Positions 1-64,000 of a stretch of 64,000 nucleotides of DNA are shown in pieces. Made by a program: the position numbers and the translations under genes. The stretch's first letter is position 1. The number at the start of each line of letters is the position of its first letter. Origin of the DNA: Chitinophagaceae bacterium (GTDB lineage: Bacteria > Bacteroidota > Bacteroidia > Chitinophagales > Chitinophagaceae); the NCBI GenBank assembly GCA_019638595.1, contig JAHBTJ010000012.1:124001-188000 (forward strand), read 5' to 3'. Below the pieces are notes generated by a model. The model was not told the DNA's origin. It worked only from the letters and a program-made list of their open reading frames with translations, and searched no databases.

Positions 1-1507
1 TCAGTAAACTGGTAACTGTTGCCAGTAATGTAAACAAGCTGATATGATTTCCATAAAACGGGATATTGAATCCAAAGGTGAGGATAGAATCGTAGGACGA
101 CAGGTCGTCTGCCCAAAGAAAACTTTGTCCCCTCAGCTCAATAGCCGCATTAAAAAAGCTGTACAGCGAAAAGAATATTGGAATTTGCAGCAGGGCCGGG
201 ATACACCCTCCCAGGGGATTCACCCCCGCGCTGCGGAACACTTTCATTTGTTCCATAGCATATGCCTGCTGGTCGCCCTTAAGCTTAGCCTTCAACTGGT
301 CCAGCTCGGGGCGCAACGCCTTCATTTTAGCCCCGCTCAGGTAACTCGTATACACCAATGGCGAGGTAAGCAGGCGAATGAATATGGTAAGCAACGCGAT
401 CACAATACCGTAACTTCCAAAAAACTTTGTAAAGAAATCGAACACGGGCATTACCAGCCATTTGTTGATGTATTTAACAAAAGCGTATATACCCTGCCCC
501 AGGTTAATTACATTCTGCATGCCAAGGTCATAACTCTTGAGTATTTTATAGTCATTAGGGCCATAATATACCTGGAAAGGAATGACTGCTTTATTATCTG
601 CCGGCAGGTTGATTTTAAGATTGCCGGTAGCGGCAGTGATCAAACCCGTGGAGTCATGTGTTTCGGTACAGGTAATGCTGCCCGAATTGAAACTGTTTTT
701 AGCGATGAGGGTGGTGTTAAAGAATTTTTGCTTCAGGCTCAGCCATTTTACCGGGCTTTCAAACTGGTGATCGTATGACCTTCCGAGCGTAAAATAGTCG
801 TAGTCGTCTTTTATCCAGAAACCGATCTGCGTTTCGCGCTTTTCCGTTTCCATGCTTTTTTCATGCTGCCTCAGCTCATTCTGCCATATCAAATTTATAC
901 TGTTCTGCGTAAGCAGGCTGTTCACGCCATCTATTTCCACATCCCAGTCAATCATATACTGATCCTGCTTAACAGTAAAACGATGCACAACAGCCCGCCC
1001 TGTTGAATCCCGGAGCTGGTACACGATTGATTGGCTGCCATCCGCATTTTTCAGCACTTCGCCACCGTCAAAGTACAGGTCGCTCACCTGTATGGCTTTA
1101 TTAGAAGCGGTGTTAATAGCATAGGTAATTTTGTCAAAGTTTCCTTCTACCAGCTTTACATCCTGGCTATCTACCGATTTATACCCCTTCAGCTCAACCA
1201 GCGTGGGTTGGCCGCCTTTATTAGAAAAAGTAATTTTTAAAACATCGTTTTCCAGCATCGTGGTTTTTTCCGTGCCTTCGGCAGGAAATTGCCCGGCATC
1301 CGCTACTTTCTCCCGGATTTCTCTTTGAGCCGCTTCCTGCTTATGCAGGTTGCTGTCAACTTTGGGCTGAAGTGCGGCGATCGAATCCTGGGTATGTTTT
1401 CTTTCTCTTTCTATATCCAGTTGCCCCTGGCGGGTAAAATAGAAAAAACCAATGAACATCAAGCCCAGCAAAACGAACCCGATAACCGCATTTTTGTCAA
1501 ACTGCAT
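1..1507 (-). CDS. yidC: Membrane protein insertase YidC (3' end outside window)
   Basis: YidC/Oxa1-family insertase that folds and inserts inner-membrane proteins with or without SecYEG. My reading from the ATG at 1507 gives MQFDKNAVIGFVLLGLMF, then a single TM (about 8-24), a long periplasmic beta-rich domain of about 330 residues, and the conserved insertase core. The core holds the groove arginine in IFIRLLTSPLVY (Arg378) and the segment GVNPLGGCIPALLQIPIFF. About 502 codons are present and no stop is met, so the last 100 or so residues lie beyond the left edge. The gene is co-oriented with pyrG, 99 bp away, a pairing common in Bacteroidota. It has its own -7-like element at 1532-1539. Identity is clear from the core motifs. 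Confidence 0.93.
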   Translation of the reverse strand, partial: MQFDKNAVIGFVLLGLMFIGFFYFTRQGQLDIERERKHTQDSIAALQPKVDSNLHKQEAAQREIREKVADAGQFPAEGTEKTTMLENDVLKITFSNKGGQPTLVELKGYKSVDSQDVKLVEGNFDKITYAINTASNKAIQVSDLYFDGGEVLKNADGSQSIVYQLRDSTGRAVVHRFTVKQDQYMIDWDVEIDGVNSLLTQNSINLIWQNELRQHEKSMETEKRETQIGFWIKDDYDYFTLGRSYDHQFESPVKWLSLKQKFFNTTLIAKNSFNSGSITCTETHDSTGLITAATGNLKINLPADNKAVIPFQVYYGPNDYKILKSYDLGMQNVINLGQGIYAFVKYINKWLVMPVFDFFTKFFGSYGIVIALLTIFIRLLTSPLVYTSYLSGAKMKALRPELDQLKAKLKGDQQAYAMEQMKVFRSAGVNPLGGCIPALLQIPIFFSLYSFFNAAIELRGQSFLWADDLSSYDSILTFGFNIPFYGNHISLFTLLATVTSLL

Positions 1508-1531
1508 AGTTTACCTTAAAATTTAAGTGGG

Positions 1532-1539
1532 CAAAGGTA
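1532..1539 (-). promoter_or_regulatory. Bacteroidota -7 promoter element for yidC
   Basis: On the minus strand this reads TACCTTTG, an exact match to the phylum's TAnnTTTG -7 consensus. It lies 24 nt upstream of the yidC ATG. No good -33 TTTG is seen at the usual spacing, so the call rests on the -7 box and position only. Confidence 0.5.
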
Positions 1540-1606
1540 ACATCTTTGCCTCAACTTTGAGGATATATCCAAAATAGTTTGGGTATGGAGAAAGCCCGGC
1601 TATCAT

Positions 1607-3265
<1,659 letters not shown>

Positions 3266-3344
3266 TTAGTTATATAATTTAACTTATTTAAAATTTAGTA
3301 TGTATACCACACCGACCGTACAGCACAATTGATCAAAAAAACGA

Positions 3345-3404
3345 CCCGTAAAGTTGTAAGATATATGTTCTGAGGTCATGCAAACTTACAGCTTTTTACG
3401 AGGG
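3345..3404. promoter_or_regulatory. Imperfect inverted repeat upstream of pyrG
   Basis: Left arm 3345-3360 (cccgtaaagttgtaag) pairs with right arm 3385-3404 (cttacagctttttacgaggg) apart from small bulges, across a loop of about 24 nt. It lies about 90-150 bp upstream of the pyrG start. It could be an operator or a leader structure. No assigned regulator; this is inference from symmetry alone. Confidence 0.35.
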
Positions 3405-3454
3405 TACAAAAAGATAGCGAAAAAGAATGTGGAAAAATCAGCAGAACCGTGCGT

Positions 3455-3481
3455 AAAAAAAAGACCTCTTTTCAGAGGCCT
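3455..3481 (-). terminator. Rho-independent terminator (minus strand)
   Basis: A 7-bp hairpin (AGAGGCC against GACCTCT-type arms, about 4-nt loop, one wobble) followed on the minus strand by eight T. It would stop leftward transcription before the pyrG upstream region. The only candidate upstream unit on this strand is the small ORF at 3553-3669. Confidence 0.6.
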
Positions 3482-3552
3482 TATAAAGATTAATGTGAAT
3501 TTAATGGGCTTTAATCTTTAATGATATAATTGAAAAATCAATAAACAGGGTT

Positions 3553-3669
3553 TTATTTACATATATAAGGAATAAAACAACAGGCGTTCAGTAAGTGCGA
3601 TACCAGCTTTGACACGGCGGGATAAAACGTGCAACCCGCAGTAAGTATTAAAAAGGTTGTTTTTTTCAT
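3553..3669 (-). CDS. Possible small lipoprotein-like ORF (38 aa)
   Basis: Not a recognised family. The ATG at 3669 gives MKKTTFLILTAGC followed by 25 residues that include three more cysteines. Lys-Lys-Thr, a short hydrophobic run and LTAGC resemble a lipoprotein signal with Cys13 as the lipidated residue. A terminator follows the stop by about 70 bp, which fits a small transcribed unit. There is no clear ribosome site or promoter, and the ORF is short enough to be chance. Confidence 0.25.
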   Translation of the reverse strand: MKKTTFLILTAGCTFYPAVSKLVSHLLNACCFIPYICK

Positions 3670-3788
3670 GTATTGGATTGAGAAAATTCGTTTTTCTGTA
3701 ATAAACTAATAGGAACGCTTTTTTATTTTATTTATTGTTATTTATTCAAACCAGCCAATCATACAGTTATTCATCGCAGGTATTAAGG

Positions 3789-3796
3789 TAACTTTG
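3789..3796 (+). promoter_or_regulatory. Bacteroidota -7 promoter element for the cysteine desulfurase gene
   Basis: TAACTTTG matches the TAnnTTTG consensus exactly and sits 24 nt before the GTG start at 3821, the same distance as the element in front of yidC. The -33 region is weak. Confidence 0.5.
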
Positions 3797-3820
3797 AAGC
3801 ATTATTAATAATAACAGACC

Positions 3821-4972
3821 GTGCTGAAACTTCCGGTTTATTTAGATAACAACGCTACAACACCTGTTGATCCCGAAGTACTGGATGCAATGATGCCCTA
3901 TTTTACCAGGCATTTTGGAAATGCGGCCAGCCGCAATCACGCATTTGGCTGGACTGCTGAAGAAGCCGTACAGCAAGCCCGAGAACAGGTAGCCGCACTG
4001 CTTGGGGCCGGGGCGGATGAGATCATTTTTACTTCGGGCGCTACCGAAGCTGTCAATCTTGCTATAAAAGGAACCTACGAAATACATGGCGGAGGCGATC
4101 AGCATATTATTACCTGCGTTACCGAACACAAAGCGGTGCTTGATACCTGCAAACACCTTGAAAAATCCGGCGCATCGGTTACTTATCTTCCTGTAAACAA
4201 AGATGGCCTGATCAACACCAACGACCTGGAGGCTGCCATACAACGAAATACAGTGCTCATTGCCGTTATGTACGCCAATAATGAAACGGGGGTTATACAG
4301 CCGGTTGCCGAAATAGCAGATATAGCCAGGCAACATGGCATTGTATTCTTTTCTGACGCTACCCAGGCTGTGGGAAAAATTCCCATACGCGTCAATGAGC
4401 ATCCTTTGGGAATGTTGTGCTTATCGGCGCATAAAATATATGGCCCTAAGGGAGCAGGCGCATTGTATGTTAGAAGAAAAAACCCCAGGGTAAGGTTAAC
4501 AGCTCAAATAGATGGAGGAGGACACGAAAAAGGAATGCGCAGCGGTACCCTGAACGTTGCGGGTATTGCAGCGCTGGGAAAAGCCTGCACCCTTTGCGCC
4601 AGCAAAATGACAAACGAAGGATCGCGTATAAAAAAGTTACGCGACAAACTAGAAAATGCATTGCTGGCTATACAGGATGTAACGATAAATGGCGATCGGG
4701 TTCACCGGTTACCGAATGTCAGCAACCTGTCGTTCGCAAATATAAAAGGTAACAGTTTGCTTACAGCCATCAGCAAAACAATAGCGGTTTCTTCCGGATC
4801 GGCATGCACATCGGCTAACCCGGAACCTTCGCATGTATTGAGCGCGATGGGAGTTGAGGCCGATCTGGCTAAAAACAGCATCCGCTTTGGGCTTGGCCGG
4901 TTTACTACTGAAGAAGAAATAACGTATGCAATACAGAAAGTTTCCGAAATTGTAACGGAAATGAAAGGATGA
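3821..4972 (+). CDS. iscS: Cysteine desulfurase, IscS/NifS family
   Basis: PLP-dependent class V aminotransferase-fold enzyme that removes sulfur from cysteine as a protein persulfide for Fe-S cluster and other thio-cofactor synthesis. The 383 residues start YLDNNATTPVDPEV. The PLP lysine is Lys205 in LSAHKIYGPKG, and the persulfide cysteine is Cys329 in SSGSACTSANPEPSHVL, the longer IscS-type active loop. HEKGMRSGTLN (about 235-245) is also conserved. The start is GTG at 3821, because the protein fits the family from its first residues. Somewhat shorter than E. coli IscS (about 404) at the C-terminus. No iscU or iscA is adjacent, so the IscS symbol reflects subfamily resemblance rather than operon context. 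Confidence 0.92.
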   Translation: MLKLPVYLDNNATTPVDPEVLDAMMPYFTRHFGNAASRNHAFGWTAEEAVQQAREQVAALLGAGADEIIFTSGATEAVNLAIKGTYEIHGGGDQHIITCVTEHKAVLDTCKHLEKSGASVTYLPVNKDGLINTNDLEAAIQRNTVLIAVMYANNETGVIQPVAEIADIARQHGIVFFSDATQAVGKIPIRVNEHPLGMLCLSAHKIYGPKGAGALYVRRKNPRVRLTAQIDGGGHEKGMRSGTLNVAGIAALGKACTLCASKMTNEGSRIKKLRDKLENALLAIQDVTINGDRVHRLPNVSNLSFANIKGNSLLTAISKTIAVSSGSACTSANPEPSHVLSAMGVEADLAKNSIRFGLGRFTTEEEITYAIQKVSEIVTEMKG

Positions 4973-5065
4973 GCAGGGATCTTTACAGTCCTTGTTGCCT
5001 GTTACTGCCAATGGCAGCTTAGCCCTGGTAAACTATGCTGAACATTGATACAGCCGTTCATTGCG

Positions 5066-5911
5066 CTATGGCTTATATGTAACGCGGTTGGATAATGTAC
5101 CGATGTTTTCAATACTGATATCTACCACATCGTTTTCATGTAACGTAAAATCATTATCAGGTACAAGGCAGGTTCCTGTCATCAAAAAGCTTCCAACAGG
5201 GAAATCTGTTTCGCGATAAAGAAAGCCCGCCAGTTCCGTAAGCGATCTTTTCATCTGGCTGATTTTGATAGCTCCTTCAAAAACAATTTTTTCACCACGC
5301 AGTATCTGCATGCTGATGGTTGTATCGGGAATGATGGGACTTACGGGGATGTAGAGGCAAGGACCCAATGCCGCGCTCCTTTCGTAAGATTTGGCCTGCG
5401 GAAGATACAACGGGTTCTCACCTTCTATACTCCTTGAGCTCATATCGTTACCAATCGTATAGGCCTGGATATTCCCCCTGCTGTTAATAAAAAGCGTGAG
5501 CTCCGGCTCCGGAACGTTCCAGGTTGAATCTCTGCGTATATACACATCCTGACCAGTTCCTGCTACCCTGTGCGGAAGCGATTTAAAAAACAGCTCGGGG
5601 CGTTCTGCTTCGTACACCTTATCGTAAAAGGTTGCACCACCCGATTCTTTGGATTCCTCCATTCTCGCATCCCTGCTGCGCAGGTAAGTTACACCCGCGG
5701 CCCATACTTCCTGGCTTTGAACAGGAGGCTGTATATGATTTTTAATGATTGACTGCGCTTCGCCCGGGGCGATCGTTGTAAAATCCTGCAAGGAAGCAAG
5801 GTATTTATGCAGGTCTTCGCGGTTGATCAGTTCATCGAACCCGGAAGCACTGATATAATAAGCGCCGTTGAACTCCAGTATATTTCCCTTTTCAGTTTTA
5901 AAAAGCTTCAT
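5066..5911 (-). CDS. Fumarylacetoacetate hydrolase (FAH) family protein
   Basis: 281 residues. The N-terminal 65 residues are a small lead domain. The FAH catalytic domain carries the metal ligands Glu135 and Glu137 in VPEPELTL and Asp156 in GNDMSSRSIEGENPLYLPQAKSY (start about 154). The insertion FYDKVYEAERPELFFKS is typical of the branch containing 2-keto-3-deoxy-sugar-acid dehydratases, so a 2-keto-3-deoxy-arabinonate-like dehydratase is one possibility. The substrate is not determined by the sequence. It starts 79 bp downstream of the DUF6786 lipoprotein gene on the same strand, so the two are probably co-transcribed, which suggests sugar or sugar-acid catabolism. Confidence 0.85.
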   Translation of the reverse strand: MKLFKTEKGNILEFNGAYYISASGFDELINREDLHKYLASLQDFTTIAPGEAQSIIKNHIQPPVQSQEVWAAGVTYLRSRDARMEESKESGGATFYDKVYEAERPELFFKSLPHRVAGTGQDVYIRRDSTWNVPEPELTLFINSRGNIQAYTIGNDMSSRSIEGENPLYLPQAKSYERSAALGPCLYIPVSPIIPDTTISMQILRGEKIVFEGAIKISQMKRSLTELAGFLYRETDFPVGSFLMTGTCLVPDNDFTLHENDVVDISIENIGTLSNRVTYKP

Positions 5912-5990
5912 GGTTAATACTTTAATTGAAATGTTATCCCTGGTACAAGGAGCGTTTTTGACAAATAATATACTCTTGTTCCTGCTGGAA

Positions 5991-7223
5991 CTATTTCATA
6001 CGCGCATCATTAAGACCAATACCCAATAAATGTTTGGCCATTTTATCCAACGAAGCAAAATCACCTTCAAAGTGACAGGTCACCTGCTTATAGGTAAAAG
6101 ATTCCCCGGGGTTAAGCGGCTTTGCAGGCGAAGAAGATTCCAGCTCATAGAACGGCCCCAGTTGCGAACCATCCTGTAAGGGTCCGTCATTATAAGAGTT
6201 TACAACATCTCCCTTATACGGTTCTTTTTGTATTTCCCATTTTGAATTTACATATGCGCCGGCCGTATCCACATCAAACAAGATAAAGGTGAGCACATTT
6301 TTCTTAAAATCAAAGCTGGCAGCCAGTGGTTTGGCAATAACGGGAGAAAGCCCCAGCTTACTGCGATGCTTGCCATCGCATTTCAGCAGCAATACGCTGT
6401 CTTTCATTACCAGCCTGTCGGCGGGTATTGTTCCAAAATAATTGTCGGTAATATGTTTTCCTGCATCGGGCCGGTTTTTGAATGGAACGATGGCTACTGT
6501 TTCTTCAGAAGGAGTAAACATACCTAAAAGCCAAACCGAAAGCAAGCCTGTTTCTTTTTTCCACGCAGCATTGCCTTCGTTCTTTATTACATTTTCAGTT
6601 TCATACGCTACCCAATTCACATTTCCGGGAATATCGTATTGCAGGCGTTTGCCAATCGCAGCCCCATCAAGCAAATGAATGGTCCTGTTTACTTCTACAT
6701 TAAAAGGAGTACCGCTGAAATTGTTAAAAGAAGCCTTATGTGTAAACAATACGCTGTTACTGTCTGATTTAGCAACCTGGTAAGCAACGGTATCAATAAA
6801 AGGAGGTACCTGCCAGTTTTGTATATTGAATGCATCTCCCTTTTTAAAGTAGAAGGAGAACTGTCCGCCCTCCGGCCCTATCCAAAATCTTTCTTCCCCG
6901 CCTACCGGGTTAAACCGGGACTTAAATTCCCCTGAAGCAATAAGATCGTAATTGAGCCAGCCAAAGCTGTTACCCGAATCGCTGTTTGCAGAACTGGTCA
7001 TTACCCGTCCCTGGTAATCGGCAGTGATCAACACCCTGGCGCCACTATCGTTCCTCAGCTCAATTGTACTTTGCAGGTGTTTTTTTAAGAACGCGGCATC
7101 ATAACCATAGCTGCCCTTTGCATATTCGGCAGGCTTTACAGCAGGGGTTTCGTTGCAGGACATTAATATAAATATTATAAGAAATGTGGCTAAAAATAAT
7201 ACGGGTTGTCTTGGCATAAGCAT
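5991..7223 (-). CDS. DUF6786-family lipoprotein
   Basis: 410 residues. The N-terminus has a hydrophobic segment (7-21) ending in the lipobox Leu20-Met21-Ser22-Cys23, so the mature protein should be a lipid-anchored envelope protein. The body (YGYDAAFLKKHLQSTIELR, then RVLITADYQGRVMTSS and GGEERFWIGPEGGQF) resembles the Bacteroidota DUF6786 family, which is thought to share a galactose-mutarotase-like beta-sandwich. No catalytic activity is established. An alternative start is Met3. It lies directly upstream of the FAH-family gene, so a role in carbohydrate handling is plausible (inference). Upstream is the first REP-like repeat block of the permease array. Confidence 0.75.
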   Translation of the reverse strand: MLMPRQPVLFLATFLIIFILMSCNETPAVKPAEYAKGSYGYDAAFLKKHLQSTIELRNDSGARVLITADYQGRVMTSSANSDSGNSFGWLNYDLIASGEFKSRFNPVGGEERFWIGPEGGQFSFYFKKGDAFNIQNWQVPPFIDTVAYQVAKSDSNSVLFTHKASFNNFSGTPFNVEVNRTIHLLDGAAIGKRLQYDIPGNVNWVAYETENVIKNEGNAAWKKETGLLSVWLLGMFTPSEETVAIVPFKNRPDAGKHITDNYFGTIPADRLVMKDSVLLLKCDGKHRSKLGLSPVIAKPLAASFDFKKNVLTFILFDVDTAGAYVNSKWEIQKEPYKGDVVNSYNDGPLQDGSQLGPFYELESSSPAKPLNPGESFTYKQVTCHFEGDFASLDKMAKHLLGIGLNDARMK

Positions 7224-7411
7224 ATCAAGATTAAAAAGCGCGTTAAGATAAACAAAAAGGAGAAAGAATGAGCCAATTTAGGAAGAACCGTGCAAGATTT
7301 TGGCTCCGGGAACAACTGAAAGCAAAAAACAGAAAGGAAATATCAGCCGGCAGACCACTTGTCGTTGCATATTTAGTTGATCTCGCCCCCAACTGCCATC
7401 AGGCAGGCTTT
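7224..7411. other. Intergenic stretch upstream of the DUF6786 gene
   Basis: AT-rich upstream DNA of the lipoprotein gene followed by the first traces of REP-like sequence. No convincing gene or promoter box is visible. A plus-strand open frame through 7268-7981 is low-complexity translation of the repeats. Confidence 0.6.
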
Positions 7412-7844
7412 TATTTTCTCTCCGTTCCGCACATGCGGGACGAAGAGGGACAGCGCTGCAGAATAAAACCGAGCCTATCTCTCCTTCTCTCTTTCCAAAG
7501 CCCGCCTGAACGGACGTCCGCCCGTGCCGGTACGGACGCGGCAGGGAAAGGGAGGGGTCAAGCCTATCCCTCCTTCTCCCTTTCCCATAGAAAGGAAGCG
7601 GTGCTGCAAAACAATTCTAAGCTATATATCTACCACATCAAGCCTATCCCTCCTTCTCCCTTTCCAAAGGAAAGAGAGCGGTACTGTAGAACAGTTCCAA
7701 GATTTTTGTTCTTCCACATCATCTATATAGTATATCCAATCTCCACATTTTCACATTCCCAACCTCCCCGCTGCATTTCATCAACCTTCTCTGAATTTAG
7801 GCACCCCTCTTTCCTTCGGGAAGAGGGCCGGGGAGATGGGCTGC
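7412..7844. repeat. REPIN-like block 3' of permease 1, with four tandem left arms
   Basis: Boundary block of the array. Four consecutive left-arm modules (each a pyrimidine-rich hairpin such as CCCTTTCC against GGAAAGRGAGCGGT) start near 7415, 7471, 7562 and 7640. One carries an inserted palindromic tract (7516-7550). Then come the conserved spacer (TTCTTCCACATCATC onward) and the right arm at 7799-7844, which ends two bases before the stop codon of permease 1. This is the most expanded copy in the window. Confidence 0.75.
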
Positions 7845-7845
7845 T

Positions 7846-10233
7846 TTATTCCATCCTCAACGCTTTCACCGGGTTTGCCATCGCTGCCCGTATGCTCTGC
7901 CAGCCAATAGTTATTAAAGCAGCTATTATCGCAAGCGCTCCCGAAAAAATAAACAACCACCATGTAATCCGGATATGGTAAGCGAAATGCTCTAACCACT
8001 TTACTGCGGCCCACCATGTAACCGGGAAAGCAATAACAACGGATATCACAATAAGCTTTAAAAAATCTTTCGTGATCAGCATGAGTATATTTCCAATAGT
8101 TGCCCCAATCACTTTCCTGATGCCAATCTCTTTTCTTTTTTGTTCGGTTATAAAAATTATAATGCCCAATAATCCCGAGCAGCACATTAAAATAGTAATA
8201 ACAGAAGATAGCAATACAAAGTTCAGGATGTTTGTATCCTTTTTGTATAGTGTGGCAAATTCTTCATCAGCAAATGAGTATTCAAAATAAGTACCCGGAA
8301 AAAATTTCTTCCATAATTTCTCAACGGCTGTTAAGGCTTCTTTAACTTTCCCGGGTTCAGTTTGTATAATAAAGTTTTCGCTATTGGTGCCGCCCGGGGA
8401 TATTACAAGAGGGGCTATTTTAGTATGCAGGCTTTTATGGTAGAAGTCTTTCACCACACCTATTATAACTCCCTTTTTGAAGCGCTTACCGACAACAGGC
8501 TCCTTTATTCCAAACTGTTTAACCGCTGTTTCATTTAAAACTGTATTTAATTTATCATTATTGATATTCTTATCAAACCATCTTCCTTCACTTAACTGCA
8601 AATGCATGATGTTATTAAAATCCGCATCTACGGCATAAGATATATATTGTGGATTGAATTTATCGGGTTTGCCATCCCAGTCTATACCGTTTGATATGCT
8701 GAAGTTTTCGTTAACCAGAGAAGTAATATTAGTTCGGGAAACAGCTTTTACAGATTGAAATGTCAGTAATTCATTTTTCAATGTCTCTAAAGCAGACTCC
8801 TGTTGCTCCTCCGCTCCGGGCTTATCAAATGGAAATGCATAGGGTGGAACCTGTACAGTGAACACCTGGGATCGGTCATATGTCACATGTTGTTGTTGAA
8901 TAAAATTTAACTGGCGGTATATTACACATGTTGCCGAAATCATGAAAATAGCAAGCCCAAACTGGGCCGTAACCAATATCTTTCTGAACCTCACGCCTCT
9001 TGTCATTAAGCCATTACCATCTTTAAAAATATTAGCAGGATTGAATGATGATAAAAGCAGGGCCGGATATAAGCCTGTTAAAAACAAAACAGCAACAAAA
9101 GTACCGAGCAACATAAATATACTGCCCGGATAAATTGAATTAAAGGAAAACTGAAGCCCCGAAAAGTAGTTCAATATGGGGAAGCTGAGTGATAGCAATA
9201 TAATGGACAGCAATAACGACAGGCAGGCAGTAACAAAAGATTCAGCTATCAACTGAAAGAACAGTTGCCTTTTTGTTGCGCCCGTAATTTTCCGGATGCT
9301 CATTTCCTTTATCCTGGACGAAATACGTGCTATAGCCAGATTCACATAATTAATAGAAGCCGTTGTCAGTAATAACACTGCCAATACAACAAAGGCTACA
9401 ATCGAGTTTTTATCAGTATGTGAAAATGCAGATACTTTAAAATCATTTTCAAAGCGCATATCTTTTAATGGAACTAATGATGAGGTGATGCTTCCCTGTG
9501 CCTGGCTTTTGCTCTTTATTAATTTATCAATCTTATTTTCCGTAACAATTTTATTTGCTCCGGGCCGCAGTTTAATAAATGTTTTATACGACAGGTATAA
9601 CCAATCCTGGCTAATTACATCCAGATCGTGAAACCGGGTAATAACATCAAACTGAAAGCTTGAATTAACAGGATTGTCATTAACAACTCCTGCAACGGTA
9701 AACAATTTGTCATTTAATTGAATTTGTCTTCCTGTAGCTGCCGTTTTTCCAAACAGCTTTTCAGCTTTTGACCTGGTAATAATTACCGTTTGCGGATTTG
9801 AATAAAACAGTTCGGCACCTCCTTCTATAAAAGAATAATTAAAAACTTTAAACCAATTATTATCTACATGGATCGCGCTGTCAGCTTTAAATATCCTGTC
9901 ATTTACAGCTATGGTATAGGCTCCGGGCCTTAGTTTTTCCATTCGTGTTATCTCCTCTGCTTCCGGTATGCTTTTCTTAATTTCCTCACCCAACGGGAAA
10001 AAACTGTTTTCCGCTATCCATGTGTTGGTTTTATCAACATTCCATATATTTTTCATCAAAAAGATCCGGTTGGCATCAGTATGATAATCATCAAAGCTCA
10101 ATTCGTTATACACCCAAATTGATATTAGCATAGTAGCGGTTAACGCAACAGAAAGACCGCCAATATTTATAACGCTTATTATTCTTTGCTTTTGAATGTT
10201 TCTCCAAGCTGTTTTGAAATAGTTTTTTAGCAT
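7846..10233 (-). CDS. MacB/FtsX-family ABC permease, array member 1
   Basis: Inner-membrane subunit of a MacB-type ABC system. In this family ATP-driven motion is transmitted to periplasmic domains rather than through a channel. The layout, shared by all 19 members, is an amphipathic start (MLKNYFKTAWRN), TM1 about 20-42, a MacB_PCD-like periplasmic domain about 45-270, and TM2 277-300. Then come coupling loop KEMSIRKITGA (309-319), TM3 and TM4 ending in GLYPA (387-391), TM5 about 418-440, and a second periplasmic domain about 445-660. TM6, coupling loop KEIGIRKVIGA (about 701), TM7, TM8 and tail ANPVKALRME complete it: 795 residues, eight TMs. An open frame extends to 10308, but the extra 25 residues come from flanking repeat, so ATG 10233 is chosen. 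Last gene of the array in transcription order. Confidence 0.92.
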   Translation of the reverse strand: MLKNYFKTAWRNIQKQRIISVINIGGLSVALTATMLISIWVYNELSFDDYHTDANRIFLMKNIWNVDKTNTWIAENSFFPLGEEIKKSIPEAEEITRMEKLRPGAYTIAVNDRIFKADSAIHVDNNWFKVFNYSFIEGGAELFYSNPQTVIITRSKAEKLFGKTAATGRQIQLNDKLFTVAGVVNDNPVNSSFQFDVITRFHDLDVISQDWLYLSYKTFIKLRPGANKIVTENKIDKLIKSKSQAQGSITSSLVPLKDMRFENDFKVSAFSHTDKNSIVAFVVLAVLLLTTASINYVNLAIARISSRIKEMSIRKITGATKRQLFFQLIAESFVTACLSLLLSIILLSLSFPILNYFSGLQFSFNSIYPGSIFMLLGTFVAVLFLTGLYPALLLSSFNPANIFKDGNGLMTRGVRFRKILVTAQFGLAIFMISATCVIYRQLNFIQQQHVTYDRSQVFTVQVPPYAFPFDKPGAEEQQESALETLKNELLTFQSVKAVSRTNITSLVNENFSISNGIDWDGKPDKFNPQYISYAVDADFNNIMHLQLSEGRWFDKNINNDKLNTVLNETAVKQFGIKEPVVGKRFKKGVIIGVVKDFYHKSLHTKIAPLVISPGGTNSENFIIQTEPGKVKEALTAVEKLWKKFFPGTYFEYSFADEEFATLYKKDTNILNFVLLSSVITILMCCSGLLGIIIFITEQKRKEIGIRKVIGATIGNILMLITKDFLKLIVISVVIAFPVTWWAAVKWLEHFAYHIRITWWLFIFSGALAIIAALITIGWQSIRAAMANPVKALRME

Positions 10234-10250
10234 AAAAAGTAATTTAAAGT

Positions 10251-10463
10251 CTATCCTTCCTTCTCCTTTTCCAAAGGAAAAGGGAGCGGTACTGCAGAAT
10301 ATTTCCAAACTTTATACCTACCACATTAGCTATTGAATAAATCCAAGCTTGACGTTTAGTATTTGTAGGCCGCTTGCATTCTCAACTTCCCGTTCACTGT
10401 ATTTCATCAACCTCCTTTGAACTTAGGCACCTCTCTTCCCGAAGGGATGGGGGGAGATGGGCT
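10251..10463. repeat. REPIN-like element between permeases 1 and 2
   Basis: One left hairpin (10251-10295), a type I spacer containing the two related motifs near 10296-10318 and 10334-10352, and a right arm from 10428 that ends by the stop of permease 2. The 3' half closely matches the element at 13161-13240. Confidence 0.75.
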
Positions 10464-10466
10464 GCT

Positions 10467-12854
10467 TTATTCCATCCTCAACGCTTTCACCGGGTTTGCC
10501 ATCGCTGCTTTAACAGATTGAAAAATGGTGGTTGCCAATGCTATTGAGATCACAATCATGCCAGCAGCCAGAAATATCCACCAATGAATATGTACCCTGT
10601 ATGCAAAATTCTGCAGCCACTTATCCATTGCCCACCATGCAACGGGAATGGCAAGAATAACAGACAGAAAAATTAATATCAACAGATCTTTTGAAAGCAT
10701 TGCCGTAATACGTATGACTGAAGCGCCAAATACTTTTCGTATACCTATTTCCTTTTGTCTGCGCTCTGCAACAAATGCTGAAAGCCCAAATAAGCCTAAT
10801 GCAGAAATAACGATGGAAATACAACTGAAGATAAATACAAGCCCGGATAATTTCAGATCGTTCTTATATAAATTGTTAAACGCCTCATTCATAAACTGGT
10901 AATCAAACGGTGCATCCTTAACATATTTTTTCCATGTTGCATTGATAATGTCCATTACCTTCGGAACATTTCCGGGAGCAATCTTTACAAAGAAATCAAA
11001 CTTCCATTCATTATCCGTACCGCTGAATACCAGGGGAGTGATTTTGTCGTACAACGAGCGAAAAGCAAAATCTTTCACCACCCCGATGATCTGCCCGGTA
11101 TCTCCACCGCTTCTTGCAAATGTCTGCCCGATAACCGGTTGATGAATATGTAAGTTTTCTACGGCGGTTTCGTTCAAAACATAGTTTTTCCTGTCATCAC
11201 TATTGCTGAACCATCTTCCTTCTTTCAACCCGAGGTTAAATATATTTTTTGCCTCAATGTCAACTGCTACCCAGGAAACAGAAGTTTTGACACTGGTATC
11301 CATTCCATTCCAGTACCAGTTAGCAATACCGCCAGAACTCATGCCTCCCTCAATAGCGCTACTTGCGGCAGAAACTGCCTGGATAGCGCTGCTTTTTTGC
11401 AGGTCGTTTTTGATAGTCTGCACCAAAAGAACAGCCTGCTTGTTATCATCATCCGATTTTTGCATTACACTCCAGGGCAGGCGAAAGGTCACCACCTGTG
11501 AGCGGTTATATTGTGCTGCAGAAGTTCTTGCCAGCTTCATTTGCTGAAAAATAACTATTGTACCAACAATAAAAATTACACCTGTTACAAACTGAAATAC
11601 TATAAGCCCCTTTCTTAAAAAGACACTCTTAAATTTCAGGATAGTATTGCCCTGCAGGTAATTCAGGGGCTTAAAATATGACATAGTAAGCGCAGGCAAA
11701 ACACCATTCAATAATGTTGTAAACAATAGTGTTCCCAGAAAAATGCTCCATAATATTTTAGAGGCTAACGACAATTCAAATATATATCCGGTAAGATCAT
11801 TAAATGCAGGCAGCGCTATCCACATCGCTATCATTGAAATACACAACGCGATCAAACATAGTAAGAATGATTCTGTTAAGAATTGAATGAACAGTTGCTT
11901 CCGGCTGCTGCCAACAATTCTTCTGATGCTGATTTCTTTTGTGCGGGTATTCGCTTTTGCAATTGTAAGATTGACATAATTGATACTGGCTGTGACCAGG
12001 AGCAGTATGCCGAGCACACTAAAAACAAATACAGCGGTCCGGTTGCCGCGACGGATAAATGGATCGCTTGATATTGTATCAAAATGTAAATCACGTAAAG
12101 GTTGTAATACAATTGAAAAACCTTTTCCTTTGGACTCGTATAAAGAGCGGGCTGTAATATTTTTCTCAAATGCGCCGACATTAGTATTGGCATGCACTTT
12201 TACAAAAGTGCGGTAGCTCGAATTATACCAGTTGTTCAAGTCTCCCTGCCGGTAGTCCATACGTGCAGCCATTGGCGCAAACATCTCAAACTGCAAACTG
12301 GAATTTACCGGGTTATCTTTAACAATAGCAGATACCTGGTATAAGGTTGTATCAATGTTTACAACCTGGCCTATTGGGTTTTTATTGCCAAATAATTGTT
12401 TCGCTTTAGATTCTGTAAAAACAAGTGAAAATTTATTCCTGGAAAACGAATTAAGGTCGCCGCTTACAACTTTATAATCAAATATCTTAAACCAATCGCC
12501 GTCAACAGCAATGCCACGCTCATTTTGATTATACAACTGCCCGCCCACTTTCAGAACGCCGCCCCACCAGGCCATCCTTGCAACATAATCGGTGGTACTT
12601 TCTTTTTTAAGCGCTTCGGCAAGAGGAAAAGGTGTAACACTGCCCGGCTCACCGGTTGCATCATACTTTGTACGGGCCAAATAAATATCTTTTGCATTTT
12701 TATGATAGCCATCAAAATTCAGCTCATTCTGAACCCAAAGCGCTATAAAAATAAACGCAACCAGTGCAACAGAAAGTCCGAATAAATTGATCAGCGTTAT
12801 TACCCTGTTCCGGATTATGTTTCGCCATGCAGCTTTTATATAATTTTTGAACAT
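10467..12854 (-). CDS. MacB/FtsX-family ABC permease, array member 2
   Basis: 795 residues, start MFKNYIKAAWRNIIRNR. Coupling loops are KEISIRRIVGS in the first half and KEIGIRKVFGA in the second, the latter about 95 residues from the C-terminus. The motif that closes TM4, GxYPA in every other member, is GVLPA here (Tyr lost). By eye the first periplasmic domain is closest to member 1 (FDGYHKNAKDIYLARTKYD against FDDYHTDANRIFLMKN). Its last 50 nt are nearly the same as those of member 1 although the gene bodies differ. The heptad leader begins right at the ATG. No ATP-binding motif. Confidence 0.92.
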   Translation of the reverse strand: MFKNYIKAAWRNIIRNRVITLINLFGLSVALVAFIFIALWVQNELNFDGYHKNAKDIYLARTKYDATGEPGSVTPFPLAEALKKESTTDYVARMAWWGGVLKVGGQLYNQNERGIAVDGDWFKIFDYKVVSGDLNSFSRNKFSLVFTESKAKQLFGNKNPIGQVVNIDTTLYQVSAIVKDNPVNSSLQFEMFAPMAARMDYRQGDLNNWYNSSYRTFVKVHANTNVGAFEKNITARSLYESKGKGFSIVLQPLRDLHFDTISSDPFIRRGNRTAVFVFSVLGILLLVTASINYVNLTIAKANTRTKEISIRRIVGSSRKQLFIQFLTESFLLCLIALCISMIAMWIALPAFNDLTGYIFELSLASKILWSIFLGTLLFTTLLNGVLPALTMSYFKPLNYLQGNTILKFKSVFLRKGLIVFQFVTGVIFIVGTIVIFQQMKLARTSAAQYNRSQVVTFRLPWSVMQKSDDDNKQAVLLVQTIKNDLQKSSAIQAVSAASSAIEGGMSSGGIANWYWNGMDTSVKTSVSWVAVDIEAKNIFNLGLKEGRWFSNSDDRKNYVLNETAVENLHIHQPVIGQTFARSGGDTGQIIGVVKDFAFRSLYDKITPLVFSGTDNEWKFDFFVKIAPGNVPKVMDIINATWKKYVKDAPFDYQFMNEAFNNLYKNDLKLSGLVFIFSCISIVISALGLFGLSAFVAERRQKEIGIRKVFGASVIRITAMLSKDLLILIFLSVILAIPVAWWAMDKWLQNFAYRVHIHWWIFLAAGMIVISIALATTIFQSVKAAMANPVKALRME

Positions 12855-12893
12855 ACCTGTAAGATTTTAGATGTCAGCGATCAGCAGTCAGCA
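12855..12893 (-). repeat. Heptad-repeat leader of permease 2
   Basis: On the minus strand the 39 nt before the ATG read in 7-nt steps of the type GCTGACT, GCTGATC, GCTGACA, then TCTAAAA and TCTTACA, ending five nt from the start codon. It occupies the position of a ribosome site. Confidence 0.65.
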
Positions 12894-12902
12894 GTTATAA
12901 AA

Positions 12903-13240
12903 AATCCTCTCCCTCCTCCCTCTCCGAAGCCCGCCTGACCGGACAGGCAGGAAAAGGGAACGGTACAACAGAATATCTCCAATCTTTAAGTTCTTTCACA
13001 TCAGCGTTTGAATATATCCAAACAAAGCAGCCTCATCCTCTCGTCCTTCTCCTCGCGGAGAAGGACGGTGCTGCAGAATAATTCCAAACTTTTAGTTCTT
13101 CCACATCATCTTTTGAATATAGCCAAACAAGAGGTTTAGTATTTGCTCACACTTTTTATTCTCAACCTCCCGTTCACTGTATTTCATCAACCTCCTTTGA
13201 ACTTAGGCACCTCTCTTCCCGAAGGGATGGGGGAGATGGG
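12903..13240. repeat. REPIN-like element between permeases 2 and 3
   Basis: Two left arms in tandem (from 12903 and from 13031). The first carries an inserted palindrome of the CCTGACCGGACAGG kind in its loop. A type I spacer and a right arm (13206-13240) against the stop of permease 3 follow. Confidence 0.72.
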
Positions 13241-13245
13241 CTGCT

Positions 13246-15642
13246 TTACTCTATCCTCAACGCTTTCACCGGGTTTGCCACCGCCGCTTTTATTGCCTGG
13301 AAGCTGATAGCAAATAACGCTATCAGTATTGTACTAACTCCGGCAATAATAAATTCTCCACTGCCAACAGATGTTCTGTATGCAAAATTCTGAAGCCAGC
13401 TATTCATTGCCCACCATGCAACAGGAAAAGCAACTACCATCGCAATCAATATCAACTTCAAAAAATCTTTCGACAGCATAACAGCTATATCCACTACGGT
13501 TGCTCCGATCACTTTCCGTATGCCAATTTCTTTTGTTCTGCGCATTACTGCAAATGCTACAAGGCTTAATAAACCAAGGCATGCTATAATAATGGCAAGC
13601 CCGCCTATTATCGCAATCATTACGCTGGCTTGTCTTTCTGAACGATATACCTCTTTAAAATGCTCATCCATAAATTCATATGCCACTTCGCTGTTACCGG
13701 TAACTTTTTTAAAAGTTGCTTCCACGCTCTTTAATGTTCGGGAAATATTTTGGGTTGTTACTTTTACATATAACTGTTTTTGCCACACAGTCATAAAATC
13801 CATTGACCCGATTATTAACGGTTCAACAGGCTTATGCAATGAACTATAATTATAATCTTTCACCACACCAACAACAATTCCCTTATCCCAACCGCCTGAA
13901 AGATTAATTTGTTTACCTACCGGGTCTGTATAACCTATTTGTTTTGCTAAGGTTTCATTAATCAGGTATTCATTGGCGTTACTGCTATTGGTAAAATTTC
14001 GACCGGCAGCCATTTTCATATTGAAGAAAGGAACATAATTTTTCCCGGCATTCTCAAAATTTACAGATACATGTTTATCCTGCCCGTCAGGAGCTTTATA
14101 ATCAATACCAAAAATTCCGCCGTCTCCACCCAATTCCATATAGCCATTGGTAATATCTTCCACTCCTTTTAACTTTAACAGTTCATCCCGAATAATCGGC
14201 AGCTTTTCAGCATCCTGGTTTTCCAGAGGAATTTTTACAACCTGAGCATAGGAATAGCCGAGATTTTTATTTTGCATATACTGCAATTGCTTAACAAATA
14301 CTAAAAGGCTAACAACAAAAACTATCGCTATGGTAAACTGACCAGCAACAAGCACATTACGCAATATGGGTTTGGAAATACCACCGGGCAGTTTATTTTT
14401 CAGCGCTTCGTTGGCCCGTAATGACGAGATTAACCAGGCCGGGTACATTCCTGCCATGATTGTTGTACATAATATTGCAACAATATATGCTGCAATAAAT
14501 ACCGGCTGATATAACATCGCCGGGGAAAGGTTTCTGTCTAATATACTGTTTAAAAAAGGTAAAAAAATTATGCTTAAAACAAGCGCTGTAACCAATGCAA
14601 GGAAAACAGAGAAAAAGGTTTCTGTTATAACCTGGGCAATAATATACAGACGCTTTGCCCCAATTATTTTCCTCACTGCAATTTCTTTTCCCCTGTAACC
14701 ATTAACGGCAATAGTGAGATTAATAAAATTTATACCGGCTATTGTAAAAACGGCCAACCCGATTATGAGAAATATGTTAATATACTTACCGTCAATTTTT
14801 TTATAGTTGTATATATCATTCGTTATGTCAACCGACTTTGTGTGTACATCGGATAGCTTTTGCAACCTGACATCTATAAACTTATTTTTTTCATGAAGCG
14901 TTTGGGTAAGTTTTAAAGCCAGGGAAGCTGCATTTATATCTCGTCGCAGGCGTACATATGAAGGACCCATTATCACCCCAAAATTTGCCTCATATCCATA
15001 CCCTATTTTTTCGGGGATGGGCAACAAGGCATCTGCCTGTATATGGAATGTTTCAGGCAAATCGGCAATGACATTCGCAACGCTAAAAGAAAGCGTGGTT
15101 GTATCGCTTGTTCGCAACAACAATGTTTTATTTAAAGCCGGGGCATTACCAAATATTTTATTTGCCAGGCTTTGGGTGAGTACAATGCTGTTTTTTGTTT
15201 TCAGAAACTCTTTTTTGATACCTTCAATAATTTTTACCCCGAACATATCGGCAAAAGAGGTGTCAGTGCAAGCGAGGTTTGCAGTTGCTATTTTCTTTCC
15301 TTCAAACTCCAAACCTGCAGCGGGGTATACATTTGGACTAACAGGATACACCCTTGTAAAACTTTCAATTTCAGAAAAATTATCTTTAAGAAATGGAGCT
15401 ATGGGTGGCCCCGAAGCAGCCGACAACTGCGGCGCCGCTCCATGATAATGTATATACTCGTTAAGGCGGTAGATATTTTCTTTACCAGGCACCTGTTTAT
15501 CAAAACTCATTTCATTATACACAAACAGGCCTATCAATATGCAGGACGCAATACTGATACCTAACCCCGCAATATTAATGAGCGAATATTTCCTGTTACG
15601 GATAAGATTTCTGCAGGCAACCATGATATAACTTCTGCGCAT
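13246..15642 (-). CDS. MacB/FtsX-family ABC permease, array member 3
   Basis: 798 residues from ATG 15642 (MRRSYIMVACRNLIRNRKYS). The open frame begins at 15696, but the 18 extra residues are leader sequence. Coupling loops KEIAVRKIIGA and KEIGIRKVIGA. It departs from the other members in two places. The N-terminus lacks the usual M(F/L)KNYF, and in front of TM8 the usual WW.F pair is replaced by SVGSGEFIIAG. TM4 ends in GMYPA. By eye the middle (LRANEALKNKLPGG, NLGYSYAQVVKI) is nearest to member 19. The frame is intact and the family call is firm. Confidence 0.92.
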   Translation of the reverse strand: MRRSYIMVACRNLIRNRKYSLINIAGLGISIASCILIGLFVYNEMSFDKQVPGKENIYRLNEYIHYHGAAPQLSAASGPPIAPFLKDNFSEIESFTRVYPVSPNVYPAAGLEFEGKKIATANLACTDTSFADMFGVKIIEGIKKEFLKTKNSIVLTQSLANKIFGNAPALNKTLLLRTSDTTTLSFSVANVIADLPETFHIQADALLPIPEKIGYGYEANFGVIMGPSYVRLRRDINAASLALKLTQTLHEKNKFIDVRLQKLSDVHTKSVDITNDIYNYKKIDGKYINIFLIIGLAVFTIAGINFINLTIAVNGYRGKEIAVRKIIGAKRLYIIAQVITETFFSVFLALVTALVLSIIFLPFLNSILDRNLSPAMLYQPVFIAAYIVAILCTTIMAGMYPAWLISSLRANEALKNKLPGGISKPILRNVLVAGQFTIAIVFVVSLLVFVKQLQYMQNKNLGYSYAQVVKIPLENQDAEKLPIIRDELLKLKGVEDITNGYMELGGDGGIFGIDYKAPDGQDKHVSVNFENAGKNYVPFFNMKMAAGRNFTNSSNANEYLINETLAKQIGYTDPVGKQINLSGGWDKGIVVGVVKDYNYSSLHKPVEPLIIGSMDFMTVWQKQLYVKVTTQNISRTLKSVEATFKKVTGNSEVAYEFMDEHFKEVYRSERQASVMIAIIGGLAIIIACLGLLSLVAFAVMRRTKEIGIRKVIGATVVDIAVMLSKDFLKLILIAMVVAFPVAWWAMNSWLQNFAYRTSVGSGEFIIAGVSTILIALFAISFQAIKAAVANPVKALRIE

Positions 15643-15677
15643 AGTGATTATTGTTAGTTTATAGTCTGTTATAAAAG
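15643..15677 (-). repeat. Heptad-periodic leader of permease 3
   Basis: Weak 7-nt periodicity on the minus strand (ACAGACT, ATAAACT, then AACAATA, ATCACT) directly before ATG. More degenerate than the GCTGA-type leaders. Confidence 0.4.
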
Positions 15678-15699
15678 CATTCCTCAATTCACACATTCC

Positions 15700-15844
15700 A
15701 CATTTTCACACTTTCTGTATTATCGTGTTCTTTCCATCTTTAGGTTGCTCCTCTCACCATTTTTCAAACGGTTGAGCGTTTGAGCACCCCTCTCTCCCTC
15801 CCGAACATTCGGAACTGCGGGATGGAGAGGAGCAGGGGGTGAGG
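15700..15844. repeat. Right half of a REPIN-like element, type II spacer
   Basis: Only the type II spacer (CTCACCATTTTTCAAAC, 15754-15770) and the right arm are present; the left hairpin is missing. The right arm (15783-15844) has a nested CCCGAACATTCGG insertion and ends GGGGGTGAGGGCT at the stop of permease 4. Confidence 0.65.
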
Positions 15845-15845
15845 G

Positions 15846-18209
15846 CTACTCGCTCCGCAATGCCTTCACCGGGTTTGCCATTGCCGCTTTGATTGCCTGA
15901 GCACTTACTGTCAGCAGTGTAATGATTACCGTTATTATTGCGGTAAATGCAAATACCTTCCACGATATATGAGTTCTGTATACATACCCGTCCAGCCATT
16001 TATTCATACACCACCAAATTGCCGGTAAAGCAATTAAAAAAGCAATCCCGTTTAACACCACAAACTCTCTCGTGAGTAAGCTCCATATCCCGCTAACAGA
16101 TGCCCCTAACACTTTACGAATACCAATTTCTTTTACACGTTGCTCGGCCATAAAAGACGCTAATGCATATAATCCCAGGCTGGATATAAATATGGCAAGC
16201 GCTGCAAATATTCCGGCCATAACTCCCGTTGTTTCAACAGCGTGAAATTGTTTCGCATATTGCTGGTCAATAAAACTATAGTCGAACGGAATATCCTGGC
16301 TGTATTGTTTAAAAATGGTTGCTACTTTTTGCAAGGCCTGAGATGTGCTTATAGACGGTGATAGTTTTATGGTAATATTATCTAAGGCCTGGGGTGAAAG
16401 AAAAAAAGCCGTAGGGGTAACCGAAGCAAACGGGGAACCCATCATGGCGTCATCTATAACGCCGATTATTGTATAGGGCTTTTGGTAATACATTAGTTGT
16501 TTACCAACCGGATCCTGCCAACCCATATAGCGCAAGGCCGTGCTATTTATTATCACCGCTGCAGAATCAGTAGAAAAGTCTTTAGAGAAATCTCTTCCCG
16601 CTCTCAAATGCCATTTCACCGTATTGCCAAAACTCTCTGTAACGCCTACCGAGCCAAATACAGCATCAACAGATGCCGGCTTGCCTGCCCATGAATAGCT
16701 GCCTTCCGATAATATAAGTTTATTAACAGGACTTGAAGATGCCGCTATATCAACAACAGCCCCTGAGTGCAACAATTCATTCCTGAGTGCATTGTAGCCG
16801 GCGCGAAGCTCAGGGGTAACTACTGCAATATTGATCAACCCATTAGCTGAATAACCCAATGGCCTGTTTTTGGTAAAATTTAATTGCTGCAATACGATCA
16901 GTGTGGCCGTAATTAAAAATATAGAAGCAAAAAACTGTACTACTACCAATATCTTTCGCAATGAAGCGGTATACTGCCCGGCCTTAAAAACACCTTTTAA
17001 AACTGTAACAGGCTTAAACGACGAAAGATAAAAGGCCGGGTAACACCCGGCAGTAATGCCTGTGAGCAGGACAAATAAAATACCAATAGCGTAAAAATAT
17101 ACCGATACAAACGGAGTGCGCATATTGCTATTGGTAAGCTGGTTAAACCAGGGCAAACAGGCTTGTACCAGTACCAGGCAGAGTGCAAAAGCTATAGCTG
17201 CTGTAAGCACAGACTCGCCAAGAAAACGAAATATCAACGACCTCCTGCCCGAGCCGATCGTTTTCAGAACCCCCACTTCCTTTGCCCTGTTGGCACTTCG
17301 TGCAGTAGAAAGGTTGATAAAATTAATGCAGGCCAATGCCAGCACAAAAAAGCCTATAAACCCAAACATCCACAGATATTGGATTTGTCCTCCCGTATTA
17401 ATTCCATTTTTAAATGTTTCATACAAATGCCATTTCGCCATAGGGTGAAGCAGGACTACCGGCTTAATATCATTTATTTTGTCTTTTAATAAACCGGAGA
17501 TTTTTTTTGACACCGTATTATTTGTTGCCGCCGGTTGCAACTGAACATATATCAGGTAAGCGCAGTTACTCCATGAGTTGCTGAGCTTCTCATTCTGTGG
17601 CTTATAATAATTCCATGACCCGATATATTGAATGTCAGCAAAGGAGGAAGTTTCAGGAAAATCATTATAAACTCCTGTTATTTTCAGGTTGTCCTTGTTA
17701 TCTATCTTAATTATATTTCCTGTAGGATCATCATTACTAAATAAAGATTTAGACAAAGAAGCGCTGATAACCACTGAAGAAGGATCATCCAAAGTATTTA
17801 TAGCGCCATATACAGCACCAAGTGACAGCATTGCTGCAAATCCTTCCTGGGCAAACATGCCTGTAATATTCAGTTTTTTATCTTTACCTGCTAAAATGTG
17901 ATCTTCAGGTTTTGAAGCGAGTGCTACATACCTGAAATCAGATCCGAAATTATTTTGCAGGGTATTTGCTAAAGGGATCGGGCAGGTAGGGTCGGTACTC
18001 ATTTCTCCACCAAAAGTACCTGTAACCATAACCTGTGATATGCTGTTATAGTTTGGGAAATTTTTATTGAAAGACAGCTCCCGCAATATCCAGATACTGA
18101 TTATAATCGTTACAGCCATACCTATGGCAAGCCCGCTGATATTTATAATGGTTGTAACGGGATTACGCCGCATATTCCGCCAAATAAACTTGAGCATATT
18201 GTTGAACAT
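15846..18209 (-). CDS. MacB/FtsX-family ABC permease, array member 4
   Basis: 787 residues, start MFNNMLKFIWRNMRRNP. Coupling loops KEVGVLKTIGS (Leu where others have Arg or Lys) and KEIGIRKVLGA; TM4 ends GCYPA. It pairs with member 18: both have GSDF(R/K)Y(V/L)A(L/M)AS in the first periplasmic domain, a HPM..W.L segment before TM2, SSSPV after TM5, and FDY.F.DQ.YAK.F before TM6. The related members 15 and 18 lie 36-43 kb away, so related members are not neighbours. C-terminal tail ANPVKALRSE. Confidence 0.92.
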   Translation of the reverse strand: MFNNMLKFIWRNMRRNPVTTIINISGLAIGMAVTIIISIWILRELSFNKNFPNYNSISQVMVTGTFGGEMSTDPTCPIPLANTLQNNFGSDFRYVALASKPEDHILAGKDKKLNITGMFAQEGFAAMLSLGAVYGAINTLDDPSSVVISASLSKSLFSNDDPTGNIIKIDNKDNLKITGVYNDFPETSSFADIQYIGSWNYYKPQNEKLSNSWSNCAYLIYVQLQPAATNNTVSKKISGLLKDKINDIKPVVLLHPMAKWHLYETFKNGINTGGQIQYLWMFGFIGFFVLALACINFINLSTARSANRAKEVGVLKTIGSGRRSLIFRFLGESVLTAAIAFALCLVLVQACLPWFNQLTNSNMRTPFVSVYFYAIGILFVLLTGITAGCYPAFYLSSFKPVTVLKGVFKAGQYTASLRKILVVVQFFASIFLITATLIVLQQLNFTKNRPLGYSANGLINIAVVTPELRAGYNALRNELLHSGAVVDIAASSSPVNKLILSEGSYSWAGKPASVDAVFGSVGVTESFGNTVKWHLRAGRDFSKDFSTDSAAVIINSTALRYMGWQDPVGKQLMYYQKPYTIIGVIDDAMMGSPFASVTPTAFFLSPQALDNITIKLSPSISTSQALQKVATIFKQYSQDIPFDYSFIDQQYAKQFHAVETTGVMAGIFAALAIFISSLGLYALASFMAEQRVKEIGIRKVLGASVSGIWSLLTREFVVLNGIAFLIALPAIWWCMNKWLDGYVYRTHISWKVFAFTAIITVIITLLTVSAQAIKAAMANPVKALRSE

Positions 18210-18238
18210 ATAATCAATTTATGATTAAGATTTAAAGC
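18210..18238 (-). repeat. Heptad-periodic leader of permease 4
   Basis: AT-rich heptads (AAATCTT, AATCATA, AATTGAT) lie directly before the ATG on the minus strand. Confidence 0.45.
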
Positions 18239-18250
18239 CTTACTCTCTTC

Positions 18251-18500
18251 GCCTCATCCTCTTGTCCTTCTCCCCGCCACGGCGGGCAAGCTCGCGGAGA
18301 AGGACAGTACTGTAGAATAAATCCAAACTTTTTGTTCTACCACATCGTCTATAGAATAGATCCAAACACTACGTTTCCGTATTTTCGCCCTTTCATATTC
18401 TTAAGTTCTTCCAATCTTCAGGTTGCCGCTCTTACTGTTTTTTCAGGCTGTTAAGCGCTTGGGCACCCCTCTCTGCCGCGCGGAGAGGGGGCAGAGAGGG
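18251..18500. repeat. REPIN-like element between permeases 4 and 5
   Basis: The left arm at 18251-18308 has a CCCGCCACGGCGGG palindrome inserted in its loop. The spacer is type II. The right arm at 18460-18500 contains the CTCTCTGCCGCGCGGAGAG hairpin. The element abuts the stop of permease 5. Confidence 0.72.
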
Positions 18501-18501
18501 C

Positions 18502-20913
18502 TTACTCTGTTCTCAACGCCTTCACCGGGTTTGCCACTGCTGCCTTTATTGCCCGGAAGCTCACTGTTATCAATGCAATCAGCAGTGCCACCAGGCCTGC
18601 CACCGCAAATACCCACCAGTTAATATCAACCCGGTATGCAAAGCTTTGAAGCCATTTGTTCATCCCCCACCATGCTACAGGAAATGCAATGAGCGAAGCG
18701 ATCAATACCAGTTTCAAAAATTCCCCGGATAGCATGTGCGTTACCTGTATTACGCTTGCACCTAATACTTTCCTGATCCCTATTTCCCTGGTGCGCTGCT
18801 CCGCGGTATATGTTACCAGTCCGAACAAACCGAGGCAGGCCACAAATATGGTGAGCGCAGCAAAAATGTTCAGGACGGTAGCAGTTTTCTGTTCTGCAGC
18901 ATAGGCTTTATTGAAAAGGTCATCCATAAAAGCATAAGTAAAGGGTTCTTCGGTATGGTAGCTGTCCCATTGCTTTTTCATGGCTTCCAACACCCCTTTA
19001 ATATCGGCAGTATTTATTTTAAAGATCAATCCTCCCTGTGGTTCAAATGTCATATACAGGGGGCTGATGGTTTCATGCAGCGATCTGAAGTTAAAATTCT
19101 TTACCACGCCAACCACATGAAACGGGTAATGAGAGCCCTTAGTGCTGTTTTGTATGACCACCGTTTTATCAAGAGCCGATTCCGGAGTCCAGCCCAGGGC
19201 TCTTGCAGCAGTTTCATTGAGAATAATGGCAGAAGAATCTGTTTTGAATTCCCCCGAGAAGTTTCTGCCGGCAAACATCTTCATGCCCATCGTGGGAATA
19301 TATTGTTCGTCTATGTGGTAGTCTACACCATTCACTATGATTTTATCATTGCCTTTTGGATAAGCCAGCGAATTATTATGGTTACTTGGCCCGGCAGGCT
19401 TGTACCATGAAGATGTCGCATTCACTATCCTGGGATCTTGCAGCATCTGTCGCTTAAACACCTGTTCATTCCTGCCTAAAACATATGAATTGGGAATAGT
19501 AATGAGCTGGTTTTTATCATAGCCAATATCTTTGTTTTGTATGAATTCCATCTGTTGATATACCACTATAGTGCCGATGATCAGTGCAACAGATATGAAG
19601 AACTGGAAGACAACCAGCGCGCTCCTCAACCTGAAACTTTTATGGGTGGAGGTAAGCTTTCCTTTTAATACGGCAACAGGCTTAAACGAAGATAAATAGA
19701 AAGCGGGGTAGATACCAGCCATCAGCCCTACGATCAGGCCCAATACCACGAATGACAAAACAGGTTTTACGGTAATGCCAAGATGCTTACCTGAAATAGC
19801 ATTGAATGCGGGAAGCATAAGCTGCAGCAGAACAAAAGCAATAAGCAAAGCAAATAAAGTGATCAATAAGGATTCTGATAAGAACTGCCCTATAAGCTGC
19901 ATTTTCCCCGAGCCCGCTACTTTTCTTACGCCTACTTCTTTTGCTCTTTTGGATGCACCGGCGGTAGAGAGATTGATAAAATTGATACATGCAACTACCA
20001 GCATAAAAATAGCAACCCCTGCAAATATATACACATAAGCGGCAGTGCCTCCCGGTTCAAATTCGTTGGTACCGGCGGAGTAAAGATGAATAGACGTTAA
20101 AGGCTGTAAGGCAAAGCCGAGCGTATTGCCTTTGGTCCTGAATTGCTCCAGGCTCAGCCCCATCTGGCTTTGAATTTGCGGGCCCATATATTTGTCCACC
20201 ATATCCGGAAAGCGGGCTTGCATTTTTTTGAGATCGGCGCCTGGTTTCAGCAACAGGTACGTGTAATAATTACCTGTCATCCACGAATCGGAAGCAGCGC
20301 TTTTCAAGCCTGTCATGGATGCCAACATGTCAAAATGAAAGTGCGAATTGGAAGGCATATCTTCCATAACACCGGTTATTTTATAAAGCGCTGTATCATT
20401 ACCCAGCATAAACATTTTGCCCAGGGCTTCCTCCCTGCCAAAATATTTTTCCGCCGTTGATCTTGTAATGACTACCGTATAGGGCTGCTGCAATGCAGAC
20501 CGGGTATTGCCCTCTATCATGGGCAACGTAAAAATATCGAAGAAGTTAGGATCAACAAATGCAAACCGGTCGTCTTTAAACACCGTATTATTATAGGTTA
20601 TCTTGAGCGATCCGTAAGATACAATCCTTGTGGCATCTATTACTTCAGGGAAGTCCTTCTTTACTGTAGCTGCCACCGGAGCCATTACATTGCTTTCATT
20701 TATTTTCCCGCCATTGATATCTGCCTGGAAAATTATTCTTGCAATATTGGCTGCATTCTTATTAAAACGGTCATAGCTCAGCTCGTCCTGCACATACAAC
20801 ATAATAAGGAAACATGTAGCTATGCCAATAGCAAGGCCCAGGATGTTAATGAAAGAGAACAGTTTGTTCCTTTTCAGATTCCGCCATGCGGTTTTGAAAT
20901 AGTTTCTTAGCAT
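18502..20913 (-). CDS. MacB/FtsX-family ABC permease, array member 5
   Basis: 803 residues, start MLRNYFKTAWRNLKRNK at ATG 20913. A canonical member: first coupling loop KEVGVRKVAGS at about 325-335, TM4 end GIYPA, second coupling loop REIGIRKVLGA (Arg for the first Lys). The second periplasmic domain has the family hallmarks GMKMFAGRNFSGEF and SSAIILNETAARALGW. The short AT-rich leader resembles that of member 13 base for base over the first 20 or so positions. Confidence 0.93.
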   Translation of the reverse strand: MLRNYFKTAWRNLKRNKLFSFINILGLAIGIATCFLIMLYVQDELSYDRFNKNAANIARIIFQADINGGKINESNVMAPVAATVKKDFPEVIDATRIVSYGSLKITYNNTVFKDDRFAFVDPNFFDIFTLPMIEGNTRSALQQPYTVVITRSTAEKYFGREEALGKMFMLGNDTALYKITGVMEDMPSNSHFHFDMLASMTGLKSAASDSWMTGNYYTYLLLKPGADLKKMQARFPDMVDKYMGPQIQSQMGLSLEQFRTKGNTLGFALQPLTSIHLYSAGTNEFEPGGTAAYVYIFAGVAIFMLVVACINFINLSTAGASKRAKEVGVRKVAGSGKMQLIGQFLSESLLITLFALLIAFVLLQLMLPAFNAISGKHLGITVKPVLSFVVLGLIVGLMAGIYPAFYLSSFKPVAVLKGKLTSTHKSFRLRSALVVFQFFISVALIIGTIVVYQQMEFIQNKDIGYDKNQLITIPNSYVLGRNEQVFKRQMLQDPRIVNATSSWYKPAGPSNHNNSLAYPKGNDKIIVNGVDYHIDEQYIPTMGMKMFAGRNFSGEFKTDSSAIILNETAARALGWTPESALDKTVVIQNSTKGSHYPFHVVGVVKNFNFRSLHETISPLYMTFEPQGGLIFKINTADIKGVLEAMKKQWDSYHTEEPFTYAFMDDLFNKAYAAEQKTATVLNIFAALTIFVACLGLFGLVTYTAEQRTREIGIRKVLGASVIQVTHMLSGEFLKLVLIASLIAFPVAWWGMNKWLQSFAYRVDINWWVFAVAGLVALLIALITVSFRAIKAAVANPVKALRTE

Positions 20914-20939
20914 TTGTAATTTGATATTTAAGATTAAGC
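20914..20939 (-). repeat. Heptad-periodic leader of permease 5
   Basis: ATCTTAA, ATATCAA, ATTACAA in register, then ATG. Shares this tract with the leader of permease 13. Confidence 0.5.
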
Positions 20940-20940
20940 A

Positions 20941-21178
20941 TCACCCTTCTTCTACAGCCTCTCCTCCCTTCCTCCTCTCCGAAAGAGAGGAGGCGGTACT
21001 GCAGAATAACTCCAAACTTTTTGCTCTACCACATCATCAACAAAATATATCTAAACAAGACGTTTAGTTTTTACTCACACTTTCACATTCACAATCTCTC
21101 CTTCATTGCGTTTCATCAACCTGTTTTGAGTTTAGGCACCCCTCTTCCCTTTGGGGAGAGGGGCGGGGGAGAGAGGCT
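20941..21178. repeat. REPIN-like element between permeases 5 and 6
   Basis: Left arm CCTCCTCTCCGAAAGAGAGG (20971-20990), then TACTGCAGAATAACTCC, type I spacer, and right arm from 21135 ending at the stop of permease 6. Confidence 0.75.
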
Positions 21179-21179
21179 G

Positions 21180-23588
21180 CTACTCCGTTCTCAATGCCTT
21201 CACGGGGTTACCCACTGCCGCCGCAACAGACTTAAAGCTGATGCTTATAAATGCTATCAAAAATGCTGCAATACCCGCTACTAAAAATATCCACCAGTAT
21301 AATGTTGTACGGTTTGCATAACTCTGCAGCCATTTCGTCATAGCTATATAAGCCAATGGCGTGGCTATAATAAACGAGATAATGATCAGCCACAGGAAAT
21401 CTTTACCTATCAATACAACAATATTGTTTACCGAAGCACCTATTACTTTTCTAATACCTATCTCTTTTGTTCGCTTGCGAACCATTAATGAAACGAGACT
21501 GAATAAACCCGTGCATGATAATAGTATTGCAAGTAATGCAAACAGGTTGATCAACTTAGTAAGCCTTATTTCCGTATCATATAAATGAGCAATGCGCCCC
21601 TCCACGAAAGAAAAATCAAATATTTCCTCCGGAAAAAATTGCTTATATACTTCCGAAATATAGCGGATGCTTTCAGGCGTATTTTGTGCATTAATGCGGG
21701 CATAAACATGGGTCAGCGGTCTTCCTTTTTGTTCACACCGTATGGCAATCAATGGATCGGAGTTTTTTAAAGACATGACGCTAAAACTCTTAAATACGCC
21801 AATGATTGTACCTTTTAGAAAATAGTCCTGGTCAAGCACAGTGCCTAGCGGGTTTTTGATACCCAGGTTTTTTACCAGTGACTCGGAAACAATCAGCGGT
21901 CTTCGCTTATCAACTCCCGGAAACCCTGCAATGGAATTATAGTCTGTTATATCTGAAGGGTATGCCGGGGAAAAATCTCTTCCTTCTATAACAGGTATCT
22001 GAAATGTTTTCATAAAATCCAGATCGCCATCTATGATCGCATTTTGCAAAAGTTTTGTCGAATCGTTACCCGTCTTTGGGTCTCTCATGCTTCCGCCCAT
22101 GCCGTAGGTATTGCCTACTTCGAGGGAAGAAAATGTCAGGCTATTGATATGGGCGCCTTGCAAAAGCTTGTCTTTAAATGCCAGCGGTATTTGATCCAAA
22201 TAAGGTATGTTAAAACTGATAAGATTATCTTTATTAAAACCAAGCGGTTTATTATTCAGATAATTCAATTGAGAATGAACCACAAGAGTCGTCGCGATCA
22301 GCATGATTGTTATGGTAAATTGCATTACTACCAAGGCTTTTCGTAAACCAAAATTGAATTTCACATTTTGATACCCTCCTCTCAATGTAATTACAGGACG
22401 CAGGCTGGAGAGAAATACCGCCGGGTAAAACCCGGATAGCAAACAGGAGAAAATACAAATACCCGATATTGCCTGTACTGTATAAATATTGAGTAGAAAA
22501 TCCCTCCCGGCCTGGATATTGATCAACTGTGTAAATCCATTCCATGCTAACACTGCGAGTACAAGCGCTACGGAAAATGCAATAATAAAATACACCCATG
22601 ATTCACCGAGAAACTGTACTATTAATTGTTTTCTTCCAGCACCCATAACTTTGCGCACTCCCACTTCTTTTGTTCTCTCCATACTGCGGGCAATAGCAAG
22701 ATTAATAAAACTAATACAGCCTATAATTAATATAAGCAATGCAATAGCAGCATAGATATACACATATTGTAAATTACCGATATTATATTCATCAGACTGG
22801 TCTTTTATGTCTGACGAATGTAAATGCACCTGCTGTACAGGTTGCAGTTCCATTTTATAATTATCCATCTTGTATCTGTGGCAAAACTCTCTTATTTTAT
22901 TCCCGGCATCAATTGCTGACAGTTTTTCATCTAACAAAATAAAAGCGTTCCCCATAGTGTAGCCGTCCGAAATATCAAGTGTTTCTGAATATTTTGACCT
23001 GGGCCGAAAATGAAACGCGTCTGTTTGCAGAAAACTATTTTGCGGCATATCCTGAACTACACCTGAAACAATATAAGTTTCGCTTTTTGTTGTAAGGGTT
23101 TTTCCAACAACATCCAACGTATTATAAATTTTTTTTGCAGTGGTAGCAGTAAGAACAATATTGTCGGGATTGTTCAGCGCCGTTTGCGGATTACCATGAA
23201 TAAACTTAAAATTGAATATTGAGAAAAAACTACTATCCACATCGGTTTGCTTAAAACCGGCGAATTGATTATTGAGAAACGCATATTTTGTCCATGTACT
23301 AATTTGCGTCTGCCCTTTTATTCCCGGTATTTCCCGCACAAGCGCAGGAGCAAATGCCGTAGGTATAAGTTCTGTGCGGCCATAATCGTTCCGGTTATTA
23401 GTACTAATGATGCGGTAGATGCGGCTTGAATGAGAATAGTTTTTATCAAAAGACGTTTCGTAACGTATATAGCCCGCAACCAGCATTACACAGGTTAGCC
23501 CGATGATCAATCCCGAGAGACTTATCAATGAATTTACCCTGTCCTTTTTAAAGCTGCGGATAGCAATCAGGAAATAGTTTTTAAACAT
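21180..23588 (-). CDS. MacB/FtsX-family ABC permease, array member 6
   Basis: 802 residues, start MFKNYFLIAIRSFKKDR. Full-length paralogue of member 11: same length, collinear, and alike along the whole protein (GLTCVMLVAGYIRYETSFDK, QDMPQNSFLQTDAFHF, ANRTTLYWWIFLVAGIAAF). Coupling loops KEVGVRKVMGA and KEIGIRKVIGA; TM4 ends GFYPA. The TM8 region ends ISFKSVAAAVGNPVKALRTE. That final stretch resembles its neighbour member 7 (VGNPVKALRTE) rather than member 11 (KANPVKSLRTE), a sign of conversion at the 3' end. Confidence 0.93.
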   Translation of the reverse strand: MFKNYFLIAIRSFKKDRVNSLISLSGLIIGLTCVMLVAGYIRYETSFDKNYSHSSRIYRIISTNNRNDYGRTELIPTAFAPALVREIPGIKGQTQISTWTKYAFLNNQFAGFKQTDVDSSFFSIFNFKFIHGNPQTALNNPDNIVLTATTAKKIYNTLDVVGKTLTTKSETYIVSGVVQDMPQNSFLQTDAFHFRPRSKYSETLDISDGYTMGNAFILLDEKLSAIDAGNKIREFCHRYKMDNYKMELQPVQQVHLHSSDIKDQSDEYNIGNLQYVYIYAAIALLILIIGCISFINLAIARSMERTKEVGVRKVMGAGRKQLIVQFLGESWVYFIIAFSVALVLAVLAWNGFTQLINIQAGRDFLLNIYTVQAISGICIFSCLLSGFYPAVFLSSLRPVITLRGGYQNVKFNFGLRKALVVMQFTITIMLIATTLVVHSQLNYLNNKPLGFNKDNLISFNIPYLDQIPLAFKDKLLQGAHINSLTFSSLEVGNTYGMGGSMRDPKTGNDSTKLLQNAIIDGDLDFMKTFQIPVIEGRDFSPAYPSDITDYNSIAGFPGVDKRRPLIVSESLVKNLGIKNPLGTVLDQDYFLKGTIIGVFKSFSVMSLKNSDPLIAIRCEQKGRPLTHVYARINAQNTPESIRYISEVYKQFFPEEIFDFSFVEGRIAHLYDTEIRLTKLINLFALLAILLSCTGLFSLVSLMVRKRTKEIGIRKVIGASVNNIVVLIGKDFLWLIIISFIIATPLAYIAMTKWLQSYANRTTLYWWIFLVAGIAAFLIAFISISFKSVAAAVGNPVKALRTE

Positions 23589-23653
23589 AATTGTGGGCTT
23601 TGAGCTGTCAGCAACTTGTCCGCCGTGGCGGATCAGCTTTCAGCCGTCAGCAG
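23589..23653 (-). repeat. Heptad-repeat leader of permease 6, split by a palindrome
   Basis: Three heptads (GCTGACG, GCTGAAA, GCTGATC), then an 18-nt insert containing CCGCCACGGCGG, then three more (GCTGACA, GCTCAAA, GCCCACA), ending three nt before the ATG. The insert interrupts the periodic tract cleanly. Confidence 0.7.
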
Positions 23654-23690
23654 TTATTTAAGGTTCTTAATCGGTACTTAAGCATTAAGC

Positions 23691-23853
23691 CAAACTTTTT
23701 GTTCTTCCACATCATCTATATAGTATATCCAATCTCTATATTTTCACATTCTCAACCTCCCCGCTACATTTCATCAACCCGATATGAATTTGGGCACCCC
23801 TCTCCCTTGTAGGGAGAGGGGCCGGGGCGTGCCCGCCGAAGGAGGGTGAGGAG
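23691..23853. repeat. REPIN-like element lacking its left hairpin, between permeases 6 and 7
   Basis: Begins inside the spacer (CCAAACTTTTTGTTCTTCC) with no left arm. The type I spacer is very like that at 7703-7790. The right arm (23796-23853) contains CCCTCTCCCTTGTAGGGAG and the inserted CCCGCCGAAGGAGGGTG tail. Confidence 0.7.
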
Positions 23854-23855
23854 CT

Positions 23856-26249
23856 TTATTCCGTCCTCAACGCCTTCACGGGGTTACCCACTGCCGCCTT
23901 TATTGCCTGGAAACTCACCGTAAGCAACGCTATCATTACCACCAGCAATGCCGCTCCGGCAAATAACCACCAGCTTAATGTTATACGGTACGGGTAATTT
24001 TCTAACCATTTATTTGACGCTATCCATGCCGCGGGAACAGCCACTACAAGCGCAATACATACCAGCTTTAAAAAATCTTTTGAAAGAACCGCAACCAACC
24101 CGTTAACTGATGCGCCCAGCACTTTACGGATCCCGATTTCTTTGGTACGTTTTTCGGCGGAGAGTACGGATAAGCCAAAGAGGCCAATACATGAAATAAA
24201 AATGGTAATAACGGCGCTGAACATCATGATCTGTTTCCATTTGGCTTCTGCTTCATAGGCTTTCCTGTTTTGCTCATCTTTAAAGGCATAGCTGTATGGA
24301 GCAAAGGGGAAGAGCTTTTTAAATACAGCCTCAATATGCTTTAAGCTGTTAGCTGCTGTATTAGGCTTTACTTTAATGAACACCATCCCATAATCATTAT
24401 CATATTTCATGGTAAATAACTGTGGCCCTATTTCTGTGGTCATTGGTTGAAAATGATAATCTTTTACCACACCGATCACTTTATACTTTTCATTCTTAAA
24501 CCAAAAATCAACCGTTTCACCCACCGGGTGCTGCCATCCTGCCTTTTTTACAAAACTTTCATTCACTATTACTGACTGAGTTGAATCGTAAGGATACCTG
24601 GTTGAAAAATTCCGTCCCTGCACCACGGGAATTTTTAATAATGGCATATAGGCTTCATCAATGGTTTCGTAGGCAAACCTGATGATTGAATCTCCGTTTA
24701 CTTTTGCTGCCGTTCCCGACTGCCCTCCATTTTTAGCGGCAACATCAATAACGCCCGGGCTTTTTATTAATTCATTCTTCAGCAGGGGCATTTTATCTCT
24801 TTTTAAGCCCCCGTTACGTACCATTACCAGGTTACTGTCGTCATAACCTAAAGGTGCACCGGCAAGCTTATTAAATTGTGCCTGTATTATAAATGTGGCG
24901 ATAATAAAAAAGGAAGCCAGTGAGAATTGCAGCACTACCAACGACTTTTGCAAATAATTTTTCCCTCCGAGGCTAAAACGACTGTACAATATTTGTACAG
25001 GATTATAACCGGATAATACCAAAGCCGGGTAAAAGCCTGCCAGTAAACCGGTGAGTAAAAACAAAGCAATATACCCTCCTATCAATTGTGCATCTGCCAG
25101 GTAGCTGAACGACAGTACCTTGTTAGAAAGTGTATTGAACAAAGGCAGTATAAGCTGCACCAGCAAAACAGCCAGTGCAAAAGCTATAAAGCAGAGCAAA
25201 AATGATTCTCCCAAAAACCGGATGATCAGCCCGCGTCTGTCGCTGCCTATTACTTTCCGGATACCTATTTCTTTAGCACGCTTTACAGAGCGGGCAATAG
25301 TGAGATTTACAAAGTTGATGCAGGCTATCAATAAAATAAATACGGCAATACCGGATAACAGGTAAGAATATATGGGGTTGCCGGCATCGGATAAACCGTT
25401 CTGCGCCGGCAGGTCTTTACTTAAATGTATTTGTTCAAAAGGCTGTAGTTTATAGCTATAGCCGGAAATGACATCTCCAAAGCGGGCTTTCAAACTTTGT
25501 ATGGCTTCCTTTGCATCAGCCTGGTAAAATTGCTGCATGTTTTTTTCAACATGATCTATATCAGCGCCCGTGCGTAACACTACAAACGTGTTCAGAAAAA
25601 AATTGAACCAGTTTTCACTATTGCCCAGATCATTTGCCGAAGCCTTTACAGGCATCAGCATATTAAATTTTATGGAAGAATTTTGCGGACATCTTTTGCT
25701 AACCCCGGTTATTTTGCAGGGAACAAAAGCAGTATCCTGCTTCATCATCATTAACTTTCCAACAACGTCTTTTGTACCAAACTGCTTTTCTGCCAGGTCT
25801 TCAGAAAGAACAATACTGTATGGATCATCCAGACAGGTTTTTGCATCGCCATATAATAATGGAAAAGAAAAAACGGAAAAGAAAGAAGCATCTACTCTTA
25901 ATACCGGGATCGTTTGTATATCTGTCCCGGTTTTAAAATCCTCGCCCCAGCTTTGAACCCGGGTATAATTTACTATATCAGGAATATGGCTTGTAAATCG
26001 TGGCCCCTGCAGGTAACCGGTGTTAGCATCTTTCCCGGCGTTGTTATCTTTATCTAACGACTCGGTTGTTATCCTGTAAATATGCTCACCATTTTTATGA
26101 AACCGGTCGAAGCTTACTTCATCTTTCACATATAGTATGATCAGCATGCTGCAGGTAAGCCCTATGCTTAAGCCAAAAATATTGATGAAGGAATAGATCT
26201 TACTGCGCCTGATATTCCGTAAAGCAATGGTGAAATAGTTGCTGAGCAT
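23856..26249 (-). CDS. MacB/FtsX-family ABC permease, array member 7, with sigma-54-like promoter
   Basis: 797 residues, start MLSNYFTIALRNIRRSK. Coupling loops KEIGIRKVIGS and KEIGIRKVLGA, TM4 end GFYPA, tail VGNPVKALRTE. The second periplasmic half includes IPVVQGRNFSTRYPYDSTQS. Unlike most members it has no heptad leader. Instead a -24/-12-type element lies 25 bp upstream and two dyad operators lie further up, an arrangement shared only with member 15. It is the last permease before the RCC1/oxidoreductase interruption. Control by an enhancer-binding activator is inferred. Confidence 0.93.
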   Translation of the reverse strand: MLSNYFTIALRNIRRSKIYSFINIFGLSIGLTCSMLIILYVKDEVSFDRFHKNGEHIYRITTESLDKDNNAGKDANTGYLQGPRFTSHIPDIVNYTRVQSWGEDFKTGTDIQTIPVLRVDASFFSVFSFPLLYGDAKTCLDDPYSIVLSEDLAEKQFGTKDVVGKLMMMKQDTAFVPCKITGVSKRCPQNSSIKFNMLMPVKASANDLGNSENWFNFFLNTFVVLRTGADIDHVEKNMQQFYQADAKEAIQSLKARFGDVISGYSYKLQPFEQIHLSKDLPAQNGLSDAGNPIYSYLLSGIAVFILLIACINFVNLTIARSVKRAKEIGIRKVIGSDRRGLIIRFLGESFLLCFIAFALAVLLVQLILPLFNTLSNKVLSFSYLADAQLIGGYIALFLLTGLLAGFYPALVLSGYNPVQILYSRFSLGGKNYLQKSLVVLQFSLASFFIIATFIIQAQFNKLAGAPLGYDDSNLVMVRNGGLKRDKMPLLKNELIKSPGVIDVAAKNGGQSGTAAKVNGDSIIRFAYETIDEAYMPLLKIPVVQGRNFSTRYPYDSTQSVIVNESFVKKAGWQHPVGETVDFWFKNEKYKVIGVVKDYHFQPMTTEIGPQLFTMKYDNDYGMVFIKVKPNTAANSLKHIEAVFKKLFPFAPYSYAFKDEQNRKAYEAEAKWKQIMMFSAVITIFISCIGLFGLSVLSAEKRTKEIGIRKVLGASVNGLVAVLSKDFLKLVCIALVVAVPAAWIASNKWLENYPYRITLSWWLFAGAALLVVMIALLTVSFQAIKAAVGNPVKALRTE

Positions 26250-26274
26250 ATGTTGAATTTAATACACAGCAGGA

Positions 26275-26290
26275 AACAACCTGTATGCCA
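26275..26290 (-). promoter_or_regulatory. Sigma-54-like -24/-12 promoter of permease 7
   Basis: Minus strand TGGCATACAGGTTGTT compares with TGGCAyrNNNNTTGCW: the -24 GG half is exact, and the -12 half is TTGT instead of TTGC. A start site about 12 nt on would give a 5' leader of roughly 15 nt. Confidence 0.5.
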
Positions 26291-26341
26291 GCACACAACT
26301 ATATCAAAACCAAATTGTTACACGCTCATCCTCTACAAAGG

Positions 26342-26378
26342 TGTGCGAAACTGAACGCAGGGTGTACGAAAACGGACA
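26342..26378. promoter_or_regulatory. Tandem 16-bp dyad operators upstream of permease 7
   Basis: TGTACGAAAACGGACA (26363-26378) is a near-perfect dyad of form TGTnCG-N4-CGnACA. TGTGCGAAACTGAACG (26342-26357) is a degenerate copy whose start is exactly 21 bp away. The pair sits 51 bp upstream of the -24 element. The same layout precedes permease 15. Likely binding sites for an activator of the enhancer-binding class (inference). Confidence 0.55.
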
Positions 26379-26384
26379 GTGGAA

Positions 26385-26515
26385 GGCAGCCTGTCCCCCG
26401 CCCGTACAAAAGAAAGAGAGCGGTGCTACAGAATATTTCCAAATTTTTTGTTCTTCCACATCATCTATAAAACATATTCAAACAAGCGTTTCCATATCAT
26501 CATGTCAGCCTCCTT
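26385..26515. repeat. Left half of a REPIN-like element, right half lost
   Basis: The left arm (GTCCCCCGCCCG to GAAAGAGAGCGGTGC) and a spacer starting as type II (AAGCGTTTCCATATCATCATG) stop near 26515, where RCC1-gene upstream DNA begins. The missing right half marks the left junction of the inserted gene pair. Confidence 0.6.
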
Positions 26516-26787
26516 TTTAGTTAATTATCCTTGATCAATATTGTTTTTTACTACACAAAGGAGTAAGAGAGCGTCTGCGTTGTGAGAGTATTTTTGTACC
26601 GGATATCAGTGTTTTTAAATAATACGATAAGGGATTTGCATCATGCCGATATAATTTGAACAGCTCAGCAAGATAATAGCATAATATATTCTGAAGGATT
26701 GGTAGCTGTTAAAGTATTGTCCTGCAGATCCAATAAAAAAATAACCAGATCCTGCCAGCAGGATATTGCTATATTAAATATAAATCT
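26516..26787. other. Upstream region of the RCC1-repeat gene
   Basis: AT-rich, non-repetitive DNA unlike the array spacers. TATAATTTG near 26650 resembles a -7 box but has no -33 partner at a standard distance. No ORF is supported. Confidence 0.5.
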
Positions 26788-28950
26788 ATGGGAAAACAAC
26801 TCTTACTCACCCTGAGCTTTGGGCTAAGTGTCAGCCTTATCATAGCTCAAACAAGCTGTGGTATTTTTACACAGGTTGCTAATAACCCCAATGGTGTTTT
26901 TACAACAGCCATCAAGTCAGAAGGCAGCCTTTGGGCATGGGGAAGTAACAGTGATGCCCAGTTGGGCGATGGTTCCACTACCAATAGAAGTACTCCCACT
27001 CAAATTGGCCCGGCTACCAATTGGGCAACTATTGCCGGCGGCGGCATTCATACACTTGCCATCAAAACAGATGGTACCCTTTGGGGATGGGGGAGCAATG
27101 GCGATGGTCAACTAGGCGATGGTACCACTACCAGCAAAACTACCCCAACCCAAATAGGTTCGGCTAACAATTGGGCGAAAGTTGCTACCGGGTATCACAC
27201 TCTTGCCATCAAAACCGATGGTACCCTTTGGGCGTGGGGATTCAATGAAGATGGCCAGTTAGGCGATGGCACCACTACACAAAGAAACAACCCCGTTCAA
27301 ATAGGCACGGCTAACAATTGGGCCGCTATTGCTGTTGGAGCTTATCATTCCGTTGCCATCAAAACAGATGGTACCCTTTGGGCATGGGGATATAATGGCG
27401 ATGGTCAATTAGGTGATGGCACTACAAGCAGTAAAAAGGTTCCTGTTCAAATAGGTACGGCTACTAATTGGGGAAGTATTACCTGCGGGCAATTTCATAC
27501 CGCTGCTATCAAAACGAATGGCACACTTTGGGCATGGGGATATAATTCGAATGGCCGGTTGGGTGATGGTACCACTACACAAAAAACCAGCCCTGTTCAA
27601 ATAGGTACAGCTACCGATTGGTCAAGAATTGCCGGTGGTGGTAATCATACCGTTGCTATTAAAACGGATGGCACACTTTGGGCATGGGGGAATAATAGTT
27701 ATGGTCAGTTGGGCGATGGCACTACTACACAAAAAACCAGCCCTGTTCAAATAGGTACAGCTACCAATTGGGCCGCTATTGCGGCAGGATGCTATCATAC
27801 CGCTGCCATCAAAACCGATGGAGCCTTATGGGCATGGGGACGTAATAACAACAGGCAGGTGGGTGATGGAACCACCACACAAAGAAACAGCCCCACCCAG
27901 ATAAGCACCAATACTGCCGTAACATTAGCTACCGCCAACACCAGCCAAACCTTACCCATATCCACTATTACTGCATTTTTTAATGCACCGGGCTGCAATA
28001 ATTTAATAGCTTTTGTAACACCTGCTGGCGGGGCTCCCATAAATGGCACCACCACGGCTAAAGTTTGGATAGAAGGCGTACAGCCGGCACAGTATGTACG
28101 GAGGCACTATGAAATTACTCCCGCCACCAATGCCGCCGTAGCTACAGGTAAGATTATCCTTTATTTTACCCAGGCAGATTTTAATGCTTTTAATCTTGTT
28201 AGTGCAATTAAACTACCTACAGGACCATCAGATGGCTCCGGTAAAGCCAACCTGTTAATAGAAAAGCGACCCGGCGTTAGCAGCGATGGTTCAGGGCTAC
28301 CGGACACGTATACCAGCGGTATTGCTGAAACTATAAATCCTGCAGATGGAGACATTGTTTGGAATGCCGCAGTTGACCGTTGGGAGGTAAGCTTTGATGT
28401 TACAGGCTTCAGCGGTTTTTTTGTAAAAACAATAAGCGGTATTTTGCCATTGCGTTGGCTATCTGTTAGCGGCAATATCAACACACAAAAACAGGTGGAG
28501 GTAAGCTGGAAGGTGGAAGAGCAACAGGTGCGCAATTACGAAGTAGAAAAAAGTATTGATGGCAGGAGCTTTAGCAGCATTACCAGCATCAGCAGTAAGG
28601 GAAATGGTACTAACGATTATCAATATACCGATGTAATACACCCTGGCTCCGTTGCATATTACCGTATTAAACAAACTGATTTTGATGGCAATATCAGTTA
28701 CTCTTCTGTTATCCGTTTAAGCGGGCAGGCAGGTTCGGCATTATCGGTTTATCCATCACCATTTGCAGATGGGTTTACTGTTGTTACTACCAGGGCACAA
28801 ACAGCGCAACTGGTAACCAACCAGGGGCAGTTGGTAAGAATTGTAAAACTAAATGCAGGCAGTAACTATGTTAGCGCCCCCCTGCTTAACAGCGGTATCT
28901 ACCTGCTTAAAACAGATGATGGTATTGTAAGGAAACTGGTGAAGCAGTAG
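26788..28950 (+). CDS. Secreted RCC1-repeat protein with type IX sorting domain
   Basis: 720 residues. Signal peptide MGKQLLLTLSFGLSVSLIIA (1-20). Seven RCC1 beta-propeller repeats of about 50 residues (about 35-385), each of the form HTxAIKTDGTLWAWGxNxxGQLGDGTTT, could close a seven-bladed propeller. A linker domain (about 390-545) and an Ig/FN3-like segment (LPLRWLSVSGNINTQKQVEV, about 550-640) follow. A C-terminal type A sorting domain (ALSVYPSPFADGF to SGIYLLKTDDGIVRKLVKQ) directs export through the type IX system and surface anchoring or release. The ligand is unknown. It is one of the few plus-strand genes inside the array and converges on the oxidoreductase gene. Repeats 5 and 6 share over 40 nt of identical DNA. 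Confidence 0.9.
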   Translation: MGKQLLLTLSFGLSVSLIIAQTSCGIFTQVANNPNGVFTTAIKSEGSLWAWGSNSDAQLGDGSTTNRSTPTQIGPATNWATIAGGGIHTLAIKTDGTLWGWGSNGDGQLGDGTTTSKTTPTQIGSANNWAKVATGYHTLAIKTDGTLWAWGFNEDGQLGDGTTTQRNNPVQIGTANNWAAIAVGAYHSVAIKTDGTLWAWGYNGDGQLGDGTTSSKKVPVQIGTATNWGSITCGQFHTAAIKTNGTLWAWGYNSNGRLGDGTTTQKTSPVQIGTATDWSRIAGGGNHTVAIKTDGTLWAWGNNSYGQLGDGTTTQKTSPVQIGTATNWAAIAAGCYHTAAIKTDGALWAWGRNNNRQVGDGTTTQRNSPTQISTNTAVTLATANTSQTLPISTITAFFNAPGCNNLIAFVTPAGGAPINGTTTAKVWIEGVQPAQYVRRHYEITPATNAAVATGKIILYFTQADFNAFNLVSAIKLPTGPSDGSGKANLLIEKRPGVSSDGSGLPDTYTSGIAETINPADGDIVWNAAVDRWEVSFDVTGFSGFFVKTISGILPLRWLSVSGNINTQKQVEVSWKVEEQQVRNYEVEKSIDGRSFSSITSISSKGNGTNDYQYTDVIHPGSVAYYRIKQTDFDGNISYSSVIRLSGQAGSALSVYPSPFADGFTVVTTRAQTAQLVTNQGQLVRIVKLNAGSNYVSAPLLNSGIYLLKTDDGIVRKLVKQ

Positions 28951-28960
28951 GACTCACATC

Positions 28961-29050
28961 CCTTCCTCCTCTCCTTTGAAGAGATAGGGAGAGGCTATCC
29001 GCTTCTCCTGCCCGAATGATTCGTTCAGGCGGGCCTTGGGAAGGCCGGGA
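28961..29050. repeat. REP-like palindromes between convergent genes
   Basis: A degenerate REP hairpin (CCTCCTCTCC with GGGAGAGG, 28971-28999) is followed by GCCCGAATGATTCGTTCAGGCGGGC, a palindrome of the type inserted elsewhere in the array. The element lies between two stop codons and may act as a bidirectional terminator, although no T tract is present. Confidence 0.5.
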
Positions 29051-29059
29051 TGGGCTGTT

Positions 29060-30346
29060 TCAAATCAACTTCCAGTTTGCTCTCGCCTCCCTGTGCAACA
29101 ATGCATTTGCCTCTGCATCATTAATAAACTGCTCATTGGCAGCGTCCCATTGCAACGGGCGTTTCAAGCGATATGAAATAAGTCCAAGATGCATAGGCAA
29201 TGTCATTTCTCTTGCATAGGCAAGATTGGATTCAGGTTGGGTTCTGGCTTTTACGGCATCAACAAAATTTTGCTGATGCCCCGGCGAGCGTTTGATGGAT
29301 CTAGGCACATAATCAATATCGGTTAAGATTTCTCCATCGAGTACAATGGTACGTGAACCGTAATCGCACATCAGTGTTCCTTTATCGCCTTCAAAATAGG
29401 CGCCAATACCTTTTTCCGCAGCTCCGGGCACATCAGGCGGTTTGCTTGTCCATAATATTTTAAGATCATCAAATTCATAATCTATATCCAACCACTTTGG
29501 AACATCAGCAATTCCATCTGCCTTCTCTCCTCTTGCATGAATATTTTTTAATCCTTTGGGTTGTAAGCTCCAGAAAACAATATCAGCTATATGACACCAG
29601 AAATCAGCAAACACACCGCCGGAATAATCAAGAAAATAACGATAAGTGAAATGGCATTTGGCAGGAATGTATTCAGTATACGGCGCCGGACCAAGCCACA
29701 TATCCCAGTTCAATGTAGAAGGAACAGGTGCTACTGAAGTTTCCTTCAGTTCAGGCGGCGTTCCTGTTTTCCATAAGCGTACCGTATGCACTTTACCAAT
29801 TTTTCCAGACTTCACCAGTTCCACCACGCGATGATAATTATCGCCTGCATGTATCTGGTTGCCCATCTGGAAAATACGATTGTACTTATTCATATTCTCC
29901 AGCATGATCTTTCCTTCGCCCGCATCATAGGAAAGGGGTTTTTCTCCATACACATCTTTACCTGCCTGGAAAGCTAACGTAGCTATAGTGGCATGCCAGT
30001 GATCAGGCGTTGCGCAGGTAATGGCATCTATATCTTTACGATCGAGTATACGCCTGAAGTCTTCATAGGTTTTTATTTTCGGACCTTTCGGGCGAAGCTC
30101 TTTCAGCTTATTTTTTGTTTCTTTCAGATGATTTTCATCTACATCGCAAAGCGCCACTATATCCACTTCAGGAATATCGGCAAACCATTTCATATGATTG
30201 TTACCCATTCCGCCTAAACCAATATGTGCTATTCGTAATTTATCGCTTGGTGCAAATGCCTTCAATGAAGATGGTATAGCAGCCAAACCCAATGCAGCCA
30301 TGCTGCCGCTTTTAATAAAATGCCTGCGGTTGAAAGAATTCATCAT
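29060..30346 (-). CDS. Gfo/Idh/MocA-family oxidoreductase with twin-arginine signal
   Basis: 428 residues. The N-terminus SFNRRHFIKSGSMAALGLAA is a twin-arginine export signal, common for this family in Bacteroidota. The NAD(P)-binding Rossmann domain has IAHIGLGGMGNNH (Gly-rich loop 43-48) and LCDVD (67-70), and the family motif GEKPLS (134-139) follows. The C-terminal alpha/beta domain includes GGVFADFWCHIADIVFW. The substrate is probably a sugar, inositol or glycoside derivative, not determined. Met1 and Met2 are both possible starts. It is co-oriented with the permeases but unrelated to them, and with the RCC1 gene forms an insert in the array. Confidence 0.92.
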   Translation of the reverse strand: MMNSFNRRHFIKSGSMAALGLAAIPSSLKAFAPSDKLRIAHIGLGGMGNNHMKWFADIPEVDIVALCDVDENHLKETKNKLKELRPKGPKIKTYEDFRRILDRKDIDAITCATPDHWHATIATLAFQAGKDVYGEKPLSYDAGEGKIMLENMNKYNRIFQMGNQIHAGDNYHRVVELVKSGKIGKVHTVRLWKTGTPPELKETSVAPVPSTLNWDMWLGPAPYTEYIPAKCHFTYRYFLDYSGGVFADFWCHIADIVFWSLQPKGLKNIHARGEKADGIADVPKWLDIDYEFDDLKILWTSKPPDVPGAAEKGIGAYFEGDKGTLMCDYGSRTIVLDGEILTDIDYVPRSIKRSPGHQQNFVDAVKARTQPESNLAYAREMTLPMHLGLISYRLKRPLQWDAANEQFINDAEANALLHREARANWKLI

Positions 30347-30417
30347 ATTTCGTTTAAATGTGATAATTGTTCTGAAGGTAGAAAAACTATCTGAACCGCC
30401 ATAGGGTAATTTTTTGC

Positions 30418-30738
30418 CTCACCCCCGCCCGACTGAACGTCGTTCGGGCGGGCTCCGTCTCCCTTTCCTTGTCCCGAAGGTTCGGGAGAAAGGGAGCGGT
30501 ACTATAGAATAATTCCAAGCTGTATATCTTCCACATCAAGCCTCATCCTCTTATCCTTCTCCCATAGAGAAGGACGGTGCTATAGTACAAACCCAAACTT
30601 AATATCTACCACATCGTCTATAGAATAAAGCCGGGCTTTTCCACACTTTCACATTCTCAACCTCTACACTACATTTCATAAACCCTCTTTGAGCTTAGGC
30701 ACCCTCTTCCCAAAGGGAAGAGGGCCGGGGAGATGGGC
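30418..30738. repeat. REPIN-like element between the oxidoreductase gene and permease 8
   Basis: Two left arms. The first (30418-30500) carries nested palindromes around CCCGACTGAACGTCGTTCGGG and CCCGAAGGTTCGGG; the second is at 30540-30580. A type I spacer and a right arm (30698-30738) follow. The first 110 bp are almost the same as 33238-33350 on the other side of permease 8. Confidence 0.75.
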
Positions 30739-30740
30739 TG

Positions 30741-33161
30741 CTATTCCGCTCGCAATGCTTTCACCGGGTTTGCCAGCGCTGCGCTTCCGGCTCTTATACC
30801 CAGAATAATTAGTGAAATAACAATCATAATTAAACCGCTCAATAAAAATATCCACCAGCTTAAGCTCGTATGATAGGCAAAATTTTGCAACCAGTTATGG
30901 GTCTGCCACCATGCAATTGGAGTGGCGATAACAAATGCAATTACAATCAGCTTAACAAAATCAAGTGAAAGCAGGGAAACGATCTGTTGCACCGAAGCGC
31001 CTAACACTTTGCGTATACCTATTTCTTTTACCCGCTTATTGGTTATAAATATCACAAGCCCCAGCAGACCGAGACAGCTAATAAATATTGCCACCGCGGC
31101 AGACCATGTCAGCAATTTTGAAAGTTGCTGATCTTCTTTATAAAATTCTTCAACGGTTTTATCCAAAAAAGTATAGCTGAAATCCTCATCAGGATATATA
31201 TTCTTCCAGGCTTTTTCTATTTTGCTTATCGCGTTTGGCCAGGTAGCGGGATCAGGTTGTAAGGCAATATGCATCATATATGCCCATTGGGGAGCTGAAA
31301 AATATATGAGAGGGTTGATTGGGGTTCTTACTGATTGTATATTAAAATCGGCCATTACTCCAACAATGGGCTTGGGTGAGCCGTTATAGAAAGTCAAAAA
31401 ATGACCGATTGCTTCCGAAGGGGTTTTGAAACCAAGTTGCTTTGACAATGTTTCGTTAATAAGTAACTCGCTGGCAGTATCTGTAGGCAATATATTTCTG
31501 CCGGCAAGCAATTTAATATCATACACCCCTAAAAAAGCTGTATCTCCGCTCCTTGCATTGACCTTAATGGTCATATCCTTATTATTCTCCTTATAGGAAA
31601 TGATGTTCATTATTGCCCCGTTTGCAGCGGGAGACTGGCTACCAAAACTCAATTTTTGTATTTCGGGTATTTTAGCCAGGGCATCTTTCAATAAAAACTT
31701 TTTATTATCGGGATGATACCAGTCAAAAGGTGGAAAGAAATTAATAATGGCTTCTTTTCTAAACCCCATATTTTTTTGCAGGGAAAATCGTATTTGCTTA
31801 TCTACTACAAATACACCAATAACAAATACCTGGGCTATTACAAACTGTGATACAATTAAAATTTTGCGTAGCAATGCCCCTTGTGAAATATTATTACCCG
31901 AAGGCAGGCTGCTTTTTAACACCGCCACCGGCTTAAACCTTGTTAGTACAAATGCAGGATACAATCCGGCTACAACACTTACCATTATGGTCAGTACCAA
32001 TACAAACATCCATACCAGGGGCTGTTGCAGAAAATATTTAAATTGCAACCCTTCTGGAATAAATCCTTCAAACCCTTTCAATAATACAGGTATCAACAGC
32101 ACCGATAAAAACGTTGTAAATATGGTAAGCAAAAATGTTTCACATAAAAACTGAAAAACGATCTGCTTTTTTTTGCTGCCCAGTGTTTTTCTAATCCCTA
32201 TTTCCTTAGATCGCTCTGATGCATGAGCGGTAGACAGATTGATAAAATTAATAGAGCCCAATAGTAACAAGAAAACAGCTAATACTACCAGGCTACGCAT
32301 GGTTTCAGGGTTAGCCGGCCCCTCAAATACAGGATTCGTGTGTATATCGCTTAATGGCTGTAAGCGCCAGACATCTTTAGCATCCTCAGTTTTGTGTTCC
32401 CTGGTTATTTTTTTTAATTGTGCATTGATTTGTACAGCACCCGTGCCAGGCAGCAGTTTTATGATAGTCTGAAAATTTGAGACAGTAAAATCCCACTCCT
32501 CCCAATTAAAATACGCTTTCAAATTTCCGAGAGTAGCTGTAGGGAGAGAAATAAAAAGTTTTTTTTCAAAATCACTATTAGCTTCCAGGTCGTTTACAAC
32601 ACCGGTTACAGTTGTAGTGATCGTATCATTAAGAATAATTGTTTTACCTATTATATTTTCAGGCTGCAGCCCCGGGAAATATTGCTGCGCCCTGCTTTTG
32701 CTGACAATTATTGAATATGGATTATTTAAAGCAGTTTTTTTATTACCCGCCATCCATTCATGAGGGAATATTTTAAAATAGTCATTATTAGTAAACGCTA
32801 CATCTGTTTGCCCTTTAAACAATTTCGAAGCAGTATTGTCAGCTCCATTATTAACACTCACTTTAACCTCATCAGCATAGTTAAGTATCGGTGACACATT
32901 CTCTATACCCGAAAGGTTTTTTAACACGGTATGTAAAGGCACCGGTACGCCGCTATTATTCCATCCATCACCTTCCGTTACTATCCTGTATACTCTTTCT
33001 CTGTCAGGCACAAACCTGTCAAAACTGAAGTTATAATGTATCACCATAAAAATGATGAGCGATGCACTAATGCCTACAGAAAGCCCTAATACATTAATGG
33101 CAGAAGTAACCTTGTTTTTGACAAGAGAGCGCCAGGCTGTTTTGAAATAGTTTTTGAACAT
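30741..33161 (-). CDS. MacB/FtsX-family ABC permease, array member 8
   Basis: 806 residues, start MFKNYFKTAWRSLVKNK. Coupling loops KEIGIRKTLGS and KEIGIRKVLGA, TM4 end GLYPA, TM7-TM8 with PIAWWQTHNWLQNFAYHTSL. By eye the first periplasmic domain is nearest to member 9 (PLHTVLKNLSGIENVSPIL against PLYKGIREEIPGIANVVPVF), as is the second (NINPLIYFSAPQWAYMM type, TASELLINETLSKQLGF). It is flanked on both sides by closely similar REPIN blocks in direct orientation, so it could be lost or amplified by recombination. Confidence 0.93.
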   Translation of the reverse strand: MFKNYFKTAWRSLVKNKVTSAINVLGLSVGISASLIIFMVIHYNFSFDRFVPDRERVYRIVTEGDGWNNSGVPVPLHTVLKNLSGIENVSPILNYADEVKVSVNNGADNTASKLFKGQTDVAFTNNDYFKIFPHEWMAGNKKTALNNPYSIIVSKSRAQQYFPGLQPENIIGKTIILNDTITTTVTGVVNDLEANSDFEKKLFISLPTATLGNLKAYFNWEEWDFTVSNFQTIIKLLPGTGAVQINAQLKKITREHKTEDAKDVWRLQPLSDIHTNPVFEGPANPETMRSLVVLAVFLLLLGSINFINLSTAHASERSKEIGIRKTLGSKKKQIVFQFLCETFLLTIFTTFLSVLLIPVLLKGFEGFIPEGLQFKYFLQQPLVWMFVLVLTIMVSVVAGLYPAFVLTRFKPVAVLKSSLPSGNNISQGALLRKILIVSQFVIAQVFVIGVFVVDKQIRFSLQKNMGFRKEAIINFFPPFDWYHPDNKKFLLKDALAKIPEIQKLSFGSQSPAANGAIMNIISYKENNKDMTIKVNARSGDTAFLGVYDIKLLAGRNILPTDTASELLINETLSKQLGFKTPSEAIGHFLTFYNGSPKPIVGVMADFNIQSVRTPINPLIYFSAPQWAYMMHIALQPDPATWPNAISKIEKAWKNIYPDEDFSYTFLDKTVEEFYKEDQQLSKLLTWSAAVAIFISCLGLLGLVIFITNKRVKEIGIRKVLGASVQQIVSLLSLDFVKLIVIAFVIATPIAWWQTHNWLQNFAYHTSLSWWIFLLSGLIMIVISLIILGIRAGSAALANPVKALRAE

Positions 33162-33206
33162 AATTGTTGGCTTTGTGCTGTCAGCTATGGGCTTTCAGCC
33201 ATCAGT
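33162..33206 (-). repeat. Heptad-repeat leader of permease 8
   Basis: Six heptads on the minus strand (CTGATGG, CTGAAAG, CCCATAG, CTGACAG, CACAAAG, CCAACAA) run to two nt before the ATG. Confidence 0.65.
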
Positions 33207-33237
33207 GATTATTACATTTACGCATCTTCAAATTTTA

Positions 33238-33578
33238 GCTTCACCCCCGCCCGACTGAACGTCGTTCGGGCGGGCTCCGTCTCCCTCTCCTTGTCCCGAA
33301 GGTTCGGGAGAGAGGAAGCGGTACTATAGAATACGTCCAAGCTGTATATCTTCCACTTCAAGCCTCACCCTCTTTTCCCTCTCCTCGCGGAGAGGGACGG
33401 TACTGCCGAATATCCCCAAACTTTCTATTCTTCCACATCATCTACAAAACATATCCAAACAAGCTTTTCCATATTATCACGTTCTTTTAATTCTCAAGGT
33501 TTCCGCTCTCACCATTTTTCAAACTGTTAAGAGTTTAGGCACCCTCTTCCCTTTGGGAAGAGGGCCGGGGAGATGGGC
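33238..33578. repeat. REPIN-like element between permeases 8 and 9
   Basis: Two left arms, the first with nested palindromes, a type II spacer, and a right arm with CCTCTTCCCTTTGGGAAGAGG. Bases 33387-33570 are identical by eye to 44297-44480, a 184-bp match spanning part of the second left arm, the whole spacer and most of the right arm. Confidence 0.8.
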
Positions 33579-33580
33579 TG

Positions 33581-36061
33581 CTATTCCGCTCGCAACGACT
33601 TCACCGGGTTTGCCATCGCTGCCTTAATTGCCTGGAAGCTTACTGTTATCAATGCAATTACTATCGCTGCCAGTCCTGCTAAAGCAAACATCCACCAGTG
33701 TATGTCAATTTTATAAGCAAAATCCTGCAGCCATTTATTCATTGCCCACCATGCTACAGGCGTGGAAATGAGCATGGCCAGTAATATTAAAGCGGTATGT
33801 TCTTTTGAAAACATAGCGATGATAGATGAAACAGAAGCCCCCAACACCTTCCTGATGCCGATTTCCTTTGTGCGTTGGAAAGCCGTCAGTGCCGCTAACC
33901 CGAACAATCCCAGGCAACTGATCAATATAGTAATGATCGTGGAAAGGTCAATCAGCTTTCCTATCTGTCTTTCCTGCATGTACATTTTTTCAATCGTTTC
34001 GTCATAAAAGCTGAAATGAAAACTTTCGGCAGGGTAAAAGTGATACCATTCTTTTTCAACTGCTTTCAGCGTGCGCTGCCATTGCGCAGGATTATGGCTA
34101 TTGAGCTTTATATTGAATGTAAGCAGGTTGTTTTTACTGTTAGAAATAGCCAGCGGTTTAATCTGCGTATAAAAATCTTCTGTGTTAAAATCCTTTATTA
34201 CGCCTGTAACAGGTAATTTAGCATAGCCTAACTGCCCGATCATTTTACCTACCGCATCCTGTGGATTGCTAAAACCAAATGCTTTTGCTGCCGACTCATT
34301 GATAAGATATTCACTTACCGTATCTGATGCACGAAGATTACTGCCGGCGAGTAATTGTATCCGGTATAAATTAAGATAAGAAGTATCACACCACTTTTTA
34401 TAGGTCTGTATCCTTACCGGTTCCTTTCCGTCTGCTTCATACACAAAAGGGCTGGAAGAATAAACAGGTGATAAAGGCGCTGAGCCAAGCGCTACCTTTT
34501 CAATACCCGGTTCATTTTGTAACCGGCTCAGCAGTGTAAATTGTTTACCCTTATATTTTTCATCATTTCCATATTTCCAGGGAATGTTTACCAGCACCAC
34601 AGCATCTTTATTAAAGCCCATGTCTGCATTCAGCGTATAACGCAACTGGGAACCTACGATGATGGAACTGGTGATGAGCACCAACGCAATAATAAATTGA
34701 AATACGATAAGCGCTTTTTGCAGGCCGAATCGCTGGCGGTGCGTTTGGGCAACCGAAAAATTTTTAAATACATTGACCGCTTTCAGTTTAGTGATCAGCC
34801 AACCTGGATATATGCCCGCCAGGATAGTGATGATAATAGCAAGCAATAGCATGAACAGCATTGCTTCCATTATAGAGCCATATAGTGTTACGCCCTCAGG
34901 AATAATGTCTTTCAAAATCCCAAAACCAACGTTACTTAATGCAACAGATAGCAGGCAGGCAAGGACAGTAGTCGAAAAAGTTTCAAAAAGGAACTGATTG
35001 ATCAACTGGTTGCGGCTGCTCCCCAATGTCTTCCGGACACCGATCTCCTTGCCTCTTTTCGGTATCTGTGCAGCGCTCATATTAATATAATTGATGCAAG
35101 CGAGCAATAACAGGAAAAAGGCAATGCCGCCTAATCCGTACATCACGGGTTTACTGGTTTTGGTTACACCGTATTCCTCTGCATCTGTAGCAAAGTGGAC
35201 ATCCTGTACCGGCAGCAGCTCATAGCTTTTGGACATTTTCATCGCTCTCCCAAGTAGCTTCGCAGTAGCTTTTTCCATACATACTTCAAAGTCCTGCCAT
35301 TTCCTGGCATGGAGCGCATTGATCTGCTCAAGTACCACAGATGCTTTGGTAGCGTTGTTTAATTGTATAAATAATTGATCACTGCCATTGGTATTGGTCC
35401 ATTCTCCTGGCTGAAATTCTTTTTTAGGTAGCGATACAAATTCTTTATAGGTAAACTGTGAGGGTGTGGCATAATCGGCAACGATACCGGTAACTGTGCG
35501 GATTACCGTATCAGACCACTCATAATACACAATGGTTTTATTGAGTATATCTTCCGGGTGCTGACCGGGAAAATATTCCCGTGCCCTGCTTTCCGTAAGC
35601 ACCACATTACCGGGGCTGTTTAATGCATTCGCCCTGCTGCCGGCAATCCACTGATAAGGCAGCATATTAAAATAGGATGCATCGGTTGCGATAATATTAT
35701 CAGGGTCTTCTTTAGTAAAATTTTTACCGGGGCTTTTTATTTCAATGCTGCTCACTCCTTTTTTGAAAACAGGAACTACATTAGCTATGCCCGGAATTTC
35801 TTCTCTTATACCTTTATACAGCGGTGCGGCAACCCCGCTGCTTTTAGTATTTTTCTTTTCCGGAGAATCAAAGGCGGTAATTACCTTGTACGTATTTTCG
35901 TTGTTGGGTAAGGAACGGTCATAACTAAATTCATAGCTTACAATACGGTAAATGATCCAGCAGGCGCTGATACTTACAGCCAGCCCGAAAATATTCAGTA
36001 CGGTAAACAGGCGATGCCGCCACAAATGGCGCCACGCGGTTTTGAAATAGTTTTTGAACAT
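33581..36061 (-). CDS. MacB/FtsX-family ABC permease, array member 9
   Basis: 826 residues, the longest member; start MFKNYFKTAWRHLWRHR. The additional length is in the first periplasmic domain and just before TM2 (MEKATAKLLGRAMKMSKSYE). Coupling loops KEIGVRKTLGS and KEIGIRKVLGA; TM4 ends GIYPG (Gly for Ala). The second half has VSEYLINESAAKAFGF. The 3' end (CTGCTATTCCGCTCGCAA on the plus strand) matches that of member 8. Tail ANPVKSLRAE. Confidence 0.93.
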   Translation of the reverse strand: MFKNYFKTAWRHLWRHRLFTVLNIFGLAVSISACWIIYRIVSYEFSYDRSLPNNENTYKVITAFDSPEKKNTKSSGVAAPLYKGIREEIPGIANVVPVFKKGVSSIEIKSPGKNFTKEDPDNIIATDASYFNMLPYQWIAGSRANALNSPGNVVLTESRAREYFPGQHPEDILNKTIVYYEWSDTVIRTVTGIVADYATPSQFTYKEFVSLPKKEFQPGEWTNTNGSDQLFIQLNNATKASVVLEQINALHARKWQDFEVCMEKATAKLLGRAMKMSKSYELLPVQDVHFATDAEEYGVTKTSKPVMYGLGGIAFFLLLLACINYINMSAAQIPKRGKEIGVRKTLGSSRNQLINQFLFETFSTTVLACLLSVALSNVGFGILKDIIPEGVTLYGSIMEAMLFMLLLAIIITILAGIYPGWLITKLKAVNVFKNFSVAQTHRQRFGLQKALIVFQFIIALVLITSSIIVGSQLRYTLNADMGFNKDAVVLVNIPWKYGNDEKYKGKQFTLLSRLQNEPGIEKVALGSAPLSPVYSSSPFVYEADGKEPVRIQTYKKWCDTSYLNLYRIQLLAGSNLRASDTVSEYLINESAAKAFGFSNPQDAVGKMIGQLGYAKLPVTGVIKDFNTEDFYTQIKPLAISNSKNNLLTFNIKLNSHNPAQWQRTLKAVEKEWYHFYPAESFHFSFYDETIEKMYMQERQIGKLIDLSTIITILISCLGLFGLAALTAFQRTKEIGIRKVLGASVSSIIAMFSKEHTALILLAMLISTPVAWWAMNKWLQDFAYKIDIHWWMFALAGLAAIVIALITVSFQAIKAAMANPVKSLRAE

Positions 36062-36114
36062 AATTGTGGGCTTTGAGCTGCCGGATTCAGTTGTCAGCCT
36101 TGAGCTGCCGGCAA
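36062..36114 (-). repeat. Heptad-repeat leader of permease 9
   Basis: Units GCCGGCA, GCTCAAG, GCTGACA, ACTGAAT, a 6-nt unit, GCTCAAA and GCCCACA run to three nt before the ATG. One register slip is visible in the middle. Confidence 0.6.
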
Positions 36115-36137
36115 TTATTAATATTTGTACATTTTTA

Positions 36138-36470
36138 GCCTCATCCTCTTTCCTTCTCCTCGCGGAGAAGAACGGTACTGTAGAATAATTCCAAGCTGTA
36201 TCGCTACCAACTTCAAGCCTATCTCTCCTTCTCTCTTTCCAAAGGAAAGAGAGCGGTGCTATAGAATATTTCTAAACTTTTTGTTCTTCCACATCATCTT
36301 TTGAATATTGCCAAACAAGACGTTTAGTATCCGCTCACACTTTTTATTCTCAACCTCCCCCCACTGCATTTCATCAACCGGATATGAGTTTAGGCACCCC
36401 TCTCTCCCGCACGTGCGAGACGTGGAGAGGCCCACCCGGATAACCGGTCGGACGGGAGTCGGGGGTGAGG
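36138..36470. repeat. REPIN-like element between permeases 9 and 10
   Basis: Two left arms (36138-36180 and 36217-36262), a type I spacer, and a right arm (36394-36470) expanded by two inserts: CCCGCACGTGCGAG within the hairpin and a second palindromic stretch around ACCGGTCGG. It ends GGGGGTGAGGGCT at the stop of permease 10. Confidence 0.72.
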
Positions 36471-36471
36471 G

Positions 36472-38826
36472 CTATTCGCTCCGCAATGCTTTCACCGGGT
36501 TGGCATTTGCTGCTTTTATTGTTTGCAGGCTGATGGCGATCAATGTAATGACCAATACCAGCATTCCTGAGATCAGGAATATACCGGCTGTTATATTCAC
36601 CCTGTATGTATAGTTTTGCAGCCAGCTATTCATCATCCACCACGATACAGGGAATGCGATCAGCAAGGCTATGCCGATCAGCTTCAGAAAATCTTTGGAC
36701 AGCATGGCAGTGATACCCGCAGATGATGCTCCGATCACTTTCCGGATACCGATCTCCTTCTTTCTTTTTTGTGCGGTAAACGCAGCCAGTCCAAACAGCC
36801 CCAGACAGGAAATAATAATAGCCAGGCCTGCAAAATAACCGGAGAGGGTTGCTGTACGGGTTTCCGTTTCATATTGCTTCTGGTAGGCTTCATCCAGAAA
36901 ATTGAAGGTGAAAGGAAAACCGGGGTTATACTGTTTATAAAGATTTTCTATTGCGGCAAGGGTTTGCTGCTGGTTCTCCTGTTGAATACGGGCTACAATG
37001 GTACCCTCTCCTTTTTGAAGGTGCATAAAGGAAGGTTTTATGGGTTCATGCATGGATTCAAAATGAAAATCGCTCACCACACCGATGACCTGGCGGTTGA
37101 TGCCATGAAATTTTACAATAGTACCAACAGGATCTTTAAGACCCATCACTTTAGCAGCGGCCTCGTTGATAATAATATTAAGCGAGTCCGTGCCAAAATC
37201 CCTTGAAAAGTCTCTCCCTGATTTCATCTGCATATCCATTGTTTTAATAAAATTGTGGCTCACTCCAAATACTTCAAAATACTGCTCCCTGTTTGGATCC
37301 TTTCCGGGCCAGTCCAGCCCATCGCTGTATTTACGGCCGACAATGTTGTGGAAAGTGTAAGCGGCGTTTACTACACCAGAAACCTGCTGCATTTCAGCTA
37401 AAAAAGCTTCCTGGTTCTGCTGGATGCGCCCTTCGGCGGTAAGACGCACGATATTCTCTTTATTATATCCAAGATTTATACTCCGGATGTATTGTACCTG
37501 CCGGTATATAACCGTTACCGCCACGATCAATATAGTGGACAGCGCGAACTGGAAAACGACCAGGCCTTTTCTTGATAACAACTCGGCAGTGGAAGTGCTC
37601 AGCTTACCTCTTAATATTGCCAGCGGGTTGAAGCCTGAAATGTACAAAGCCGGGTAGCTGCCGGCCAGGAAACCCGTAATTAATGCAATAGCCGCAACAG
37701 CCGCAGCCATCTGCCAGGTGAAATGCAGCACAATGGATTTGCCGGTGAGCTGGTTGAACTCGGGTAACAAAACGACCGCAAGCCCTGATGCAATGACCAT
37801 AGCCAATACCGTTAAAAGGAATGACTCCGTCAGGAACTGCCATATCAACTGGCTTCTTTTTGCTCCTACTACTTTTTTTATACCGACTTCCTTAAGCCTG
37901 CGGGCAGCTTTTGCTGTGGAAAGATTCATAAAGTTGATACAGGCGATCACAAGGACAAAAACCGCCAATGCTATAAACAGGTTCACATATTGAATCCTTT
38001 CGCCTGCCCGGGCACTGTCACCCCCGCTATTATACAGGTAGCCATCGGAAAATTTTGCTGCAACCACCTTCCTGGTCGTGTCGCCGGTATTGGTGGTTAT
38101 AACGTTTTCTACTTTTTTATTGAAAGTGTTGATGTCTGTTCCCTTTTTCAACAATACAAAATTCCGGGGACCCGAACCGTTCCAATGTGTTACCCATTCC
38201 TTAACACTCTTGAAATAGTCGAACGACAGCACAAAGTCAAACTGCTGGGAAGAATTAGCGGGCATTTTTTTGAATACACCGGATACATAAAAGGTGGTGT
38301 CCTGGTCAAAGCGTACCGGCTTGCCCATTATGTTTTCGGTAGTTCCAAACAGCTTTGTGGCCAGCTCATCGGAGAGTACGATGGCGCTCCGGGTGGCAAG
38401 CATACTGTTTTTGTCTCCTTCCAGCAGGGGAAAGGAAAAGATATTAAAATAGTCTTTCTCCGCGTACTGCCCCTGGGCTTTGATGTTTTTGTCGTTAACC
38501 GACAGCGTATTTTGCGGGAACCAGAATGCAGGCGCCACGGCAGCAGTATATTCCGCTTCCGGTAGGGCTTGTTTGACGGCTTCGCTTAGCCTGCCGGACG
38601 ATTCATGCGAATAGAATACTTCGCCGTCAACACTTCTTCGTTCCATCAACCTGTACAGCCGTTCATCGTTTGCAAAGAACCGGTCAAAGCTCATTTCATC
38701 GCTCACCCATAAAAAGATGAGCAGGGAGCACGCCAGTCCGGCGGACAGTCCAAATACATTCAGTGCAGTAAACTGCCTATCCTTTAACAAGCTCCGCCAG
38801 GCGATCTTGAGATAATTTTTAAACAT
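36472..38826 (-). CDS. MacB/FtsX-family ABC permease, array member 10
   Basis: 784 residues from ATG 38826 (MFKNYLKIAWRSLLKDR), the shortest member. A TTG three codons upstream is not preferred. Coupling loops KEVGIKKVVGA and KEIGIRKVIGA, TM4 end GSYPA. TM7 has PVSWWMMNSWLQNYTYRVN. The loop after TM5 (YNKENIVRLTAEGRIQQNQEAF) is compact, which explains the short length. By eye it resembles members 15 and 17 in the second half. Tail ANPVKALRSE. The leader is shared with member 19. Confidence 0.93.
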   Translation of the reverse strand: MFKNYLKIAWRSLLKDRQFTALNVFGLSAGLACSLLIFLWVSDEMSFDRFFANDERLYRLMERRSVDGEVFYSHESSGRLSEAVKQALPEAEYTAAVAPAFWFPQNTLSVNDKNIKAQGQYAEKDYFNIFSFPLLEGDKNSMLATRSAIVLSDELATKLFGTTENIMGKPVRFDQDTTFYVSGVFKKMPANSSQQFDFVLSFDYFKSVKEWVTHWNGSGPRNFVLLKKGTDINTFNKKVENVITTNTGDTTRKVVAAKFSDGYLYNSGGDSARAGERIQYVNLFIALAVFVLVIACINFMNLSTAKAARRLKEVGIKKVVGAKRSQLIWQFLTESFLLTVLAMVIASGLAVVLLPEFNQLTGKSIVLHFTWQMAAAVAAIALITGFLAGSYPALYISGFNPLAILRGKLSTSTAELLSRKGLVVFQFALSTILIVAVTVIYRQVQYIRSINLGYNKENIVRLTAEGRIQQNQEAFLAEMQQVSGVVNAAYTFHNIVGRKYSDGLDWPGKDPNREQYFEVFGVSHNFIKTMDMQMKSGRDFSRDFGTDSLNIIINEAAAKVMGLKDPVGTIVKFHGINRQVIGVVSDFHFESMHEPIKPSFMHLQKGEGTIVARIQQENQQQTLAAIENLYKQYNPGFPFTFNFLDEAYQKQYETETRTATLSGYFAGLAIIISCLGLFGLAAFTAQKRKKEIGIRKVIGASSAGITAMLSKDFLKLIGIALLIAFPVSWWMMNSWLQNYTYRVNITAGIFLISGMLVLVITLIAISLQTIKAANANPVKALRSE

Positions 38827-38852
38827 AAAATGCAATTATTGATTTACGATTT
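38827..38852 (-). repeat. Heptad-periodic leader of permease 10
   Basis: AAATCGT, AAATCAA, TAATTGC then ATTTT before ATG; near copy of the leader of permease 19. Confidence 0.5.
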
Positions 38853-39136
38853 TAGCCTCTCTCCTTCTCCCTCTCCAAAGGTCCCGAACGTTCGGGGGGA
38901 GAGCGGTGCAAGCCTATCCCTCCGTCTCCCTTTCCCATGGAAAGGAAGCGGTGCTGTAGAATAAATCCAAACGACGTATCTACCACATCACCTATAAAAT
39001 AAATCCAGGCTTTACATTTTCACATTTCCGTATTCTCAACCTCCCCTCATTACATTTCATCAACCTCTTTGAACTTAGGCACCCTCTTCCTTTTGGGAAG
39101 AGGGCCGGGGCGTGCCCGCCGAAGGAGGGTGATGGG
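38853..39136. repeat. REPIN-like element between permeases 10 and 11
   Basis: Two left arms (the first interrupted by CCCGAACGTTCGGG), a type I spacer, and a right arm (39077-39136) with the extended CGTGCCCGCCGAAGGAGGG tail. Closely similar to 47170-47331. Confidence 0.72.
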
Positions 39137-39138
39137 CT

Positions 39139-41547
39139 TTATTCCGTCCTCAAACTCTTCACCGGGTTTGCTTTAGCTGCCGAAACCGATTTAAAGCTGA
39201 TGCTTATAAATGCTATCAAAAATGCCGCGATACCTGCAACTAAAAATATCCACCAGTATAAAGTTGTACGGTTTGCATAGCCCTGCAGCCATTTAGTCAT
39301 AGCCATATAAGCTAACGGAGTGGCTATAATAAACGAGATCATGATCAGCCACAGGAAATCTTTGCCTATTAATACAACAATGCTGTTTACCGAGGCGCCT
39401 AATACTTTGCGTATCCCTATCTCCTTCGTTCGTTTGCGCACCATTAAGGATACAAGGCTGAATAACCCCATACAGGATAAGGCGATAGCAAGAAAAGCAA
39501 AAATATTGCTAAGCCTGGTAAGCCTTATTTCGGTATCATATAAATGTGCCACGCGATCATCAATAAAGCTGAAATCGAATTTTTCCTGTGGAAAGAACTG
39601 CCTGTATGTTTTTGAAAGATGCTCAATACCTGCTTTGGTATTAGCCGCGTTAATACGCGCATATACATACCGCAAATTTTTTCCATTCGTTTTACATCGT
39701 ATGGCAAGCACCGGCGCTTCCTCTTTTAACGACATAGCGCTGAAATTGCCGAATACACCAACGATGGTTCCTTTAAGAAAAAAATCTTTGTCGGTAACAG
39801 CTCCGATCGGATCTTTTATACCAAGCCGTTTTACCAGCGATTCAGAAACAATCAATGGTCGCCGTGGATCGGCGCCTGTCCAGCCGGCAATGCTATCGTA
39901 GTCGGCCATATCCGAAGGAAAATCAGGAGAAAAATTCCTTCCCTGTATAATAGGTATCTGCATTGTTTTTATAAAATCCATATCCACATCAATAATAGCC
40001 ACCTGGATCAGGTTCATGGAATCATGGCCCGCTACCGGGTCTTTCATACTGGAATACATGGAATATGTTTTACCGATATCCAACCCGGCAAATGACATGG
40101 CGCTGATGCCCGGGTTTTGCAACACTTTGTTCTTAAAGGCCTGCGGCGGCTCATCAAGATAAGGCACCTGGAAACGGATAAGATTATCCTTATTAAAACC
40201 AAGCGGCTCATTATTGAGATAATGCAATTGCGAGTGTACCGTAAATGTTGCCACAATCAGCATGATGGATATAGCGAATTGTACTACGATCAATACTTTT
40301 CGCAAGCCGAAATTCAGGTTCATTTCCTGGTAGCCTCCTTTCAACGTATTTACCGGGCGCAAACCGGAAAGGAATATGGCAGGATAAACCCCTGAAACCA
40401 CGCAGGAAAAAATACAAACGCCTGCAATAATAAGCAGGGTATTGATATTAAGCAGGAAGGAATTACCGGCTACAATATTGCTGAGGTGGGTAAAACCCTG
40501 CCACGCAATAACCGCCAATATAATAGCCGCGAAAAAAGCTATTACAAAATATACTGCCGCTTCTCCCAAAAACTGCAAGATCAGTTGCTTTCGTTGTGCG
40601 CCCAGCACCTTGCGTACGCCTACTTCTTTGGTGCGTTCCATACTGCGTGCAATAGCCAGGTTGATAAAATTAATGCAGCCAATAATGAGTATCAGCAGCG
40701 CTATACCGGCATAGATGTATACATACCTTATATCACCGATATTGTATTTAGTAAGCGCATCTTTGATCCCGGATGAATGCAAATGGATCTGCGATACCGG
40801 CTGTAATGTTATTGCATAATCATCCATTTTATACCGGTGACAAAACTGCTTTATTTTGCTTTCTGCATCCGCAACAGTAGTATTTTTATCTAAGAGGATA
40901 AATGCATTGCCTCCATTGTACCCCCCGGATATGTCCAGTACCGAACTTTGTTTGGACAAAGGATGAAAGCAGAAGGCATCCGTTTGTAAAAAACTGTTTT
41001 GCGGCAGATCCTGTACCACACCGCTGATCATAAAAGTTTTATCCCTCTGCTCAAATGTTTTGCCCACAACGTCGGTTGTGTTATATAATTTTTTTGCAGT
41101 TGAAGCAGTAAGTACAATATTATCGGCGCTTTTGATAGCCGTGGCAGCATTTCCATGAATGAACCTGAAATCAAAAATGGAAAAGAAGCTGCTGTCTGCC
41201 TCTGTCAACTCAAAATCGGTAAATTGATTTTTTATAAGCGCCTGCGTTGTGTAAGTATTAATACGTGTTTGCGCTGCAAATCCCGGCACTTCCTTTATAA
41301 GTGTGGGTGCAAATGCCAACGGCACATTTTCTGTAGGCCCTGAACTATTTTTCTGATAGGTGCTGATAACACGATAAATACGACCGGCATTGCCATAGCT
41401 TTTGTCAAAAGATGTTTCAAAACGGATATAACCGGCAATCAACATTACACAGGTAAGCCCAATGGTCAGTCCTGAAAGGCTGATCAGCGTGTTCATTCTG
41501 TCCTTTTGAAAACTACGGATAGCTATTTTTATATAATTTTTAAACAT
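39139..41547 (-). CDS. MacB/FtsX-family ABC permease, array member 11
   Basis: 802 residues, start MFKNYIKIAIRSFQKDR; the equal-length paralogue of member 6. Coupling loops KEVGVRKVLGA and KEIGIRKVLGA, TM4 end GVYPA. Much of the DNA is also alike, for example around 39190-39225 against 21230-21265. The last 40 nt (TTATTCCGTCCTCAAACTCT onward) instead match members 13 and 14, so the gene looks like a mosaic at its 3' end. It is separated from member 12 by only 123 bp, the shortest permease-to-permease junction. Confidence 0.93.
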   Translation of the reverse strand: MFKNYIKIAIRSFQKDRMNTLISLSGLTIGLTCVMLIAGYIRFETSFDKSYGNAGRIYRVISTYQKNSSGPTENVPLAFAPTLIKEVPGFAAQTRINTYTTQALIKNQFTDFELTEADSSFFSIFDFRFIHGNAATAIKSADNIVLTASTAKKLYNTTDVVGKTFEQRDKTFMISGVVQDLPQNSFLQTDAFCFHPLSKQSSVLDISGGYNGGNAFILLDKNTTVADAESKIKQFCHRYKMDDYAITLQPVSQIHLHSSGIKDALTKYNIGDIRYVYIYAGIALLILIIGCINFINLAIARSMERTKEVGVRKVLGAQRKQLILQFLGEAAVYFVIAFFAAIILAVIAWQGFTHLSNIVAGNSFLLNINTLLIIAGVCIFSCVVSGVYPAIFLSGLRPVNTLKGGYQEMNLNFGLRKVLIVVQFAISIMLIVATFTVHSQLHYLNNEPLGFNKDNLIRFQVPYLDEPPQAFKNKVLQNPGISAMSFAGLDIGKTYSMYSSMKDPVAGHDSMNLIQVAIIDVDMDFIKTMQIPIIQGRNFSPDFPSDMADYDSIAGWTGADPRRPLIVSESLVKRLGIKDPIGAVTDKDFFLKGTIVGVFGNFSAMSLKEEAPVLAIRCKTNGKNLRYVYARINAANTKAGIEHLSKTYRQFFPQEKFDFSFIDDRVAHLYDTEIRLTRLSNIFAFLAIALSCMGLFSLVSLMVRKRTKEIGIRKVLGASVNSIVVLIGKDFLWLIMISFIIATPLAYMAMTKWLQGYANRTTLYWWIFLVAGIAAFLIAFISISFKSVSAAKANPVKSLRTE

Positions 41548-41589
41548 AACTATAAGCTTTGAGCTGTCGGCTATGAGCCATCAGCAATT
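41548..41589 (-). repeat. Heptad-repeat leader of permease 11
   Basis: Five clean heptads (GCTGATG, GCTCATA, GCCGACA, GCTCAAA, GCTTATA) end three nt before the ATG. Confidence 0.7.
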
Positions 41590-41610
41590 ATTCATATTCT
41601 TAATCGGTAT

Positions 41611-41669
41611 AAAGCCTCACCCCCCACCCGTACCGAACGGTATGTTCGCCCCGCCTGAACTGCCGAACG
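41611..41669. repeat. Collapsed REPIN remnant between permeases 11 and 12
   Basis: Only the outer left-arm start (GCCTCACCCCCCACCCG) and palindromic inserts (CCGAACGG twice) remain. The spacer and the right hairpin are missing. Reads as a deletion derivative of the full element. Confidence 0.55.
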
Positions 41670-41670
41670 G

Positions 41671-44133
41671 CTATTCCATTCTCAATGCTTTGACCGGGTT
41701 CGCCACTGCCGCCCTGATTGCCTGGAAACTTATCGTTGCCAGCGCAATCATTATTGCAACAAGCCCGCCCGAAGTAAATAACCACCAGCTCACGTTAATG
41801 CGATAAGCGTAATCCTGCAACCATTGGTGCATGTAATACCAGGCAACGGGTGCAGCAATGGCAAAAGAAATCGCGATGAGCATAATAAATTCTTTTGAAA
41901 ATAAATAAACGATACTGCCTGTAGTAGCACCAAGCACTTTACGGATACCCACTTCTTTTACCCGCTGCACAGCCATGAATGAGGCTAAACCATACAATCC
42001 GAGGCAGCTAAGAAACATCGCAATGGCTGCAAAAACTTTATACAACTGCGACAATTGATTTTCCTGTTTATAAAAACTTTCAATTTTATCATCAAGGAAC
42101 CTGTATTCATAAACATAATCGGGAAATGCCCGCTCCCATATTTTTTTAACAGATTGCATAGCAGAAGAAATGTCTGCAGTTGCCAGCTTTATTGCAGCCT
42201 GACGGTACATGGTGTTATTTGTGGCAACAAGCAATGGCGCAAGTTCCTGGCGAAAAGATCTGTCATTAAAATCTTTCAACACACCAACAACAGGACATTT
42301 TATCAGCCCATTCCATATGCTTATTTCTTTGTTCAATATATCTTCAGGGCTTTTAAGGCCCAAGCCTTTAACAAACGATTCATTCACTAAAAATTCTTTC
42401 GTGGGGCCGGAAGGCTGCAGATTTCTTCCGGCCACCAGTTGCAATTTATAGGTGGACACATGTTCATTGTCGGCGAATTTGGTAATGGCCTGAAAACCTG
42501 CTTCTTTTGTTGCATGGTCAAATTTGAATGCAGTCCACATATCATTATTATCTTCCACCGGGGTGTGGGAACTGAAGCTTACTGCCTCCACCCCGTTTAC
42601 CAATAATAGCTGTTGCCTTAAAAAATCAGTCAGGTCGCTTCCTGTACTATCCGGGCGAAACGGAACATTTACAATCGCATCCTTATCGAAACCCAGGGGC
42701 TGATTCATAAAATAATCCGTTTGCTTTACAACAACAAGTGTTCCGATAATGAGCACCTGCGCGATGACGAATTGAAATACTACCAATCCTCTTCTTAATG
42801 AAAATCCACCTACGGTATTTACTGTAAGCTTACGCTGCAATGCATTAACAGGATTGAAACGCGACAGAACAACAGAAGGATAAAAACCAGCCAGTGCCGT
42901 TACCACAATTGTTACAGTTATAAGAAATAAAACAATTGCAGGATTGTTTAGTATGTTGAATGAAAGCGAAAGCTCTAACAGCCGGTTTACATAAGGCAAT
43001 ACCAGCATTGTAAGGACTGTGGCAAGCATCACTGCACCTGTAACTATCAAAAATGTTTCAATGATGAATTTGGTTTGCAACTGAGACCTATTGCTTCCCA
43101 ACACTTTTCTTACACCCACCTCTTTTGCACGGTTAACAGCCTGTGCCGTGGAGAGATTTATGAAGTTTACACAGGCAATTAACAGGATGAATGCCGCGAT
43201 CAGCCATAATACATTGAGCAATTCATGACTGATTGTTTTATTGCTGTAATTACCTGTTTGTGTATCATAATGCACAGCGCTTAAGGGCTGTATAATATAA
43301 CTATCCTTATTACCGGGAGGTAGCGCTTTTCGTGAGTATGCCTCTAGCTGTTGGTTAAATTTGTCGGCAGAAATATTTGGTGGTAACAAAACATAGCAGC
43401 CAAAATCAGGCGCTGTTCCATTCCAATCGGGGTTTTGAAACCCGTATATTTTATCACCTGTAAAATCTGTTCCGTAAGCAACTACCAATTTTAGCCGAAA
43501 ATCTGTATTTTCCGGTATGGTTGCGAGTATACCTGAAACTTTCAGCATTACTGGAGGAGACTGAAACAATCCTGCGCCTATCCTGTAAGATCCTGTTAAT
43601 TTAATGGTTTTTCCTATGGCTGTTTCCCAGTGGCCAAAATAGGTTTCTGCAACTTCTTTTGTAAGCAATACATTATCCGGATCTTTTAACGAAGCATAGG
43701 AGCCTGCAAGCAGGGGAAAATCAAATATGCTGAAAAATGAAGGCTCTGTATAAAACACACCACTCTGTTCTTTAAAATTCTTTACAGGAACTCCATTGTC
43801 ATCAAGTACCTGCAACTCGTCATTATGACTTGCATAAACCGCAGCTACCTGCTCTAATTGGGGGAAAGCCGTTTTCAATCCTACGGGCATTGGGAACGGA
43901 ACATTTTTCGCATAAGAAATGGTTGCCGCACCCTCAGGATGATGTTCAGTAAGCATACGATAGGTACGATCTTTCTTAGAATGAAAATTATCGAAGCTTA
44001 TTTGAAATTGCAGGATAATAAAGATGATCATACAAACAGCAATACCAACAGCTAACCCGGCAATATTGATAATAGTGTAATTCCCGTTACGGGCCAAACT
44101 CCTGAATGCAATTTTAAAATAGTTTTTAAACAT
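41671..44133 (-). CDS. MacB/FtsX-family ABC permease, array member 12
   Basis: 820 residues, start MFKNYFKIAFRSLARNG. The first periplasmic domain is enlarged around 150-215 (ETAIGKTIKLTGSYRIGAGL, then NPDWNGTAPDFGCYVLL). Coupling loops KEVGVRKVLGS and KEVGIRKVLGA (Val for Ile in the second), TM4 end GFYPS. The TM7 region is PVAWYYMHQWLQDYAYRIN. Its 3' end (ATTCCATTCTCAATGCTTTG) is not shared with either neighbour, consistent with the collapsed repeat on that side. Tail ANPVKALRME. Confidence 0.93.
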   Translation of the reverse strand: MFKNYFKIAFRSLARNGNYTIINIAGLAVGIAVCMIIFIILQFQISFDNFHSKKDRTYRMLTEHHPEGAATISYAKNVPFPMPVGLKTAFPQLEQVAAVYASHNDELQVLDDNGVPVKNFKEQSGVFYTEPSFFSIFDFPLLAGSYASLKDPDNVLLTKEVAETYFGHWETAIGKTIKLTGSYRIGAGLFQSPPVMLKVSGILATIPENTDFRLKLVVAYGTDFTGDKIYGFQNPDWNGTAPDFGCYVLLPPNISADKFNQQLEAYSRKALPPGNKDSYIIQPLSAVHYDTQTGNYSNKTISHELLNVLWLIAAFILLIACVNFINLSTAQAVNRAKEVGVRKVLGSNRSQLQTKFIIETFLIVTGAVMLATVLTMLVLPYVNRLLELSLSFNILNNPAIVLFLITVTIVVTALAGFYPSVVLSRFNPVNALQRKLTVNTVGGFSLRRGLVVFQFVIAQVLIIGTLVVVKQTDYFMNQPLGFDKDAIVNVPFRPDSTGSDLTDFLRQQLLLVNGVEAVSFSSHTPVEDNNDMWTAFKFDHATKEAGFQAITKFADNEHVSTYKLQLVAGRNLQPSGPTKEFLVNESFVKGLGLKSPEDILNKEISIWNGLIKCPVVGVLKDFNDRSFRQELAPLLVATNNTMYRQAAIKLATADISSAMQSVKKIWERAFPDYVYEYRFLDDKIESFYKQENQLSQLYKVFAAIAMFLSCLGLYGLASFMAVQRVKEVGIRKVLGATTGSIVYLFSKEFIMLIAISFAIAAPVAWYYMHQWLQDYAYRINVSWWLFTSGGLVAIMIALATISFQAIRAAVANPVKALRME

Positions 44134-44213
44134 AGCTATGAGCTTTGAGCTGTCGGCTTTGAGCTATCAGCAACTTGTCCGCCGTGGCGGATCAGCTTTC
44201 AGCCATCAGCAGT
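44134..44213 (-). repeat. Heptad-repeat leader of permease 12, split by a palindrome
   Basis: Three heptads, the same 18-nt CCGCCACGGCGG-containing insert as in the leader of permease 6, then five heptads (GCTGATA, GCTCAAA, GCCGACA, GCTCAAA, GCTCATA) ending three nt before the ATG. It has two more units than the permease 6 leader. Confidence 0.7.
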
Positions 44214-44239
44214 TATTCATATTCTTAAAAGGTGTAAAG

Positions 44240-44508
44240 CCTCACCCCCGCCCGTACCGAACGGTACGTTCGGGCGGGCTCCTTCTCCCTCTCCTTGCGG
44301 AGAGGGACGGTACTGCCGAATATCCCCAAACTTTCTATTCTTCCACATCATCTACAAAACATATCCAAACAAGCTTTTCCATATTATCACGTTCTTTTAA
44401 TTCTCAAGGTTTCCGCTCTCACCATTTTTCAAACTGTTAAGAGTTTAGGCACCCTCTTCCCTTTGGGAAGAGGGCCGGGGCGTGCCTGCCGAAGGAGGGT
44501 GAGGGCTG
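44240..44508. repeat. REPIN-like element between permeases 12 and 13
   Basis: Left arm with a CCGTACCGAACGGTACG palindrome insert, type II spacer, right arm with extended tail. Bases 44297-44480 repeat 33387-33570 exactly by eye. Confidence 0.8.
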
Positions 44509-44510
44509 CT

Positions 44511-46907
44511 TTATTCCGTCCTCAAACTCTTCGCCGGGTTGGCCATAGCCGCTTTTATAGCCTGGGAACTGATAGTAAGTAACGCGATTAGTATTGCTCC
44601 TGTGCCTATAAAAATAAAAATCCACCATTCAATATTAATACGATAGGCAAAATCTTTCAGCCATCTATTCATCATAATACCGGATATTGGCACAGATATT
44701 ACAATTGCAATAAATATCAGCTTTATAAATTCTTTAGATAATAAAAAAACAATGTTGCTTACTGATGCGCCGAGCACTCTGCGCACACCAATTTCTTTTG
44801 TCCGTTTTACTGTACTGTATGCTGCAAGCCCCAGTAAACCCAGGCACGTAATAAGTAAAGTAAATACAGAAAAAATATTTACGATTTTCCCAAAAACCAT
44901 ATCAGATTTATATTGCCTGTTAAACATTTCATCGAGAAAATAATAGTCAAATACGTGCCCCTTAAAATCAGATTGCCATAATTTTTCTACACCTGCAATA
45001 GTTTTGTTTATGTTTTCGGAAGAAATCTTAATTGCATAAAAACCACTTGCATCTTCAGAAAACCAATGTATCATTGGCAGCAAACTCCCTTTTAATGATT
45101 GTTGATGATAATTTTTTATAACGCCCACTACTGTACCTGTTTGAATATTTCCGGAATTGGTTAGTATTTTTTTCCCTATTGCTTCTTCCGGAGAAGCAAA
45201 TCCCAATCTTCTTGCGGCTTCTTCATTAATAATTAATTCGTCCTTATTAGGTGAACCTGCCATAAAATTCCTACCCTTTAACAATGGAATATCCATTAAT
45301 GAAAGATAATTTGCATCAATACCATATAAATAATAATTATCGCCATTACTACCGGCATCTTCAACCCTCTTTATTCCGGAGCTGGTGCTCAAAAAATTTA
45401 GTGGAAGACCGGGAAGTGAGTTTGTAAGAGAAACACCCGAAATACCGGGCATATTAAGCAACTGATTTTTAAATGTTAGTTCTCTTATTTTCTGTGATGA
45501 ATACTCTTCTTCCGATAGTTGCGGACCTTTTACTATTAAAACCTGGTTAATGTTAATCCCCAAATCCTGTTTGCGCACAAAAGATAACTGTTGATAAATA
45601 ATTACTGAAGCCGTAACCACGCTCAGGGCAACTACAAATTGCCCTACCACAATCACTTTACGTAGTAACGCAGACTTTAAGGAACCTGTAAAATTCCGTA
45701 TGGCTACAACCGTGGTTTTTACAGAAGAAAGGAAAAAAGCAGGATAAAGCCCGGAAAAAACACAATTTATCAAGAATACAAGTGAGGCTGTAAGCCAAAA
45801 ACTACCCGTAGAAAAGATATTTACGTTGGCCGCATTACCTATAACGGAGGAATATAATGGCAATGCGATTTTTATAATAATTAAAGAACAGAGTAAGGCA
45901 ATGATATTCAGTAAAACGGATTCGGTAAAAAACATTTTTATAAGGGAAGTATTTGAAGCTCCCAGTACTTTTCTCACCCCTGCTTCTTTTGCCTTTTCAA
46001 CAGATCGGGCAGTAGTTAAATTTACATAGTTTGCTGAACCAATAAGAATAATCAAAAATGAAATAATAATTAAGAAGTTTACAATTCTTGCGTCACCATT
46101 TGTTTCCGGTTCAAAGGTTTTGTGAGAATATAAATGAATGCCTTTTACAGGTTCTGCAGTTACTACGTCATGCTGTAGCCTTTCTTTAGAAAATTCTTTT
46201 AATTTTTGGTTGAAGACGCTTAAATTATAGCCAGGCGCCATTTGAACATACAGGTAATTATTATTTCCACTCCATGAATTTAAATCCCACCCCCATTTTT
46301 GTAAAGTATTAAAGGAAATAAGAAAATCAAATTTGAGGTGTGTATTTTCCGGAATATCCTTCGCTATTCCTGTAACTATAAAAGGCTCTCCACGCATTTT
46401 TAAGGTTTTGCCTAATACATTTGTTTTACCAAAAATTTTTTGGGCAACGGTTTCGGTGATAACCATATCCCCAGGTTTCGACAAAACTGTTTGCTTATCG
46501 CCATACAATAAGCCATAACTAAAAACTGTAAATAAAGCCGGATCCGCCGCATAGTTTTTTTCAGTGATAAATGCTTTATTTCCATCGGTTAATTCAATAG
46601 TGCCTAGGTTCTGCATACGAACATAATCCACCACTTCAGGCATCTTTTCCTTTAATACCGGGCCAAGTGGCGGATAGGTTTCACAATCGGTTGTAACATA
46701 TTCCGATCCCTTAAAAAGATCTAACGTAACCCGGCAGATATTTTTTGCATTGGAATGAATGTTTTCGTAACTCCGTTCAAAATATACATAATTTATTATC
46801 AGCAGAAATACTGCTGTTGCTATTGATAATCCAAACAGGTTGATTCCGGTATAAAATTTATCCCGCCATAAATTCCTCCATGCAATTTTGAAATAGTTTC
46901 TTATCAT
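44511..46907 (-). CDS. MacB/FtsX-family ABC permease, array member 13
   Basis: 798 residues, start MIRNYFKIAWRNLWRDK. Coupling loops KEAGVRKVLGA (Ala in place of Val or Ile) and KEIGVRRVLGA, TM4 end GLYPA. Before TM7 the usual PVAWW is replaced by PISGIMMNRWLKDF. The DNA is more AT-rich than its neighbours. The tail ANPAKSLRTE (Ala for Val) is shared only with member 14, and the last ~54 nt of the two genes are nearly identical although their bodies diverge. Confidence 0.93.
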   Translation of the reverse strand: MIRNYFKIAWRNLWRDKFYTGINLFGLSIATAVFLLIINYVYFERSYENIHSNAKNICRVTLDLFKGSEYVTTDCETYPPLGPVLKEKMPEVVDYVRMQNLGTIELTDGNKAFITEKNYAADPALFTVFSYGLLYGDKQTVLSKPGDMVITETVAQKIFGKTNVLGKTLKMRGEPFIVTGIAKDIPENTHLKFDFLISFNTLQKWGWDLNSWSGNNNYLYVQMAPGYNLSVFNQKLKEFSKERLQHDVVTAEPVKGIHLYSHKTFEPETNGDARIVNFLIIISFLIILIGSANYVNLTTARSVEKAKEAGVRKVLGASNTSLIKMFFTESVLLNIIALLCSLIIIKIALPLYSSVIGNAANVNIFSTGSFWLTASLVFLINCVFSGLYPAFFLSSVKTTVVAIRNFTGSLKSALLRKVIVVGQFVVALSVVTASVIIYQQLSFVRKQDLGININQVLIVKGPQLSEEEYSSQKIRELTFKNQLLNMPGISGVSLTNSLPGLPLNFLSTSSGIKRVEDAGSNGDNYYLYGIDANYLSLMDIPLLKGRNFMAGSPNKDELIINEEAARRLGFASPEEAIGKKILTNSGNIQTGTVVGVIKNYHQQSLKGSLLPMIHWFSEDASGFYAIKISSENINKTIAGVEKLWQSDFKGHVFDYYFLDEMFNRQYKSDMVFGKIVNIFSVFTLLITCLGLLGLAAYSTVKRTKEIGVRRVLGASVSNIVFLLSKEFIKLIFIAIVISVPISGIMMNRWLKDFAYRINIEWWIFIFIGTGAILIALLTISSQAIKAAMANPAKSLRTE

Positions 46908-46955
46908 TTGAAATTTGATATTTTAGATTTGAAATGGCTGTCAGCTATCAGTGGT
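46908..46955 (-). repeat. Mixed heptad leader of permease 13
   Basis: GCTGA-type heptads (ACTGATA, GCTGACA) pass into AT-rich heptads (ATCTAAA, ATATCAA, ATTTCAA) that touch the ATG. Links the two heptad classes. Confidence 0.55.
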
Positions 46956-46985
46956 TTATTACATTTTCACATTTTAGCATCTTTA

Positions 46986-47331
46986 GCCTCCCCCTTCTTC
47001 TCCCGAAGATTCGAGAGGGAGGGAGCGGTACTACAGAATAATTCCAAGCTGTATATCTTCCACATCAAGCCTCACCCCCGCCCGTATCGAACGGTACGTT
47101 CGGGCGGGCTCCTTATCCCTCTCCCCGCTGCGGAGAGGGACGGCACAACAGAATAAAGCCAAACTACATATCTACCACATCACCTAAAGAATACATCCAG
47201 GCTTCGCATTTTCATATTTCCGTATTTTCAACCTCCCCCTCATTACATTTCATCAACCTGATCTGAACTTGGGCACCCCTCTTCCCTTTGGGAAGAGGGC
47301 CGGGGCGTGCCCGCCGAAGGAGGGTGATGGG
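46986..47331. repeat. REPIN-like element between permeases 13 and 14
   Basis: Two left arms, the second with a nested CCGTATCGAACGGTACG insert, a type I spacer, and a right arm with extended tail ending at the stop of permease 14. Confidence 0.73.
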
Positions 47332-47333
47332 CT

Positions 47334-49769
47334 TTATTCCGTCCTCAAACTCTTCGCCGGGTTTGCCATAGCCGCTTTTATAGCCTGGAGTCCTAGTGTC
47401 ATCAAAGCAATCAATAAAGCCAATACTCCTGCCACTACAAATACCCACCAGCCAATATCAATTCTATATGCAAAGCTTTGCAGCCATTTATTCATTGCCC
47501 ACCATGCAACAGGTACGGCAATAACCGATGCGATCACCACCAGTTTCAAAAAATCTTTAGACAGCATGTATACTATCTGTCTTACCGAAGCGCCCAATAC
47601 TTTCCGGATACCAATTTCTTTTGCCCGCTGCAAAACATTATACGCGGATAACCCTAATAAACCCATACAGGCAATAAAGATGGAAATACCGGAAAAAATC
47701 CCGAAAGCCCTTCCAAATTGCCTGTCGGCCTTATATTGACGATCGAAAGCCTCATCTAAAAAATAATAGCTGAACGGATCATTTGGAAAACAGGTATTCC
47801 ACTTTGCACGAACCGCCTCCGTCACAGAGGATATATTGGCAGCATCCATCTTAACAGAGTAAAAATCTCGTGCATTTAACCGCAGGATGATGAGCTGCGG
47901 CTCAATCATCTTATTTAAATATTCGGTATGATAATCCTTCACTACCCCGATCACCGTTCTTTCGCCTCCCCTTCTTATCTTTTGATCAATTGCCTGTTCC
48001 GGGCTTTCAAATCCCAACATCCTTACTGCCGTTTCATTGAGGATCGCTGCATTGCTGTCAGAAGGAAAATCCCCGGAGAAATTCCTGCCGGCAATGATCT
48101 TCATCTCATAAGTAGGGATAAAGTCGTAATCAGCCCCTAAAAAATCAATATTGACCGCACTGGCATTTGAAGCATTTGACCGGGCTACTGCGTTTGACCA
48201 GGTGTTTTCTTTGCCCATTACACTTGTAGAAGCGGTAATATTTTTTATACCGGGCAAGAGCTTTACAGCTTCCTTAAAAGGTTGAAAAACGTTCCGGTAA
48301 GCCGAATCTCTTACAGACCCGGCCCCTTCCAGCACAAGTGTTTGCTGAATATTTACGCCCAAAGGCTGTGAGCGCATGTAGCTTAGCTGGCTGTAAACAA
48401 TAATAGTCCCTGCGATCAATACAACCGAAGCTGCAAATTGCACGACGATCAGCGTCTTGCGAAGCGCCAATCCTCCTGTACTGTTTTTAAACGTTCCTTT
48501 TAATACCGCGGTGGGCCTGAAGCCGGATAAAATGAATGCCGGATAGAATCCTGACAACAATGTACCGGTAGCAAAAATAACCCCTATCAATACACAGTAG
48601 CTGACCGGGAGGTAAAACTGCGTCCGGGGCATATCATTAACCAGATCGCTAAACCATGGCGCCGCCAGGTATGCGATAACGAGCGCCAGGATAAATGAAA
48701 CAATGTTTATCAGGACGCTTTCAACAAGGAACTGCATAATCAGCTTTATGCGTGTTGCACCTACGACCTTGCGCACCCCAACCTCTTTCGCGCGTTCCAA
48801 CGAACGAGATGTGGATAAGTTGACATAATTTACCCATGCTATAGCCACTATAAAAAAAGCAAGCAGGAATAAAAATAAAACGGATCGCTCATTACCGCCT
48901 GCTTCGGCTTCCTGCATGTAGTGCGAATGAAGATGAATGTCTTTTACAGGGATCAAAGAAACTTCGTTGCGGGTATTACTTTCTTTTTTCCAGGCGAGGT
49001 TATTGATATACCTGTCACAAAAAGCAGGTAATTCAGCTTCAAGCTTTTTTATATCCGTACCTTTTTTCAGCAGTAAATAAGTATAGAACTGGTACCAGCC
49101 CCAGCTTGTTTCCTCCGGACGGGTCATATCGCCGAACTCCCTGCGAGCGCTTCCGATAGTCGGGTAAGAAATAAGATAATTAATGGACAGGTGTGAGTGG
49201 ACAGGAGGATCAAATATGCCTGTTACCTGGAAAACTCTTGTAAAAAATGGTGCACGGTATACAAGTGTTTTACCCACAGGTTGCTCATCTCCGAAATACT
49301 TCCTGGCCATATCTGCCGAGAGCACAATTTTATCCAGCCCCTGCAACATGGTTGCCACGTTCCCTTTTACAATTTTAATATCAAACATGGAAAGAAAAGA
49401 GGGATCAGCATAGTAGCCCTTAGGCTCATTAAATTTTGTATTACGCTCATCGTTAGACAACAATAATTCGGCAGGCGCCAGGCGGCAATAAGCTTCTACT
49501 TCCGGAAAATCCTTCTTCATGGTGGGCCCGAAAGCGGGGTATACAGCCGCAGATTGCCAGTCTAATTTTCCGTCCCGGTAGGTATCAAGCCTTAACCGTA
49601 CAACCTGGTCGGATTTGAGAAAATCATCATAGCCTTTTTCGTATGCCACATACTGAAAAATGAGTAAGCAACAGGCCATGCCGATTGCCAGTCCAAGAAT
49701 ATTGAGGACAGAATAACGCTTCCATTTCAGTACATTCCTTGCAGCCAGGTTAAGATAATTTTTAAACAT
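47334..49769 (-). CDS. MacB/FtsX-family ABC permease, array member 14
   Basis: 811 residues from ATG 49769 (MFKNYLNLAARNVLKWK); an upstream ATG four codons earlier is less likely because the protein family starts at MFKNY. Coupling loops KEVGVRKVVGA and KEIGIRKVLGA, TM4 end GFYPA. The first periplasmic domain (LDTYRDGKLDWQSAAVYPAF) resembles member 13 by eye. TM8 ends LMTLGLQAIKAAMANPAKSLRTE. No heptad leader is visible upstream. Confidence 0.93.
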   Translation of the reverse strand: MFKNYLNLAARNVLKWKRYSVLNILGLAIGMACCLLIFQYVAYEKGYDDFLKSDQVVRLRLDTYRDGKLDWQSAAVYPAFGPTMKKDFPEVEAYCRLAPAELLLSNDERNTKFNEPKGYYADPSFLSMFDIKIVKGNVATMLQGLDKIVLSADMARKYFGDEQPVGKTLVYRAPFFTRVFQVTGIFDPPVHSHLSINYLISYPTIGSARREFGDMTRPEETSWGWYQFYTYLLLKKGTDIKKLEAELPAFCDRYINNLAWKKESNTRNEVSLIPVKDIHLHSHYMQEAEAGGNERSVLFLFLLAFFIVAIAWVNYVNLSTSRSLERAKEVGVRKVVGATRIKLIMQFLVESVLINIVSFILALVIAYLAAPWFSDLVNDMPRTQFYLPVSYCVLIGVIFATGTLLSGFYPAFILSGFRPTAVLKGTFKNSTGGLALRKTLIVVQFAASVVLIAGTIIVYSQLSYMRSQPLGVNIQQTLVLEGAGSVRDSAYRNVFQPFKEAVKLLPGIKNITASTSVMGKENTWSNAVARSNASNASAVNIDFLGADYDFIPTYEMKIIAGRNFSGDFPSDSNAAILNETAVRMLGFESPEQAIDQKIRRGGERTVIGVVKDYHTEYLNKMIEPQLIILRLNARDFYSVKMDAANISSVTEAVRAKWNTCFPNDPFSYYFLDEAFDRQYKADRQFGRAFGIFSGISIFIACMGLLGLSAYNVLQRAKEIGIRKVLGASVRQIVYMLSKDFLKLVVIASVIAVPVAWWAMNKWLQSFAYRIDIGWWVFVVAGVLALLIALMTLGLQAIKAAMANPAKSLRTE

Positions 49770-49887
49770 AATAATGATCATTGGCGTCCGGGACTTCTTC
49801 CGTCACATACCGCTCGCTTTCATTTCCAATAAAGAGCCCTTACACATTTTAATTCATCAGGATGGAGGTTATTTTCATATTCTCAGC

Positions 49888-50232
49888 CTCACCCCCGCCC
49901 GACTGAACGTCGTTCGGGCGGGCTCCTTCTCCCTCTCCGAAGGAAAGGGAACGGTGCAAGCCTCACCCTCTTATCCCTCTCCTCGTTCCGCACGTGCGGG
50001 AGAGAGGGACGGTGCTGCAAAACAAATCCAAGCTTTTTGTCCTTCCACATCATCCAAAAAATATATCCAGACTTGGCGATTTCACATTTTCACACTTCCT
50101 TATTCCCACATCTCCACATTTCTCTGCATCCTCCCCCCCAACATTGCATTTCATCAGCATGTTCTGAACTTAGGCACCCTCTTCCCTTTGGGAAGAGGGC
50201 CGGGGCGTGCCCGCCGAAGGAGGGTGATGGGC
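49888..50232. repeat. REPIN-like element between permeases 14 and 15
   Basis: Two left arms (49888-49953, with nested CCCGACTGAACGTCGTTCGGG-type DNA trimmed to the same core as at 30421; and 49958-50015 with CCGCACGTGCGG), an extended type I spacer, and a right arm (50175-50232). The 118 bp between permease 14 and the element show no recognisable signal. Confidence 0.72.
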
Positions 50233-50234
50233 TG

Positions 50235-52613
50235 CTACTCCGTTCGTAATGACTTCACCGGGTTTGCCATAGCCGCTTTTACTGATTGAAAACTAATGGT
50301 TACCAAAGCGATCAGCACCGCTGTCAGCCCTGCTGCAATAAATATCCACAAGTTGATCTCAATCCTGTATTGATAACCCTGTAACCATTGATGCATTATC
50401 CACCACGATACAGGAAAAGCAACGGCACAGGAAATTAATACCAGTTGTAAAAACTCTTTGGATAATAAGGAAGCAATCCCTGTAACGCTTGCACCAAGCA
50501 CCTTACGTATGCCAATCTCTTTTATTCTGCGCTCTGCCGTATACGCAGCCAAACCAAATAACCCCAGGCAGGAAATAATGATCGCCAAAGTTGCAAACAC
50601 CCTCGATAATTTACTTATCAACTGCTCATTGTTGAACATCTGGTTAAACAGATCATCCACAAAGTGATACGTAAAGGGATAGCTGGGATTATCCTTTCTT
50701 AATATTGCTTCAATCTTTTTTAGTGAAGCTTCTACATTTTCCCCGTGCTTCAGGCGTGCATATACTATAGAAGCATTCTCAGGCGCTACACAAATAAACA
50801 TGACCGGATCTGGTTTACCATACATATTACCGTACATATAATCGTTTACCACACCTACAACATTTACAACCGTTGCATTACTATCTTTTCCTATATGCAA
50901 TGTTTTACCGACAGCACTCCCGTTACCCATTAATTTTTCCAGAGACTGCGTGATCATTACATTCATGTTCCGCGATAGCATACTATCTGTATGCACAAGA
51001 TCTCTTCCCTGTAAAATTTTCATCCCCGTAGTTTTCATATAACCCGGGGAAATATAACGCATGGATACCAATACCTGGTTATCAGAAGCTTTGCCTTCCC
51101 AGGTAAAGCCGCTTGTATTATTACCATCATATAAAGTATTGTGATTTGCCATAGCAAGATCTTCAATTACGCCGCTCTGTAAAAGATCCTGCCGAACAAC
51201 CTCGTAGTTCTTTTGCATTTCCCTGTTCATATCTATGTGCAGCAGGTTACTCTTATTAAAACCGAGGCTCCTGTTTTTCACATGCTGTATCTGTTGATAG
51301 ATGACTATTGTACTTACAATGAGTATGACGGATATTGAGAACTGGAACACGACCAGCCCTTTTCTTATAAAAGTGGCGCTGCCTGTTTTTATTTTTAATC
51401 CTTTTAATACAAACACCGGGTTAAAAGAAGATAAATATAATGACGGGTAACTTCCCGCAATTAACCCGCAAATAATAGTAACAGCACATAGAGAAAGTAT
51501 ATGCAAAGGCTCCGACAATGCTATTGCCAGGTTTTTTTGCACCAATAAATTAAAGACAGGTAAAATTAATAGCATAAGCAATACTGCAAGCATTGCAGAC
51601 AAGGCAGCCATGAGCATCGTTTCTCCTATAAACTGAAAAACAAGACTTTCCTTACCCGCACCAAGTACTTTGCGTACACCCACTTCCCTGGCACGCTTTT
51701 CACTTCTTGCGGTAGCAAGGTTCATAAAGTTTACACAGGCAATCAATAAAATGATCCACGCTATAACGGAAAATAATTGTACATACTCAATTCTACCACC
51801 GCCGGTTTGCACACCATTGTCAAACTCATTACGCAGGCGCCAGTCTTTTAAAGCAAATAAAAACGGCCGCGCAGTAGACTGATCCTCTCTTTTCTGAATA
51901 AAATCGTACAACAGCTTGTTTACGGAGGCGGGATTTACACCAGGCTTCAATTCAACATAAGTTGATAAACAATTGTTGCCCCAATACTGCGCCCACGATT
52001 CGCTTTCATTATACCATACTTTAAAAGGCGCTAGCCATTCAAATGTTACTGAAGAATTTTGAGGAATATCTTTTATCACCCCGGATATGATATAATCCTG
52101 CTTATTATCAACACGCACCGTTTTACCCACCACATTTTTATCGGTGCCGAAAAACTTTTTTGCAGTTGATTGCGTGATGATCATTGAATACAATTGAGCA
52201 AATGCGCTTTTGGCATTACCCTCTGTAAAAGGAAATGTAAACATGTTGAAGAAAGATGAATCTACATATCCTCCGGAGGCATACATTGACTTATCGCCGA
52301 TGTTTATCAATTTTGTTGAATTTTCTCCACCTATTCTGCAAGCATTGGCAATGCCCGGGATTTCAGCCTGCATAGCCGGGGCTAACGGCGCAGGCGTTGA
52401 ACCGAAGGTTGCAGTATAAGTATCATACTTATGATTCTCGCGTATAAAATACAACTGATCTTTTTTTGTATGAAAGTTGTCATACGTCAGCTCATTCTCC
52501 GCCCATAGAAAAATTAACCCGGCACAGGTAATACCAATTGCCAGCCCAAATATGTTTAGAAAGCTGTAGCCTTTATTTTTCCAAAGATTCCTGCGGATTG
52601 TTTTTAATATCAT
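50235..52613 (-). CDS. MacB/FtsX-family ABC permease, array member 15, with sigma-54-like promoter
   Basis: 792 residues from ATG 52613 (MILKTIRRNLWKNKGYS). The open frame reaches 52682, but the 23 extra codons overlap the promoter region. Coupling loops REVGVRKVLGA and KEIGIRKVLGA, TM4 end GSYPS. The segment ALKDWRLRNEFDNGVQTGG is close to member 18 (HPMKDWRLRFSWKEGIQAGG). The second periplasmic domain has a compact VSMRYISPGYMKTTGMKIL. Upstream lie a -24/-12-like element and paired operators like those of member 7, with 7-nt periodicity as well. Confidence 0.93.
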   Translation of the reverse strand: MILKTIRRNLWKNKGYSFLNIFGLAIGITCAGLIFLWAENELTYDNFHTKKDQLYFIRENHKYDTYTATFGSTPAPLAPAMQAEIPGIANACRIGGENSTKLINIGDKSMYASGGYVDSSFFNMFTFPFTEGNAKSAFAQLYSMIITQSTAKKFFGTDKNVVGKTVRVDNKQDYIISGVIKDIPQNSSVTFEWLAPFKVWYNESESWAQYWGNNCLSTYVELKPGVNPASVNKLLYDFIQKREDQSTARPFLFALKDWRLRNEFDNGVQTGGGRIEYVQLFSVIAWIILLIACVNFMNLATARSEKRAREVGVRKVLGAGKESLVFQFIGETMLMAALSAMLAVLLMLLILPVFNLLVQKNLAIALSEPLHILSLCAVTIICGLIAGSYPSLYLSSFNPVFVLKGLKIKTGSATFIRKGLVVFQFSISVILIVSTIVIYQQIQHVKNRSLGFNKSNLLHIDMNREMQKNYEVVRQDLLQSGVIEDLAMANHNTLYDGNNTSGFTWEGKASDNQVLVSMRYISPGYMKTTGMKILQGRDLVHTDSMLSRNMNVMITQSLEKLMGNGSAVGKTLHIGKDSNATVVNVVGVVNDYMYGNMYGKPDPVMFICVAPENASIVYARLKHGENVEASLKKIEAILRKDNPSYPFTYHFVDDLFNQMFNNEQLISKLSRVFATLAIIISCLGLFGLAAYTAERRIKEIGIRKVLGASVTGIASLLSKEFLQLVLISCAVAFPVSWWIMHQWLQGYQYRIEINLWIFIAAGLTAVLIALVTISFQSVKAAMANPVKSLRTE

Positions 52614-52655
52614 CTTTAATGGTTTGTCGTTTGCCGTTGCCGGTTCAGGTTCCAA
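52614..52655 (-). repeat. Heptad-periodic leader of permease 15
   Basis: ACCTGAA, CCGGCAA, CGGCAAA, CGACAAA, CCATTAA in register shortly before the ATG; a third sequence class with the same 7-nt period. Confidence 0.45.
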
Positions 52656-52677
52656 GACGTACCGGCTGATAGCTAAT

Positions 52678-52693
52678 GCCAATAGTCATACCA
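52678..52693 (-). promoter_or_regulatory. Sigma-54-like -24/-12 promoter of permease 15
   Basis: Minus strand TGGTATGACTATTGGC: the -24 box TGGTAT is good, and the -12 box is TTGG rather than TTGC. Weaker than the element of permease 7, but the operator spacing agrees with it to within one base. Confidence 0.4.
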
Positions 52694-52745
52694 ATATGTC
52701 AATTAATTGAAAATCAATTATTTGATATCCTTTATACTATCAAAG

Positions 52746-52782
52746 TGTACGAAAACGAACAGTGGCTGCACGATGATGAACA
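52746..52782. promoter_or_regulatory. Tandem 16-bp dyad operators upstream of permease 15
   Basis: TGTACGAAAACGAACA (52746-52761) and TGCACGATGATGAACA (52767-52782), starts 21 bp apart, 52 bp upstream of the -24 element. The first differs from the permease 7 site at one base. Confidence 0.55.
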
Positions 52783-52794
52783 CCCTGGCATAAA

Positions 52795-52857
52795 GCCTAT
52801 CTCTCCTACTCTCTTTCCAGCCTCACTCCCGGCCCTCTCCGCTGCGCGGGGGTGAGG
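52795..52857. repeat. Compact REP element between permeases 15 and 16
   Basis: A partial left arm and one condensed hairpin (CCTCACTCCCGGCCC to GGGGGTGAGGGCT, 52818-52857) with no spacer. The termini are those of the full elements. Confidence 0.6.
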
Positions 52858-52858
52858 G

Positions 52859-55306
52859 CTATTCCGTCCTCAAGCTCTTTACCGGATTCGCCATTGCCGC
52901 TTTAACTGCCTGGAAGCTTATTGTCAGCAACGCAATGATCACTGCCGCTGCTGCTGATAAAATAAAAACCCACCAGTTGATATTGATCCTGTAAGCAAAA
53001 TCTTCCAGCCATTTACGCATGGAAAACCATGCAACAGGGAAAGCAATACATGACGCGATCAGCACAAGCTTTAAAAAGTCTTTGGAAAGCATCATCACTA
53101 TACCACTAACGCTTGCGCCCAATACTTTCCGGATGCCGATCTCTTTAACGCGCTGCTCGGCAGCATAAGTAGTAAGCCCGAATAACCCTAATGCGGCAAT
53201 GAAGATCGCCAGCAATGCCATAGAAAAAAAGATGGACTGTCTTATTGAATCCTCGCGGTAAAGCAATTCCCATTGCTTGTCAAGGAAATGATATTCAAAA
53301 AGATGGTTCTGGTCTATATGGTGAAGAATAGCATCCAGTTGTTTGAGCGTGGCATCAACATTGCCGCCTGCCAGCTTAACGGTGAAATAATCTATACTCT
53401 GAACCGGGTTGTCCTGGAATCCCAGTACCATAGGAGCCAGCGGCTCGTGCAGCGACTGAAAATTAAAATCTTTTACAATACCTGCTACAGTTAAAACAAG
53501 CGGTTTATCAAACTTATTTAAATCACCGCCATAATTTGCAGACGGAATTGTTATCAACTGACCTGTCGCATCGGTTATGCCAAGCGCCTTTGCCGCTGTT
53601 TCATTAATAAGCACAGAAGAAGAATCTGCATTGCCGGATGAAAAAAAGTTCCTTCCTTTCAGCAGTTGAATGTTGTAGGTTGAAAGGAACTGGCCATCCA
53701 CGCCAAGAAAATACATATCTTTTTCTGAAGCTGTATTATTAAGCCCGTTACTCACTTTTACAGAAGGAATATTTTTCCATTCACCGGGCACTCTTGAAGT
53801 TACCGTAACCGATCTAACCTGTGAAAGCTTTGCATATTCATCTTTTATTGTAACAGCGCTTCTGCGTACTTTGCCGCTGTTAATATCAATAACCACCAGC
53901 TTATCTTTATCAAAGCCCATGTCTTTATTATTTATGTACTGCATTTGCTGGTAAATAATAATGGTTGCCGTAATAAGCGTGATGGAAATCGTAAACTGGA
54001 AAACAACAAGCACGCGCCGCAAAGAAATATTGCCGGGATTTAACCGGATCTTACTTTTTAATAACGATAAAGGGTTAAGCCTTGACTGGAACACAGCCGG
54101 GTAAAGACCGGCTACCAGAGTAACAAGAACTACAACGCCTGCGATGCCTGCCCATATACGGTAATCGTTATGCAGGTTGAGGGTCAGGCTTTTTTCAGTA
54201 AACGCGTTGAATGCCGGCAATAAAATATTAACCAGTCCTATAGACAGTGTAACAGAAAAAACAGTTACCAGCAATGCCTCTGCAAGAAACTGTTTGGTAA
54301 GGCTTAGTCTTGAAGCGCCGGCAACCTTACGGATGGCAATTTCCTTTCCCCTGTTTGTAAACCGGGCTGTAGTGAGGTTCATATAATTAATACAGGCAAT
54401 GAAAATGATAAAGCAGGCAATAATAATAAAGACATAGATATAAGTAATATTCCCCCTTTTACCCGAATACCCGTTTATATCGCCCGAGTAAAAATGCACA
54501 TCCTTAAATGCCTGCAACTGTATATTACTTTGGAAGTCCGCATCTGCTTTATGATTGGCAGCAACAAGCTGATCAAGCTTCGCATTCAGGTCTGGAATAT
54601 TGGTTTTGTCATTAAGCACGAAAAAGGTTGAAAAAGCGCCGGATGTCCAGTCGCTGGCAACAAACTTTTTTGCATTATCATTTTTAAGCACAGTGGCTTC
54701 AGACACCGCCAGGTTAAAAGAAATACTGGAATTGGTGGGAAAGTTTTGTAAAACACCTGTTACGCTGAAAGGCATAGAGTCCCTGTCTATGAATAATAAT
54801 TTTCCCGTTGCGTTTGATGTGCCGAAATATTTTTTTGCTGATTCTTCTGTAATGATAACGGAATTAGGCGCCGTTAATGCGCTGTTGCGGTTGCCATATA
54901 GCAAAGGAAAACTGAATACGGTAAGAAAGCCGGGATCAGCCACTATATAATCTTCATAAAAAACATTTGTTTTGTCATCTCCGGATACCACGTTAGCGCG
55001 GCCAAAAAAAGAAAGGCGGGCGACATTTTTTATTTCCGGGATGTCTTGTTTTCCCTTTTCAGACACCTGGAATCCGGAACCTGTTGTTCTTGTCGTTTTT
55101 CCACCTGTAAATGTTCTGCTTTCAACTATGCGGTAAATGTTATCCGCATTTTTATGAAAGCTGTCAAAGGTCAGCTCATCAAAAACATATAACGCAATGA
55201 GCAGGAAACTGGTTAAGCCGATCGTTAACCCCGTTAAGTTGATAAAAGAAAAGGCTTTATTCTTTACAAGATTCCGCCACGCGGTTTTGAAATAGCTTTT
55301 AAACAT
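52859..55306 (-). CDS. MacB/FtsX-family ABC permease, array member 16
   Basis: 815 residues, start MFKSYFKTAWRNLVKNK. Coupling loops KEIAIRKVAGA and KEIGIRKVLGA, TM4 end GLYPA followed by VFQSRLNPL. The second periplasmic domain is longer than average, with TIPSANYGGDLNKFDKPLVL inserted before VAGIVKDFNF. TM7 reads FPVAWFSMRKWLEDFAYRIN (Phe-Ser for Trp-Ala). Tail ANPVKSLRTE. Confidence 0.93.
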   Translation of the reverse strand: MFKSYFKTAWRNLVKNKAFSFINLTGLTIGLTSFLLIALYVFDELTFDSFHKNADNIYRIVESRTFTGGKTTRTTGSGFQVSEKGKQDIPEIKNVARLSFFGRANVVSGDDKTNVFYEDYIVADPGFLTVFSFPLLYGNRNSALTAPNSVIITEESAKKYFGTSNATGKLLFIDRDSMPFSVTGVLQNFPTNSSISFNLAVSEATVLKNDNAKKFVASDWTSGAFSTFFVLNDKTNIPDLNAKLDQLVAANHKADADFQSNIQLQAFKDVHFYSGDINGYSGKRGNITYIYVFIIIACFIIFIACINYMNLTTARFTNRGKEIAIRKVAGASRLSLTKQFLAEALLVTVFSVTLSIGLVNILLPAFNAFTEKSLTLNLHNDYRIWAGIAGVVVLVTLVAGLYPAVFQSRLNPLSLLKSKIRLNPGNISLRRVLVVFQFTISITLITATIIIYQQMQYINNKDMGFDKDKLVVIDINSGKVRRSAVTIKDEYAKLSQVRSVTVTSRVPGEWKNIPSVKVSNGLNNTASEKDMYFLGVDGQFLSTYNIQLLKGRNFFSSGNADSSSVLINETAAKALGITDATGQLITIPSANYGGDLNKFDKPLVLTVAGIVKDFNFQSLHEPLAPMVLGFQDNPVQSIDYFTVKLAGGNVDATLKQLDAILHHIDQNHLFEYHFLDKQWELLYREDSIRQSIFFSMALLAIFIAALGLFGLTTYAAEQRVKEIGIRKVLGASVSGIVMMLSKDFLKLVLIASCIAFPVAWFSMRKWLEDFAYRININWWVFILSAAAAVIIALLTISFQAVKAAMANPVKSLRTE

Positions 55307-55368
55307 AGTTGTTGGTTTTGAGCTGCCGGTTTTGAGCTGTCAGATATTAGCTTTCAGCCGTCAGCGGT
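55307..55368 (-). repeat. Heptad-repeat leader of permease 16
   Basis: Eight units (GCTGACG, GCTGAAA, GCTAATA, TCTGACA, GCTCAAA, ACCGGCA, GCTCAAA, ACCAACA) ending three nt before the ATG, the longest uninterrupted leader. Confidence 0.7.
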
Positions 55369-55414
55369 GATTAACATTCCTGATTGCGGATGTGATGTTT
55401 TTTCATGGTGTGAC

Positions 55415-55741
55415 AGCCTCACCCTCTTATCCCTCTCCTCGCTGCGGAGAGGGACGGTGCTACAGAATAAATCTAAACTTTTAATTCTTCCACATCAGGC
55501 CTATCTCTCCTTCTCTCTTTCCAAAGCCCGCCTGACCGGACGGGCAGGGAAAGAGAGCGGTGCTTCAGAATAATTCCAGGCTGTATCACTACCATTTCAT
55601 CTACCGAATATATCCAGGCCTGACGTTTACTATTTGCCCACACTTTCACATTCACAACCTTCCCCTCACTGTATTTAATCACCCCGGTATGAATTTGGGC
55701 ACCCCTCTTCCCTTCGGGAAGAGGGGACGGGGGAGATGGGC
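55415..55741. repeat. REPIN-like element between permeases 16 and 17
   Basis: Two left arms (55415-55459; 55498-55562, with CCTGACCGGACGGGCAGG inserted), a type I spacer, and a right arm CCCTCTTCCCTTCGGGAAG (55703-55721) with tail to the stop of permease 17. Confidence 0.75.
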
Positions 55742-55743
55742 TG

Positions 55744-58122
55744 CTATTCCGCCCGCAATGCCTTCACCGGGTTCGCCATCGCCGCTTTTATTGATTCATA
55801 GCTTATCGTTATCCATGCTATTGCCAGTGCGCCCAGCGATGCAAGAAGGAATATCCACCAGCTTAGCTCAACATGGTATGCAAATCCCTGCAACCATTGG
55901 CTGATGGCGATCCACGCAAGCGGTACTGCTATCAGCACAGCGATCAATATTAATTTTGTAAAGCCAGTGGAAAGCATATACACAATGCCGAAAACAGATG
56001 AGCCCAATACTTTCCGCACACCGATCTCCTTAGTGCGCTGCTCAGACATGAATGCCGACAAACCGTATAAGCCCATGCAGGAAATAAAAATGGCCAGTAT
56101 GGCGAATACATTGAACAGGCTGCCCATCTGCTGCTCCCCTTTATACGAGTTAGCGAGATCCTGGTCAACAAACCCATACGAAAAAGGATAGGCAGGATTA
56201 AGATCCTTACTTATTTTTTCCAGGGCGTTGATCGTTGCTTCGGTAGCGCCGGGTTTGGTTCGTATAGTAACAATCCCACCCCACCGGTTGAGGCGGATAA
56301 TTAATGGCTCAACAGCTTGTTGTATAGGCTTGAAATTAAAATCCTTTGCAACGCCTACAATTGTACCCCTGCTACCCCACAATGCAAGAGGCTTCCCGAT
56401 AGCATCAGAAGGTTTTTTTATACCCATCACCTGCAGCGCTTTTTCATTGACGACATAATTCCCTGAATCACCTTTAAAGTCTCTTGAAAATGCCCTGCCG
56501 GCGGCTAATTTCAACTGGTATACATCAAAGAAATCCTCATTCACATCCAGGTTGGGAAAAATGACCTGGTTATTCGGGTCTTTGCCCCCCCAGTCCACAT
56601 CAACAGTTCCGGAATTAAGATTTACCGGCAAATCTCCTGAAACAGCAAAATCGCTGGTAAGCGGGCTCTGCTTTAATGCGGCTTTTAACGCATCCTGCCT
56701 GCTCCACATATCACCTGTCATCGGCATATACATCAGGTTAGATTTATCAAACCCTATATTCATGCTCTTAATAAACCGCAACTGGTTATATACAATTGCT
56801 GTTCCTGCCAGTAATACGATAGACACTACAAACTGGAGCACCACAAGCCCGTTCCGGAAAATGCGATTACCGCCCATTGTTTTCACATTTCCTTTCAGCA
56901 CTTTTACCGGCTTAAAACCGGAAAGGAACAGGGCCGGATAGCTGCCGGAAAAGATGCCGGTCAATAATGCAATAGCAATAAGACCTGTTACAACTTTTCC
57001 ATCCAGTATATTAATAGAAAGTGTTTTACCGGCAAGGTGATTGAATGCCGGCAACAGCAGCCACACTAAACCTACAGCAATTACCAGTGCCAGGAAAGAT
57101 ATCAGCATTGACTCGCCTAAAAACTGGCCGATAAGCTGGCTGCGGCCCGCGCCTATCACTTTTCTTAATCCTACTTCCTTAGCACGTCGTGCAGATCTTG
57201 CCGTAGCCAGGTTCATAAAATTAATACAGGCCACCACCAGTATAAAAATGGCCACCACGAAAAAAATATTTACATACTGTATATTGCCATGCCCTTCCAT
57301 ATCTGCCTGCAGCTTCGAATGCAGGTGAATATCTGCCAGGGGTTGTAAGTGAAAACTAACATTCTTCAACACTTTTTCATCCACATGCTCCTTATATATT
57401 TTATCTAATTGCCCTTCTACATTTGCCAGTCCGGCGCCGGCAGCATTAAGCCCTTTATCCAGCCTGACATAATTGTAAAAATTGAAATTATCCCAGCGGT
57501 TATTTTTAAGGTCACCGTTTGTTTGTGCTATGGCAGACATCGGCATCAGGAAATCAAACTGCAGGTGCGAGTTGGCGGGAATATTTTCCAGCACACCTGT
57601 TACGGTAACATTATCCTTATTATCCATACGCAATATCTTACCCAACGGGTCTTCATTACCAAAATATTTTTTTGCCATATCTTCTGTCAGCAAAACAGCG
57701 TCCGGGCGGTTTAACGCGGTGGCTGCATTTCCTTTCAGCAGCCTGAACGAAAAAAAGTTCAGCACGTTGGAATCTACATTGAAGGTTCGTTTTTCCTCAA
57801 ATTTTTTTAACCCCATTTCAAAAACATGAGTAGTGGTATAACTGAAACGGACAAAATCCTTGACCGCGGGTATTTTCATTTTCAGTTCCGGGGGCATCGC
57901 CGCGGGATTCACCGCTGCTTTAAAGCCATTAAAATCTACCGTAATCCGGTAAATATCATCAGCATTTTTGTGAAACCGGTCGTAGCTCAGCTCATGCTGC
58001 ACCCACAATAAAATAAATATGCTGCATGCCATACCGATGGATAATCCTGCAATATTTATAAAAGCAAAAGCCTTGTGGCGGGCAATATTCCTGAATGCGA
58101 TTTTTAAATAATTTTTAAACAT
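55744..58122 (-). CDS. MacB/FtsX-family ABC permease, array member 17
   Basis: 792 residues, start MFKNYLKIAFRNIARHK. Canonical: coupling loops KEVGLRKVIGA and KEIGVRKVLGS, TM4 end GSYPA, QLKLAAGRAFSRDFKGDSGN in the second periplasmic domain. Its upstream side is unusual: the antitoxin start lies 19 bp away on the other strand, so the heptad leader and repeat found at other members are gone. Any promoter must lie inside the toxin-antitoxin genes or be lost. Confidence 0.93.
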   Translation of the reverse strand: MFKNYLKIAFRNIARHKAFAFINIAGLSIGMACSIFILLWVQHELSYDRFHKNADDIYRITVDFNGFKAAVNPAAMPPELKMKIPAVKDFVRFSYTTTHVFEMGLKKFEEKRTFNVDSNVLNFFSFRLLKGNAATALNRPDAVLLTEDMAKKYFGNEDPLGKILRMDNKDNVTVTGVLENIPANSHLQFDFLMPMSAIAQTNGDLKNNRWDNFNFYNYVRLDKGLNAAGAGLANVEGQLDKIYKEHVDEKVLKNVSFHLQPLADIHLHSKLQADMEGHGNIQYVNIFFVVAIFILVVACINFMNLATARSARRAKEVGLRKVIGAGRSQLIGQFLGESMLISFLALVIAVGLVWLLLPAFNHLAGKTLSINILDGKVVTGLIAIALLTGIFSGSYPALFLSGFKPVKVLKGNVKTMGGNRIFRNGLVVLQFVVSIVLLAGTAIVYNQLRFIKSMNIGFDKSNLMYMPMTGDMWSRQDALKAALKQSPLTSDFAVSGDLPVNLNSGTVDVDWGGKDPNNQVIFPNLDVNEDFFDVYQLKLAAGRAFSRDFKGDSGNYVVNEKALQVMGIKKPSDAIGKPLALWGSRGTIVGVAKDFNFKPIQQAVEPLIIRLNRWGGIVTIRTKPGATEATINALEKISKDLNPAYPFSYGFVDQDLANSYKGEQQMGSLFNVFAILAIFISCMGLYGLSAFMSEQRTKEIGVRKVLGSSVFGIVYMLSTGFTKLILIAVLIAVPLAWIAISQWLQGFAYHVELSWWIFLLASLGALAIAWITISYESIKAAMANPVKALRAE

Positions 58123-58141
58123 TTCTTTATATTTTTACACT

Positions 58142-58339
58142 ATGATATCACAAAAACTGACCGACCTTCAATTAGAACTATTAAAAGTTTATTCGTTTCA
58201 ACCAAACGAGGAAGACCTGCTTGCCATAAAACAAATGCTGGCAAAATACTTCTCCGATAAGTTGCTTTCCAAAATAGACACTGTCACTACCGACAACAAC
58301 ATTTCTGAACAAGACTTAGACAAATGGCTTGATGAATAA
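58142..58339 (+). CDS. Antitoxin of a PIN-toxin pair
   Basis: 65 residues, MISQKLTDLQLELLKVYSFQ to EQDLDKWLDE. Resembles the small antitoxins (type QLELLKVY ... DLDKWL) found before PIN-family toxins in Bacteroidota and cyanobacteria; the family is recognised from memory of the type, not from a search. Its stop overlaps the toxin start by 8 nt, as usual for such operons. It diverges from permease 17 with a 19-bp gap and reads against the array direction. No clear promoter fits in the gap. Antitoxins of this kind usually autoregulate their operon. Confidence 0.75.
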   Translation: MISQKLTDLQLELLKVYSFQPNEEDLLAIKQMLAKYFSDKLLSKIDTVTTDNNISEQDLDKWLDE

Positions 58340-58759
58340 GCTGCGATTGATTTTAGACACCAACATTTTTTTGGTATCCTTGCGCCCCGCTACAAATACC
58401 ATTGGATTTATCAATCCTTGATGCAGAATAAATATGAGTTGTCATTATCAAACGAAATTTTAACTGAATACCAGGAACAAATCGTTTTCCGTTATGGATT
58501 AACCCAAACCGATGCGCTCCTTGACTTTCTTCTACTTTTACCCAACGTTATTTTCACCGACCCATCTTATCATTGGCACCTTATAACAAATGACGAAGAC
58601 GATAATAAATTTGTAGACTGCTATATTGCCAGTCGCGCAGATTATATTATCAGCAACGATAAACACTTTCACCAAATAAAGAACAATCCTTTCCCCCCTG
58701 TTTCTGTTCTTAATTACAAAGAGTTTGAGGCTCGTTATCACCATTCGTTTTCTGTTTAA
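58332..58759 (+). pseudogene. PIN-domain toxin gene, frameshifted
   Basis: From ATG 58332 the first frame reads [19 protein letters not shown] and soon meets a stop (TGA 58419-58421). The protein continues in another frame as [20 protein letters not shown] to the stop at 58759. One base appears to be missing in the C4 run at 58385-58388; an added C restores about 143 residues. The rebuilt protein has the PIN acidic residues: Asp in LDTN, Glu in LSNEILTEY, Asp in DDNKFVDCY and SNDKHF. PIN toxins are usually RNases. Either the toxin is inactivated or this is a homopolymer sequencing error. Confidence 0.75.
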
Positions 58760-58766
58760 CCAACAC

Positions 58767-58793
58767 TTACGCTGTTCTCAAGCTCTTCATCCC
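58767..58793 (-). pseudogene. Relic of a permease 3' end
   Basis: Minus strand reads in frame ..MKSLRTA and a TAA stop, matching the PVKSLRTE end of the permeases with two changes. It lies 37 bp beyond the intact stop of permease 18. Possibly the scar of a lost array member whose place was taken by the toxin-antitoxin pair. Short, so uncertain. Confidence 0.35.
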
Positions 58794-58829
58794 GATATTC
58801 GCTTCGCTTCACCGGAGCCAGCGTATTAC

Positions 58830-61226
58830 TCACTCCGTTCTTAGCGACTTCACCGGGTTCGCCACTGCCGCTTTTATCGCCTGGAAGCTCACTGTTAATA
58901 ATGTAATCATAATTGCTCCGGCTACTGCCGCCGCAAATACCCACCATGATATGCCCACACGATAATCATACTGTTGCAACCAGCCATGCAAATAGTAGTA
59001 TGCAACGGGAATGGCGATGATGCAGGAAATACCAACCAGTATCACAAAGTCCTTTGACAACAGTGTCCATAAATTAAAAACGGATGCACCAACGATTTTT
59101 CGAATACCAATCTCTTTGGTACGCTGCTCTGCCATAAAAGAAGCCAGCCCGAATAAGCCTAAACAGCTAATAATAATAGCAAGTATGGCAAAAAGGCGGG
59201 CAGCTTCGCCCACCTTTTCTTCAATGGCAAACTTTTTGGCATACTCCTGATCAGCAAACTTGTAATCAAATGGCGCTGCGGGAATTAACTGCTTAAATAC
59301 CTTTTCTACTATGGCTAATGATTCAGAAGTGCTTTTCTGTGGATTCAATTTTAAATTGATAACATTTACATTATCATTGGTTAAAAGATATACAGCTTGT
59401 TTTACCGGCTGATAAGGTGATGACATTACCATATCTTTTACTACACCTACTATAGTTAAAGCTGCTGCTTCCGGCCCATCGCCCCAGCGAACAATTTTGC
59501 CAACAGGATCCTGTATGTTCATGAACTTAATAGCAGCCTCATTTACGATCAGCGAAGCGCTGTCACCTTTAAAATCACGTGAGAAATCACGCCCTTCCTT
59601 TATTTCAAAACCAACGGTTTTTCCATATTCCGCAGTAACCCAAAACGTGGCAAAATCAGTATCCAGGTTTGGATCTTTGCCTTCCCAGTTAAAGCCCCCG
59701 CTATTGCTCCATACATTTGTAACCGGGCTGGATGATTCTGACATTTCCACAATAGCATTTTGCTTTTTCAATTCCGCACGAAGTATATCATACTTTCCAT
59801 AAAAATCAGGCGTTTGCATCATGACCATTACAAGATTATTCCTGTCGTATCCTACCGGGCGATCTTTAGTATGTTGTATCTGCTGATATACGATGATCGT
59901 ACAAATGATCAAAGCAACAGATACAGAGAATTGTGTTACCACTAAAACTTTTCTTGGCAGAGCCGCAAGCCTGCCGGCTTTAAAAGTTCCTTTCAATACT
60001 TTCACCGGTTGAAAAGAGGAGAGATAAAATGCAGGATAACTGCCGGCAATCAGTCCTGTAATAACGGTAAAACTTAAACCAGCCAGCCAGAACCATCCAT
60101 TACCCCACAAAATGTCCATTCGTGCATCCACCACCTGGTTAAACCATGGCAATGTTAGCTTTGCAAGTAAAATAGAGAGAACAAATGCAATAAAAGAAAC
60201 GAGAACCGATTCGCAAAGAAATTGCCTGATTAACTGTATGCGATCAGAACCGATTGTTTTGCGTATCCCTACTTCTTTTGCTCTTTTTTCCGAACGGGCT
60301 GTGCTCAGGTTCATAAAATTGATGCATGCAAGCAGCAATACAAAAACCCCAATAATGCCAAACATCCACACATATTCTATTCTCCCTCCGGCTTGTATGC
60401 CCTCTTTCCATGAAAAGCGCAGGCGCCAGTCTTTCATAGGATGCAGGAAGATGCGGGCATTGAATTTCTTTTCATCATCTGACACTTTATTCAGCTTTGC
60501 TTTTTCAATTCTCCGGTTAACAGAAGCAAAATCCGTATTATCATTTATCTGCGCAAAACACTGGAAAGAATTATTGCCCCATTGTGTCGCCGCCTGTGTA
60601 AGCCAGCCTTCGGAAGTTTTATACAAATCCCAGGGAGCAATAAACTTCAGTTCCCGGAAAGTTGTACTGTAGGGCAAGTCTTCAAATACACCTGTAACTT
60701 TTACATTCAGCTTGTTGTCAATTTTCATTGGCTGATCCATAGGATCTGCATCACCAAAGAAAGCTTTAGCCGTGCTTTCAGAGATAAGAATACTATTGGG
60801 GTTCGTCAATCCATCGGCAGAACCTTTTACTATTTTTAAAGACAGGATATGCGGCCCGTCTTTATCAATATAAATACCGTTCTTATACAAATGCTTATTG
60901 TCCTTACTCAGCATGTGATCGCCCTGCCAGGAAGCCATAGCAAGATATTTGAAATCGCTGCCATAGCTGTTACGCAATTCTTCTCCCAACGGTAAAGGCA
61001 GGGCTTGCCCCGTATAAACATTACCATTCCATGTTTGGTGTTGTTGCACCTGGGCTACCCGGTTGTAATTAGTATGATAGGTATCAAATGTAAGTTCATC
61101 CCATATCCATAAACCGATTAATATGGCCACCGCCATACCAATAGCAAGCCCGCTGATATTGATGAAAGAGGATTTCCTGTTCTTCAATAAATTCCGCCAG
61201 GTGATCTTAAAATAGTTTTTTATCAT
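58830..61226 (-). CDS. MacB/FtsX-family ABC permease, array member 18
   Basis: 798 residues from ATG 61226 (MIKNYFKITWRNLLKNR). The frame opens at 61268, but the 14 extra codons are heptad leader. Coupling loops KEVGIRKTIGS and KEIGIRKIVGA, TM4 end GSYPA. Paralogue of member 4 (GSDFKYLAMAS, SSSPVTNVWSNSGGFNWEGK, FDYKFADQEYAKKF) and shares KDWRLR with member 15. TM7 has PVAYYYLHGWLQQYDYRVG in place of PVAWW. The 3' side holds the permease relic and the frameshifted toxin gene. Confidence 0.93.
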   Translation of the reverse strand: MIKNYFKITWRNLLKNRKSSFINISGLAIGMAVAILIGLWIWDELTFDTYHTNYNRVAQVQQHQTWNGNVYTGQALPLPLGEELRNSYGSDFKYLAMASWQGDHMLSKDNKHLYKNGIYIDKDGPHILSLKIVKGSADGLTNPNSILISESTAKAFFGDADPMDQPMKIDNKLNVKVTGVFEDLPYSTTFRELKFIAPWDLYKTSEGWLTQAATQWGNNSFQCFAQINDNTDFASVNRRIEKAKLNKVSDDEKKFNARIFLHPMKDWRLRFSWKEGIQAGGRIEYVWMFGIIGVFVLLLACINFMNLSTARSEKRAKEVGIRKTIGSDRIQLIRQFLCESVLVSFIAFVLSILLAKLTLPWFNQVVDARMDILWGNGWFWLAGLSFTVITGLIAGSYPAFYLSSFQPVKVLKGTFKAGRLAALPRKVLVVTQFSVSVALIICTIIVYQQIQHTKDRPVGYDRNNLVMVMMQTPDFYGKYDILRAELKKQNAIVEMSESSSPVTNVWSNSGGFNWEGKDPNLDTDFATFWVTAEYGKTVGFEIKEGRDFSRDFKGDSASLIVNEAAIKFMNIQDPVGKIVRWGDGPEAAALTIVGVVKDMVMSSPYQPVKQAVYLLTNDNVNVINLKLNPQKSTSESLAIVEKVFKQLIPAAPFDYKFADQEYAKKFAIEEKVGEAARLFAILAIIISCLGLFGLASFMAEQRTKEIGIRKIVGASVFNLWTLLSKDFVILVGISCIIAIPVAYYYLHGWLQQYDYRVGISWWVFAAAVAGAIMITLLTVSFQAIKAAVANPVKSLRTE

Positions 61227-61260
61227 AGTCTTGTAATTTCTGATATATGATTTAGTGATT
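61227..61260 (-). repeat. Heptad-periodic leader of permease 18
   Basis: AATCACT, AAATCAT, ATATCAG, AAATTAC, then AAGACT directly before ATG. Confidence 0.5.
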
Positions 61261-61474
61261 AGCCTCATCCTCTTATCCTTCTCCTACAGAGAAGGACGGC
61301 ACGGCAGAACAAGTCCAAACTATATATCTACCACATCAACGATATAACATATCCAAACAATTCGTTTAATATTCGCTCACACTTTTACTTTCACAACCTC
61401 CCTCCATTACATTTCATCAACCTCTTTGAACTTAGGCACCCCTCGCCCCCTGGGGAGAGGGGCCGGGGGTGAGG
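61261..61474. repeat. REPIN-like element between permeases 18 and 19
   Basis: The simplest complete copy. Left arm AGCCTCATCCTC...CCTTCTCCTACAGAGAAGG...GGCAC (61260-61304), type I spacer, right arm GGCACCCCTCGCCCCCTGGG to GGGGGTGAGGGCT (61435-61474). The two arms are the same REP sequence in opposite orientation. No inserts. A useful reference copy. Confidence 0.8.
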
Positions 61475-61475
61475 G

Positions 61476-63914
61476 CTACTCGCTCCGCAACGCCTTCACC
61501 GGATTTGCCATTGCCGCCTTTATTGCCCGGAAGCTTACTGCAAGCAAAGCCACTAGTATCGCTATGCTTCCGGCAAGTGCAAACATCCACCATTTCATTT
61601 CTGTACGATACGCAAAACCCTGCAGCCACTTATTCATAAACCACCAGGCTATTGGTGAAGCGATCAGAATAGCGATGATCACCAATTGTATAAAATGTTG
61701 AGATAACAATATTGCCACCTGCCATACAGATGCACCCATTACTTTCCGGATACCGATTTCTTTGGTTCTTTGCGCTGTACTGTGAAAAATAAGCCCCAAT
61801 ACGCCCAGTCCGGATAAGATCAGCATAATTGTCCCAAATACGCTGATCAAAGCCTGTTGTTTGTATTCCGAATTATATAGCTGCTTTACGGCTTCATCTA
61901 CCCATATTGCTTCTAACGGTCTGCCGGGGAACAGCTTATCCCAGGCGGACTGTAACCCGGCTAATACCTGCTTTTGTTTTTGCGGATGTATCCTTATATA
62001 AATACCGCCATTGTCTAAGTTGTCGAGCAACATAATCACTGTAGGGTCAAGCGTAAGATGAAGCGACCTGGCATAAAAATCCTCGATAATCCCTATCGGG
62101 TTCATATCAGTTCCGGGAATAGGCGTATTTATGGCAGTTACCCCCAGCAATTGTGCTGTGGATTTTGTAATTATTACATTCTCAAGATGCTTCTCTGACG
62201 TGTTGTGCAGTTGCTTATGCTCATTATTTTTTTCTTCCGGGCCGGCATTGCTACGGTCTGCCCCATATTGTTTGGAGGGATAGCGTCCATCTAAAAATTT
62301 GAGTTCCATCGTTCTTGCGAAATCCAGGTCAGACAAACCCACACGCAATGAAATTTCCTGTGTTGGATTTTTAGGATTTTTAATTGTCGTTCCTCCAAAA
62401 AAGTCATCTATGGGATTCCATATAGAAACACCTACTGACAATACGCCGGGTATTTTATTTAATTCATCTTTTAAAACGGGCATCGCCTTCAACCGGCCTG
62501 AAGGTTTTATATAAAGCAGGTTCTCTTTGTTATAGCCCAGCTCTTTATTATTAATAAATTGTATTTGGCTGTTCACAACAATAAATGACACCAATACAAC
62601 AATAGCAACCACAAATTGTACTACCACAAGTCCTTTCCGCAACCGGTCAGTATTAAACAATGAGCGTAGGGAAAGCCTGTTCCGCAGCGCGTCTGAAGGA
62701 TTTAGCCCTGACATTACCCAGGCCGGGTATATACCCGTAACAACACTTAATATGCAAATGCCAAGTATCGTAAATATCAGGAAGTGTAGCTTCGATTGTA
62801 AAGTATAAGTCAGCCTGTGCTCAAGGAATCTTTCAGTTGCAGGCAACATCATGAAGTAAAGTACTATGGCCGCAATGGCAGATATAGAAAAGAACAAGAA
62901 GGATTCAATAAGAAATTGCTTTACAATTTTTTTTCTACCTGCTCCCAGTATTTTTCTGATGCCCGTTTCCTTTAATCGCCTGAGCGATTGCGCTGTATTT
63001 AAATTAATGAAATTGATACATCCGATGGCCAACAATAAAATGCCGACGGCAGAAAATACAACAAGATTGATCTTTTTGCCTTTTACTTTGAGGCTGGTAT
63101 CAAAATCAGCATCCAGGTATACATCCTGTATGGGCTGAAATGAAAACGTTATCACTCCGGGTTTTTCGTCCATGTGACTGGTATACCAGTTGTTTACCTT
63201 TTCGGCGAACAAAGATGCATTCGTTCCTTCTTTTAACTGGTAATATACTGTTTGGGCTATGGAGCCTTTTCTCTTCACGAGGTATTGAGGGCTGTTTGCA
63301 CTAAGTATTATTGCGTCGGCTCTTAAATGGGTATTGGGGGGAATATCGTTAATAACTGCTGTGATAAGATATTCTGTAGTATCTCCAGACATAGAGGAGA
63401 TGTCATAAATAGTTTTGCCAACGGGGTTTTCGTTCCTGAAATATTTGTCTTTCAGAGACATTGCCACTGCTATATTGCGGACACCGGGCACATAAGGAAT
63501 GGACTTACCGTTAACTGAATTGATATCAAACATGGAGATAAAGGAGGTATCAACACTCAATGCTTCTATAAAAAAGGATTGACCGGATGATATTTCCGGT
63601 TTAATGTAAAGGCTCACTTGCGAAACTGATGAAAAAGCCTGTACTTCCGGGAACCTGCTTTCTATTTCGGTACCCAATGCGACAGGCGTAAAAGGCATTT
63701 TTGTCTCTACATCATTAATAGTAATCGTCTGGTTGGCTTTATATAAACTCCTGCTGTTTTTCCAGAAAGTATCATAAGAAAGCTCATCAAAAACAACGGT
63801 AAAGATCAGCAGGAATGCACTCAATCCGAGCGTTATACCCAGCGCGCTGATAACGGAGAATGACCTGTTCCCGGTTATATTACGCCAAGCTGTTTTGAAG
63901 TAATTGTTTAGCAT
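61476..63914 (-). CDS. MacB/FtsX-family ABC permease, array member 19
   Basis: 812 residues from ATG 63914 (MLNNYFKTAWRNITGNR); a TTG three codons upstream is not preferred. Coupling loops KETGIRKILGA and KEIGIRKVMGA, TM4 end GIYPA. The second periplasmic domain has a distinctive charged insert, SKQYGADRSNAGPEEKNNEH, before LENVIITKSTAQLLGV. By eye the transmembrane middle is nearest to member 3. TM7 has PIAWWFMNKWLQGFAYRTE. First complete array gene at the right edge; repeat DNA beyond it suggests the array continues. Confidence 0.93.
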   Translation of the reverse strand: MLNNYFKTAWRNITGNRSFSVISALGITLGLSAFLLIFTVVFDELSYDTFWKNSRSLYKANQTITINDVETKMPFTPVALGTEIESRFPEVQAFSSVSQVSLYIKPEISSGQSFFIEALSVDTSFISMFDINSVNGKSIPYVPGVRNIAVAMSLKDKYFRNENPVGKTIYDISSMSGDTTEYLITAVINDIPPNTHLRADAIILSANSPQYLVKRKGSIAQTVYYQLKEGTNASLFAEKVNNWYTSHMDEKPGVITFSFQPIQDVYLDADFDTSLKVKGKKINLVVFSAVGILLLAIGCINFINLNTAQSLRRLKETGIRKILGAGRKKIVKQFLIESFLFFSISAIAAIVLYFMMLPATERFLEHRLTYTLQSKLHFLIFTILGICILSVVTGIYPAWVMSGLNPSDALRNRLSLRSLFNTDRLRKGLVVVQFVVAIVVLVSFIVVNSQIQFINNKELGYNKENLLYIKPSGRLKAMPVLKDELNKIPGVLSVGVSIWNPIDDFFGGTTIKNPKNPTQEISLRVGLSDLDFARTMELKFLDGRYPSKQYGADRSNAGPEEKNNEHKQLHNTSEKHLENVIITKSTAQLLGVTAINTPIPGTDMNPIGIIEDFYARSLHLTLDPTVIMLLDNLDNGGIYIRIHPQKQKQVLAGLQSAWDKLFPGRPLEAIWVDEAVKQLYNSEYKQQALISVFGTIMLILSGLGVLGLIFHSTAQRTKEIGIRKVMGASVWQVAILLSQHFIQLVIIAILIASPIAWWFMNKWLQGFAYRTEMKWWMFALAGSIAILVALLAVSFRAIKAAMANPVKALRSE

Positions 63915-63940
63915 ACAATGCAATTGTTGATTTACAATTT
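63915..63940 (-). repeat. Heptad-periodic leader of permease 19
   Basis: AAATTGT, AAATCAA, CAATTGC, ATTGT before ATG; nearly the same as the leader of permease 10. Confidence 0.5.
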
Positions 63941-63941
63941 A

Positions 63942-64000
63942 AACCTCTCCCCCCTACAGCCGGCACGCTTTTATCGCTCTCCTCGCTACGGAGAGGGACG
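63942..64000. repeat. REPIN-like left arm cut by the window edge
   Basis: CCTCTCCCCCCTACAGCCGG with a second hairpin CTCTCCTCGCTACGGAGAG (63977-63995), the usual left-arm sequence after a permease start. Confidence 0.6.

Follow-up and report, generated by a model that had tools for sequence, protein, structure and literature searches.

A mosaic, hairpin-ended repeat at the 3′ ends of MacB-type permease genes in a Chitinophagaceae bacterium, probably spreading independently of the genes that it follows

The repeat that lies behind most permease genes of the analysed window (the whole 64,000-nucleotide stretch of Chitinophagaceae DNA) is probably a non-autonomous, mosaic mobile repeat similar to BIMEs and REPINs, which spreads independently of the permeases, is kept in the sense direction at gene 3′ ends, and offers homology for permease shuffling. 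Three observations indicate independent spread: near-identical elements follow dissimilar genes, copies also follow unrelated genes, and orthologous loci may have or lack the element. Since the repeat turns over much faster than the permeases, it looks like a mobile add-on and not like part of a cassette.

At the array junctions, the element was composed of a left (L) unit, a spacer and a terminal right (R) hairpin, the hairpin ends being mutually inverted. The L unit, of ~80 bp and ending in ...CCACATCA, was often found in tandem (e.g., 7561-7640 followed by 7641-7739), and three kinds of spacer (a, b, and c) were distinguished. The inversion of the element ends was imperfect and the element was asymmetric, with a long and conserved L core. 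A MacB_PCD match was obtained for 20/20 permeases, which were 26-69% identical to each other at the protein level. An L unit was found 3′ of 16 of the 20 (the twentieth, L019, lies just past the window), and at 18 of the 20 junctions an R hairpin, read by eye, ended 0-3 nt away from the stop codon of the permease; L and R occurred together behind 16 permeases, the L of permease 7 being a core without hairpin (Table 1). Behind permease 18, no part of the element was seen when the junction was read by eye. The recurrent structure of inverted hairpins around a spacer, which had been proposed in the initial annotation, was therefore confirmed, and the partial forms mentioned there proved to be real, with R only behind permease 4, an L end only behind permease 12, and a fused remnant behind permease 16. 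At E<=0.01, a sequence-only model of the L unit matched the window 27 times, most strongly near 1e-25; one match was weak and lay on the opposite strand. The first matches were located at 7418-7473 (weak) and 7561 (strong), and none preceded 7.4 kb, in agreement with the absence of the repeat noticed earlier for the region of 1-7 kb.

Table 1. Permease array and the element parts at its junctions
Feature	Position in window	Strand	Remark
MacB_PCD/FtsX permease array, 19 genes and one just outside the window	7846..63923	-	gaps at 26.8-30.3 kb and 58.1-58.8 kb
Behind permease 1: two tandem 80-bp L units, spacer a, R hairpin	7561..7842	-	
Behind permease 2: L, spacer a, R	10248..10463	-	
Behind permease 3: two L units, spacer a, R	12906..13242	-	
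Behind permease 4, partial: spacer b and R hairpin only	15760..15845	-	
Behind permease 5: L (GC palindrome in loop), spacer b, R	18251..18501	-	
Behind permease 6: L, spacer a, R	20956..21177	-	
Behind permease 7: hairpin-less L core, spacer a, R with inserted CGTGCCCGCCGAAGG segment	23671..23853	-	
Orphan L fragment, 5′ side of permease 7	26390..26482	-	
Behind permease 8: two L units, spacer a, R	30458..30738	-	
Behind permease 9: two L units, spacer b, R	33280..33578	-	
Behind permease 10: two L units, spacer a, R with palindromic insert	36137..36471	-	
Behind permease 11: partial L and L, spacer a, R	38855..39138	-	
Behind permease 12: L end only, fused to palindromes, core lost	41613..41670	-	by eye
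Behind permease 13: L, spacer b, R	44279..44506	-	
Behind permease 14: two L units, spacer a, R	46985..47333	-	
Behind permease 15: partial L and L, spacer a, R	49923..50231	-	
Behind permease 16: L end fused straight to R hairpin, internal deletion	52800..52858	-	by eye
Behind permease 17: two L units, spacer a, R	55415..55741	-	
Behind permease 19, reference copy: L, spacer a, R; R end overlaps stop codon	61261..61475	-	
Behind permease 20: element start in window, continues at C4:188001-188287	63960..64000	-	

In the 7.06-Mb genome, 27 of at least 36 L matches fell within the 60-kb stretch holding the array, and at least nine of the 36 were distributed over seven outside sites, none of them at a permease; these copy numbers are lower bounds, since the best 107-150 of several hundred to ~3100 first-look candidates per genome were scored. 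Among the candidates scored, no L match was found near MacB-domain genes outside the array of this genome, and in a relative (G003), 26 of the 33 element clusters among the matches scored were not at permeases. L matches were present in at least 9 of the 12 genomes of the genus (none among the candidates scored in G009, G010, and G011) and in 0 of 26 genomes of other genera, again among the candidates scored. Over 1.38 Mb of permease loci taken from genera other than this one, a wide regular expression for R-like hairpins matched once, which says little about those genera, because the expression was insensitive inside the genus too (57 matches in loci of four genomes; 13 near a stop codon, 13/13 in sense). 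The type c R end was found in 18 exact-like copies, spread over 6 of the 12 genomes, and for ~12 of them, but not for the others, a long sense ORF ended within 34 nt.

The element was placed at or just inside the gene 3′ end, with R at the stop codon, and it even supplied the stop codon of iolB in the window genome, of a gene at C19, and of a gene at C10:63 kb. When the context of 109 clusters was counted, with genes represented by ORFs of at least 150 aa and with a chosen subset of five stretches, mostly arrays, standing for G004, co-directional permease contexts were divided into 54 sense versus 0 antisense, co-directional non-permease contexts into 36 sense versus 4 antisense (P=1.9e-7), and one context was divergent; a repeat of the count reproduced the 109 clusters and their tallies. 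The orientation count is perhaps inflated; the copies may lack independence.

Presence of the element differed at orthologous loci. Of 11 congeners, four had an L unit between iolB and iolC, whereas none was found there in the other seven; behind iolC it was found in 2 of 11. Absence, here and below, was judged in the fetched stretches of the genomes compared. Four of the seven non-array sites were compared with G004, and the element was absent at three of them, while iolB carried it in both the window genome and G004, with one additional L unit in the latter. This additional unit could equally represent a loss in the window genome through slippage between direct repeats. All these differences are of presence versus absence and cover insertion and loss alike. 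The idea suggested by iolB, that array copies turn over but outside copies are stable, was not supported, since three of the four non-array loci differed between the window genome and G004. Neither a target-site duplication nor an excision product was found at the compared loci, where the orthologous intergenic regions are too diverged for a clean insertion to be read. Within the array, permease 4 was missing in G004 between the orthologs of permeases 5 and 3, leaving a stub similar to a permease 3′ end; because this permease gain or loss was seen at element-bearing junctions, such junctions can bound permease indels.

In the mechanism that we favour, the element would land at the 3′ end of a gene or slightly inside it, almost always in sense and with R at the stop codon, where copies may persist as harmless or mildly useful, for instance by providing a structured mRNA 3′ end, and copies placed otherwise would presumably be lost. 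Array copies would be exchanged among junctions by recombination and may act as short homology for permease loss, gain, and shuffling, by a presumed route, one indel being demonstrated. Near-identity within the array could come from gene conversion alone, without transposition. A possible but distinctly less probable reading is that an unrecognised enzyme steers the insertion step towards gene 3′ ends and into the direction of transcription, for example because the element is copied through, or guided by, mRNA 3′ ends or transcription complexes in the act of terminating, with the homology patches driving permease reshuffling. If this were true, such patches would be seeded behind permeases, allowing the rapid reshuffling of a large permease repertoire.

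The hairpin stems varied among copies, and the changes were compensatory. The stem arms were perfectly paired over 8 bp in 63.9% of distinct units (n=122), compared with 43.9% on average and at most 52.5% when arms were exchanged between units (200 times). L pairing was counted by script, in one count that preselected paired arms and in the 122-unit count without preselection, because RNAalifold gave 0 pairs on the L alignment, in which MAFFT had set the 9-bp and 10-bp stem arms out of register. On the R alignment, RNAalifold gave 9 pairs, 3 of them changed on both sides, and the RNA fold of one copy was weakly better than that of shuffled sequences (z -1.81, 9 of 200 shuffles as good). Rfam gave 0 matches in the window over the gathering score, and no Bacteroidetes -33/-7 promoter motifs were seen by eye in the L core. 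Covarying stems, sense polarity, and position at the stop codon would all suit an immobile, conserved RNA 3′-end element of the array (a terminator, stabiliser, or ribosome-termination structure) homogenised by gene conversion, and stable structures directly 3′ of stop codons are reported as translation insulators (PMC7518266). Such an element appears unlikely, however, in view of the copies behind unrelated genes that were not recovered at the corresponding locus of relatives, of the three different spacers, and of the lack of any element behind permease 18.

A REPIN in the strict sense, moved by a RAYT (Y1 HUH transposase) that belongs to the genus, is similarly improbable. Its structural part was recovered, as the pair of inverted hairpins encloses a spacer and the element is dispersed and variably present at orthologous sites, and Y1_Tnp genes were detected in 12/12 genomes of the genus (72 hits), including five in the window genome; a weak match (25 bits, C19:18961) even lay ~1.9 kb from an element, with one gene between. 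Nevertheless, membership as proposed in the initial annotation fails on the defining partner, because none of the 32 Y1_Tnp loci scanned (32 fetched of 72 hits) carried an L or R core at E<1, and the RAYT link sought by these searches and flank scans was not found. Several of the scanned loci were flanked by other hairpins. Moreover, G009, G010, and G011 had no L matches among the candidates scored, yet contained Y1_Tnp genes, just four among 23 L units had the tetranucleotide GTAG ahead of the stem, from which ~5 nt separated it, and the element is asymmetric and orientation-biased.

It had also been proposed that a permease and its 3′ element form a cassette, duplicating and moving as one, and this now seems very improbable. 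The enrichment in the array, the equal placement of the R hairpin relative to the stop codon, and the absence of a whole permease at an element-bearing junction of G004 would agree with a cassette, and the even scatter that would mark a general repeat family was not observed; yet the cassette fails on other evidence, as the genome-wide search also recovered copies behind unrelated genes and none near MacB-domain genes outside the array among the candidates scored. Elements 9 and 13 were 99% identical over 199 nt behind permeases only 32% identical, and elements 17 and 20 were 91% identical over 332 nt behind permeases only 41% identical. Element similarity was uncorrelated with permease similarity (Mantel rho 0.027, a value reached in 833 of 2000 permutations; 16 junctions giving 120 pairs). 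The element of the ortholog was the best match in 0 of 17 cross-genome permease pairs (75-98% identical), or 0 of 13 when permeases 12, 16, and 18, whose own junctions have no intact element, were left out. The 17 pairs comprise every cross-genome permease pair of at least 75% identity in the joined stretches, including 6/G004 (split over two stretches), 10/G007, and 12/G003, which were missed by 16 pairs picked earlier by hand. Two ortholog pairs approached vertical inheritance, permease 17 with G004 (84.9% versus 86.4% for the best other) and permease 10 with G003 (79.7% versus 80.3%). When permease 6 was aligned with its ortholog in G004, the alignment extended into the element, which was still closer to another element of its own genome (73.9%) than to that of the ortholog (66.1%). 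Comparison with relatives revealed one permease gain or loss at element junctions, but gene and element were not inherited together; judged from sequence, a common history of the two is not supported, and neither is membership of the repeat in a gene cassette. A site like the attC of integrons, which is recombined by the integron integrase at the core RYYYAAC/GTTRRRY, is hardly credible behind each gene, for although the same-direction array has a folded site behind most stop codons and its gene content varies between the compared stretches, element similarity does not track the genes, single copies are scattered behind chromosomal genes such as iolB, and the core motifs were not seen by eye at the element ends.

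REP-type repeats are described mostly in Proteobacteria, together with a RAYT partner, and their direction is little discussed. The family described here adds a case from the Bacteroidetes in which no RAYT partner is visible, orientation relative to transcription is strongly biased, and copies at stop codons turn over fast. Its natural pairs of present and absent loci may clarify how such repeats come to occupy 3′ ends, and the array exemplifies how repeats may serve as recombination patches in a large tandem set of transporter genes. MITEs are short, non-coding, and bear imperfect terminal inverted repeats; the element is likewise short and non-coding with imperfect inverted ends, but no parent transposon and no target-site duplication were found for it.

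Ribosome termination structures (PMC7518266) share the stable hairpin directly 3′ of the stop codon, but constitute a structural class, whereas the element is a repeated mobile sequence family. The GTAG/CGTC REPs (PMC3733652) also adjoin ORF ends and may supply the stop codon, but the element ends in AGCC(C)TCACCC instead of GTAG and is composite. REPINs (Bertels & Rainey 2011, PMC3116915) are likewise dispersed and mobile, with two inverted hairpin ends and a spacer; in contrast, the element is longer (~215 bp versus 71 bp between the 16-mers of the GI doublet), is known from tens of copies where REPINs form hundreds of doublets, and is asymmetric, non-randomly placed, and without an associated RAYT found. 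In relation to BIMEs (PMC2817692, PMC8266576), the element differs by its extra L units in direct tandem where BIME units alternate, by its strong sense polarity at 3′ ends and long conserved L core, and by the lack of a detected RAYT/GTAG link, but it shares with them the intergenic mosaic of inverted hairpin units, variable inter-hairpin segments, and tandem units. BIMEs and REPINs are the systems closest in kind to the repeat.

The window, derived from a draft genome of 7.06 Mb (contig C4, positions 124001-188000), harbored 19 same-direction permease genes from 7.8 kb onward, with one more directly beyond its end. Each of these 20 permeases, numbered by position, presented a MacB_PCD match in the domain search; FtsX domains were also found in the three scanned against Pfam, and protein identity among the 20 ranged from 26 to 69%. 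The ABC ATPase and the HlyD-type fusion protein encoded nearby are likely partners of these permeases. The RCC1-repeat protein may carry a secretion tail, and two small ORFs resembled, by eye, an antitoxin/PIN-toxin pair.

On the plus strand, the element found 3′ of these genes comprised an L unit of ~80 bp (AGCCT..., a hairpin, and GGTGCT..AGAATAATTCCAAACTTTTTGTTCTTCCACATCA), single or in direct tandem, a spacer (type a, b or c), and an R hairpin whose GGGCT end was placed at the permease stop codon; in the order of transcription, with the genes on the opposite strand, the stop codon is followed by R, the spacer and L. L units were found 3′ of 16 of the 20 permeases, and R hairpins, by eye, 3′ of 18. 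The L-unit model gave 27 matches in the window and none before 7.4 kb, bearing out the absence from 1-7 kb described in the initial annotation. The arms of the L hairpin varied among copies through compensatory changes, left and right arms co-varying, and the hairpin is thus a genuine structure. Five R hairpins had one inserted segment in common, and their permeases were only ~30-38% identical to one another. Perfect or near-perfect GC-rich palindromes (e.g., CCCGAACGTTCGGG) were observed within loops or arms of element hairpins, a pattern suggestive of another palindromic repeat, of smaller size, with a preference for inserting into hairpins. Runs of GAGCTxTCAGC- or GGGCTTTGAGCTGTCAGC-like words constituted a separate, unrelated repeat family, some of them containing TCCGCCGTGGCGGA.

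Location of features in and around the permease array and in congeneric genomes (L-numbers, fetched DNA stretches; L019 lies beyond the window end)
Feature	Location	Strand	Remark
R hairpins with shared inserted segment	window 23828, 39111, 44481, 47306, 50206
GC-rich palindromes in hairpins	window 30424, 30472, 33246, 33294, 38883, 49894, 49986, 55527
GAGCTxTCAGC-type runs	window 44134-44240, 55307-55400; others at further permease genes		5′ of permease start codons
TCCGCCGTGGCGGA within such runs	window 23618, 44177
RCC1-repeat protein and Gfo/Idh oxidoreductase	window 26788-30346		interrupts array
R-like hairpins	window 28951-29059		between RCC1-repeat and Gfo/Idh genes
Two small ORFs	window 58142-58759	plus	fill the one element-free junction
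ABC ATPase and HlyD-type fusion protein	L019 3926-4603 and 5192-6448		upstream end of array
R-less copies with AT-rich spacer	L138, L141, L143-L148, L151-L174		genomes G007, G003
Y1 transposase genes with own hairpins	L011, L201, L204, L210, L213, L220

The initial annotation had considered permease and repeat to be duplicated as a single cassette. Permease gene and element, however, have no common history: their similarities were uncorrelated (rho 0.027; 833 of 2000 permutations as high, for 120 pairs from 16 L-bearing junctions), and the elements of permeases 9 and 13 were 99% identical over 199 nt behind proteins of 32% identity. The elements of permeases 17 and 20 were 91% identical over 332 nt (proteins, 41%), and in the closest permease pair, 6/11, proteins of 69% identity were accompanied by elements that shared no more than 69%, close to the 67% averaged over all pairs. 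Across genomes, the best-matching element was at the ortholog in none of 17 permease pairs from the fetched stretches (75-98% protein identity), with two pairs, 17/G004 and 10/G003, within 1.5 points of it. For permeases 3, 5 and 6 and their orthologs in the congener G004, proteins were 97-98% identical and 3′ regions only 59%, 42% and 66%.

Across the genome, at least 36 L units were detected at E<=0.01, 27 inside the 60-kb array and nine at seven other sites, none of them at a permease; genome-wide, no L-unit match was found near MacB-domain genes outside the array. Element contexts were fetched for two further congeners, and for G004 only in part; 26 of 33 clusters in G003 and 13 of 29 in G007 were not at permeases, and therefore the element represents a repeat family general to the genus, permease-enriched and not permease-bound. 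Matches to the L-unit model occurred in 9 of the 12 genomes of the genus, own genome counted, and in none of 26 genomes from other genera of the same family and order; no description of this repeat family was recognised in the open-access literature searched. Many non-permease copies had no R; ahead of their L unit, AATTTGAAAATGTGGAAATGTGAGAATG-type words formed a simple, AT-rich spacer instead.

The element also comes and goes at a given locus. The iol locus (KduI/IolB and PfkB by Pfam; the gene names iolC and mmsA are our reading) was compared in 11 genomes, a twelfth having no ortholog match. The iolB-iolC interval contained the full element in two congeners and L units only in two, and neither L nor R core was found there in seven; 3′ of iolC, the element was present in two genomes and absent from nine. 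The iolB element was common to the window genome and G004, where one extra L unit at a GATGTGG repeat, unlike the neighbouring L unit in sequence, reflects either a gain there or a loss in the window genome. Four of the seven non-array sites, iolB included, were compared with G004, which at the remaining three had the flanking genes without the element. At the array end, a type c element of the window genome occupied the place of a type a element in G004, between conserved flanks.

In the stretches compared, congener arrays differed in permease order and content, as observed for G004 C8:46001-84000, in which orthologs of 84-98% identity formed blocks 12-11 and 6-5-3, with others interleaved. 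In transcription order, permeases 6-5-4-3 of the window corresponded to 6-5-3 in G004, whose 5/3 junction retained a stub resembling a permease 3′ end. Since 12-11 are also adjacent in that stretch and the ortholog of 10 is located beyond 3, array order was part kept and part shuffled. Within the fetched stretches, many array permeases had an ortholog in just one relative. Gain or loss at a repeat boundary was seen for permease 4, missing at an element-bearing junction in G004. These array differences fit a putative mechanism in which permeases would be lost and gained through short homology of their 3′ ends and the elements.

Among 109 element clusters from four genomes, 94 were placed between co-directional genes, 11 between convergent genes and one, a fragment, between divergent genes, and three were unplaceable; in the same non-permease stretches, 81 gene pairs were co-directional, against 27 divergent and 19 convergent ones. 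The co-directional clusters were all sense at permeases (54 versus 0 antisense) and mostly sense elsewhere (36 versus 4, P=1.9e-7). Three window-genome genes (iolB, one on C19, and one at 63 kb of C10) had their reading frame entered by the element, which provided the stop codon. One report describes GTAG REPs that supply stop codons (PMC3733652), and another, stable structures after stop codons that insulate translation (PMC7518266). Retention by selection would be the simplest cause of the sense polarity; directed insertion would be a bolder one.

REPINs have been described as inverted REP doublets (PMC3116915), and one report has RAYT genes always flanked by their own REPs (PMC2817692). Genes with the RAYT-type domain Y1_Tnp were found in all 12 genomes of the genus, including three without L-unit matches. 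The search for such a partner, suggested initially, came out negative, with neither L nor R core at any of the 32 loci fetched from 72 matches in the genus; several carried hairpins of other sequence. On C19, a weak Y1_Tnp match and an element were ~1.9 kb apart, and a further gene lay between the two. The element is therefore not visibly a RAYT system. Some Y1 transposase genes were flanked by their own hairpins (e.g., GAATAGCCCCCAAC...GTTGGGGG), a separate RAYT-REP-like system. GTAG occupied the expected position in 4 of 23 L units. The element works in the manner of REPINs and BIMEs, but the tests for their partner (RAYT) and motif (GTAG) came out negative.
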